A stretch of DNA of 42,161 bases from positions 8,303-50,463 of the forward strand of contig MFXS01000004.1 in NCBI GenBank assembly GCA_001788925.1, in the 5' to 3' direction. Position numbers and translations under genes: made by a program. The notes below the pieces were generated by a model. It was not told the origin of the DNA. It saw only the letters and a list, made by a program, of their open reading frames with translations, and did no database searches. The DNA is from Candidatus Peribacteria bacterium RIFCSPHIGHO2_01_FULL_55_13 (GTDB taxonomy: Bacteria; Patescibacteriota; Gracilibacteria; Peribacterales; Peribacteraceae). Shown one piece after another: positions 1-42,161 of the stretch. How positions within the stretch are numbered: the first letter of the stretch is position 1; every line of letters starts with the position of its first letter.

Positions 1-5
1 CGCTG

Positions 6-1073
6 ATGCGGTGGATTATGGGACTCACGGACGGCTGGCAACATCAGGAGCTTTTCTGGCGTATCTTCTTCGCTTCCTGTCTTATCCAGTGCGTATGGCT
101 CGTTGCCGATATGGCCCGTAATCGTACGCGCGAGGAACGGCTAACGCTGTGTGGCTTGTGGTTATTCACAGGGGCACTTCTTTTGCAGGCCGGCACCCTC
201 ATGATGGCCACGATCACAGCGGTGGAGGCACTCTTCCTTTGCTGGATGCTGGCGCGTCCCGAGCTTCTCCGGAAGTGGAGCATCCTCATCGCTGCGCTTT
301 GGCTGGAAATGCTTTTTGTGGCGTATCAAGGCACCCTCTTTGCACCGCTTGTGTGGCTTGCGCTTCAGAAATCCAATCTGTCTTTTAGCAAACGACTCAC
401 AGTATTCGTCGTGCCGATCATTCTTCTCGCACTCTACACCCTTACCAATCCCTTGGCGGTTGCGTCGCTTGGACTTGTTGGTGGCATGGGGAGGGGGGCA
501 GACGTATCGGAAATTCTTCTGCACACTTTTAAATTATGGCTTATTGGCGGCAGCGGTGTTCTGAGCATTCTGGGACTTCTTGGGATGATCAGACATCGGC
601 ATTGGGCATTGTTTGGCACCTTTTTGCTCGTGACGATCTACTGCGGTGTTTCCTACCGCGAATACTACGCGATCCTCTTCGCGCCGTTGTTTATTGCAGG
701 CGCTGCCCTGCCTTCCCAAAAGATTGCCTCTCCCGCGTTCCACCTTGCATTACAAATGGTGATCGGAGTCCTGCTGTTCCTCTATATACCGTTTGCACCG
801 CTTTCTACTGCCCGTGCCGTGCGCGCAGCTTTGGACGATGCCGGAATCGCGGGCCCTGTTCTTATTAACGGTTCCTTCGGGCATGAGTGGCAATATCTGA
901 TGCCGGGGCCGGTCCGAAAATACAACAGAGAAGAGGTCGATTCAGCCGTTGCTGTCATCTGTTCTCCGCCGGGTGTATGCGTGGAAGCAGACCATCGTCT
1001 GATGGACGAGAGTGGATTCAGAATGTACCCCGGATACGGTGATGAGGTGTGGATACGGAATCAGATTCCGTAG
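6..1073 (+). CDS. Polytopic membrane protein, GT39/ArnT-like, probably 5'-truncated by the window edge
   Basis: 355-aa ORF with many hydrophobic segments; frame is open to the window start. Confidence 0.6.
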   Translation: MRWIMGLTDGWQHQELFWRIFFASCLIQCVWLVADMARNRTREERLTLCGLWLFTGALLLQAGTLMMATITAVEALFLCWMLARPELLRKWSILIAALWLEMLFVAYQGTLFAPLVWLALQKSNLSFSKRLTVFVVPIILLALYTLTNPLAVASLGLVGGMGRGADVSEILLHTFKLWLIGGSGVLSILGLLGMIRHRHWALFGTFLLVTIYCGVSYREYYAILFAPLFIAGAALPSQKIASPAFHLALQMVIGVLLFLYIPFAPLSTARAVRAALDDAGIAGPVLINGSFGHEWQYLMPGPVRKYNREEVDSAVAVICSPPGVCVEADHRLMDESGFRMYPGYGDEVWIRNQIP

Positions 1074-2059
1074 TACTCCCGATACCAATCGACAAACTTT
1101 TTCACTCCTTCTTCAATCCTTGTTTTTGGCTTGTAGCCAAGCATCTTCTGCGCTTTGGAAATGTCCGCTGATGTCGAAACAACGTCGCCGATCTGCATTG
1201 GGAGAAATTCTTTTTTGCCTTCTTTTCCGCATGCTTTCTCGACGGCGCTCACATAGTCCATCAACTCTTCCGTTTTTCCTCCGCCAAGGTTATAGATCTC
1301 ATACGGATCATTGCGATCAATGGCGGCAATCACACCGGAGACGATGTCGTCGATGTAGGTGAAGTCGCGCTGCATTTTTCCATGGCCGAAGATCGGCAGG
1401 GTCTTTCCTTTCATCACTGCATCCGTGAACAGGAAGAGCGCCATGTCGGGGCGGCCCCACGGCCCGTAGACCGTGAAGAAGCGGAGTCCCGTGCTGCGAA
1501 CGCCGTACACGGAATGGTAGACGTAGGCCTGCAGCTCGTTGGCCTTCTTCGTGAATCCGTAGATCGAGATCGGATGATCCACCGGGTGACTTTCCGAAAA
1601 CGGCTGTTCCTTGTTGTCGCCGTAGACGGCGCTTGTGGAAGCGTAAATCAAGCCGCCGATCTTATGCGTTCTCGTCGCCTCGATGATTCTGTTAAACCCG
1701 ACGACGTTGTCCTGTAAAAAGATATCCGGGTTATCGAGGGAGTGGCGGACGCCGGCTTGGGCAGCGAGGTGGCAGACGCGGGTGACGATTTGCGATTTGC
1801 GATTGATGATTTGCGATTTGTCGCTGCTGCTTGTGAGAGCATCGAATGCATTATCAAGAGTTTTTGGATCCGTGATGTCGCCGCGGACGAGGGTGAAGCC
1901 TTTCTCTTTCTCCAAAATCGCATTGCGGGCGACTTTGAGCGTGGGGTCGTAGTACTCGTTGAAGTTATCGATTCCGATTACCTCGTCTCCGCGCTTCAGA
2001 AGCGCCTGTGCGACGGAGAAGCCGATGAAGCCGGCCGATCCTGTAACGAGTATGCGCAT
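1061..2059 (-). CDS. NAD-dependent epimerase, UDP-glucuronate 4-epimerase-like (SDR)
   Basis: MRILVTGSAGFIGFSVAQALL, CHLAAQAGVRHSLDNP, YGFTKKANE; start moved to the internal Met before the Rossmann motif. Confidence 0.9.
   Translation of the reverse strand: MRILVTGSAGFIGFSVAQALLKRGDEVIGIDNFNEYYDPTLKVARNAILEKEKGFTLVRGDITDPKTLDNAFDALTSSSDKSQIINRKSQIVTRVCHLAAQAGVRHSLDNPDIFLQDNVVGFNRIIEATRTHKIGGLIYASTSAVYGDNKEQPFSESHPVDHPISIYGFTKKANELQAYVYHSVYGVRSTGLRFFTVYGPWGRPDMALFLFTDAVMKGKTLPIFGHGKMQRDFTYIDDIVSGVIAAIDRNDPYEIYNLGGGKTEELMDYVSAVEKACGKEGKKEFLPMQIGDVVSTSADISKAQKMLGYKPKTRIEEGVKKFVDWYREYYGI
1787..1822. repeat. Heptad-period repeat cluster (word ATTTGCG) inside the epimerase CDS
   Basis: gatttgcgatttgcgattgatgatttgcgatttgtc, period 7. 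Confidence 0.85.
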
Positions 2060-2080
2060 GCGAAAACATCTTATCATTAA

Positions 2081-2191
2081 TGACCAATGACCAAATTACA
2101 ATGACCAAACAATAACCAGTACACCCTGATCCCCTGGTTTTGTTCATTGAGTATTTCTCCTGCCTGGTCATTGTAATTTGGTCATTGGTCA
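2081..2191. repeat. Heptad-period hairpin element (word TGACCAA) with perfect 27-bp inverted arms
   Basis: 2081-2107 tgaccaatgaccaaattacaatgacca is the exact reverse complement of 2165-2191. Confidence 0.95.
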
Positions 2192-2193
2192 CT

Positions 2194-3504
2194 TTATCGC
2201 ACTCCTACTCCCCAGTAGGTCAGCCCCGCATCCCGCACTTCCGCAGGGTCATACACATTCCGACCGTCAAACAGTTCCTTTCCCCGCATGATTTCTTTTA
2301 ATTTCCGCAGATCCACGCCACGGAAGGCATCCCATTCTGTGAGAAGGACGACGGCATCCGCTTCTTTTGCGGCATCTATCGGGGAAACGGCATACGTCAC
2401 TTTCTTTTTGAGGATGGCTTTCGCTTTCTCCATCGCCACAGGATCGTGGACGGAAACCTTGTGGCCGGCGCGCGTGAGTAACGGAATCAGATCCAGGCTC
2501 GGCGCTTCGCGAAGATCATCCGTTTTCGGTTTGAACGAAAGCCCCCAGATGGCGACCGTGGCATTGGGCGGAAGCGTGCCGAGAATCTTTTTGAAGAAGC
2601 GCTGACGCTGGCGGTTGTTCATATCATGCGTCGCTTTTACAAGAGGGAGGGGGACACCGGTCTCTTTGCTGAGCGCGATCAGGGCCTTCACATCCTTCGG
2701 GAAACAGCTGCCGCCGTAGCCGATGCCGGCATGCAGGAAGCGCGGACCGATGCGGTCATCGAGCCCCATACCTGCAGCAACCTCTCGGACAGATCCTCCT
2801 GTTGTTTCGCAGAGTTCACTGATCATATTAATGAACGAGATCTTGTTCGCCAGGAACGCGTTGCTTGCGTACTTCACAATCTCCGCCGATTCGCGCGTCA
2901 TGAAGAGGAGCGGTTTTCCGACTCGCGTGAGCGGCTGATAGATGTCCTCCATCACATGCTTCGATTTCTCATCACCATTGATTCCGACGACGATACGATC
3001 CGGCTGCATGGTGTCATGGACGGCATTTCCCTCGCGGAGGAATTCCGGATTGCTGATGACGGGAATCTTGTGGGGCACTTCGCGCTTGCGGAGCACTTCC
3101 GCGATCAGGTCCTCGCATTTCTTTCCGGTTCCCACCGGCACGGTGGACTTATTCACAAAGACGAGATCATTCTCCGCGTGCTCGGCCACCGACTGCGCCA
3201 CAGTGAATACGGCGCGGAGGTCAGCCGAAAAGTCGGCATTCGGAGGAGTGGCGACCGCGGAGAAGATCACCTGTGCACCCGGCATCGCTTCCGAAAGCTC
3301 GGTCGTAAATGAAAGTCTGCCGCTTGCGAGGTTCCGGACGATCAATTCTTCGAGCTCCGGCTCGTAGATGGGGGATTTTCCGGACTTCAGAAGCTTCACT
3401 TTGGCTTCGTCGATATCCACGCCGATGACTTCATGGCCGAGCTCCGCAAAGCAGGCTGCGGAAACCAGGCCGACATATCCGGTACCGACGATTGCTATCT
3501 TCAT
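2194..3504 (-). CDS. ugd: UDP-glucose 6-dehydrogenase
   Basis: MKIAIVGTGYVGLVSAACFAELGHEVIGVDID; GIGYGGSCFPKDVKAL catalytic Cys motif. Confidence 0.95.
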   Translation of the reverse strand: MKIAIVGTGYVGLVSAACFAELGHEVIGVDIDEAKVKLLKSGKSPIYEPELEELIVRNLASGRLSFTTELSEAMPGAQVIFSAVATPPNADFSADLRAVFTVAQSVAEHAENDLVFVNKSTVPVGTGKKCEDLIAEVLRKREVPHKIPVISNPEFLREGNAVHDTMQPDRIVVGINGDEKSKHVMEDIYQPLTRVGKPLLFMTRESAEIVKYASNAFLANKISFINMISELCETTGGSVREVAAGMGLDDRIGPRFLHAGIGYGGSCFPKDVKALIALSKETGVPLPLVKATHDMNNRQRQRFFKKILGTLPPNATVAIWGLSFKPKTDDLREAPSLDLIPLLTRAGHKVSVHDPVAMEKAKAILKKKVTYAVSPIDAAKEADAVVLLTEWDAFRGVDLRKLKEIMRGKELFDGRNVYDPAEVRDAGLTYWGVGVR

Positions 3505-3510
3505 ACGTGA

Positions 3511-3592
3511 GAATACTAGAGTATTAGAATACTAGAGTACCAGGAAAAGGTCGCACGCTTTTTCATGTCGTCCTAGTATTCTAGTACTCTAG
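3511..3592. repeat. Octad-period hairpin element (words AGAATACT/AGAGTATT)
   Basis: gaatactagagtattagaatactagagtacc ... cctagtattctagtactctag; arms pair with one mismatch over about 20 bp. Confidence 0.85.
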
Positions 3593-3602
3593 CCCTTACA
3601 TC

Positions 3603-4601
3603 GTGCCCAAGCGCATCCTGATCACCGGCTCCATCGCCTACGACCTCCTCCTTTCGTATGAAGGTTCGTTTGCCGATGCGATCAAAGGGGGATCCATCGA
3701 CCGGCTTTCCGTGAGCTTCTTCGCGCCGCATCTTAAGCGCCACCGCGGCGGCACGGGCTCCAACATTGCATGGAACCTGAGGCTTCTTGGCGGCAATCCG
3801 TTACTCGTGGGGACAGTTGGTACGGACGGAGGGGAATACTGCGCGCTCATGGAAGAGCGGGGTATTGATACGTCACACGTCGAACGGAGAAAAGACAGCA
3901 TCACGGCGACGGCGATTATCGGGACAGATAACGGCGAGCGGCAGATTGCATTCTTTCATCCCGGCGCGGATTCACTGGGTACGTGGCCCGCCTACGCTTC
4001 TGAGGAAGCTTCGGTGGGCAGGCCAAATCTCAATGAGGAACGCGATGATATTGCATGGGCGATTGTCGGTGCGCGCAATCCTGTTCTCATGATGGAAGCT
4101 GCGCGATGGTGCGGTAAAGCGGGATTGGCTCTTCTCTTTGATCCCGCGCAGCAGATCATCGCGCTGAGTGCGGATGAATTACGATCGGCGATCGGAGCAA
4201 GCAGGGGAGTCATCTGCAATGAATACGAATGGAGTGTGCTTTCCGAGCGGACAGGAATGCAGGCAGAGGACATTCTGCAGACAGCGGAATTTCTGATTGT
4301 GACGCAGGGGGATAAGGGAGTCGAGCTCTACGAGAATGCAAAAAGCAAAAATAAAAAAGCAAAAATTCCCGCCTGCAGAGCTGATCAGGTGATCAACCCG
4401 ACCGGAGCAGGGGATGCATTCCGTGCAGGACTATTATTCGGTTTAGAAAAGAAATGGGATCTTGCGGATTGCTGCAGACTCGGCGCTGCGATGGGATCAT
4501 TTGTTGTGGAGATTGAGGGAACTCTGTTGGAAGGCCTTGATATAGATGTCGTCGGACAAAGAGTGCAGCAAACCTATGGCAAAACTCTTCCTCTCCTGTA
4601 A
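3603..4601 (+). CDS. PfkB-family carbohydrate/nucleoside kinase (adenosine kinase-like)
   Basis: GGTGSNIAWNLRLLGG and NPTGAGDAFRAGLLFGL motifs; directly upstream of ahcY. Confidence 0.88.
   Translation: MPKRILITGSIAYDLLLSYEGSFADAIKGGSIDRLSVSFFAPHLKRHRGGTGSNIAWNLRLLGGNPLLVGTVGTDGGEYCALMEERGIDTSHVERRKDSITATAIIGTDNGERQIAFFHPGADSLGTWPAYASEEASVGRPNLNEERDDIAWAIVGARNPVLMMEAARWCGKAGLALLFDPAQQIIALSADELRSAIGASRGVICNEYEWSVLSERTGMQAEDILQTAEFLIVTQGDKGVELYENAKSKNKKAKIPACRADQVINPTGAGDAFRAGLLFGLEKKWDLADCCRLGAAMGSFVVEIEGTLLEGLDIDVVGQRVQQTYGKTLPLL
4338..4368. repeat. Heptad-period repeat (word GCAAAAA) inside the pfkB-family CDS
   Basis: gcaaaaa gcaaaaa taaaaaa gcaaaaa ttc. Confidence 0.7.
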
Positions 4602-4611
4602 CAATCCCCCC

Positions 4612-5865
4612 ATGTCTTACGTCAAAGACCCTTCTCTTGCCGCGCAAGGAAAACTGAACCTCGAAATCGCCGAGAAGCGCATGGGCGCCCTCATGCTTTT
4701 GCGCGAACGTTTTGCCAAAGAGCAGCCCTTCAAGGGCCTCACGATCGGCATGGCATTGCATGTGACCAAGGAAACGGGAATTCTTGTCCGTACGCTCAGA
4801 GACGGCGGTGCCAAGGTCGCGATCACCGGATGTAATCCTTTGAGTACCCAGGATGACGTAGCTGCTGCGCTTGCCGAAGAAAAGGATGTTCTTGTTTGGG
4901 CGTATAAAGGAGAGAGCAAGGAGGACTACTACAAGTTCCTCACGGCTGTTATCGCAACCGAGCCCGATATCACGATCGACGACGGCTGCGACCTCGTCAC
5001 GGAAATCCATACGAAGCACCCGCACCTGCTCCAGAAACTTCTGGGCGGCTGCGAGGAGACGACCACAGGCATTATTCGCCTGCACTCCATGGTCCGAGAC
5101 GGCGCCCTCAAGATCCCGATGGTGGCGGTGAACGATAACAAGACCAAACACCTCTTTGATAACTACTACGGCACGGGCCAGTCCACATTCGATGGCATCC
5201 TCCGCTCTACCAATCTTCTTATCGCCGGAAAGACTGTCGTGGTTGTCGGCTACGGAAGCTGCGGCAAAGGAGTCGCGATGCGCGCCAAGGGGCTCGGAGC
5301 CAACGTGATCGTCACGGAAGTGGATCCCTTTGCGGCGCTTCAGGCTGCGATGGACGGCCACCGTGTCCTTCCGATGGCCGAAGCCGCGCCCGTTGGCGAC
5401 CTCTTCATCACCGTAACAGGAAACCTCAATGTCATCCGTTACGAACACATCGAGAAAATGAAAGACGCTTCCGTGCTCGCGAACTCCGGCCACTTCGATT
5501 GTGAACTTGATCTCAAGGCTCTGGAAAAAATGGCACGTCGCAAGCGCCGAGTACGTCACTATCTCGATGAGTACATGCTCAAAGATGGCCGCATCATTTA
5601 TGTAGCCGGAGAGGGGAGACTCGTGAACCTGGCCTCGGCTGAAGGTCACCCGAGCGAAGTGATGAGTATGAGTTTCCTGGGTCAGGCGCTGGCCTGTGAG
5701 TATCTGGTAAAGAACCGCGGAAATCTGAAACCCGAAGTCATCACGCTGCCCGAAGAAATCGATCAGCAGATTTCCGCGGCGCAGCTCGCGATCATGGGTG
5801 TAAAAATCGATAAGCTTACGGCGGAGCAAGAGGCGTATCTGAAGAGCTGGAAAGAGGGGACGTAG
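4612..5865 (+). CDS. ahcY: S-adenosylhomocysteine hydrolase
   Basis: VVVVGYGSCGKGVAMRAKGLGANVIVTEVDPFAALQAAMDGHRV, ANSGHFDCELD, ends SWKEGT. Confidence 0.95.
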   Translation: MSYVKDPSLAAQGKLNLEIAEKRMGALMLLRERFAKEQPFKGLTIGMALHVTKETGILVRTLRDGGAKVAITGCNPLSTQDDVAAALAEEKDVLVWAYKGESKEDYYKFLTAVIATEPDITIDDGCDLVTEIHTKHPHLLQKLLGGCEETTTGIIRLHSMVRDGALKIPMVAVNDNKTKHLFDNYYGTGQSTFDGILRSTNLLIAGKTVVVVGYGSCGKGVAMRAKGLGANVIVTEVDPFAALQAAMDGHRVLPMAEAAPVGDLFITVTGNLNVIRYEHIEKMKDASVLANSGHFDCELDLKALEKMARRKRRVRHYLDEYMLKDGRIIYVAGEGRLVNLASAEGHPSEVMSMSFLGQALACEYLVKNRGNLKPEVITLPEEIDQQISAAQLAIMGVKIDKLTAEQEAYLKSWKEGT

Positions 5866-5960
5866 TATCTGTTTCTTTTTCGGACGACACACACCAAGAA
5901 TGGCATTGTTTGGCCTTAAAACACCTCTACAGAGTGGTACCGCTGCGCCGGTACATACTC

Positions 5961-5988
5961 TTGACAGTCAAGAAAACTGGACTACTAT
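5961..5988 (+). promoter_or_regulatory. Sigma70-type promoter TTGACA-N16-TACTAT
   Basis: ttgaca at 5961-5966, tactat at 5983-5988. Confidence 0.6.
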
Positions 5989-6244
5989 CTTTTCAACGTG
6001 AACGTTCCCCATCTCCTCCTTCCGGTCTCCTTTATTCGCTGCATGAAGCAGACGGAAGGGATTGCGTAAGAGGTATACCGGAGAGCGAAGCATCCCTTCC
6101 CACCCAAAGAAGGTTCGTTTACGTAGAACTAGGACAAGATCCTTCACACCACCGAAGTACGTATACTGCTCTGTCTCTCTTGGAAAGAGACTCTGGCATT
6201 CGCTGGAGATTCGGCAGAGTAACAAGTTTTTAGGAGGGACATCA

Positions 6245-6364
6245 ATGTCCAAGAACGTCTCAGGGGAACGGCTAGCGATGATTTACGGTACCCGAAAGGG
6301 TGCTAAGAAAACGAGCCCCTCCGCCAAACAGCGGAGGAGAAGAAAGGGGGCGAAGGCCTCCTAA
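6245..6364 (+). CDS. Putative 39-aa highly basic microprotein MSKNVSGERLAMIYGTRKGAKKTSPSAKQRRRRKGAKAS
   Basis: ATG with strong SD taggagggacatcaATG; may instead be part of a structured RNA. Confidence 0.45.
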   Translation: MSKNVSGERLAMIYGTRKGAKKTSPSAKQRRRRKGAKAS

Positions 6365-6394
6365 ATCTGGGCAACTATGCCCTCCTAATTATTC

Positions 6395-6424
6395 GGCCCG
6401 GTCTGCTGCAAAGCGGACCGGGCC
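6395..6424 (+). terminator. GC-rich terminator-like hairpin
   Basis: ggcccggtctgctgcaaagcggaccgggcc; weakly T-rich downstream. Confidence 0.65.
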
Positions 6425-6497
6425 TCGTCTCATTCTTGAGTCCGAGCAGTGTGCGCATTTCAATCTAAAACACAAATCAAAGTCATTATATCGATAT

Positions 6498-6525
6498 TTG
6501 ACATTATACAAAAAAAGTATACGAT
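6498..6525 (+). promoter_or_regulatory. Promoter TTGACA-N16-TACGAT
   Basis: ttgaca 6498-6503 and tacgat 6520-6525, upstream of ORF 6565. Confidence 0.5.
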
Positions 6526-6564
6526 TTAACTCGTTCCGGTCTCCATTTCTTCCCCCTCCCAGCC

Positions 6565-6828
6565 ATGACGAAATTCGAGGAAAAGTTTCCAGACGTGCTG
6601 GGGGTTGATCATACCGACGTAGCGCCCTCACCTCGTGATCTTCTCCAGGAGAAGGGTGTTTTGATAGATCCTAATATGCCAGCTGATAGCGTGTATTTTA
6701 CACACGCTCTCGCCCTTACTCTCGATCATGAAAGGGCTATGGCAGAAGACAGTATGAAACCTACTCTTTTGCAAAATGCCCAAGAAGAAGATCCTGATTT
6801 TGATCACACGCGTCAGTCTCAGGCGTAA
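6565..6828 (+). CDS. Hypothetical acidic protein (87 aa)
   Basis: ORF with an upstream promoter-like sequence; no recognised domain. Confidence 0.5.
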   Translation: MTKFEEKFPDVLGVDHTDVAPSPRDLLQEKGVLIDPNMPADSVYFTHALALTLDHERAMAEDSMKPTLLQNAQEEDPDFDHTRQSQA

Positions 6829-6878
6829 CGCACGATCTTCCATCAGTATTCTCTCTCCATCGGAGTATCCTGTACTCC

Positions 6879-7841
6879 ATGAGTCAGAACACTGAAGTCG
6901 CAGGCTTGTTTCGCCAGATCGCCGCGCTCCTCCAGGCGGGTGCAGGCATGAAAGATGAGAATGTTTCCTTTAAAATCCGCGCGTATGTGAATGCGGCAAA
7001 GATCATCGAAGAATTGCCACAGGATATTGGTGCATATGGTGGCGTGAAAGAATTGAAGCAGCTTCCCGGCATCGGTGACGCGACGGCAAAGAAGATCGTG
7101 GAGTATCTGGAAACAGGAAAGATGGAAGCTTTGGAGAAACTGCGCAATGCGAGCGGGGGAGTGAGCGCGGAGCTTTTGGGCGTGGAAAACCTTGGGCCCA
7201 AGCGTGCGATGCTCATCCAAAAAGAACTCGGCGTCACCACGGTTTCGGGGCTTATGAAAGCCGCAAAAGAGGGGAAGCTGCGTTCCCTTCCGCGGTTTTC
7301 CGCACTCATTGAAAAGAAGATCCTTGAAAGCGCCGGTCGCTCCAAAGAACGGTCGACGCGGTTTCCTCGCGAAGAGATTCAGGACGATGTGGAAGCGCTT
7401 CTTAAAAAAATCCGTGCGGTGGAAGGAGTAGAGCGGGCGGAAGCCGCAGGGTCGTATCGCCGTAAACAAGCCACGGTCGGAGACATCGATACGCTCGTCG
7501 TCACCAAATCACCGGCAGCGGTATCTGATGCCATCGCGAAGCTTCCGTTTGTTCGCAATGTAGTGGCGCACGGCGATAAGAAATTATCCTATGATCTTAA
7601 AAGTAGTATTCGCGTCGACACTCGATTCGTCGCCAAGAGCCAGTGGGGTTCTGCTTTGCTCTACTTCACAGGATCAAAAGAGCACAACATTGCGATGCGT
7701 ATCGTGGCGATCAAAAAAGGATGGAAACTCAGCGAGTACGGATTATTTGATGCAAAAGGGAAGGTGATTGCTTCGAAAGAGGAAAAGGATATCTATCAAA
7801 AATTGGCCTTGCCCTACAAAGAGCCGTGGGAAAGAGGGTGA
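6879..7841 (+). CDS. Family X DNA polymerase (PolX/pol beta-like) without a PHP domain
   Basis: N-terminal helix-hairpin-helix KQLPGIGDATAKKIVEYL; nucleotidyltransferase AAGSYRRKQATVGDIDTLV; 320 aa ends after the palm/thumb. Confidence 0.88.
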   Translation: MSQNTEVAGLFRQIAALLQAGAGMKDENVSFKIRAYVNAAKIIEELPQDIGAYGGVKELKQLPGIGDATAKKIVEYLETGKMEALEKLRNASGGVSAELLGVENLGPKRAMLIQKELGVTTVSGLMKAAKEGKLRSLPRFSALIEKKILESAGRSKERSTRFPREEIQDDVEALLKKIRAVEGVERAEAAGSYRRKQATVGDIDTLVVTKSPAAVSDAIAKLPFVRNVVAHGDKKLSYDLKSSIRVDTRFVAKSQWGSALLYFTGSKEHNIAMRIVAIKKGWKLSEYGLFDAKGKVIASKEEKDIYQKLALPYKEPWERG

Positions 7842-7848
7842 AATTCAA

Positions 7849-7877
7849 GAATTCGGAATGCGGAATTCGGAATTTTT
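7849..7877. repeat. Heptad-period repeat (word GGAATTC/GGAATGC), single arm
   Basis: gaattcggaatgcggaattcggaattttt. Confidence 0.85.
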
Positions 7878-7895
7878 GTCTAAAGTCCTCTCTAC

Positions 7896-7985
7896 GGAGA
7901 GGTCGCATAGTGGCCTAGTGCGCACGCTTGGAAAGCGTGTAGACCTGAAAGGGTCTCGGGGGTTCGAATCCCCCCCTCTCCGCCA
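7896..7985 (+). tRNA. tRNA-Ser(GGA), CCA encoded
   Basis: ggagagg/cctctcc acceptor, cacgc-ttGGAaa-gcgtg anticodon arm, long variable arm, ggttcgaatcc T arm. Confidence 0.95.
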
Positions 7986-8041
7986 TGTTCACATACAAGA
8001 ACCGCGCCCGGGATGGGCGCTCTCGGGGGATTCCTTATCCT

Positions 8042-8284
8042 CTATTTCGCGTGCCCGCTGGCCCAGCAGACCATCTTCGCACAGAGCGAGATGTTGAGCC
8101 CAAAGGCGATGAGCGCGAGCGATGCGCCGCTGCCGCCGAAGGCGATGCCGCTACCCGTGAGATGCGTGTTCACCACTCCCATCATCGCCGCAAGGGAGGT
8201 GATGAGAAGCAGGAACGCCACAAGGCCAATAAGAACAGAGCAAGCGCTTCCAGAGCCGGTGGTTTTCTTCTTGATGAGTGCCAT
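8042..8284 (-). CDS. Small membrane protein, hypothetical
   Basis: MALIKKKTTGSGSACSVLIGLVAFLLLITSLAAMMGV; two or more hydrophobic segments. Confidence 0.6.
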   Translation of the reverse strand: MALIKKKTTGSGSACSVLIGLVAFLLLITSLAAMMGVVNTHLTGSGIAFGGSGASLALIAFGLNISLCAKMVCWASGHAK

Positions 8285-8389
8285 AGTGGAGATGAGCGTA
8301 GCGCGTATGCCTTGTATCTGCAATTGGCAGGAAAGAAAGGAGTGAGGAGCTAGGTGGAAGCGGAGGAAAAACTGCTATCCTGTGCGGGT

Positions 8390-10807
8390 ATGAAGCTCTC
8401 CCTGGAATGGCTTTCGGAGTTCGTGACCTTCACGACCACCGATCCCGAAGAGATTGCACGGCGCCTGACAGCGCACGTGGGTGAAGTCGACGATGTCGAA
8501 ATTCAGGGGAAGTATCTGAAGGATTGCTGTGTGGGCAAAGTGAGCAACCTCCGCAAGCACCCGGGCGCCGACAAACTGAATCTTTGCAATGTGGAGACCG
8601 ATCGCGGCGTGAAGAACATTGTCTGCGGCGGCACGAACCTGCGCGAGGGGATGCTTGTTGCGTTTGCGCATGTGGGAGCAACGGTGAAGCACGGCGATGA
8701 AAAGATGACACTCAAAGAAGCCAAGATTCGTGGGGAGAAGAGCGAAGGAATGATCTGCGCGGCGGAGGAGCTGGAACTAAAGGATATGTTTCCGGCGAAG
8801 AAGGAAGATGGGGAACGGCCCGTCATCGAACTGAAAGTGGAAAGTGGAAAGTGGAAAGTGGGGATGTCACTCAAAGAAGCATTGGGCATGGATGATGTGG
8901 TCTTTCACATCGATAACCATGCGATCACGCACCGGGCGGATCTTTTCTCGCACATTGGATTCGCACGTGAGTGTGTGGCGATAGGGATTGCGAAGTGGAA
9001 GAAAAAGCCCGAATTCAAGGCTTCGAAAGCGGGCAAGCAGGCATTGCCATTCAAACTCATTGTCGAAGAAAAGAAGCTGATGCCGCGGTACTGCGCGTGT
9101 GTCATTGAGATTGATGGGCTTGGGGAGACGCCGGCGTGGATGAAGAAGCGCCTGAGGGCCGTAGGCTGGAGGCCGCTGAATCTTCCTGTCGACATCACCA
9201 ACTACGTGGCCACAGAAGTCGGCGTGCCGCTCCATAGCTTCGATCTCGACGACATCCGTGGCGATGTGCACATGCGGAAAGCCAAAGAAGGGGAAAAGAT
9301 CACGACGCTCGATGGCAAAGAATGGAAGTTGCCAGCGGGGGCTCTCATTTTGAGCGACGACGAAGGAATCTTCGACATGCTTGGGATCATGGGAGGGCTC
9401 CGGAGTTCCACGAAGAATTCCACCCGCCGCATTTACCTTCACAGCGCTTCGCTCGATCCCGTTTCCATCCGATTCACCGTCATCGCCACGGGTCATCGCA
9501 CGGATGCCGCCACTGTCTACGAAAAGACTGTGCCGCATATCACGACCGAACAGGGGTTTTTCCGCGCTCTTCAATTATTTCTCGAGCTTGCCCCGGGCGC
9601 GCGTGCCGGCTCCAAGATCGAGTCATACGGGGACAACGGAGAAGGGAAGCCGATCACATTCTCCGCTTCATATGCGGAAGGAAAGCTGGGCACGGCCATT
9701 CCAGAGAAGACGATCGTGAAAATTTTTGAAGATTTGGGGTGCGTTGTACGAGCGCAAAAAGGAACCCTTCGACTTGGCTCAGGGCAAGCAAGCAAAAAGG
9801 AAAAGTCATTGGCGGTCACTCCTCCGCTCTGGCGCCTGAAGGATCTGAATGGGCCGCATGATCTGGTGGAGGAAGTGGGCCGCGTCTACGGGTTCGACAA
9901 AATCCCGGTCACGCTGCCCGAAGCTTCCATTGCGCCGCCCGCGCGCGACAAGCGCATCCACCACCTTCGCGATGCCCTTGGCGCGCTTGGGTACATGGAG
10001 CTGGTGCCGCTTTCCCTCGTGGGCCCGGAGCTTCTGAAGAAATGCAATCTGGATCCTGCCAAGTGTGTGCAGGTGGAAAACCCCATTGGGGAAGAAGTGA
10101 GCATCATGCAACCCTGTGTGATGCCGCAGATTCTGGATCACGCGTCGCGGAACATGCTTCTGGTCGGCGACGCGCTCAAGACGTTCCACATCGGCAAGAT
10201 TTTTCTTTCCGGGGGAGGGGAGGTCCTCGCATTCGGAGCGCTAATCGCCAGCCGCAACGAGACCACGCCTGCCACGGAGCCGTTCCTCCGGCTCAAACGC
10301 GATGTTCTTACCGCGCTTTTGCATGCGGGATACCAGGCCGAAGTTACGCCGGGTGAACCCACGCCCTCCACAGCCCATCCCGGGCGCGTGGGCGATATCA
10401 GCGTTGAGGGAAAAACGTTCGGAAAGCTTTTTGAAATCCATCCGGCGGTCCGTGAACGGTTCGATCTTCCGCACCGCGCTGCCGGCGTCACGATGGATTT
10501 GGATGTTCTTTTGAAGATTGCGCCCAAAGAACGTCATGCGAAGGCGCTGCCCCAGTTCCCCGCCATCACCTACGACGTCACGATGACACTTGATCGTAGC
10601 AAGGTGCTCAAAGGAATCCTTGAGAAGATCCGTATATCCTCACCACTTCTGGAATCCGTCGAAGTGGCGGATATCTACTCGGGGAAGCCGCTATCGAAAG
10701 AGCAGTACAATGTCACCGTTCGTTGCACCTATCGGAGCCCGGAGAGGACGTTGACGGAAGAGGAGGTGAAGGAGGCTCATGAAGTCTTGATGAAAGGGGT
10801 GGCCTGA
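8390..10807 (+). CDS. pheT: Phenylalanyl-tRNA synthetase beta subunit
   Basis: MKLSLEWLSEFV; EMAP/tRNA-binding domain; GWRPLNLPVDITNYVATEVGVPLHSFDLDDI; C-terminal anticodon-binding fold. Confidence 0.95.
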   Translation: MKLSLEWLSEFVTFTTTDPEEIARRLTAHVGEVDDVEIQGKYLKDCCVGKVSNLRKHPGADKLNLCNVETDRGVKNIVCGGTNLREGMLVAFAHVGATVKHGDEKMTLKEAKIRGEKSEGMICAAEELELKDMFPAKKEDGERPVIELKVESGKWKVGMSLKEALGMDDVVFHIDNHAITHRADLFSHIGFARECVAIGIAKWKKKPEFKASKAGKQALPFKLIVEEKKLMPRYCACVIEIDGLGETPAWMKKRLRAVGWRPLNLPVDITNYVATEVGVPLHSFDLDDIRGDVHMRKAKEGEKITTLDGKEWKLPAGALILSDDEGIFDMLGIMGGLRSSTKNSTRRIYLHSASLDPVSIRFTVIATGHRTDAATVYEKTVPHITTEQGFFRALQLFLELAPGARAGSKIESYGDNGEGKPITFSASYAEGKLGTAIPEKTIVKIFEDLGCVVRAQKGTLRLGSGQASKKEKSLAVTPPLWRLKDLNGPHDLVEEVGRVYGFDKIPVTLPEASIAPPARDKRIHHLRDALGALGYMELVPLSLVGPELLKKCNLDPAKCVQVENPIGEEVSIMQPCVMPQILDHASRNMLLVGDALKTFHIGKIFLSGGGEVLAFGALIASRNETTPATEPFLRLKRDVLTALLHAGYQAEVTPGEPTPSTAHPGRVGDISVEGKTFGKLFEIHPAVRERFDLPHRAAGVTMDLDVLLKIAPKERHAKALPQFPAITYDVTMTLDRSKVLKGILEKIRISSPLLESVEVADIYSGKPLSKEQYNVTVRCTYRSPERTLTEEEVKEAHEVLMKGVA
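8833..8863. repeat. Heptad-period repeat (word GTGGAAA) inside pheT
   Basis: gaaagtggaaagtggaaagtggaaagtgggg. Confidence 0.9.
9765..9784. repeat. CCCTTCGACttgGCTCAGGG-type repeat inside pheT
   Basis: cccttcgacttggctcaggg; encodes RLGSGQ in frame. Confidence 0.75.
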
Positions 10808-10808
10808 C

Positions 10809-10885
10809 CATTTACGATTGACGATTTCTGATTTGCTGTTTGCAGCTGAAAATCGTAAATCCACAAATTGTAAATCGTAAATCGG
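10809..10885. repeat. Heptad-period hairpin element (word TTTACGA/TAAATCG)
   Basis: catttacgattgacgatttctgatttgctg ... aaaatcgtaaatccacaaattgtaaatcgtaaatcgg. Confidence 0.9.
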
Positions 10886-10901
10886 TTATACTGCTAAGCC
10901 C

Positions 10902-11456
10902 ATGTCCATTGTGACCAAAACTGGCGATACGGGAATGACCGGACTCTATGGGTCCGGACGCGTTTCGAAGGCTGCTCCGCGCATTGAGGCGTATGGAACG
11001 GTGGATGAACTCAATGCCGTCCTTGGCGTTGTCCTTGCAGAACTCGATCTCCCCATCATCATCCGTGGGCAGATTACAGCCGCGCAGAATGCACTGTTCA
11101 TCGTGGGGAGCGACTTGGCGACGCCGGATGCATCGATCCAGGTCCCGCGTGTTTTGCCTGAGCATACGGCGGCTGTCGAACGCTGGGTCGTTGCTTTGGA
11201 AACCACACTTCCTCCTCAGAAGAAATTTCTGCTTCCAAGTGGGTCAAGGACGGGTGCCCTGCTTCATCAGGCCCGCAGTATCTGCCGCCGGGCGGAACGT
11301 TGCGTGGTCTTCCTCGCGGAGAAGGAGGGGATCAACAAAGAAGTTCAGATGTATCTGAATCGATTGAGTGATTATCTCTTCCTCGCGGCACGATCGGCAA
11401 ATGTATCGAATGGGTGTCCGGAGACGGAGGTGGATTATAGTGGTTGGGACGCCTGA
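10902..11456 (+). CDS. PduO-type cob(I)alamin adenosyltransferase
   Basis: TKTGDTGMTGLYGSGRVSKAAPRIEAYGTVDELNAVLG; LLHQARSICRRAER. Confidence 0.93.
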   Translation: MSIVTKTGDTGMTGLYGSGRVSKAAPRIEAYGTVDELNAVLGVVLAELDLPIIIRGQITAAQNALFIVGSDLATPDASIQVPRVLPEHTAAVERWVVALETTLPPQKKFLLPSGSRTGALLHQARSICRRAERCVVFLAEKEGINKEVQMYLNRLSDYLFLAARSANVSNGCPETEVDYSGWDA

Positions 11457-11755
11457 GGTACCGGAAGCATCGTCCAAAAATTCAGCGCCGCCAACGCTGC
11501 GAATATCACCAGAAGCGGAATCGCGATTACAATCAACTTCACCCACGATGCCTTTTCTCCGTGATGCACCGTCCGGTAAAAACTTGTCCCGCCGTAGAGT
11601 ATTCCCGCAAGCGCCAGGGGAAGATCGGCTACCTGCATCCACCAGCCGGGCCATACGCTGCCGATGCTATTTCTTAAAAGCAGGTATCCGAGGAAGTAGC
11701 TGCCGGCGAGGAGGTAGAAGAGGAGGCCGGTGAAACGTTGGAGGAAGGGGGACAT
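11435..11755 (-). CDS. Small membrane protein, hypothetical
   Basis: About four hydrophobic segments; overlaps the adenosyltransferase 3' end convergently. Confidence 0.6.
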   Translation of the reverse strand: MSPFLQRFTGLLFYLLAGSYFLGYLLLRNSIGSVWPGWWMQVADLPLALAGILYGGTSFYRTVHHGEKASWVKLIVIAIPLLVIFAALAALNFWTMLPVPQASQPL

Positions 11756-11787
11756 TGGAAAATATAGTACCATCTTTCATAAGAACA

Positions 11788-11848
11788 TTTGCCATTGTCC
11801 ATTTGCGATTTGCCATTCAATGACAAGTGATAAATGGCAAATGGAAAA
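11788..11848. repeat. Heptad-period hairpin element (word TTTGCCA)
   Basis: catttgccattgtccatttgcgatttgccattca ... gataaatggcaaatggaaaat. Confidence 0.85.
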
Positions 11849-11852
11849 TTCA

Positions 11853-11999
11853 TTATTTCCACTTCTTCATATTCACCACCACCCTCTTTCTGCCCTGGGC
11901 ACGACGGCGGTTCAGGACTTTGCGTCCGTTTGCTGTCTTGCTCCGGCGAAGGAAGCCGTGCCTGCGTACCCGCTTTCTCCAGCGTAATTTGGCTAACAT
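11853..11999 (-). CDS. rpmH: 50S ribosomal protein bL34
   Basis: Manual translation MLAKLRWRKRVRRHGFLRRSKTANGRKVLNRRRAQGRKRVVVNMKKWK*; L34 signature HGFLxRxKTxNGRKVLxRRRAxGRKR; not in the supplied ORF track. Confidence 0.93.
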   Translation of the reverse strand: MLAKLRWRKRVRRHGFLRRSKTANGRKVLNRRRAQGRKRVVVNMKKWK

Positions 12000-12020
12000 T
12001 GCTGGCGTAGCTTAGCCGAA

Positions 12021-12103
12021 GAGTGGAAAATGGAAAGTATAAAATGCAAAAACAACGTGATTTTCGTCATTCTCAATTCTCCATTCTCCATTCTCCATTT
12101 CTC
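12021..12103. repeat. Heptad-period hairpin element (word TTCTCCA/TGGAAAA)
   Basis: gagtggaaaatggaaagtataaaatgca ... cattctcaattctccattctccattctccatttctc. Confidence 0.85.
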
Positions 12104-12105
12104 TC

Positions 12106-13368
12106 ATGTTTACACTCGACCGCCTGAAATCCGGACTCCCTGTTCTTACTGCTGCTACCGAAGGAACCGCTTCTGTCACCGTTCTCGTCTTCGCCGGAGC
12201 AGGATCACGGTACGAGACCAAGAAGGATACGGGCATCGGACATTTCCTTGAGCACATGTTCTTTAAAGGGGGAAAGAAGTACCGCAACACCAAGGAAGTG
12301 AGCGTTGCCATCGACGGCATCGGCGGGGACTTCAACGCGTTTACCGGCAAGGAGTACGCGGGGTATTACGTCAAAGTCGCTGCGGATCACGCCGATCTCG
12401 CGTGCGATGTCATCAGCGACATGCTTGTGAACGCGACGTTTCCGCAGGAGGAAATCGAAAAGGAAAGGGGAGTGATCATGGAAGAGGCCCGCATGTACGA
12501 AGACACGCCGATGTACCGTGCGGGATGGGATTTCGAGCTCCTCCTCTACGGCGATTGTGCGCTCGGCTGGGACACGATCGGTACGGAAGAGGTCATCCGC
12601 AGTGTTTCGCAAAAGGATTTCCAGAAGCACAAAGATGAGCTTTATACATCAGACAACCTGGTGGTCACGTTCGGAGGAAAGATCGGCGAGAAGCAGGCGA
12701 TGGAACTCTCCAACAAGTATTTCGGAACGATCGGAGGAGCCAAGGCGAAGGAATTCGCACCTATGCAGAGCTACGGCACGCGCAAGGTATGGCTGCGGAC
12801 CAAGAAAACCGAGCAGTCGCATCTCGTCCTCGGCGTTCCCGGCCCTTCCGCGCTCGACAAGGACCACTTCACACACAAGCTTCTCTCCATCATCCTCGGC
12901 GGCAACATGAGCTCCCGCATGTTCCTGAATATCCGCGAAGCCAAAGGACTCTGCTACTACATCTCCACGGAGACAGACAGTTATCTGGATGCCGGATGCC
13001 TCTCCACCAGAGCCGGCGTCGATCAGTCCCGCCTCCACGAGGCCATCACCTTGATCTTGAATGAGTACTCCGAGTGCCGGGAGAAGGGGATTACCGGCGA
13101 AGAGCTTTTCCGCGCCAAAGAATTCCTGAAAGGAAAGATCACGCTGAGCCTGGAAGACAGCGAGGAGCTGGCGCACTTCTACGGAAAACAGCAGCTGCTG
13201 TACCCCAAAGTCCGCACCATCGAGGAATACTTCAAGGAGATCGACAAAGTCTCTGAGGAGCAGGTGAACTTACTTGCCGCGAAGCTTCTGAAGCCAGAAG
13301 AGATGCGGCTGGTGGTAATCGGCAGCGAGGATAACGAGGCGAAACTGACCGGTCTCCTCACGGCATAA
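12106..13368 (+). CDS. M16-family zinc peptidase (processing protease-like)
   Basis: GIGHFLEHMFFKG (HxxEH), GGDFNAFTGKEYAGYYVKV. Confidence 0.95.
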   Translation: MFTLDRLKSGLPVLTAATEGTASVTVLVFAGAGSRYETKKDTGIGHFLEHMFFKGGKKYRNTKEVSVAIDGIGGDFNAFTGKEYAGYYVKVAADHADLACDVISDMLVNATFPQEEIEKERGVIMEEARMYEDTPMYRAGWDFELLLYGDCALGWDTIGTEEVIRSVSQKDFQKHKDELYTSDNLVVTFGGKIGEKQAMELSNKYFGTIGGAKAKEFAPMQSYGTRKVWLRTKKTEQSHLVLGVPGPSALDKDHFTHKLLSIILGGNMSSRMFLNIREAKGLCYYISTETDSYLDAGCLSTRAGVDQSRLHEAITLILNEYSECREKGITGEELFRAKEFLKGKITLSLEDSEELAHFYGKQQLLYPKVRTIEEYFKEIDKVSEEQVNLLAAKLLKPEEMRLVVIGSEDNEAKLTGLLTA

Positions 13369-13373
13369 GGTGG

Positions 13374-14342
13374 TTATGTTATGTCGGTTTCATCCTTGAT
13401 TTCTCCTACAAGCTGCTCAAGCACATCTTCCAGCGTCACAAGCCCCACGATCTGTTTCTGTTCCCGTACCATGGCCAACTGTGCGGCATTATTCCGTAGA
13501 ATATTGAGCAGACTGTCACACGGAAGATCCGCATCAACGGTCAGAATGTCGCGTATGAGGGGGGTGATGGGGGCGCTGCCTTTTCCGTCGGCTACGGCCG
13601 AGAGGATGTCGCGGCTCAGGATGTATCCGCGCGTGTCATGGAACGAAGATCCGATGACCGGATAGCGGGAAAAGTGATGATGAAAAACGGTCTTTGCTGC
13701 CTGCTCGATTGTCGCATCCGTCTTGATGCACACCATCTGCTCGCCCTTGATCATAATGTCTCTGACCTTGCGGTCATTGAGGACGAATGCCCGATGGATG
13801 AACTGCTGTTCGTCGGCATCGATGTGGCCGGCGCCTCCGCCGATATTGGCGAGTGCGCGGATCTGTTCTTCTGTGCCTACCTTGCGCTTTCCGGATTTGA
13901 ACAGACGCACGATGCGTTCCAGAACAAAGACCAGCGGATAGAGCAGGGTGATCAGGAGCAGCAGAAGCGGCGCGATCCGGCGGCTGATACGCGGTGCATT
14001 GTGCGCACCAAAGGATTTCGGGATGATTTCCGAGAAGATGATCGTGGCAAAGGTGAGGAATGCGGTCATGTACCCGATGGCGTTGCTGCCGAAGAGCGCG
14101 ACGGCCTTCTGCCCGGCGAGGATCGGCCCGAGGATGTTTGTTACATTGGTACAGATGACGATCACAATGATGGCGCGTGTGGTATGCCGCAGGAGAAATT
14201 TCAATTCCTTCGCGCCCAACTTCTTTTTATTGATCATCACTTCCACCTCCGCCGGGGTCACATTGAGCACGGCAGCATCGATCATCGCGAAAAACCCCGA
14301 GATGGCGACAAAAACGGCGACGATCAGTAAAAGTTCGATCAT
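13374..14342 (-). CDS. CNNM/HlyC-type DUF21 plus CBS-domain membrane protein
   Basis: MIELLLIVAVFVAISGFFAMIDAAVLNVTPAEVEVMINKKK; CBS pair VRDIMIKGEQMVCIKTDAT...QIVGLVTLEDVLEQLVGEIKDE. Confidence 0.9.
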   Translation of the reverse strand: MIELLLIVAVFVAISGFFAMIDAAVLNVTPAEVEVMINKKKLGAKELKFLLRHTTRAIIVIVICTNVTNILGPILAGQKAVALFGSNAIGYMTAFLTFATIIFSEIIPKSFGAHNAPRISRRIAPLLLLLITLLYPLVFVLERIVRLFKSGKRKVGTEEQIRALANIGGGAGHIDADEQQFIHRAFVLNDRKVRDIMIKGEQMVCIKTDATIEQAAKTVFHHHFSRYPVIGSSFHDTRGYILSRDILSAVADGKGSAPITPLIRDILTVDADLPCDSLLNILRNNAAQLAMVREQKQIVGLVTLEDVLEQLVGEIKDETDIT

Positions 14343-14395
14343 GAATTGGCATGGTAGAGGGTGGATGGGGCTGCATCCAGCAGTTCGCAGCTTTT

Positions 14396-14490
14396 CGGAT
14401 ATCGGGGTATCCGTATAGTGGGATAGCGGAGCAGGCATCGTTTTGGGATTTTCCGGATATTCCGATATCCGGATACCCCGATATCCGGTA
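14396..14490. repeat. Octad-period hairpin element (word TCCGGATA/CCCCGATA)
   Basis: cggatatcggggtatccg at 14396 pairs with the tccggataccccgatatccg portion at 14468-14487. Confidence 0.88.
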
Positions 14491-14504
14491 CACTTCTCCC
14501 CGTC

Positions 14505-15026
14505 ATGCTTCTGCGTCGCCTTGTTGCTGCCCTTCTCGGATCCGCGTTTCTCCTCTCCGCGCAGCCGGTATTCGCCGAGCGCGATATCCACCCGCCGGAG
14601 GACGTGATGCAAAGGATCAAACGCACATGCAAGAAGTTCGACAGCAAAGACAATATTCGCTGCGAATCCCGTGAAAAGCAGAAATGGTGGGCGAGCCTGC
14701 GGCTTACCCGCACTCCAAAGAAAGCCTACGATCTCTACGATCAGATGGATCTGGGGCAGGGGCATTTGCGTGCGCGCCTTCAGGAGGAGCGTCGGCAGGA
14801 GCAGCGTCGTGGCGTACAGGACCGTACGACCTACCGGCAGCTCAAACCCGTTCAGAACGTGAATACAGAGCGCCGTCCATATCTCAACGATCTGCAGCAG
14901 GCGCGCCTGGAATGCCAACTGAAGCCGCCGGGCCGCCAGCGCTCCGTCTGCATGGACGAAGTGGGCAACTGGGCCAGAAAGCTCATGCAGGCCGAAGCGC
15001 CGTCGCAGCGGTACCCCGCCCAGTAA
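14505..15026 (+). CDS. Secreted hypothetical protein with signal peptide and four Cys
   Basis: MLLRRLVAALLGSAFLLSAQPVFAERD signal peptide. Confidence 0.65.
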   Translation: MLLRRLVAALLGSAFLLSAQPVFAERDIHPPEDVMQRIKRTCKKFDSKDNIRCESREKQKWWASLRLTRTPKKAYDLYDQMDLGQGHLRARLQEERRQEQRRGVQDRTTYRQLKPVQNVNTERRPYLNDLQQARLECQLKPPGRQRSVCMDEVGNWARKLMQAEAPSQRYPAQ

Positions 15027-15091
15027 GCCCCGATTCAGTTGCAAGGACATGCGCTCTCTGCCACATTGCTTCCACATTTTTTCCGTACCCC

Positions 15092-15511
15092 ATGCAACGC
15101 ACCCTCATCCTTCTGAAACCCGACGCCGTCGACAAACGCATCTGCGGCAAAGTGATCGACCGCTTCGAGCGCGCCGGACTTGATATCCGCGGCTTCAAAA
15201 TGATCCGCCTCACTCCGGCGGTGCTCAAGGATCACTACGCTCACATCGTAGCCAAGCCCTTCTATCCGGAGGTGGAAAAGTTCATGGGATCGCTGCCAGT
15301 GATTGCTCTGGTTCTTGAAGGAGATGACGCCGTCGCCAAAGTCCGTGACATGCTCGGCGCGACCGACAGCCGCAAAGCAGCCCCCGGGACTATTCGCTCC
15401 GAGCTGGGCGTGGACCAGATGGTGAACGTTGCCCATGCGTCCGATTCGCCGGAAGCGGCGGAGGCGGAGGTGAAGAGGTTCTTTAAGCCGGAGGAGTTGT
15501 TCAGCTACTAA
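15092..15511 (+). CDS. ndk: Nucleoside diphosphate kinase
   Basis: MQRTLILLKPDAVDKRICGKVIDRFERAGL...GTIRSELGVDQMVNVAHASDSPEAAEAEVKRFF (His in NxxHASD). Confidence 0.96.
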   Translation: MQRTLILLKPDAVDKRICGKVIDRFERAGLDIRGFKMIRLTPAVLKDHYAHIVAKPFYPEVEKFMGSLPVIALVLEGDDAVAKVRDMLGATDSRKAAPGTIRSELGVDQMVNVAHASDSPEAAEAEVKRFFKPEELFSY

Positions 15512-15596
15512 GGATTCAAAGGATTCAGAAGATTCAAACGATTCAGAGGAAGGTCCTTTGAATCCTCTAAATCTTTTTAATCCTGTTATTCCTTTT
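15511..15596. repeat. Nonad-period hairpin element (word GGATTCAAA/GGATTCAGA)
   Basis: ggattcaaa ggattcaga agattcaaa cgattcaga ggaaggtcctttgaatcctctaaatctttttaatcctg. Confidence 0.85.
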
Positions 15597-16857
15597 CCTC
15601 CTTCGTCACATCCTCCCCATCCACCAGCCATTCAAGTGCTGCCTGCATCTGCGGGTCGTTTTTATTCTCGATGTCCTCCCGCGTGCGCTCTACGGCGATA
15701 TCGGGGATTACTCCTTCAGAGCTTAAGTCTCTCCCTCCCGGCGTGAGCCATTTGGCCGTCGTGACACGGATAGAGCTTCCGCCCGGAAGATCAAACACTT
15801 CCTGCACCGTGCCCTTGCCGAAGCTCTTCTTGCCGATGATCGTCGCGCGCTTGTGGTCCTGGAGTGCGCCCGCGAGGATTTCTGAAGCCGAAGCGGAGCC
15901 TTCGTTGATCAGCACGACCATGGGGATGTCTCCGGCAATCGGGCGGCCAGTCACGTAGTGATGAATCGGCTCTCCCGTGCGGCGCTGCACGCTCACGACT
16001 TTTCCTTCGGAGAGGAAGAAGGAGACTAAGTCCACGGCGCCTTCCAGGTAGCCTCCGCCGTTGAAGCGGACATCGAAGACAAGGCCGGTCAGATTGTTCT
16101 TCATCAGTTCCTCAAGCGCTTCCTGTGCTTCCTCTACGGAATCATCGCCGAACTGGTTCAGGGCGATGTAGCCGATGGTTCCGCCCGTTGCGGTTTCCTT
16201 AAGCTCGAACTCCACGCTTGGCACGTGGATTTCGTTGCGGACGATCTGGAGCGTGATGAATTCATTTTCGCCGCTGCGTTCGATCGTCAGTTCCACGGTG
16301 GTGCCCTTTGGCCCGCGGATCTTGTCCACGACCTGCACCAGGCTTTTGCCTGTCACATCCTCTCCATCCACTTTGAGGATCACGTCTTCGGGAGCGAGGC
16401 CCGCTTCCGCCGCGGGCGAGCCCTTGATCGGCGCGACGACCACCACGAGGCCGTCTCTGAGCGTCAATTCCGCGCCGATGCCCTCCAGCGTTCCCTGGAG
16501 AGACTGATGGAACTGCTGGTTTTCCGTAGGCGTCATGAAAACGGTATACGGGTCTTCGAGGGCTCCCACCATTCCTCCCACGGCTCCGTAGAGCATCTCC
16601 TGGGTCTTCATCTTCTCCGGCGCGATGTAATGCTTCTGCAGCAGTCTCCACACGCCCCACATGAGCGCGGGATTCACCTCTTTTTCGGGATCCTGGATCA
16701 CCGTTCCGCTTGCCGTCTGGCCGCTATAAAGCAGTTCCAGGTTTTCCTGGATGTCCTGAAGCTCCCGTTCCTGCATGGCCATCCCGAGCTGCCACCCGAG
16801 GACCAGGGTGAAGATCGGAAGCAGCGTGCAGGTGAATAAACGTACGGCGCGGGTCAT
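15586..16857 (-). CDS. S41-family C-terminal processing peptidase with PDZ domain
   Basis: DVILKVDGEDVTGKSLVQVVDKIRGPKGT (PDZ), NEGSASASEILAGALQDHKRATIIGKKSFGKGTVQ (Ser/Lys dyad). Confidence 0.95.
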   Translation of the reverse strand: MTRAVRLFTCTLLPIFTLVLGWQLGMAMQERELQDIQENLELLYSGQTASGTVIQDPEKEVNPALMWGVWRLLQKHYIAPEKMKTQEMLYGAVGGMVGALEDPYTVFMTPTENQQFHQSLQGTLEGIGAELTLRDGLVVVVAPIKGSPAAEAGLAPEDVILKVDGEDVTGKSLVQVVDKIRGPKGTTVELTIERSGENEFITLQIVRNEIHVPSVEFELKETATGGTIGYIALNQFGDDSVEEAQEALEELMKNNLTGLVFDVRFNGGGYLEGAVDLVSFFLSEGKVVSVQRRTGEPIHHYVTGRPIAGDIPMVVLINEGSASASEILAGALQDHKRATIIGKKSFGKGTVQEVFDLPGGSSIRVTTAKWLTPGGRDLSSEGVIPDIAVERTREDIENKNDPQMQAALEWLVDGEDVTKEEKE

Positions 16858-16864
16858 GAGGAAT

Positions 16865-16897
16865 AGTGTATAGGGCGTAGGGCGTAGGGGGTAGGGT
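16865..16897. repeat. Heptad-period repeat (word AGGGCGT), single arm
   Basis: agtgtatagggcgtagggcgtagggggtagggt. Confidence 0.85.
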
Positions 16898-16943
16898 TGT
16901 TACCGACAATCTGCGGTTTTTACTCCGGCAGAGCGGGCATCGG

Positions 16944-17528
16944 ATGCATACTAGAGTCGTGAAAGAATCCACTGCATCACTTCGGCCCGATATGCGCGTC
17001 ATCGATATTGTTACGCTTGTGCCGCAAGCGGCTGATGTGATGGCGGCGTGGGGTCTGCATTGCAGTGGATGTTCTGTCGGCGGACTCGAATCATTGGAAG
17101 AAGGATGCAAAGCGCATGGCTATGGGGAAGAGGAGATCCGGTTGCTTCTGGAAGATATCGAAGAAGCGCGTGGGGCGACGTCTGCGCGGCCGGCCTCCAT
17201 CATCATTACGGCTCCCGCTGCCCGCGCCATCCGCGCCATCGGCGAGCAGGAAGGAAAATTACCGAGCGAAACAGCGGGGCTCTCGGTGATCGTCGACGGA
17301 GAAGGGGGATTCTGCATGGAGTTTTGCGACGCACCCGAAGAAGGGGACCGCATCTTCCTCAATACCGAAGAACCTGACGTGCGCGTGTTTGCGTCGCCGC
17401 TCACACTCGGCCGTATTGGCGGCGCAACGATCGATTTCCGTGACGGTCGCTTCAAACTCGATCTTCCAGAGGATTCCTGTGCGTGCTTAGAGCAAAGTTG
17501 TGGCTGCGCGACCGAGCGCAAAAAGTAA
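16944..17528 (+). CDS. Fusion of DUF1858-like domain and HesB/IscA-like Fe-S domain
   Basis: MRVIDIVTLVPQAADVMAAWGLHCSGCSVGGLESLEEGCKAHG then IIITAPAARAIRAIGEQEG...CACLEQSCGC. Confidence 0.8.
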   Translation: MHTRVVKESTASLRPDMRVIDIVTLVPQAADVMAAWGLHCSGCSVGGLESLEEGCKAHGYGEEEIRLLLEDIEEARGATSARPASIIITAPAARAIRAIGEQEGKLPSETAGLSVIVDGEGGFCMEFCDAPEEGDRIFLNTEEPDVRVFASPLTLGRIGGATIDFRDGRFKLDLPEDSCACLEQSCGCATERKK

Positions 17529-17597
17529 AAAGCATAAAGCAAAAATTCGCTATGATGTGAGCAGGTTTCTTTCCTTTTTGCTTTATTCTTTTTGCGC
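17516..17597. repeat. Heptad-period hairpin element (word AAAAAGT/AAAAAGC), arms differing by one unit
   Basis: gcgcaaaaagtaaaaagcataaagcaaaaa vs right-arm reverse complement gcgcaaaaagaataaagcaaaaa. Confidence 0.88.
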
Positions 17598-17601
17598 TTC
17601 T

Positions 17602-18177
17602 GTGATCCGCCTCCCCGCACCTCTGGAACGCCAATTAAAGCAGCTCTTTCCGCGTGCGCAGGAACGGGAGCAGTTTGTGGTCGAAACATTGGAAAAGGCA
17701 CTTCATGGATCCGCATCCTTCATCCAGCAGGAGTTGCCGGGCGCCGTCGGAGGAACGCTCCATCTCTTCTCGGACGGCGGATCGCGTGGGAATCCCGGTC
17801 AGGCAGCGATTGCTTGCGTGCTTCTGGATCCCGTTACAGGAACCGTCGTGCGCGAACATTACGAGCGCATCGGGATTGAAACGAACAACGTAGCGGAATA
17901 CCGAGCGCTTATCGAAGGGCTCAAAATTGCGCGGCTCTACCATCCCAACAAGCTTCTCTGCCACCTGGATTCCGAACTCATCGTGAAGCAGCTTTCGGGG
18001 GAGTATCAGGTGCGGATGGCCACCTTGCAGCCGCTCTTCCGGGAAATCCGCGAGCTCAGTGAGGAGTTTGCCTTCGTCTCCTTCAAGCACGTGCCGCGCG
18101 AAGACAATCACCATGCAGACCGACTCGTGAATAAGGCTTTAGATGAACATCCGTCCCCGCATTATGAGAAACCATAA
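17602..18177 (+). CDS. RNase HI-like protein with N-terminal extension
   Basis: LHLFSDGGSRGNPGQAAIACVL, NNVAEYRALIEGL, DSELIVKQLSGEYQV, VPREDNHHADRLVNKALD; GTG start likely, just after the repeat. Confidence 0.88.
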   Translation: MIRLPAPLERQLKQLFPRAQEREQFVVETLEKALHGSASFIQQELPGAVGGTLHLFSDGGSRGNPGQAAIACVLLDPVTGTVVREHYERIGIETNNVAEYRALIEGLKIARLYHPNKLLCHLDSELIVKQLSGEYQVRMATLQPLFREIRELSEEFAFVSFKHVPREDNHHADRLVNKALDEHPSPHYEKP

Positions 18178-19522
18178 TTTGTTTGCTGGTTTGCTGGGTT
18201 GCGGGTTCGTTTTGGCGGTGGGTTTCCCTGTCACAGCCATCGCGGCACCTGTGGAAATCACGCTGCGCCATAAGCATCACATCTTCACCGTGAAACCCGC
18301 GCAGTATCCGTCGTGGCGGTCTTCGCAGGAAGAATTCCGATACAAGGGAGAGGCCTTCCGCGCTCCGCAGGGGATGCGTATCGACGGGGATACGACTCCC
18401 GCTCTGCCGCCTGGCATCACACGCACCACCGTGCAGCAGTGGGACACGGCCGCGATTGCCGCCACGCTGCAGCAGAAAATTGCTCCGGCATTGGACCGGG
18501 AACCAGGTACGGTACGCATCAGCCGCACGCTTGACGGAAGCATTGCCTTCGAAGGTGCGGGGCTTCCGGGCCGGAAGCTCAATAGCGCAGCCGCAGCCGC
18601 GCTCATTGCGGAAGCGCTCTCGCGAGAGATCGCCGATGTCACGCTACCCATCATCACGGAGCAACCCGCGATCATCGTGCTCGATCAGGAACTGCGGCAA
18701 GCGGGTATCACGGAAGTCGTTTCTGTCGGCGAATCGGATTTCAGCGGCTCTCCGCTGGCCCGGCGCCATAATATCGCCGTGGGGCTGGAGAAATTCAACG
18801 GGCATCTGATTCCCAAAGACACGGTCTTTTCCTTCAACGAGGTCCTCGGTCCGGTGAACGCCGCGACGGGATACAAGAAGGAGCTCGTGATCCTCGGGGA
18901 ACGCACACTTCCGGATTACGGTGGAGGACTGTGCCAGGTGAGTACGACGGCATATCGCGGAGTATGGGAATACGGGCTTCCCATCGAGGATCGCCGCAAT
19001 CACAGCTTTGCCGTCCGCTACTACGCGCCGCAGGGAACGGATGCAACGATCTATCCGCCGAATACCGATATGCAATTCACCAACGACACGCCGGGTGCGC
19101 TTCTGCTTCAAACCTATGTGCAGAACGACAAGGCGTATTTCATCTACTACGGCACGAAGGACAACCGCCGGAGCGAGATCTACGGTCCCTACACCTGGGG
19201 TCGCACCGAGCCTCCGCCGGACCGCAGCGAGTACACGACGGAAATTCCCGCGGGTACCACGCGCAAAGTGGGAGACCGTGTGCCGGGCATGCGCGCAGCA
19301 TGGTTCCGCGTCACGAGTTTGCCCGAAACTGCAGAGGATATCATCGAGCCGGTGTATTCCGTCTATGAAGCGCGCCCCTTGTTCATGCAGATTGGGGTAG
19401 CGGCAGGATCGTCGCTGCTGGGAGGATCGGCTTCGAGTGAATCAACTGCATCAGTGATGTCGGAAGAATCACCATCAAGCAGAGTAAGAAGTTCGGCAAG
19501 ACCGGTACGGCGGAGAAATTAG
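18143..19522 (+). CDS. VanW-family protein with signal peptide
   Basis: LIPKDTVFSFNEVLGPVNAATGYKKELVILGERTLPDYGGGLCQVSTTAYRGVWEYGLPIEDRRNHSFAVRYY. Confidence 0.9.
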   Translation: MNIRPRIMRNHNLFAGLLGCGFVLAVGFPVTAIAAPVEITLRHKHHIFTVKPAQYPSWRSSQEEFRYKGEAFRAPQGMRIDGDTTPALPPGITRTTVQQWDTAAIAATLQQKIAPALDREPGTVRISRTLDGSIAFEGAGLPGRKLNSAAAAALIAEALSREIADVTLPIITEQPAIIVLDQELRQAGITEVVSVGESDFSGSPLARRHNIAVGLEKFNGHLIPKDTVFSFNEVLGPVNAATGYKKELVILGERTLPDYGGGLCQVSTTAYRGVWEYGLPIEDRRNHSFAVRYYAPQGTDATIYPPNTDMQFTNDTPGALLLQTYVQNDKAYFIYYGTKDNRRSEIYGPYTWGRTEPPPDRSEYTTEIPAGTTRKVGDRVPGMRAAWFRVTSLPETAEDIIEPVYSVYEARPLFMQIGVAAGSSLLGGSASSESTASVMSEESPSSRVRSSARPVRRRN

Positions 19523-20155
19523 TTACACCGCAAATGTCATTGCCTGCTTAATCCCCGGCACTCGCTGCTTCTTCCCCGCATGATCATTCAAAATATTTTC
19601 GCACAACGACGAAAGTGTCCGTTCCGCTCCCGTCGATAACATCGATACTTCGTACCCTCCTGCGATCCACTCTCCGATGCAGTGCCTTTCTTCCACGCTG
19701 AATGTCGAAAAATGCGGCATATCGGTACTTGGCATATGACCGAGCAGATGAAGAATCCGGACGGTATGGGGCAGGGGAGAGGGTGCAGTGCTGCGCAGTC
19801 CTTCCGCAAGACATTCGAAGAGCTCCGGGGAAGGTTCTCCTTCCTCCAGGAGCATCAAAAGAAGCTCGATGATTTCCGATGCCGCCAGAAACTGAGCTAA
19901 TTCCCCGGTCCGTGCGCATGCCGGATGCCTGCGCGCTCCCGTGATGATGTAGCCACTGTTCCATTCCCGCAGTTCCACCTCTACCCGTTGAAAGGGGAGG
20001 AGGACACTGCCGAGCCGGCTTCCGGGTTTGCGTGCCGCACTGGCCCGCGCGGCAATGCGACCAAGTTCTTTGGTGAACAGAATGCAAAAACGATCGGCTT
20101 CCCCCACGTTATAGGTGGCAAGGACGATGGCGTCGCACGAGAGAAGTCGGGACAT
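19523..20155 (-). CDS. recO: DNA repair protein RecO
   Basis: MSRLLSCDAIVLATYNVGEADRFCILFTKELGRIAARASAARKPGSRLGSVLLPF. Confidence 0.85.
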   Translation of the reverse strand: MSRLLSCDAIVLATYNVGEADRFCILFTKELGRIAARASAARKPGSRLGSVLLPFQRVEVELREWNSGYIITGARRHPACARTGELAQFLAASEIIELLLMLLEEGEPSPELFECLAEGLRSTAPSPLPHTVRILHLLGHMPSTDMPHFSTFSVEERHCIGEWIAGGYEVSMLSTGAERTLSSLCENILNDHAGKKQRVPGIKQAMTFAV

Positions 20156-20180
20156 GTTCGTATTGTATCCTGAGGAAGAT

Positions 20181-20253
20181 GGGAAAGGCAGGAAGGGGAG
20201 GAAGGGCAGAAAAGGCAAATGCGCCTTTCTCACCTTTCTCCCTTTCCTTCCTT
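20181..20253. repeat. Nonad-period hairpin element (word GGAAGGGCA)
   Basis: gggaaaggcaggaaggggaggaagggcagaaaaggcaaa ... gcctttctcacctttctccctttccttcc. Confidence 0.85.
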
Positions 20254-20255
20254 AT

Positions 20256-21224
20256 TTATGACATCGCTATCCGCGGACTCCGGATCTGCGGTGCAATCCC
20301 GATCCACGCACCAGTGGAAGCGATCACGGGAATGAGCAACAGTTCCACAAGGAACGCCCAGGGGATCATGGAATACAGGATGATCCGGACCATGCCCCAT
20401 AGTTCTCCGAGCACGCCACCGCTTCCAAGCGCCGGCACCAGAAGAGGCGCGGCAGTGGCGAGAAGCACCGTCACGACAAAGCTCACAATGGTGGCAATCA
20501 GAAGCAGAATGCTCGCTTCCGCCGCAAAGGGCAGGAGGATCGTGGCGGTCTGTGCGCCGGCGATCCGCTCCACGAGCACTTCCTCCGAGCGCGAGAGCGC
20601 ACGCGTGCGTGTGAGGTTCACGACCACGAAGAGGAGCGTCACGGTCCCGATGCCAAGCACAAAGAGAACGAGCGAGCGGATGCCTTTGGTGAGTTCCATC
20701 AGTCCCTCCACGTACTCCTGCTCCGCAGTCGCATCCGAAAGGAACGACGGATCCACAATGCTCTGCCACTGCGGGTCCTCCAGAGTGCCAAGCAGTTCGC
20801 GGTAGTGCTCGAGCGAGGTCAGCGTCACCGTCACCGCGTCATTGAAGGGATTACTGAGCCCGTATTCCTCCAAAAATCCGATGAGCTCCGGATCCGCCCT
20901 GCGCGCGCGATCGTAGGCCTGTTCGCGTGTCATGAAGGCCGCTTTGGCGACATAAGGAAGGTCCTGCAGGGCTGTCATCAGATCGCTGATATCGCGGTCA
21001 TTTGTGCCTGCCCGGAGCTCTAGCTGCAATTCCGTGCGTTCTTTGAGAAGCGTTTCGCCGGCCGTTGCTGTCGCAAGACCCAATCCCAAAAGCTGCAGCA
21101 GGATAAAAATTCCCGTAAGGGCCCCGAGAGTCCCAAGCCAGTCGTGTTCGCGCCGGAGAGTTCGTACGCCGCGGCGGATGCCACGCTGCAGAAGCAGCTT
21201 CCAGCCCGGTTCAAGGTGCAGCAT
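20256..21224 (-). CDS. ftsX: Cell division protein FtsX
   Basis: Four-TM FtsX layout; LTSLEHYRELLGTLEDPQWQSIVDPSFLSDA; LTRTRALSRSEEVLVERIAGAQTATILLPFAAEASI. Confidence 0.88.
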   Translation of the reverse strand: MLHLEPGWKLLLQRGIRRGVRTLRREHDWLGTLGALTGIFILLQLLGLGLATATAGETLLKERTELQLELRAGTNDRDISDLMTALQDLPYVAKAAFMTREQAYDRARRADPELIGFLEEYGLSNPFNDAVTVTLTSLEHYRELLGTLEDPQWQSIVDPSFLSDATAEQEYVEGLMELTKGIRSLVLFVLGIGTVTLLFVVVNLTRTRALSRSEEVLVERIAGAQTATILLPFAAEASILLLIATIVSFVVTVLLATAAPLLVPALGSGGVLGELWGMVRIILYSMIPWAFLVELLLIPVIASTGAWIGIAPQIRSPRIAMS

Positions 21225-21256
21225 GGTTCATAGTATAGATCATCGTGCCTTCGCGA

Positions 21257-21284
21257 GTAGGGGCATGGCATGCCATGCCCCTAC
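21257..21284. repeat. Perfect 28-bp palindrome GTAGGGGCATGGCA/TGCCATGCCCCTAC
   Basis: Exact self reverse complement. Confidence 0.97.
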
Positions 21285-21301
21285 CCCAGAGGGCGGCCGA
21301 T

Positions 21302-21910
21302 TTATTTCCGCATCTCCTCCACCGTCCTCTCCAGCCGGTTAATCGCCTGCACGCACTCCCGCGCGCGGTCGTTACCAGGATCCAGATCCAGCGAGCGCTG
21401 GAAGAGGCTTCGCGCTTTTCCGAAATTCTTGAGTTCCAGGTACGTCACCCCCAGGTCGCAGAGGGTAAGGGGATTATCGGACTCCAGGTTCAGTGCGCGT
21501 TCGAGCGTGACGATGCCCTGTGCGCGCTCTCCGGCGTGAAAAAGCACCCATCCCAGGCAGCGCAATATCTCCGGATTGTTTGGTTTGAGAATGTTGGATT
21601 TCTTCAGGTGCACCAATGCCGATGTCCACTTCTCGTGCTGGGATTCCAGGAACCCCAGAATGTAGTGCGCCGTGTAGCTTTCGGTATCCAGCGTGATCGC
21701 TTCCTTCGCCGCCGCCTCCGCGCGGTCCATCCGCTCCAGGCTGAGCTCGTTATCGGCCACTTCCTCAAGTGCGGCGACATTTTCGGGGTCTTCCACGAGC
21801 AAATCTTCGAGGATCGTAAGTGCTTCGCAGTGCTTTCCCCCCAATTTCAGCTGCTCCGCCGTCTCCAGGCGCTCCATGATGTCTGCGGGGGGCTGGGTTT
21901 GGGGATCCAT
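21302..21910 (-). CDS. TPR-repeat protein
   Basis: Degenerate 34-aa TPR helices, e.g. AHYILGFLESQHEKWTSALVHLKKSNILKPNNPEILRCLG. Confidence 0.85.
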   Translation of the reverse strand: MDPQTQPPADIMERLETAEQLKLGGKHCEALTILEDLLVEDPENVAALEEVADNELSLERMDRAEAAAKEAITLDTESYTAHYILGFLESQHEKWTSALVHLKKSNILKPNNPEILRCLGWVLFHAGERAQGIVTLERALNLESDNPLTLCDLGVTYLELKNFGKARSLFQRSLDLDPGNDRARECVQAINRLERTVEEMRK

Positions 21911-22003
21911 GAGTCATCAGTGTACCGCGGGCCTTCCATGGGAGTGCAACAAAAATCAGATAATATTTATCCTTGGATCTTTCCCGGAATTCGAAGGATT
22001 TTG

Positions 22004-22348
22004 CTACAGCGTGCCCCAGTACATAAAGAGCAGCGTCACTGCGACAATCGCTCTGGCCAGCTGTACGATCAGAAGGGCGATCAGTGAGCCGATCATCATG
22101 TTTTTGCCGTTACTTTTGAGGTCTTCCTTGCCGAACGAACCGATAATGTAGAGGAATGCACCGGTGAGAAAAACCGCGATGCAGATACTGACGATCGAAG
22201 ACATCAGAATCCCGACGATATTGGCGAACATCGTCGTGAAGTCGTGGGGGTTGCCGTCGAAGTTCCACGCGGCAAGGCCGTCCACGACGCCCTGAGCCCC
22301 AAAAGGGTTAGGGGTATAGGCTGCCGCCAGCATCATCGGTTCCAGCAT
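22004..22348 (-). CDS. Small two-TM membrane protein (VirB2/TrbC-like topology)
   Basis: MFANIVGILMSSIVSICIAVFLTGAFLYIIGSFGKEDLKSNGKNMMIGSLIALLIVQLARAIVAVTLLFMYWG. Confidence 0.55.
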   Translation of the reverse strand: MLEPMMLAAAYTPNPFGAQGVVDGLAAWNFDGNPHDFTTMFANIVGILMSSIVSICIAVFLTGAFLYIIGSFGKEDLKSNGKNMMIGSLIALLIVQLARAIVAVTLLFMYWGTL

Positions 22349-22413
22349 CTCATCAGTATAGCAGAAAATAAGGGCCTTGGCACGTTGCGGCGGAGGGCTC
22401 TAAACCCTAAACT

Positions 22414-25400
22414 TTGAGTCGCATGGCCCCTTCCGGTTTTGAGACACGGAGGGTGGGATCTTCCCCCTGGAAAGGTTCCCCCCGAGCCGGCCGCTTTCAG
22501 GGCACCCGCAACCGCGGAGGCGTGTTTGCGAGGCTACGGGTTGTGGGCCGCCAGATAGTCCTTTTTGCCATCAGTTTCTTCCGGAAAAGCGATGCGCGGC
22601 GTTCCTATAAAAAGATCATTCTCCGGGTGGGCGGCATCGGCACCGGACTGGTTATTCTGTATCTCGGGTTCCTTTATATGACGCTACCGGACGTTTCGGA
22701 TCCGAAGCTGCTCCTTTCCACGCCCGCCGAAAGCACCGTGATCACCGACCGTGACGGCACGGAGCTCTACCGGCTCTTTGCCGAGCAGGACCGCACATAT
22801 GTGCAGAGCGAACAGATGCCGCAGCATCTGCAGCATGCATTCGTGGCTATTGAGGACGAGCGCTACTACGACCGCGGATGCATCGATATCCAGGCCGTAG
22901 CGCGCGCGGTGATCGGCTTCGGGCGCAGTGGCGGAGCCTCCACCATCACGCGTCAACTTGCGCGTAATGCTCTCAACCTGAAGGGCGACTCGCTTCTCTC
23001 GCGCAAGCTCAAAGAATTTCTTCTCGGCTGCCAGCTCGAGAGGCTCTACTCCAAAGACGAGCTTCTGGAGCTGTACCTTAACTGGATTCCGTTCGGCTCA
23101 AGCGTTTTTGGGGTGGAGCAGGCCGCCCAGCGGTTCTTCGGGACGTCCGCTTCGCAACTATCGCTTGCGGAATCCGCGGTGATCGCGGGATTGCCGCAGC
23201 GCCCCACGTACTTCAGCCCGTACGGCACGCACGTGCGCACGACGATTTCGCCGCTCGCGCTCCATGGTGTCCTTACCGGCCGTTATTCCAAGGCGTCGGA
23301 GATCCCCGATGATGAAATCACGATTGGGCTCCTCGGCGCCAATGTCGGGACGGGCACCACTGTCCTGTATATCGGCGGCCGCAGCGACCAGGTGCTCCGG
23401 AAGATGCAGGATCTCGGATTCGTCTCCGAGCAGGAGCGGCTTACGGCCATCACCGACCTCGAAACGATCGCCTTCGAGCCGACGCGTGAAGATATCCGCG
23501 CGCCGCACTTCGTGCTCTGGGTCCGTGACCAGGTCGCGGAGATTCTTGGTTCTACAGAGGAGGGATTCCTCGAGCGCGGAGGGCTGAATGTGGAGACCAC
23601 GCTCGACTGGGAAATCCAGGAAGCCGCGGAAAAAGTTGTTGCCTTCCACCGCGACGACGTCGAGAAACGTTTTGAAGGGAAGAACATCGCAGCGCTCGTG
23701 GCCGATCCCCACACGGGCGACATTCTCGGTTACGTAGGCAACACCGAATACAGCCCCGACGTGGAAGGCGGCCAGATCGACATGGTGCACGCGCCGAGGC
23801 AACCGGGCTCCAGCTTCAAACCCTTCATCTATGCCGCGGCGTTCCTCAACGGCTACAGCCCCGCCACCATCCTCGCGGATGTGCCCACGAAGCTCGGCGA
23901 TGATGAACCACAGAACTTCGACGGGCAATTCTGGGGGCTTGTTACCATCCGCCGCGCGCTCGCCGCCTCCCGAAACGTTCCAGCCGCGAAGGCCTTCTTT
24001 CTGGGAGGAGGGGAGGACGCGATCCTCGCTCTTGTGGAGGATCTCGGCATGCCCTCACCCAAGCACCGCCGCCAAGAACTGTCCGCCGATGCAGGAAAGC
24101 CCTTCGAGTACGGCTGGCCGCTGGCGCTTGGCGCGGCAGAGACGCCGCTTCTCGAGATGGTCCAGGGTTACAGCGTCTTTGCGAACGCCGGAAAGCTGCA
24201 GCCGCTTCATGCCATCCGGAAAATCACCGACCGCAACGGCAATATCGTGTATGAGTGGAAGCAGGAAGAGCAGCAGACCGTGCTCGATCCGCGCGTCGCC
24301 TATCAAATCACTTCCGTCTTAAGCGACACCGCGGCGCGCCCCAACGAGTACTGGCAGAGCGTGCTCAATATTCCGGGCTATCCCACTGCCGCAAAAACCG
24401 GGACCAGCAACAAATGTCTGAAGCGTGATGACAACGGTAACTGCACCGACCGAAAACCCGACAACCTCTGGACAATCGGGTACACGCCTTCCCTTGTCGC
24501 AGGAGTGTGGGTAGGGAACGCCGACAGTTCGCCGCTTTCCACCAAGGCGGAGTCTCTCTCCATCGCCGCTCCGATCTGGAAAGATATCCTCACGCGCGCC
24601 CACAAGGAGATTGAAACTCCTGTTGCTGCGTTCTCTGTTCCCGAAGGCATTGTGATGCCGCAGGTGTCGCTGCTCTCCGGCGAGCTTGCCACAGAATGCA
24701 CGCCCGTCGATTTCCGCCGCGCAGACATTTTCCTTGCGGAAAACGCCCCAAAAGAAGCGGATCCCGCTTGCGTGCGCGTGATGGTGGATAAAGTGACGGG
24801 ACTCTTGGCATCAGATTCTTGTCCTGAAGAAGCGCGGGAAGAGGGGAGTTTTCTTGTCTTGAAGAGCGTCCTCGCCGATCGCTTCCCCGAGTGGCAGAGA
24901 TCCCTCGACGCGTGGGGTATGAAGCAGGTAGAGCTCTACAAGGCATCCGAAAGCCATTCAGGTTCATTACTTCCTTTGCCTGTCGCTCCGACCGAAGAAT
25001 GTGATCCTTCGCTTACGCCCGGGCGTCTCGAAAAGCCGGAGGTGGAAATCTTGTATCCGCAGGACAACGGCTCGGCGACGTATCCTTCACTCAAGCCAGC
25101 CATCGATTTTTCCGTTGGCTCCACAATCCGTCAGGTGGAGTACCTCATCGACAGCAAGTCCGTGGAAACCGTCACGGCAGAACCCTGGGATCCGCAACTA
25201 CGGGTACCGCGCTCGGTCCAGGAATCCGGTACGCACACACTGGAAGTTCGCCTCACCGATGAGTACTACAACGTGGCAAAAGCGTCAGTCCAGTTCCGCT
25301 TCGAAGAGGATACCTCCGGCCCCTCGGTCCGCCTGACATCTCCGGTCGACGGAGCCACCATCCCGTCCGGCGCCGATATCACGTTACGCGCAACAGCAGA

Positions 25401-25590
25401 GGATGATGGGGGCATTAAAGTCGTCCAGTTCTATCTCAATGAAAGACTACTCAGCAACGATGCCCAGGAACCGTACGAACTCGATTATCCTGGCGATCTG
25501 CGTCCGGGAAGCTATACGCTCAGCGTCAAGGCAACAGATTTCTCAGGGAATGTGGGGGAGGATGCAGTGGAGGTAAATGTGGTGCCTTAG
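22414..25590 (+). CDS. Class A penicillin-binding protein (PBP1A-like) with C-terminal Ig-like domains
   Basis: EDERYYDRGCIDIQAVARAV, GGASTITRQLARNAL, PGSSFKPFIYAAAF (SxxK), KTGTSN; C-terminal beta-rich repeats. Confidence 0.95.
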   Translation: MSRMAPSGFETRRVGSSPWKGSPRAGRFQGTRNRGGVFARLRVVGRQIVLFAISFFRKSDARRSYKKIILRVGGIGTGLVILYLGFLYMTLPDVSDPKLLLSTPAESTVITDRDGTELYRLFAEQDRTYVQSEQMPQHLQHAFVAIEDERYYDRGCIDIQAVARAVIGFGRSGGASTITRQLARNALNLKGDSLLSRKLKEFLLGCQLERLYSKDELLELYLNWIPFGSSVFGVEQAAQRFFGTSASQLSLAESAVIAGLPQRPTYFSPYGTHVRTTISPLALHGVLTGRYSKASEIPDDEITIGLLGANVGTGTTVLYIGGRSDQVLRKMQDLGFVSEQERLTAITDLETIAFEPTREDIRAPHFVLWVRDQVAEILGSTEEGFLERGGLNVETTLDWEIQEAAEKVVAFHRDDVEKRFEGKNIAALVADPHTGDILGYVGNTEYSPDVEGGQIDMVHAPRQPGSSFKPFIYAAAFLNGYSPATILADVPTKLGDDEPQNFDGQFWGLVTIRRALAASRNVPAAKAFFLGGGEDAILALVEDLGMPSPKHRRQELSADAGKPFEYGWPLALGAAETPLLEMVQGYSVFANAGKLQPLHAIRKITDRNGNIVYEWKQEEQQTVLDPRVAYQITSVLSDTAARPNEYWQSVLNIPGYPTAAKTGTSNKCLKRDDNGNCTDRKPDNLWTIGYTPSLVAGVWVGNADSSPLSTKAESLSIAAPIWKDILTRAHKEIETPVAAFSVPEGIVMPQVSLLSGELATECTPVDFRRADIFLAENAPKEADPACVRVMVDKVTGLLASDSCPEEAREEGSFLVLKSVLADRFPEWQRSLDAWGMKQVELYKASESHSGSLLPLPVAPTEECDPSLTPGRLEKPEVEILYPQDNGSATYPSLKPAIDFSVGSTIRQVEYLIDSKSVETVTAEPWDPQLRVPRSVQESGTHTLEVRLTDEYYNVAKASVQFRFEEDTSGPSVRLTSPVDGATIPSGADITLRATAEDDGGIKVVQFYLNERLLSNDAQEPYELDYPGDLRPGSYTLSVKATDFSGNVGEDAVEVNVVP

Positions 25591-25595
25591 AGACG

Positions 25596-25672
25596 CTTTA
25601 CAATTTACAATTTTCGGATTTACGATTTGCTGCTGTATGCAAAAATCGCAAATCGAAAATTTATAAATCGCC
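25596..25672. repeat. Heptad-period hairpin element (word TTTACAA/AAATCGC)
   Basis: tttacaatttacaattttcggatttacgatttgc ... aaaaatcgcaaatcgaaaatttataaatcg. Confidence 0.9.
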
Positions 25673-26404
25673 AATAATATTTTCTGCGATCTCCTCATTC
25701 GTATGCACTTCAGAGACATCATCATCCTGCTCAATTAATTCAATGAATTCCTGCAGTTGCTTGGCCGTCGCCAAATCGTTGATCGCCGTCTTCTGATTCG
25801 GCACATATTTCAGACCTGCGGCGATGATTTCATTTCCTACATTCTTGAGAATATCTCTGACAGGAGTCCAGTGCGCGGCATCGGTGATCACATCAATCGT
25901 CTCTTCGGATGCATCAAGGTCTTCCGCGCCGGCATCGATCAACTGCAGTTCCATTTCATCCGACCATGAGCTCTTTTTCGCCACGACTACGCCCTTCCTT
26001 GCGAACATCCACTGCACCGATCCCAATTCCGTCCACCGGCCGCCGTGCTTTTCCATCACCGTGCGGACATTGTTGATGGTGCGGTTCTTGTTATCGGTCA
26101 GGCATTCGATCAAACATGCCACGCCACCCGGTCCCATCGCGGCGTAGAGCACTTCGGCCATGGCATCACCTTGCAAAGCCCCGGTGCCTTTCTTAATCGC
26201 ACGCTCGATGTTGGCATTGGGCACGCTGTCGATCTTCGCATTTTCGATCGCATTCTTGAGTGCGTTATTACTGAAAGGATCTCCTCCTCCCGTCCGCGCA
26301 GCCATTTCCACAAGCCTGGCATGGCGTGTGTAGATTTTGCCGCGCTTGGCGTCCTGGGCGCCCTTACGAATGCGGATGTTGGCCCATTTGGAATGACCGG
26401 ACAT
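25661..26404 (-). CDS. yebC: YebC/PmpR-family transcriptional regulatory protein
   Basis: MSGHSKWANIRIRKGAQDAKRGKIYTRHARLVEMAART; AMGPGGVACLIECLTDNKNRT. Confidence 0.97.
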   Translation of the reverse strand: MSGHSKWANIRIRKGAQDAKRGKIYTRHARLVEMAARTGGGDPFSNNALKNAIENAKIDSVPNANIERAIKKGTGALQGDAMAEVLYAAMGPGGVACLIECLTDNKNRTINNVRTVMEKHGGRWTELGSVQWMFARKGVVVAKKSSWSDEMELQLIDAGAEDLDASEETIDVITDAAHWTPVRDILKNVGNEIIAAGLKYVPNQKTAINDLATAKQLQEFIELIEQDDDVSEVHTNEEIAENIIGDL

Positions 26405-26405
26405 A

Positions 26406-26510
26406 AAATTAGCAATGAGGAATTAGAAATTAGCAATGAACCCAAGGAACACTCCCATAGTAATAACTCTGGCAGTAATTGCTAATTCCTCATTGCTAAT
26501 TTCTCATTTC
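26406..26510. repeat. Heptad-period hairpin element (word AATTAGC/AATGAGG), 21-bp perfect arms
   Basis: 26406-26426 aaattagcaatgaggaattag is the exact reverse complement of 26482-26502. Confidence 0.95.
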
Positions 26511-26746
26511 CTGTAAGCGAGCATTCCCATAAACCTCGCTCTCTCAATCGCCAGGCGCAGCATTTTCTGGTGCTGGAGGCAGGTTCCGGAGAGGAAACGC
26601 CTGCGAACGTTGCCGAAGTAGTCGACGTGCGTTTTCAAGAGGGGATAGTCCTTCCAGTCCATGTGCTGCGTCTGCTTCTCGCAGAAGTCGCACTTTCTGC
26701 CACGGAGGTCCGGCCGGCGCGGTTTTTGCTGCTGCTGGTGTGCCAT
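26504..26746 (-). CDS. rpsR: 30S ribosomal protein bS18
   Basis: CDFCEKQTQHMDWKDYPLLKTHVDYFGNVRRRFLSGTCLQHQKMLRLAIERARFMGMLAY. Confidence 0.97.
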   Translation of the reverse strand: MAHQQQQKPRRPDLRGRKCDFCEKQTQHMDWKDYPLLKTHVDYFGNVRRRFLSGTCLQHQKMLRLAIERARFMGMLAYRK

Positions 26747-27321
26747 TAGATTTCGATGGAATCGTCAGAAATAAGCTTATCGAGTTTCTTGCCGAGTTCT
26801 TCTTTGTCCACGGCTTCCACAGGAGCCTCAGCCTTTGCCGTCTTCTCGCGCTTCACCTGGCGCTTGGCCTTGTCGGCGATGCGCTTCTGGATGTCCTCTT
26901 CGCGCTCGCGCTTGCTCTTCTCCGATGCGCTCTCGCGTTCCTTCAACCACACTTTGTAGGTCTCGGAGTACTTCGTGATCTTGTAGCCCTTTGGCGGCTT
27001 CACGATGATATGGCGGAGAACGCCCGGGACGATCCGCAGGGCGGTATCGATCTCGCGGATTTTCCCCGGATCCATTTCCTGGTGGTACACGATGAAGTTT
27101 CCCTCGCTGGATCCCTTGATCTCATATGCCAGACCGCGCTGACCCCACACGTCCTTACTCACCTCGCGCGCTCCGGCCTCCTTAAAGATCGCCTCAATCT
27201 CCTTGATGGTCTGGTGCTCCTCTTTCTGTGCCATCGGATACGGCAGAAGAACCGCTACTTCGTAGATGCGGACATCAGCTTCATCGAGGACTTCCGGTGT
27301 ATCGGTGGCAGCAGGATTCAT
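26746..27321 (-). CDS. rpsF: 30S ribosomal protein bS6 with long charged C-terminal tail
   Basis: VRIYEVAVLLPYPMAQKEEHQTIKEIEAIFKEAG...KIREIDTALRIVPGVLRHIIVKPP; start reset to MNPAATD. Confidence 0.9.
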   Translation of the reverse strand: MNPAATDTPEVLDEADVRIYEVAVLLPYPMAQKEEHQTIKEIEAIFKEAGAREVSKDVWGQRGLAYEIKGSSEGNFIVYHQEMDPGKIREIDTALRIVPGVLRHIIVKPPKGYKITKYSETYKVWLKERESASEKSKREREEDIQKRIADKAKRQVKREKTAKAEAPVEAVDKEELGKKLDKLISDDSIEI

Positions 27322-27338
27322 AGCGACTTGTGGGTAAA

Positions 27339-27362
27339 CCCGGTTCCCAAAGGGGAACGGGG
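27339..27362 (-). promoter_or_regulatory. Hairpin in the rpsF leader, candidate S6:S18-type autoregulatory leader
   Basis: Minus-strand CCCCGTTCCCCTTTGGGAACCGGG just upstream of rpsF-rpsR. Confidence 0.35.
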
Positions 27363-27479
27363 AAATCGCGGGGAGACTGTATGTTGGCCTGCAAGGCTTG
27401 GTCAAGGAGTTTCTTCGGGTTCCCTTGAGAATGCTTGTAGGGATAAGGAGAGAGCTTGTAGGCTTCTTTTCGCAATCAA

Positions 27480-27554
27480 GCCGTCGTAGCTCAGTGGTAG
27501 AGCACGTCCATGGTAAGGACGGGGTCACGGGTTCAATCCCCGTCGACGGCTCCA
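27480..27554 (+). tRNA. tRNA-Thr(GGT), CCA encoded
   Basis: gccgtcg/cgacggc acceptor, cgtcc-atGGTaa-ggacg anticodon arm, gggttcaatccc T arm. Confidence 0.95.
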
Positions 27555-27555
27555 T

Positions 27556-27975
27556 TTAATCGTTGCCGACTGTTTCATTCCATCCCTGCAGCTCTTTCCT
27601 TTCTTTCATTCGCAGAGTGTTCTTCAGTACGTGCAGTCCCAGCAGCGCACACTTCACGCGCCTGGGCCCGATCGGCACACCGAGAATGTCATAGACGTTC
27701 TGCGGTGTAAGAGATTCAACTTCACTCAGAGTTTTTCCCTGCAGTTCTTCACTCAGGAGTGACATCGCCGCCTGCGAGATTGCGCATCCTGTGCCGTCCC
27801 AGGAAATTTCAGTGATGCAATCATCCTTGATCGAGAGGTGAATGGTGACGGTGTCGCCGCAACTCAAGTTTTCCTCCATATGAGTAATAACAGCTTGGCC
27901 CTTGGCCAGTGGCCCTTGGCCCTTATTTCTTGGGTGCCGGTAGTGATCGAGGATGTTTTCGGCGTAGAGATCCAT
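27556..27975 (-). CDS. sufU: SufU/NifU-type Fe-S scaffold protein
   Basis: MDLYAENILDHYRHPRNKG...LSCGDTVTIHLSIKDDCITEISWDGTGCAISQAAMSLLSEELQGK. Confidence 0.92.
   Translation of the reverse strand: MDLYAENILDHYRHPRNKGQGPLAKGQAVITHMEENLSCGDTVTIHLSIKDDCITEISWDGTGCAISQAAMSLLSEELQGKTLSEVESLTPQNVYDILGVPIGPRRVKCALLGLHVLKNTLRMKERKELQGWNETVGND
27895..27926. repeat. Heptad-period repeat (word TTGGCCC) inside sufU
   Basis: ttggcccttggccagtggcccttggccctta. Confidence 0.8.
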
Positions 27976-28013
27976 GGCGGGGTTCGGGGATGGGTGCGGA
28001 TTGTGTGACGTTT

Positions 28014-28041
28014 GTAGAGACGTCCGGCCGGACGTCTTTAC
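28014..28041. repeat. 28-bp palindrome GTAGAGACGTCCGG/CCGGACGTCTTTAC (one mismatch)
   Basis: Near-perfect self reverse complement between sufS and sufU. Confidence 0.92.
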
Positions 28042-28044
28042 GAT

Positions 28045-29301
28045 TCACGTATGTAATTTTTTCTGCGCATCCACAATCGCCTGCGCACAGACATCAATCT
28101 CTTCTTTCATATTGTAGATTCCCACAGAAAGACGCGTCGATGCGGGTATTCCCAGTTTCGTATGCAGCGGCATGCAGCAATGATGGCCTGCGCGAAGGGC
28201 GATGCCTTGGCGGCCGAGGATCTCGGTCAGATCGTGGGGGTGGACGGAGTCGAGGGTGAAGGAAAGGCAACCATAAACGATTGGCGATTTATGATTTATG
28301 ATTTGCGATTTGCCATCTGTGCCAAGGACGTGGAGCTGCGGAATCAATCGTAAATTATCAATCGCAAATCGTAAAAGTTCTTGCTCGTGAGCTTGAATGT
28401 CCTCCCATGAATACTGTTGCATCCACTCGATCGCCGCCGCGAGTCCGACTGCCTCTGCAATCGGCGGCGTTCCTGCTTCGAATTTTCCCGGGAGATCCGC
28501 CGGAGTGAAACCTTCCTGTGTGACGGAGCGGATCATCATGCCGCCGCCGAGGAAGGGAGGCATCTTCTCGAGGAGTTTTCTCTTTCCGTAGAGGACACCG
28601 ATGCCAGTGGGGCCGTAGAGCTTATGGCCGGAGAAGGCCAAAAAATCACAATCCAGATCCTGCACGTCGATGGGCATGTGGGCGATGGCTTGTGCAGCGT
28701 CGATCAACACCCATGCACCCGCGTCGTGTGCCATCGCAATGATTGTTTTCAGATCCGGCGCAATACCCAGAACGTTACTGAGCGCGGTGATTGCCACGAG
28801 CTTCACGCGCCCGGTCTTGAGATGCTTTTTCAAGTCATCCAGTTTCGGCATCCCATCCTCATCAATGTCCATCCAGAGCACGTCCGATCCTTTTCGGTCT
28901 TTCAGTTGCAACCACGGTACCACGTTACTGTGGTGCTCGAGCATCGAGAGCACGACGGCGTCGCCTTCCTGCAGATGTGTCTCGCCCCAGCTCCGTGCCA
29001 CCAGATTGATCGACTCGGTGCAGCCTTTGGTGAAGATGATTTCATCCGGATGCGCGGCGTTCAGAAATTTCTGCACGGCCGTCCGCGCGTCTTCGTACGC
29101 CACCGTGCTTTCCTCGGCGAGTACGTGCATGCCGCGATGCACATTGGATTTCTGTTCCTTGTTCCATCGCGCCATGGCCAGGCAGACGGCCTCGGGCATC
29201 TGGGCGGTGGCCGCGGAATCCAGGTACACCAGCGGGCGTCCGTTGATGCTGCGGCGGAGAACGGGGAATTGCCGACGCACGGAAGAGATGTCCAAAGTCA
29301 C
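28045..29301 (-). CDS. sufS: SufS-type cysteine desulfurase
   Basis: LDSAATAQMPEAV, FSGHKLYGPTGIGVLYGK (PLP Lys), LRAGHHCCMPLHTKLG. Confidence 0.95.
   Translation of the reverse strand: MTLDISSVRRQFPVLRRSINGRPLVYLDSAATAQMPEAVCLAMARWNKEQKSNVHRGMHVLAEESTVAYEDARTAVQKFLNAAHPDEIIFTKGCTESINLVARSWGETHLQEGDAVVLSMLEHHSNVVPWLQLKDRKGSDVLWMDIDEDGMPKLDDLKKHLKTGRVKLVAITALSNVLGIAPDLKTIIAMAHDAGAWVLIDAAQAIAHMPIDVQDLDCDFLAFSGHKLYGPTGIGVLYGKRKLLEKMPPFLGGGMMIRSVTQEGFTPADLPGKFEAGTPPIAEAVGLAAAIEWMQQYSWEDIQAHEQELLRFAIDNLRLIPQLHVLGTDGKSQIINHKSPIVYGCLSFTLDSVHPHDLTEILGRQGIALRAGHHCCMPLHTKLGIPASTRLSVGIYNMKEEIDVCAQAIVDAQKKLHT
28278..28375. repeat. Heptad-period hairpin element (word ATTTATG/ATTTGCG) entirely inside sufS
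   Basis: cgattggcgatttatgatttatgatttgcgatttgcc ... caatcgtaaattatcaatcgcaaatcgtaaaag. Confidence 0.9.
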
Positions 29302-29317
29302 ACTGAGGATTATGCAT

Positions 29318-29440
29318 TGAATTCGGAATTCGGAATGCGGAATTCGGAATAATTTCCATCAAAACGGGAAAGCTTCATGGAGGCGCGGACTCAAAAATAT
29401 GCTGTAATTCTGCATTCCGAATTCCGCATTCCGAATTTTC
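29318..29440. repeat. Heptad-period hairpin element (word GGAATTC/GGAATGC), 24-bp perfect arms
   Basis: 29327-29350 aattcggaatgcggaattcggaat is the exact reverse complement of 29414-29437. Confidence 0.95.
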
Positions 29441-29460
29441 CGGTTACACTTCTTCCCGCT

Positions 29461-32274
29461 ATGCGCCAGAAGACCGTCTTCATCCTCTCTATCGCGCTGT
29501 TTTTAGGTCTTCTCCTATGGGGGATCTTTTCGACACTGGTGTATCTCGGCGTTCCCGTGCACGGAGCGGTGTATCTCCCGAATGATGTTCTCGAATCGCT
29601 TCAGGGCGTGTGCGATCCGGGCGGACTTTTCTGCCGCGGTGTGTACACGCTGATCCCCATGATCCTTCGCACACTCGGAAGGACCGGGCCCTTTATTCCG
29701 TATGTCATCCTCTGGCTTCTTATCGGCGCCGCGATCGTCGGTCGCTCTGCGATCAAAACCGGAATGATCCGTTTCCGGACGACACTCTCGCCTCTGTGGG
29801 TCATCGGTTTCTTTTTCGTCTCCGTCTGGACGCTCTTCACAGTCTTCAGTTACGGCAGCATCGGTGATGCGCCGCTGCGGCGGGTCGTAGAGCCGCTTCC
29901 CGAGGTATACCTCAACGTAAAAGGGGAGGGGCTTGAGGAGCTCACGAAGAATTTCAACCGCCTCGAGGACCAGGGGTGCCTGCGGCAGGTCGGTGCGTTT
30001 CAAAACGGAGCGAAGGTTTTTAACATGACAACCTTCTGCATGCAGAAGTTCTTCGTCACGCGCGTTTTCACGCAGTTTGTATGGGCGCTCTTCATTCTCT
30101 TTGAATTGATCACACTGGGGCACATGGCCCTGCGGCGGTTTCGGCTCTCTATGCATCCTTTTACGGAAGCAGTCCTTTCCGCAAGTCTCGGCGCCGGCCT
30201 CTGGATCGTGCTCTTGTGGCTCCTCGCGGTCTTCCACATCTTCGTCTCTGCGGCGATCTGGATCCTGCTTCTTGCCGTTCCCGCGCTCTCCTACAAATCT
30301 GTTCTTCACTGGTGGAAGATGCTGCGCGCGAAGATCCCGGTCGATCTTCCCCCCTGGAGCCCCACGATCCTCATCGGCTGGCTTTTGCTTTCGTACCTCG
30401 CGCTTAACTTTCTCACCGTCATCCGGCCGTTCCCCATCGGCTGGGACGACCTTGGAAGCTACCTGAACCGTCCGAACCTTCTCGTAAGCTACGGGCACTT
30501 CATCTACTCCATGGCCGCGTTCCAGTGGGAGTACCTCACGGCGGTCGGTTTCTCGCTCTTCGGATTCGGATCCCCCGTGGGCGCCACCGCCGCGATGATC
30601 ATCAACTGGCTCGAAGGAGTACTCGCGGTAGCCGCCGTCTGGGCGTTCGGCCGCAGTTATTTCGGCCCCCGAGGAGGGCTGCTTTCTGCCCTCCTCTACT
30701 ATTCACTTCCGCTCGTCGGACATTTTTCGTACGCCGACATGAAGATCGATAACGCCGTCTTCACGATGGGTGCGCTTTCCACGCTCTGCGTCTTCCTCGG
30801 TATCCTTCAGCCGCGCGCTTCGGAGGAAGAGACATCCGCACGTCCGTTCAAAGAGCAGCTTCTTTGGATTGCTCTTGCCGGCGTCTTCGTCGGGTTCGCG
30901 TTCGGCATGAAGGTCACCGCCATCATGGTGGTGGTGGCGCTGCTCATCATCATGGGCGGCGTGGCACTCCATTGGACTGCAGCAGTCGGTGCAGCGTCGT
31001 TTGCCGTGGTGGTGCTTGCTACAGAAGGGGGACTCAGCCTCATGTCCGTGGGCCAGCGTCTCTTTGGGGATGGGACCGAGCTGGCGACGAAGGGTATTCT
31101 TCTGTTCTTCATCCTCCTGGGCGTAGCTTTTTCCGGCGTCGGACTTTTTCTCGGGCGGCGACACTGGAAGAAAGCAGCCCTCTTGGGTGGAGTCTTCATT
31201 GCAAGCTTCCTTGCGGTGCTCGCGCCATGGGTCCTGCATAACAACTTCGAGCGGGGATATATCATTCCCCGCGCCTTCGAGTTCGGAGCGCCGAACAAGA
31301 TCAGTCTTACCCTGGACCTCTACGGTACGGGAAGCGCCTCTAACTACGACTCGCCCGTGCGGGTGATGCCTCCGGAGCTGAGAATGGATCCCAACAGCCC
31401 TTTCTGCGCGGTCACGGGCGGCCGGGAAGAACTCGACCGGTACTGGGGATTCCGCGTCGGTTGGGAGCACTACCTGACGCTTCCATGGAGAACTGTCTTA
31501 AACCTCGACAGTGCCGGCTACTACGTCACGACGATGTCCGCGCTCCTGCTGTTCCCGCTACTCTTGTTGCTTCCGTACTTCTGGACGAAGCGTGGGAAGT
31601 GGCTTCGGTGGATGACCATCGGCACACTTGTCATCCTCCTCGAATGGATGTTCATGGGTAACGGCATCCCGTGGTACGGCATCGGGGTATTCCTGGGGCT
31701 CGTCCTCGGCCTCGAAGCTTTTATAGCACGTGCCCCGGATGCGTTCAGCAGATCACTTGCGGGCGGGCTCATCGCAGTGGCGCTCTTCAGCAACTTCGCG
31801 CACCGTTTCTGGCAGTTTGAGCAGCAGCGCAACCTCTTCGAGTACCCGCTTGGCCGCGCATCTGCCGAAGTGATGCGGGAGCGCACGATCCCGCACTATG
31901 ACGACATCGCGGAAATCGCCGTGGAGCTTTCCCGAACGGAGCCCGAGCGCCCGTACATGTACCGGGTGGGCACGTTCATCCCGTACTTCATCCCCCGAAA
32001 CCTCGAAGTGATCGGCATCGCAGATCACCAGCTCGATATTTTCAACTGTCTTTACCAGGAACGCGACAGCGAGCTCACGACAAAACGCCTGAAGGCTCTC
32101 GGCTTTTCAAGCATCATCTTCGATACGAACACCGCCACTATCGAACGTGACAGCAACGGCTCGCTCCATAAGAAGGTGCAGGCGCTCGTTGATTACCTTA
32201 ATGATCCCAAATCCGGCTTGCAGGTCATTATTAATGACCAGGATGGGGGAGTGGCGTATCTTTTGATCCCATGA
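29461..32274 (+). CDS. Large polytopic membrane protein, GT39/GT-C-like
   Basis: More than ten hydrophobic segments; GWDDLGSYLNRPNLL acidic loop motif; heads the glycan locus. Confidence 0.7.
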   Translation: MRQKTVFILSIALFLGLLLWGIFSTLVYLGVPVHGAVYLPNDVLESLQGVCDPGGLFCRGVYTLIPMILRTLGRTGPFIPYVILWLLIGAAIVGRSAIKTGMIRFRTTLSPLWVIGFFFVSVWTLFTVFSYGSIGDAPLRRVVEPLPEVYLNVKGEGLEELTKNFNRLEDQGCLRQVGAFQNGAKVFNMTTFCMQKFFVTRVFTQFVWALFILFELITLGHMALRRFRLSMHPFTEAVLSASLGAGLWIVLLWLLAVFHIFVSAAIWILLLAVPALSYKSVLHWWKMLRAKIPVDLPPWSPTILIGWLLLSYLALNFLTVIRPFPIGWDDLGSYLNRPNLLVSYGHFIYSMAAFQWEYLTAVGFSLFGFGSPVGATAAMIINWLEGVLAVAAVWAFGRSYFGPRGGLLSALLYYSLPLVGHFSYADMKIDNAVFTMGALSTLCVFLGILQPRASEEETSARPFKEQLLWIALAGVFVGFAFGMKVTAIMVVVALLIIMGGVALHWTAAVGAASFAVVVLATEGGLSLMSVGQRLFGDGTELATKGILLFFILLGVAFSGVGLFLGRRHWKKAALLGGVFIASFLAVLAPWVLHNNFERGYIIPRAFEFGAPNKISLTLDLYGTGSASNYDSPVRVMPPELRMDPNSPFCAVTGGREELDRYWGFRVGWEHYLTLPWRTVLNLDSAGYYVTTMSALLLFPLLLLLPYFWTKRGKWLRWMTIGTLVILLEWMFMGNGIPWYGIGVFLGLVLGLEAFIARAPDAFSRSLAGGLIAVALFSNFAHRFWQFEQQRNLFEYPLGRASAEVMRERTIPHYDDIAEIAVELSRTEPERPYMYRVGTFIPYFIPRNLEVIGIADHQLDIFNCLYQERDSELTTKRLKALGFSSIIFDTNTATIERDSNGSLHKKVQALVDYLNDPKSGLQVIINDQDGGVAYLLIP

Positions 32275-32939
32275 AGATCCTCGCTGTCATCCCCGCCTAC
32301 AACGAAGCTACCCGCATTGCCGAGGTGGTCAACCAGGCCAAGCCGTACGTGGACAGTGTCATTGTCGTCGACGACGGGTCTTCCGATGACACGGCAGCGC
32401 AGGCGCGCAAGGCAGGGGCCATTGTTGTGGAGCACGTGGAAAACTGCGGGCCGGGCGCAGCCACGATGACGGGCATTCAGGCTGCCAGAGCGCTCGGGGC
32501 GCAGGCGCTCATCACGCTCGACGCCGACGGGCAGCATGATCCCAAAGACATCCCCTCACTTCTGTCGCCCGTGCAGGCGGGCAAAGCCGACATCGTCTTC
32601 GCCAACCGCTTCGGGCAAAGGAACCGCATCCCCATGATCCGCCGTGTCTTCAACGGTATCGGAAACTTCGTCACCTTCGCTGCCACCGGCCGCTGGGTCA
32701 GAGACAGCCAGTGCGGTTTTAAAGTGTTCGGTGCGCGGGCGCTCAAAGACGTAGACCTCCGGATGAGCGGATTCGAATTCTGCACGGAGATTGTCCGCGA
32801 ATCGGTGCAGCATCGCTGGCGCATCGCCGAAGTCCCCATCAAAGTGATCTACTCCGAATATACTTTGGCAAAAGGACAGTCGTTTGCTCACGGCGTGAAA
32901 ACAGCACTCAAGATTCTGATGCGTTCCTTCCTCCGCTAA
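32271..32939 (+). CDS. Family 2 glycosyltransferase (DPM1/DPG synthase-like)
   Basis: MKILAVIPAYNEATRIAEVV...VIVVDDGSSDDTA...ALITLDADGQHDP. Confidence 0.93.
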   Translation: MKILAVIPAYNEATRIAEVVNQAKPYVDSVIVVDDGSSDDTAAQARKAGAIVVEHVENCGPGAATMTGIQAARALGAQALITLDADGQHDPKDIPSLLSPVQAGKADIVFANRFGQRNRIPMIRRVFNGIGNFVTFAATGRWVRDSQCGFKVFGARALKDVDLRMSGFEFCTEIVRESVQHRWRIAEVPIKVIYSEYTLAKGQSFAHGVKTALKILMRSFLR

Positions 32940-32942
32940 TCT

Positions 32943-33296
32943 GTGATCGTGACCCCCTACCAGATCATCGCGCCGCTCATTGCCCTCGTGGCGATCATGT
33001 ACGCCTGGAACCTCGTTATGCGACACCGCAAAACACTCTGGGAGGCCGCACTCTGGACCATCTTCTGGGGCGCTATCGCCTACATCGCCATCGAGCCGAA
33101 TTCCCTTGATTACATCACCATCGCCACGGGCATCCACGACCGCGAGAACGCGGTGCTCGTCACGTTCCTCGGCATCCTCTTCTTCATCGTCTTCTATCTC
33201 GTCATGCGTCTGGAGTACCTGGAGCAGCGCCAGACAAGGCTGATCCGCAAGATCGCGCTCAAACAAAGCGCCCAGGAGAACGGAAAAGACGAATAA
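32943..33296 (+). CDS. DUF2304-like small membrane protein
   Basis: Three hydrophobic segments then a coiled-coil tail, directly after a GT2. Confidence 0.7.
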   Translation: MIVTPYQIIAPLIALVAIMYAWNLVMRHRKTLWEAALWTIFWGAIAYIAIEPNSLDYITIATGIHDRENAVLVTFLGILFFIVFYLVMRLEYLEQRQTRLIRKIALKQSAQENGKDE

Positions 33297-33344
33297 TGCC
33301 GGGATTGTTATATTGCTAAATACCGCCTTGGGCAGCATTCTTTC

Positions 33345-34496
33345 TTGGTGAAGACTATTTTGCTGATCTCCCCCTATTGGAAAGAGGACCACCGCTGGAT
33401 GGTCAGTTCGGTGAAGTTGGCGGAGTTGTGGCAGAGGATCGGGTTTCGCGTTGTTGTTGTGTGTATGGGGAAAAATGAGCAATTAGCAGGTAGCAAGGAG
33501 CAATTAGGCAAAGCAAGTATTGAACAAGTTTCCGGTACTCTCGAAATCCATCGTGTCCCCGATTTTTTCATTCCAGATCCCTGGAACTACGGCATCGCGT
33601 TCGGTTTTTCCGGATATGCGGTGAAGCTCGTCAAAAGCATCAAGCCCGATATCGTCGTCGTGAATAAGCTTCTATTCTGGTCGTCGCTCTCTACGATTGC
33701 CCTGCGCCTTCGCGGCGTGCGCGTCATTCAGATCACAGATGCGCTTGTGGGGATGACCTGGTGGCCGCGGGGATTCATTCCTAAAGTCTGCGCGGCGATC
33801 TATGCGTGGACGCTCGGATGGCTGGAGCTGCTCTGTGCAGAGCGCGTGGTGTTCTTCCATCCGCAGTCGGAGAAACTCCTTAAACGATTGGGGATCGCGG
33901 GGAAATGTGAAGTGATACCGACGGGCATCGATCCGAGCACTTTTGGAACGCGTGCTAATGAATCCGGAAAAGTGACTGTCACGTATGTTGGTCGTCTGGA
34001 ATCCATCAAAGGCGTGGATGATTTTCTTGCCGCGGTCTCACCGATCGTCAAAAGCCATTCTGAGGTCCGCGCACAAGTCGTTGGCTGGTATAAGGAAGGG
34101 CACCCGCTTGTCGCGAAGTACGAGCGCGACGTCACATTCACAGGTTTACAGTCCGATATCCCCGGCATTCTTTCAAAAACCGATATCTTCGTTCTCCCAA
34201 GCCACAGCGAAGGGCTCAGCAATGCCCTTATGGAAGCGATGGCGAGCAGTTGCGCGTGTATCGCGAGCGACGTCGGTGGTAACCGCTTCCTCATCCAGAA
34301 CGGCATCTCGGGATTTTTGTTTCCGGCGGGGGACAGGGAGGCACTGCGCAGCCATATCCAGCGTTTGATTGAAGATCCCATTAAGCGGCAGTCGATGGGG
34401 ATGGCAGCAAGAGAGCGCATCGAGAAATTATTTTCTTGGGACATCGTCGGGGAGCAGTACGATCAGCTGTTCCAGAAATTCATCACGCAGAAATGA
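33345..34496 (+). CDS. Family 4 glycosyltransferase
   Basis: GT-B fold; YVGRLESIKGVDDFLAAV; FVLPSHSEGLSNALMEAMASSCACIASDVGGN. Confidence 0.92.
   Translation: MVKTILLISPYWKEDHRWMVSSVKLAELWQRIGFRVVVVCMGKNEQLAGSKEQLGKASIEQVSGTLEIHRVPDFFIPDPWNYGIAFGFSGYAVKLVKSIKPDIVVVNKLLFWSSLSTIALRLRGVRVIQITDALVGMTWWPRGFIPKVCAAIYAWTLGWLELLCAERVVFFHPQSEKLLKRLGIAGKCEVIPTGIDPSTFGTRANESGKVTVTYVGRLESIKGVDDFLAAVSPIVKSHSEVRAQVVGWYKEGHPLVAKYERDVTFTGLQSDIPGILSKTDIFVLPSHSEGLSNALMEAMASSCACIASDVGGNRFLIQNGISGFLFPAGDREALRSHIQRLIEDPIKRQSMGMAARERIEKLFSWDIVGEQYDQLFQKFITQK
33477..33516. repeat. Heptad-period repeat (word TAGCAAG/GAGCAAT) inside GT4 CDS
   Basis: gagcaattagcaggtagcaaggagcaattaggcaaagcaa. Confidence 0.85.
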
Positions 34497-35590
34497 AGAC
34501 TCGCATTGTCATTCTCTCGGCATTTCTTACTCCGTTTCGCAGCGGTGCGGAGGCGTGCGCGGAAGAAGTGCCATTGAGGCTTACGGATCAGTTTGATTTT
34601 ACGATCATCACGGCGCGGATGCGGAAGGATTTGCCCAAAGAAGACATGCTGCAGGGAAAAATTCCGGTGAAGCGCGTAGGTTTTGGATTCAAGTTTGATA
34701 AATGGCTGTACCCGTTTTTAGCGCCTAGGGAAGCAAAAAAATATAATCCGAACATCATTCATGCGATCCTGGAGACGTTTGCGGGCGAAGCATTGATGCG
34801 ATGCAAGGACATCATGCCGTTCGCCCGGCGCCTTCTCACACTGCAGACCACCAACAGGACATTCCGGAAGAAAAAAATCCTGCAATCGCCGCATGTCGTC
34901 ACCGCCATCAGCATGCATCTTGCCGGCATCGCCAATGAAATGAGAGAAGGTGGCGTGAAAATAATTCCGAATGGCATCGATTACGAGGCGATTCGCTCCG
35001 CGTGCGCGAAATATCCGAAAGTTCCAGGCAGAATTTTGTTCGTAGGAAGGCTGGAGCAGATGAAGGGGGTTGATTTGCTCTTAACAGCATACGCCCGTGC
35101 GAATTCGGAATTCGGAGTGCGGAATTCGGAATTGCACATTGTCGGTGATGGATCGCAACGATCTACGTTGGAAAATCTGGCTCGCAAGTTGGGCATCGCG
35201 GACCGCGTTGTCTTCAAGGGGTATATGCGGTCGTCTGATGTGAATCGGGAATATGCGGAAGCAGAGATCTTTTGCGGGCTCAGCCGATCCGAAGCACTCG
35301 GAAATGTATTTATCGAGGCGCAGGCGGCAGGATGTGGAGTCATTCATACCATTGTTGGTGGCATTGAAGAGATCATGATCAATGCTGGTTGGGGAGTGCC
35401 CTATCACGGAAATGCTGAATCTGTAACGATTGTAGAAGCGACAAAGGGCTTATCGGGCTACTTGAACAATAAGGAGCTTTTGGCTCGACATAAGGAAATC
35501 GGTATTGCCAATGCCTCCAAGTATGACTGGAAACCCATCGCAAAACGGTATGCGGACATCTATAAATCCTTTACTCTGGGCCAGTCATGA
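34493..35590 (+). CDS. Family 4 glycosyltransferase
   Basis: ILFVGRLEQMKGVDLLLTAYARA...LHIVGDGSQRSTLENLARKLG; ATGA overlap with upstream gene. Confidence 0.9.
   Translation: MKTRIVILSAFLTPFRSGAEACAEEVPLRLTDQFDFTIITARMRKDLPKEDMLQGKIPVKRVGFGFKFDKWLYPFLAPREAKKYNPNIIHAILETFAGEALMRCKDIMPFARRLLTLQTTNRTFRKKKILQSPHVVTAISMHLAGIANEMREGGVKIIPNGIDYEAIRSACAKYPKVPGRILFVGRLEQMKGVDLLLTAYARANSEFGVRNSELHIVGDGSQRSTLENLARKLGIADRVVFKGYMRSSDVNREYAEAEIFCGLSRSEALGNVFIEAQAAGCGVIHTIVGGIEEIMINAGWGVPYHGNAESVTIVEATKGLSGYLNNKELLARHKEIGIANASKYDWKPIAKRYADIYKSFTLGQS
35101..35133. repeat. Heptad-period repeat (word GGAATTC) inside GT4 CDS
   Basis: gaattcggaattcggagtgcggaattcggaatt. Confidence 0.92.
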
Positions 35591-36678
35591 AGCGCGTTCT
35601 CCTTACCGGCATCGATGGATTTATCGGCCACCACATTGCTGAGGGAATCCTCAAAAATACGGACTGGAAAGTGATCGGGCTGAGCAAGATTGATACTGCA
35701 AGCACGCTGCACCGCCTGCAGGACATTGAGTTCTGGAGCGCCAAATACGCCGGACGGGTGGAATTTGTGTATCACGATCTGCGCGCACCGCTGAATCCCT
35801 ACGTCGCCAACCGCATCGGACCGGTGAATTACATTTTGCACCTTGCCGCTTCCACCCACGTGGACCGCTCCATTGAATATCCGATGGAATTTGTTCAGGA
35901 CAACGTTGTGGGGACATGCAATCTTCTTGATTACGCGCGCACATTGGACGGACTTGAGCTTTTTGCCTACTTCTCCACGGACGAAGTCTTCGGACCCGCG
36001 CCGGAGGGAGTCGCCTATAAGGAATGGGACCGGTACATGAGCAGCAATCCCTACGCCGCATCGAAGGCCGGAGGAGAGGAGCTGGCGTACAGCTACTACA
36101 ACACCTACGGCCTTCCCGTCGTGATCACGCACACGATGAACGTCTTCGGCGAACGCCAGCATCCGGAAAAATTCTTCCCGAAGGTTATCAATGCCGCGCG
36201 GCAGGGGGAGAAGATCTTCATCCACAGCAACCCCGAGCGTACGAAGGCAGGCAGCCGCTTCTACGTCCACGCACGCAACGTCTGCGCCGCGATGCTTTTC
36301 CTCATCGCGCAGCATGAAAAAGGGGCGAAGATCATCGGCGATAAGTTCAACATCGTCGGGGAGCGCGAGATGGATAACCTCACTCTCGCGCAGTTCATCG
36401 CGAAGGTCGTGGGGAAGGAGCTGAAGTACGATCTGGTGGATTTCCACAGCAGCCGCCCCGGGCACGACCTCCGTTATGCGCTTGATGGCACGAAGCTCAA
36501 GGATATGGGCTATGCCCACCCCAAGACTTTTGAGGAAAGCCTTACGAAAACCGTCGAGTGGTACGTGGAACATCCGGAATGGCTGCTTGCGGACTTCAGC
36601 AAGGCGCAATTCCAGAAAGAGGCACACGCCTTCGACGAGGCCGCCAAACCGGCGTTGCAGAAGACGGCGAAAAAATAG
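35587..36678 (+). CDS. NAD-dependent nucleotide-sugar dehydratase/epimerase (SDR)
   Basis: MKRVLLTGIDGFIGHHIAEGIL, LHLAASTHVDRSIEYP, YAASKAGGEELAYSYYNTYGLPVVITHTMNVFGERQHPEKF. Confidence 0.92.
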   Translation: MKRVLLTGIDGFIGHHIAEGILKNTDWKVIGLSKIDTASTLHRLQDIEFWSAKYAGRVEFVYHDLRAPLNPYVANRIGPVNYILHLAASTHVDRSIEYPMEFVQDNVVGTCNLLDYARTLDGLELFAYFSTDEVFGPAPEGVAYKEWDRYMSSNPYAASKAGGEELAYSYYNTYGLPVVITHTMNVFGERQHPEKFFPKVINAARQGEKIFIHSNPERTKAGSRFYVHARNVCAAMLFLIAQHEKGAKIIGDKFNIVGEREMDNLTLAQFIAKVVGKELKYDLVDFHSSRPGHDLRYALDGTKLKDMGYAHPKTFEESLTKTVEWYVEHPEWLLADFSKAQFQKEAHAFDEAAKPALQKTAKK

Positions 36679-36779
36679 TTTATTGGTTTGCTGGTTTGTT
36701 AGTTTGCTTGTTAAGCAGGTCTCCTATGTCTTGAAGTGGATTCTAATAAACCAAAAAACCAGCAAACCAGCAAACCAGA
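36679..36779. repeat. Octad-period hairpin element (word GGTTTGCT)
   Basis: ttattggtttgctggtttgttagtttgcttgtt ... taataaaccaaaaaaccagcaaaccagcaaaccag. Confidence 0.88.
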
Positions 36780-36804
36780 CAACAATCTTCTGTACCATAT
36801 CTCC

Positions 36805-37821
36805 ATGCCGACGACCGTCGACGTTCTTATTCCTACCTATAACCCTGGTGCAGAGCACCTGCGGGTGGCTCTTGATGCGCTCCAGGCGCAGACCTATACG
36901 CACTGGCAGGCCTTTATTCATGACGAGTCGGATGCGGTAGATGTGGAGGAGATCGTCCGTCCGTATCTTTCTGATCCACGATTCCGGTTTCAGAAATCCG
37001 AACGACGCCTCGGCATTGGCGGAAACTGGAATGCGTGCCTTACCCATACCAAAAATCCTGTCGTCGCGTATCTCTTCCACGACGATGCATGGGTGCCGCA
37101 GTATCTGGAGCGGGCAGTTGCAGTTCTTGAGACGCATCCCAATGTCGGTCTCGTCGCGATGGATCACCAGTATCGCATTGAAGGCGACTTCGACGCGGCG
37201 ATCGGCTACATCACACTCGAGCGGTGGAAGAGGAGAATCCTCAAGCCGGGTGTGATCAACGGAAAAGAATTTTTGCTGCGCTGGGTCCGAAACGGCGTAT
37301 GGCCGAATCTGGTTGGCGAACCGAGCTTCTGCGTCCTGCGACGTTCTGTCATGGACAAGATTGGTGTCTGGAACGAACAGATGCCGCAGTCGCTCGATGC
37401 CGAGTATTGGGTACGGATGCTGCCCCACTGCGACTGGTACTTCCTGCCGGACATCAACGGATATTTCCGCGTGCACGATGAGGGAGCCACGGCGAGAAAC
37501 CGCAAAGCAGGGAAAGGACTGTTTGACCGGTTCACCATCCTCGAAGACATCGCCGCGCGGTCTTCCGGCGAGGAGCGCACTATCGTGACGCAGGTTCAAG
37601 TCCGCCAGTTCCAGATTATGTTTGCACGGTTCGTGGAAAAATATCTCAAAGGAGAGCGCGTCACCGGCCAGGGATCCGGTATCGTGAAGAAATTCGCGAT
37701 GCGGCATCCTTTCCTAGTGTTCCGTGCTCTCTGTCGGGCGTTTCTCAGCAGAGGGGAGGATTGGAAGGGGCAGGGCAAAGAGGATCTGGAGCAGGATTTT
37801 GCGGGGTTTCCGGTGGCGTAA
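36805..37821 (+). CDS. Family 2 glycosyltransferase
   Basis: MPTTVDVLIPTYNPGAEHLRVALDALQAQTYTHW; NWNACLTHTKNPVVAYLFHDDAW. Confidence 0.92.
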   Translation: MPTTVDVLIPTYNPGAEHLRVALDALQAQTYTHWQAFIHDESDAVDVEEIVRPYLSDPRFRFQKSERRLGIGGNWNACLTHTKNPVVAYLFHDDAWVPQYLERAVAVLETHPNVGLVAMDHQYRIEGDFDAAIGYITLERWKRRILKPGVINGKEFLLRWVRNGVWPNLVGEPSFCVLRRSVMDKIGVWNEQMPQSLDAEYWVRMLPHCDWYFLPDINGYFRVHDEGATARNRKAGKGLFDRFTILEDIAARSSGEERTIVTQVQVRQFQIMFARFVEKYLKGERVTGQGSGIVKKFAMRHPFLVFRALCRAFLSRGEDWKGQGKEDLEQDFAGFPVA

Positions 37822-37849
37822 GTGTGATCGGGCTACCCACTGAAAAACC

Positions 37850-37888
37850 TTGTATTACGATCTTTTCTGTAATACAATTGTAATACAC
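37850..37888 (+). promoter_or_regulatory. Toxin-antitoxin promoter/operator
   Basis: TTGTAT-N17-TACAAT overlapping TGTATTAC / GTAATACA inverted repeats plus a third GTAATACA. Confidence 0.6.
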
Positions 37889-37902
37889 TCCCCATTCTCT
37901 TC

Positions 37903-38148
37903 ATGCGCTCCGTTCTCAGCATCTCTATTCCACCGAAGAAACTCAAGGTTCTGAAGAAGAAAGCCGAAAATAACGGAATGACGGTCAGCGCCTATGTGCT
38001 GCGTATGATTGACGAAGAAGACCACATGATTTCAGAAGAAGAATTGCTGAAAGATCTCCGGCAAGGGGAGAAAGATCTGGCGAATGGAAATTATCGCACG
38101 ATGGGTCCTGATGATGCCATTGAGGATTTTCTTCCCATTAAAAAATGA
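37903..38148 (+). CDS. Ribbon-helix-helix-type antitoxin
   Basis: MRSVLSISIPPKKLKVLKKKAENNGMTVSAYVLRMIDEE; ATGA overlap with toxin. Confidence 0.8.
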   Translation: MRSVLSISIPPKKLKVLKKKAENNGMTVSAYVLRMIDEEDHMISEEELLKDLRQGEKDLANGNYRTMGPDDAIEDFLPIKK

Positions 38149-38414
38149 AGATCCGGCAAATCAATTTTTTGCCGAAATTTCATAAGAATTGGGATGCTCT
38201 TCCGAAAGAAGCGCAAATCAAGGCACGGAAGACCATCGAATTTTTCAGAGCGGACCCATTTCACCCCTCTCTTCGTTTGCATCCTTTACGCGGCAATCTT
38301 CGCAAATACTGGAGCATTTCTGTCGATAGGAAATGTCGCATTATTCTCAGAATTGAGGGCGATATCGCAAATTTTTATTCCATCGGGAGTCATGCGATTT
38401 ATGAGAAGATGTAA
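38145..38414 (+). CDS. RelE/ParE/YafQ-superfamily toxin
   Basis: LPKEAQIKARKTIEFFRADPFHPSLRLHPLRGNLRKYWSISVDRKCRIILRIEGDIANFYSIGSHAIYEKM. Confidence 0.85.
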   Translation: MKIRQINFLPKFHKNWDALPKEAQIKARKTIEFFRADPFHPSLRLHPLRGNLRKYWSISVDRKCRIILRIEGDIANFYSIGSHAIYEKM

Positions 38415-38436
38415 ACAAGGCGTCAGCTTTGTATTT

Positions 38437-38700
38437 TCAAGGCTGTTCAGATACGTTTACCGCTCCCCATTGATGCAACATAACTCGCAAGCCCCTAGCT
38501 GATTCGAGTTGTAGATTCTCAATGGTGTCAGGTGGTACCGCATTTTCAATTTCATCTTCCGAATCTCCCGCTGCAACTATTTCATCTGATTCCGTATCCA
38601 CCGCGATAAAGGTATAATTGCCATATTGTTTATCAAAATCATCGATGCTGAGTTCAGATCTTACATCACGATTGCCTAGAACAAAGTACTCAACTCCCAT
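38437..38700 (-). CDS. Hypothetical acidic protein (87 aa)
   Basis: Intact ORF, no recognised domain. Confidence 0.5.
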   Translation of the reverse strand: MGVEYFVLGNRDVRSELSIDDFDKQYGNYTFIAVDTESDEIVAAGDSEDEIENAVPPDTIENLQLESARGLRVMLHQWGAVNVSEQP

Positions 38701-38802
38701 AGCTTCATAGTAGGTCGGGTATTGAGGTTGTCAACTCTGTTCGGGGGAAGACATCAAAACACCCAATAGGTATATTCTGGAAAGCATTCGCAGTTCCCAC
38801 TC

Positions 38803-39879
38803 ATGAAGATCCTCCTCGCTACCGGCATCTACCCACCCGACATCGGCGGGCCAGCGACGTATACCAAAGCGCTTGCGCAGGAGCTGATCGATTTGAAGCA
38901 TGAAGTAAGTGTCATTACGTATTCTCATCATGCAGATCACACAGACCCTTGGCCTGTCGTGAGAATTTCCAAAAGCGGCGGACCGATCTTACGCTGGTGG
39001 CGCTATAGCAGGGCGATCAAAAAGCATGGAGCCGATGCGGATATCGTCTACGCATTTTCGTCGGTCAGTGTAGGCGTCCCTTTGCGGATGTCTGGTATGC
39101 GAAAACCGAAAAAAATATTGCGGCTGGGCGGGGATTTCCTGTGGGAACGCTATACGGATCGGGGGGGAAGAAAGAGCCTGCAGGAGTGGTACGAGCGTAG
39201 CAATTGGCAGGTAGCAATTGGCAGGTGGCTTCTCCAGCCTTTCGATCACATTGTGTTTTCCACGGTGTTTCAGAAGGAAATTTATGAAAAGGCGTATGCG
39301 ACGCTCCCGGAACATTCCGTCATTGAGAACGCTCTGACCTTCGACGGTCTGTTTACACAAAATCGCAAGCCGCATCAGCCGTTCCGGCTGCTCTTCATGG
39401 GGCGCTTCGTGCGGTTCAAGAATATCGCATCGCTCATTAGAGCAATCGTACATCTTCCGGATGTCACACTGACAATCGTCGGTGAGGGTCCGCTCCGCGA
39501 CACGCTCACAACTCTCACAAAGACACTCGCACTGACGGACCGTGTCCGGTTTCTTCCGCCGGTCGGCGGCAGTGCCAAGGGGCAGGTGTTTCAGGATCAC
39601 GATCTTCTCGTGCTTCCGTCGTTGACGGAGATCAGCCCGAATGTAGCGCTGGAAGCCAAAGGGTCTGGTCTCGACGTGCTTATCACGCATGAGAATGGAC
39701 TCCACATCCTTGCTGATCGTATGTACTTCGCGCCACTTCGGTCTCCAGAGGAGATCACCAAGGCGATCTCCCAGTTCCGGAAGAAGCCATCGGACACAGA
39801 TCAGAGCCCGTTCACGCACTCGTGGTCCGATGTTGCATCGGAAACTATTGCGCTCTTTACTCAGCTTACTGCCCCATGA
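38803..39879 (+). CDS. Family 4 glycosyltransferase
   Basis: MKILLATGIYPPDIGGPATYTKALAQEL; LLFMGRFVRFKNIASLIRAIVHLPDVTLTIVGEGPLRD. Confidence 0.93.
   Translation: MKILLATGIYPPDIGGPATYTKALAQELIDLKHEVSVITYSHHADHTDPWPVVRISKSGGPILRWWRYSRAIKKHGADADIVYAFSSVSVGVPLRMSGMRKPKKILRLGGDFLWERYTDRGGRKSLQEWYERSNWQVAIGRWLLQPFDHIVFSTVFQKEIYEKAYATLPEHSVIENALTFDGLFTQNRKPHQPFRLLFMGRFVRFKNIASLIRAIVHLPDVTLTIVGEGPLRDTLTTLTKTLALTDRVRFLPPVGGSAKGQVFQDHDLLVLPSLTEISPNVALEAKGSGLDVLITHENGLHILADRMYFAPLRSPEEITKAISQFRKKPSDTDQSPFTHSWSDVASETIALFTQLTAP
39198..39229. repeat. Heptad-period repeat, perfect 14-bp tandem (GTAGCAATTGGCAG x2), inside GT4 CDS
   Basis: tagcaattggcaggtagcaattggcaggtggc. Confidence 0.88.
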
Positions 39880-41012
39880 AACTATTAATGATTTCTGGCG
39901 ACCGTTCCATCCTCTCCGGGCAGCAGGGGGCGTTTTGGTACACGCTGCAGGAGATGCGAAAGCATTGGGACAGGATTGATATTATTTGTCCGCGCATCTC
40001 GAAGAGTGGAAAGCTGAAAACGGAAAGTGGAAAGTCACAGGCGCACGATATTCCGAACAATGTTTTCTTCCATCCGTGTTCATGGGGCCTTTTGCGCCAG
40101 TCGCTGTGGATAGAAGAGAAGGGGAAGCGGCTTATTGCCGAGCATCACCATGACGTCATGACAGTTCACGAGTATCCGCCTTTCTATAACGGCCGCGGAG
40201 CGCTTGCTCTTCACAAAAAAACGGGCATCCCGTTTGCACTCGAAATCCATCATATTGTTGGGTGGCCCGTGACGTCGGGCATTACGGAATGGGTCGGTCG
40301 CGAACTTTCACGATGGGTTCTTCCTTCCGAGGCTCGTCGTGCCCGAAAAGTGCGAACAGTGAGTACGGCAATAGAGGAAGAGCTCAAGCATTGGGGCATT
40401 CCTTCCGAAAAACTTTCCATCATCCCGTCGTTTTACCTGGACCACGACCTCATCGGCCGCACTGTGGCGCCCCCGAAGAGTTACGACATCGCGTTTTGCG
40501 CCCGTCTTGTTCCCAACAAGGGGCTGATGAACGTGATCCGGTCGCTCGAGTATCTCCCCAATGCCCGGCTTCTTGTGATCGGCGACGGGCCGATGCGAGC
40601 CGAAGCGGACAAGCTCATCCACGCGATGAAGATCCAAAACCACGTCACGTTCCTCGGATGGCTGCCCACGCTTGAGGCCGTGCTCGATGGCATTCTCGCC
40701 GCCCGTACCTTCGTGATGGCATCTACAAGCGAGGGGGGCCCCCGCAGCGCACTCGAAGCGATGGCTTGCGGCATGCCGGTGATCGCCACGCGGGTGGGAG
40801 TAATGCCCGAAGTGATTGAAGACGGGGAAAACGGGCTTTTCACCGACGGGTCGCCAAAAGACATCGCGGCGAAAGTGGAAATACTGCTGAAGGATGCCAA
40901 AAAGCGTGAACATATGGGCAAGGCCGCACGCAAGATCCTCGACCGCTTTGAGCGCGGAAAACTCGTGGAGAAGTATGCGGAATTCTTGAAAGGAATTGCC
41001 AAAAAGCGTTAA
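39876..41012 (+). CDS. Family 4 glycosyltransferase
   Basis: FCARLVPNKGLMNVIRSLEYLPNARLLVIGDGPMRAEAD; EGGPRSALEAMACGMPVIATRVG. Confidence 0.93.
   Translation: MKLLMISGDRSILSGQQGAFWYTLQEMRKHWDRIDIICPRISKSGKLKTESGKSQAHDIPNNVFFHPCSWGLLRQSLWIEEKGKRLIAEHHHDVMTVHEYPPFYNGRGALALHKKTGIPFALEIHHIVGWPVTSGITEWVGRELSRWVLPSEARRARKVRTVSTAIEEELKHWGIPSEKLSIIPSFYLDHDLIGRTVAPPKSYDIAFCARLVPNKGLMNVIRSLEYLPNARLLVIGDGPMRAEADKLIHAMKIQNHVTFLGWLPTLEAVLDGILAARTFVMASTSEGGPRSALEAMACGMPVIATRVGVMPEVIEDGENGLFTDGSPKDIAAKVEILLKDAKKREHMGKAARKILDRFERGKLVEKYAEFLKGIAKKR
40004..40038. repeat. Heptad-period repeat (word AGTGGAA) inside GT4 CDS
   Basis: gagtggaaagctgaaaacggaaagtggaaagtcac. Confidence 0.82.
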
Positions 41013-41023
41013 ATTGCTGAACT

Positions 41024-42037
41024 GTGCGTCTCCTCATCGTCACCCAGCGCGTCGATTCCTCCGATCCCATCCTCGGATTTTTCCACGGATGGCTGCGTGC
41101 CTTTGCGGAACACGGCGACAAGGTGACCGTGATCGGCCAGCAGGTCGGAGAGCAATCCTTGCCCAAGGATGTCCGTGTCCTCTCGCTTGGAAAGGAGAAA
41201 GGTGTGGCGCGCTGGAAGCAGATCTTCACGTTCTGGAAAATGATCGCGGCCGAGCGAAGATCATACGACGCGGTTTTCGTGCACATGACTCCTATCTGGG
41301 TTGTCCTCGGGTGGCCCGTGTGGGCGACACTCAGCAAGCCCATCTACCTGTGGTACGAGGCCCGGGGCGGGGGATGGGCGCTGCCACTGGCGCTTTCCAT
41401 GGTTCATAAGGTGTTCGGCGCCACGGACTATGGGCTTCCGCGCGGCTCGAAAAAACACGTCATCGTCGGACATGGCATCGATACGGAGCGGTTTCGCCCG
41501 GATCCAGGTGTTCCCCATCAGGAAGGATTGCTCGTGACCGTTGGCCGCGTGACGCCGGTGAAGCATTACGGTGTCTTGCTGCAGGCGCTGAGTACACTTC
41601 CGCAGCACTGCAGGCTCCGGATCGCCGGAGGAACATTTACCGAAAAAGATCGCAGAGAAGAAAAACATCTTCAAGAGATGATCCAAGATCTTCATCTTTC
41701 CACACGCGTCACGATGGGGTGGGCAAGCCCCGATCAGACCACCAAGCTTCTCCAAAGCGCCGACTGCATGCTCCATGCATGCACCGGCGGTCTCGACAAA
41801 TGCGTTCTTGAAGCCATGGCATGCGGATGTCCCGTCGTGTCATCCAGTGAGGCCGCGAGCAGAGTGCTTCCTCCGGTCTGCATCGCATCAAACAGCGAGA
41901 TGGCCGAGCGGGCGCGCAGAATCCTTGGACTTACTCCTGCCGAGCGAGCAGAGCTTTCGCGTGAGTTACGGCAGCGGGTCGTCAATGGTCACAGTCTCCA
42001 GCATCTTGTCCAACGTCTCATTGAAGAGATGAAATAA
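41024..42037 (+). CDS. Family 4 glycosyltransferase
   Basis: LVTVGRVTPVKHYGVLLQALSTLPQHCRLRIAGG; CVLEAMACGCPVVSS. Confidence 0.9.
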   Translation: MRLLIVTQRVDSSDPILGFFHGWLRAFAEHGDKVTVIGQQVGEQSLPKDVRVLSLGKEKGVARWKQIFTFWKMIAAERRSYDAVFVHMTPIWVVLGWPVWATLSKPIYLWYEARGGGWALPLALSMVHKVFGATDYGLPRGSKKHVIVGHGIDTERFRPDPGVPHQEGLLVTVGRVTPVKHYGVLLQALSTLPQHCRLRIAGGTFTEKDRREEKHLQEMIQDLHLSTRVTMGWASPDQTTKLLQSADCMLHACTGGLDKCVLEAMACGCPVVSSSEAASRVLPPVCIASNSEMAERARRILGLTPAERAELSRELRQRVVNGHSLQHLVQRLIEEMK

Positions 42038-42075
42038 TGGCGTAATGCGTCCGGAATTGCTTCAATGGAGCGTCC

Positions 42076-42161
42076 GTGACACCTCCACGCCTTTCCATCG
42101 TCGTGCCTGTCTATAATGAAGAGAAAACGCTCGCGTCCATTATTGAGCGACTCCATCACTC
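42076..42161 (+). CDS. Family 2 glycosyltransferase, 3'-truncated by the window edge
   Basis: GTG start; VTPPRLSIVVPVYNEEKTLASIIERLHH. Confidence 0.75.
   Translation, partial: MTPPRLSIVVPVYNEEKTLASIIERLHH

What the first reader, a model, noticed from the sequence alone, without database searches (positions are those of the whole stretch)
1787..40038. Dispersed family of locus-specific heptad-period hairpin elements (candidate undescribed repeat system)
More than 20 loci share one architecture but not one sequence. Each has about 4 degenerate tandem units of 7 bp (a few use 8 or 9 bp), and about half carry a complementary copy 4-65 bp away that forms a long hairpin. Words include TGACCAA, ATTTGCG, GGAATTC/GGAATGC, AATTAGC, GTGGAAA, AGGGCGT, AAAAAGC, TTTGCCA, TTCTCCA and TTGGCCC. 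They sit in divergent, convergent and codirectional gaps and also in frame inside genes, so transcription termination alone does not explain them. What is conserved is period and folding, not sequence, so ordinary repeat finders would split or miss the family. From memory, cyanobacterial STRRs are heptamers (one reported unit is TTGGTCA, the complement of the word at 2081), and degenerate heptads build a stem in the Nostoc tRNA-Leu intron. Sharing across phyla would point to a common generating mechanism.
Basis: partly seen in the sequence, partly recalled or inferred. Interest (0 to 1): 0.88.

Follow-up and report, generated by a model that had tools for sequence, protein, structure and literature searches.

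The report
Re-worded heptad hairpin repeats in Peribacteria
This tiny bacterium's genome is peppered with about 300 short arrays, each a 7- to 9-letter DNA word repeated for about 32 letters and often mirrored to form a hairpin; related species keep arrays at the same sites with different words, so the layout persists while the sequence is rewritten by an unknown process.

Summary
The window lies in a Candidatus Peribacteria (CPR) genome. In 1.12 Mb there are 257 arrays of period 7, 8 or 9 (191/31/35), against 0 in a dinucleotide shuffle; periods 4-6, 10 and 11 are nearly empty. At a slightly lower cut there are 305 arrays, modal length 31-33 bp. About 57% have an inverted partner within 300 bp, against 0.3% in a control. 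Words are not locus-specific: they form families of up to 40 loci, with species-specific dialects. Arrays sit at the same orthologous sites in sister species, usually with a different word: 44 of 64 against 131 of 1,708 control positions. This includes both arms of hairpins, and frames inside pheT and a glycosyltransferase. Tests for target duplications, required reverse transcriptase or Y1 transposase, and terminator-like placement were negative. The kind is known: cyanobacterial heptads, Xanthomonas GGGAATC, Beggiatoaceae TAACTGA. New here are the 31-33 bp modal size, dozens of co-existing words, and genome-wide word replacement at persistent sites. Best explanation, at moderate confidence: old array sites rewritten by short-tract ectopic copying plus slippage. 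The 7-9 nt period is unexplained.

The parts
1786..1820 (-). In-frame CGATTTG heptad array inside an NAD-dependent epimerase gene (1061-2077, minus strand)
   Evidence: TRF; G003 ortholog is shorter, with about two units; Pfam Epimerase
2079..2191 (.). TGACCAA / TTGGTCA inverted pair filling the intergenic region; orthologs carry AGCTTTC-type heptads
   Evidence: RNA fold z -9.8
3510..3592 (.). Octad AGAATACT/CTAGTATT inverted pair; ortholog in G003 is a TTTGAGC heptad hairpin, in L084 AGCTTTC, in L085 none
   Evidence: fold z -7.4
4338..4366 (+). GCAAAAA heptad array inside a pfkB-family kinase gene
7849..7874 (+). GAATTCG array next to tRNA-Ser
8833..8861 (+). GAAAGTG array in frame inside pheT (8354-10807); G001, G002, G003 have other heptad words and G004 a degenerate one at this site, same length
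10805..10884 (.). TGACGAT / AAATCGT heptad hairpin
   Evidence: fold z -5.1
11786..11846 (.). TTTGCCA hairpin; G003 ortholog has a TTTACGA hairpin
   Evidence: fold z -4.1
12068..12099 (.). CATTCTC single array just upstream of the gene at 12106; unstructured
15510..15596 (.). 9-mer AAGGATTCA inverted pair between convergent genes
   Evidence: fold z -5.2
16871..16896 (.). TAGGGCG single array
17518..17545 (.). GCAAAAA heptad array at a gene 3' end
18181..18207 (.). GTTTGCTG octad array
20182..20253 (.). 9-mer GGAAGGGCA inverted pair
   Evidence: fold z -5.8
25593..25660 (.). ACGATTT / AAAATCG pair between convergent genes
   Evidence: fold z -3.0
26406..26508 (.). AAATTAG / ATTGCTAATTCCTC inverted pair
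   Evidence: fold z -6.3
27894..27924 (.). CTTGGCC in-gene array
28278..28375 (.). CGATTTG pair inside a class-V aminotransferase gene
   Evidence: its arms hit many dispersed loci in G003 and G000
29319..29437 (.). GAATTCG / ATTCCGC inverted pair, divergent intergenic region
   Evidence: fold z -7.2
35101..35133 (+). GAATTCG array in frame inside a GT4 glycosyltransferase; G003 has ATTGCAG there, G001 GGTTGCA, G002 none
36678..36778 (.). Octad GGTTTGCT / AAACCAGC inverted pair
   Evidence: fold z -4.8
39197..39226 (+). 14-mer (2 x 7) GTAGCAATTGGCAG in-gene repeat
40005..40035 (+). AGTGGAA heptad array in gene

Best explanation
The arrays are a genome-wide class of short (about 32 bp) dispersed repeats whose sites are old but whose words are young. 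An array site, single or paired as a hairpin, persists through speciation. Its 7-9 nt word is repeatedly overwritten by copying a short tract from another array in the same genome (template switching or short-patch ectopic conversion), helped by slippage within the array. This gives species-specific dialects. In hairpins both arms are rewritten from the same pool, so the hairpin survives. Inside genes only rewrites that keep frame and a tolerable peptide survive. The arrays are most likely neutral or selfish filler of permissive places (gene edges and protein loops), not regulators. Shown: the periods, modal size, families, dialects, site persistence with word swap, family-constant polarity, no target duplications, little net length change in genes. 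Inferred: that copying from other arrays is the rewriting step, and that slippage founds new words. Not explained: why units are 7-9 nt.
For: Families with fixed phase and modal length 31-33 bp at up to 40 loci. Dialects: AATTCCG in G000, AAATCGC in G003, AAAGCTG in G004. 44 of 64 G003 arrays with an orthologous site have an array there in G000 (34 with another word) against 131 of 1,708 control positions, Fisher p about 1e-31. Hairpin-for-hairpin: 14 of 22 against 18 of 83 (p 4e-4), ten with another word, including 9-to-7 and 8-to-7 changes. pheT: heptad words at one site, equal length, in G000-G003 and a degenerate one in G004; a GT4 gene shows the same. Against array-free orthologs the net length difference of in-gene arrays has median 0, not +32, and 38 of 42 are multiples of 3. 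Those orthologs keep residual lag-7 identity of 0.313-0.314 against 0.257-0.258, as decayed arrays would. Partner arms are no more alike than arms of different loci.
Against: No copying event was observed; comparisons are between species about 70-80% identical in DNA, so intermediate states are lost. Some sites show plain presence/absence (window 4602-4616) and one genome (G040) has elements with related loops, pointing to whole-element insertion. Copying between unlike words at one site needs microhomology that was not demonstrated. Hotspot heterogeneity among intergenic regions is only partly controlled. Gene calls come from a home-made caller. The in-gene length test had only 21 array-free orthologs per species.
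Confidence: 0.48

Rival explanations
1. Mobile palindromic mini-elements (MITE- or RPE-like) insert as whole hairpins into a limited set of permissive sites; single arrays are remnants, and word differences reflect different element families landing at the same hotspots.
For: Inverted pairs only: 41 inverted and 0 direct neighbours within 150 bp. Word polarity is constant within every family, 127 of 127, including convergent contexts. G040 has about 100-bp copies with related loops. Presence/absence at window 4602-4616.
Against: No target-site duplication: direct flank matches equal the null at k=4-9. Spacers in G000 run from 0 to 258 bp and are essentially unrelated. One pair brackets what reads as a native CIRCE-like promoter. 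In-gene arrays show little net added length. No transposase was found linked to them.
Confidence: 0.27
2. Functional RNA or DNA hairpins (terminators, mRNA-end or leader structures) kept by selection on folding; sequence is free, and periodicity is a by-product.
For: Strong folds. Hairpins persist at orthologous sites with both arms changed. Arms abut stop codons and lie 14-40 nt from starts. Leader arrays are C-rich on the mRNA strand, 63 to 8.
Against: Context equals background: convergent 17% against 16%, divergent 28% against 24%. 85 of 131 singles are inside genes, and a single array tested does not fold. Selection on folding does not create a 7-nt period or dispersed families.
Confidence: 0.15
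3. Telomerase-like or reverse-transcriptase addition of heptads to both 3' ends at breaks, followed by joining.
For: Fixed polarity with the G-richer strand reading inward from both flanks: 44 of 52 words in G000 and 32 of 39 in other Peribacteria. Arms independent; no target duplications.
Against: No RVT_1 match in the 97.7% complete own genome. The G-rich bias is weak between convergent genes (11 to 6) and strong beside start codons, so it partly reflects leader constraint. In-gene arrays add little net length.
Confidence: 0.04
4. Ordinary replication slippage at each locus, with no exchange between loci.
For: Slippage is the known source of tandem repeats; heptamers are reported over-represented in many bacteria (stated in PMC4692102).
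Against: Identical imperfect 28-mers recur at different loci, and families span up to 40 loci with fixed ends. A modal length of 31-33 bp is not the spread of copy numbers expected from slippage. Inverted partners would not arise.
Confidence: 0.06

Closest known systems
Cyanobacterial heptanucleotide repeats (Calothrix, Nostoc) and the Nostoc/Calothrix trnL intron P6b heptad stem (PMC4476775)
   Same: 7-nt degenerate units; tandem heptads on both sides of a hairpin; replacement of one word class by another at the same site, with repeated independent Class II to Class I shifts reported. Our pipeline finds the period-7 peak and 33-nt inverted AATTCGC arms in Trichormus variabilis plasmid A.
   Different: Here about 27 arrays per 100 kb in a 1.17 Mb genome, dozens of co-existing words, periods 7, 8 and 9, modal 31-33 bp, and word swaps at many sites including protein-coding frames.
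Xanthomonas GGGAATC / Nostoc GGGGA(C/T)T repeats (PMC4692102)
   Same: Heptads, mostly four units; about 70 inverted pairs in convergent orientation per Xanthomonas genome; mainly intergenic; repeats of similarly prominent length not at the same genes in sister species.
   Different: There one dominant G-rich, quadruplex-forming word per genome with up to 26 units; here many words, most lacking G-runs.
Beggiatoaceae TAACTGA direct repeats (PMC4679880)
   Same: Dispersed intergenic heptad arrays, many just upstream of start codons; patchy distribution across phyla; strain-specific paths.
   Different: Single word, direct repeats with almost no inverted partners; related heptamers rare as repeats there.
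REP/BIME elements with Y1 (RAYT) transposases
   Same: Dispersed short palindromic repeats, often as inverted pairs.
   Different: No conserved REP sequence; the one Y1_Tnp gene examined in detail is flanked by other palindromes, not heptads; Y1_Tnp not needed.

Membership tests
Short tandem heptad repeats (cyanobacterial STRR type, in the broad sense) | Tandem arrays of 7-nt degenerate units, dispersed in many copies | tested here: met
Short tandem heptad repeats (cyanobacterial STRR type, in the broad sense) | Same specific words as the cyanobacterial families | tested here: inconclusive
Xanthomonas GGGAATC-type quadruplex heptads | G-tracts able to form G-quadruplexes | tested here: not met
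   The commonest words here (AATTCCG, AAATGGC, AAAGTGG, AATTAGC) lack GGG runs
MITE / TIR transposon | Target-site duplications at the outer ends | tested here: not met
   direct flank matches equal the null for k=4-9
MITE / TIR transposon | Conserved internal sequence between the inverted repeats | tested here: inconclusive
   Not met in G000 (2 same-family hits among 78 spacers); partly met in G040
REP/BIME mobilised by Y1 transposase | Association with a RAYT gene | tested here: not met
   The C40 gene is flanked by CCGCACCC...GGGTGCGG palindromes; G016 and G022 lack Y1_Tnp yet hold GAATTCG-type matches
Intrinsic terminators | Enriched downstream of genes, avoided in divergent regions | tested here: not met
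   context counts
Retroelement or telomerase-like addition | Reverse transcriptase in the genome | tested here: not met
   RVT_1 absent from G000, G001, G003, G004

The most novel reading that the evidence does not exclude
A shared, sequence-blind machinery in several phyla (Peribacteria, Cyanobacteria, Xanthomonas, Beggiatoaceae) recognises 7-9 nt periodicity or hairpin geometry rather than a sequence, and rewrites about 32-nt arrays in place, swapping the word of both hairpin arms and of in-frame arrays without changing length.
Probability: 0.12. Interest if true: 0.95.

Novelty: new variant of a known kind. Interest (0 to 1): 0.72.

Why it matters
Heptad repeats have been noted in scattered bacteria for decades without a mechanism. 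Here many words share one format (7-9 nt period, about 32 bp, inverted pairs), and sister species show the sites persisting while words are replaced, even inside pheT. That makes the question testable: the rewriting step should be visible in strain-level data. It also warns that ordinary repeat finders and protein aligners will misread these sites, since in-frame arrays are rewritten by a DNA process and not by protein selection alone.

Tried and rejected
Telomere-like end addition: attractive because the G-richer arm reads inward from both sides, but no reverse transcriptase was found in G000 and the skew is largely a leader effect. Y1/RAYT mobilisation: rejected. DDE-type transposition: no target duplications. 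Snap-back local palindrome formation: partner arms are not more alike than non-partners. A shared sub-motif in the words: none beyond |z| of about 2.2 among 38 independent words. Terminators: rejected by context. Cyanobacterial control plasmids NC_003276, NC_010631 and NC_003240 were not held; NC_007410 was used. A plasmid search with a TTGGTCA array gave nothing.
Full report
1. What was checked. The window is contig C4:8303-50463 of a 1.17 Mb, 43-contig genome. Its nearest named relatives by an adenosylhomocysteinase-region protein are Candidatus Peribacteria / Peregrinibacteria MAGs. I fetched 1.12 Mb of this genome (G000), 0.63 Mb of G003 (its pheT contig is the Greene1014_49 locus L128) and 0.39 Mb of G004, all same genus, plus 45 Peribacteria loci of up to 21 kb.

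2. The arrays are real and sharply limited in period. In the window, period-7 clusters number 11 against 0 in ten shuffles, period-8 clusters 3 against 0, and period-9 clusters 2 against at most 1. Genome-wide at score 13 or more: period 7 = 191, 8 = 31, 9 = 35, while 4, 5 and 11 = 0, 6 = 3 and 10 = 1; the shuffled genome gives 0 for 7-9. At score 12 there are 305 arrays with 87 words. The modal length is 31-33 bp (118 of 305), seen clearly for period 7; periods 8 and 9 spread more widely. Within a family the ends are in fixed phase, e.g. AATTCGG x4 + AATT = 32 bp. Words are families: GGAATTC/GGAATGC 40 loci, AAATGGC 17, AAAGTGG 15, AATTAGC 13. Among 38 independent words no common trinucleotide stands out, so the shared feature is period and size.

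3. Hairpins. 57% of arrays have an inverted partner within 300 bp, against 0.3% when the same arrays are placed elsewhere. Related neighbouring arrays within 150 bp are 41 inverted and 0 direct. There are 127 paired elements, spacer median 22 bp, range 0-258. Within each family the polarity never varies, 127 of 127, including convergent contexts. The 5' arm is the G-richer one for 44 of 52 words here and 32 of 39 in other Peribacteria. Part of this reflects leaders: arrays just upstream of starts are C-richer on the mRNA strand 63 to 8, those after stops are not skewed (55 to 49), and convergent pairs show only 11 to 6; array-free leaders are themselves C-richer, 536 to 218. Paired arms are no more alike than arms of different loci, and in G000 spacers are essentially unrelated. 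Pairs sit at gene edges, a median of 5 bp from the nearer gene, and their distribution over codirectional, divergent and convergent gaps equals background. 85 of 131 unpaired arrays lie inside genes.

4. Comparison between species. Dialects differ: AATTCCG leads in G000, AAATCGC in G003, AAAGCTG in G004. At orthologous sites, 44 of 64 G003 arrays have an array in G000 (34 with another word, 10 with the same) against 131 of 1,708 control positions. Paired elements correspond at 14 of 22 sites against 18 of 83 control gaps (p 4e-4), ten with another word, including 9-to-7 and 8-to-7 changes of period. Examples are printed. Inside pheT (array at window 8833-8861), G000, G001, G002 and G003 carry GGAAAGT, GGAGAAT, GAAAATT and ATTTGCG, with G004 degenerate, at the same place and the same length; outgroups G007 and G013 have a loop of similar length without an array. 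A GT4 glycosyltransferase (array at 35101-35133) has GGAATTC, ATTGCAG in G003, GGTTGCA interrupted by a REP-like palindrome in G001, and none in G002. Where the ortholog lacks a detectable array, in-gene arrays show a median net length difference of 0 rather than +32, 38 of 42 in multiples of 3, and the ortholog keeps residual lag-7 identity of 0.31 against 0.26. This suggests old sites that decay or are re-worded, rather than fresh insertions. Exceptions exist: window 4602-4616 has no hairpin, while three relatives have three different ones there.

5. Spread. The same spectrum holds in other Peribacteria loci (69/7/12 for periods 7/8/9 in 722 kb), while 484 kb of loci from other lineages, mostly DPANN archaea, has essentially none. 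Trichormus variabilis plasmid A shows a period-7 peak (11 arrays) and one pair of 33-nt AATTCGC arms. IMG/VR contigs that carry a G000 word also carry other heptad words at high density, but they were chosen for holding an array.

6. Mechanism. Tests for an inserting or adding enzyme were negative: no target-site duplications, no RVT_1 in G000, and Y1_Tnp genes neither flanked by heptads in the case examined in detail nor required. I favour persistent sites re-worded by short-tract copying among arrays plus slippage (0.48). The main rival is repeated insertion of mobile palindromes into hotspots (0.27), helped by family-constant polarity and by the G040 elements with related loops. No copying event was observed. 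The 7-9 nt limit and the 31-33 bp mode are unexplained.

7. Known work. Heptamers are stated to be over-represented in many bacteria, with Xanthomonas GGGAATC pairs in convergent orientation, mostly four units (PMC4692102). Beggiatoaceae TAACTGA arrays are a single-word case (PMC4679880). In the Nostoc trnL intron, one heptad class has repeatedly replaced another in a hairpin (PMC4476775). I found no paper on such repeats in CPR bacteria, in an open-access library only. Hence: new variant of a known kind.

Noticed in passing
window 7896-7985: tRNA-Ser(GGA) lies on the + strand here but on the opposite strand in the syntenic position of L084, L085 and L128: a local inversion beside the GAATTCG array at 7849-7874.
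   Followed up: partly
window 9755-9805 and G001 GT4 locus L304: A REP-like palindrome (CCTTCGACTnnGCTCAGG type) inside pheT; pieces of it hit scattered places in several relatives, and one copy interrupts a heptad array in G001.
   Followed up: partly
L252 (G000 C40:85964-86245) and L253 (C32): Two Y1_Tnp genes; the C40 one is flanked by GCCGCACCC...GGGTGCGGC palindromes, a plausible REP/RAYT pair separate from the heptads.
   Followed up: partly
L273-L279, L282 (G040): About 100-bp hairpin elements: heptad arms, a short partly conserved inner stem (GATGGAAGC...GCTTCCAT type) and a variable centre of roughly 20 nt.
   Followed up: partly
G000 C17:14522-14668: A heptad pair brackets a CIRCE-like inverted repeat (TTAGCACTC/GAGTGCTAA type) between divergent genes, each arm next to a start codon.
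   Followed up: no
L128 7000-7500: The gap after the epimerase gene in Greene1014_49 is enlarged by about 450 bp with a possible small ORF and a terminator-like hairpin, absent in the window.
   Followed up: no
L311, L314, L316, L320: Contigs filed as viral in IMG/VR, of very different GC (0.43-0.65), carry several different heptad words each.
   Followed up: no
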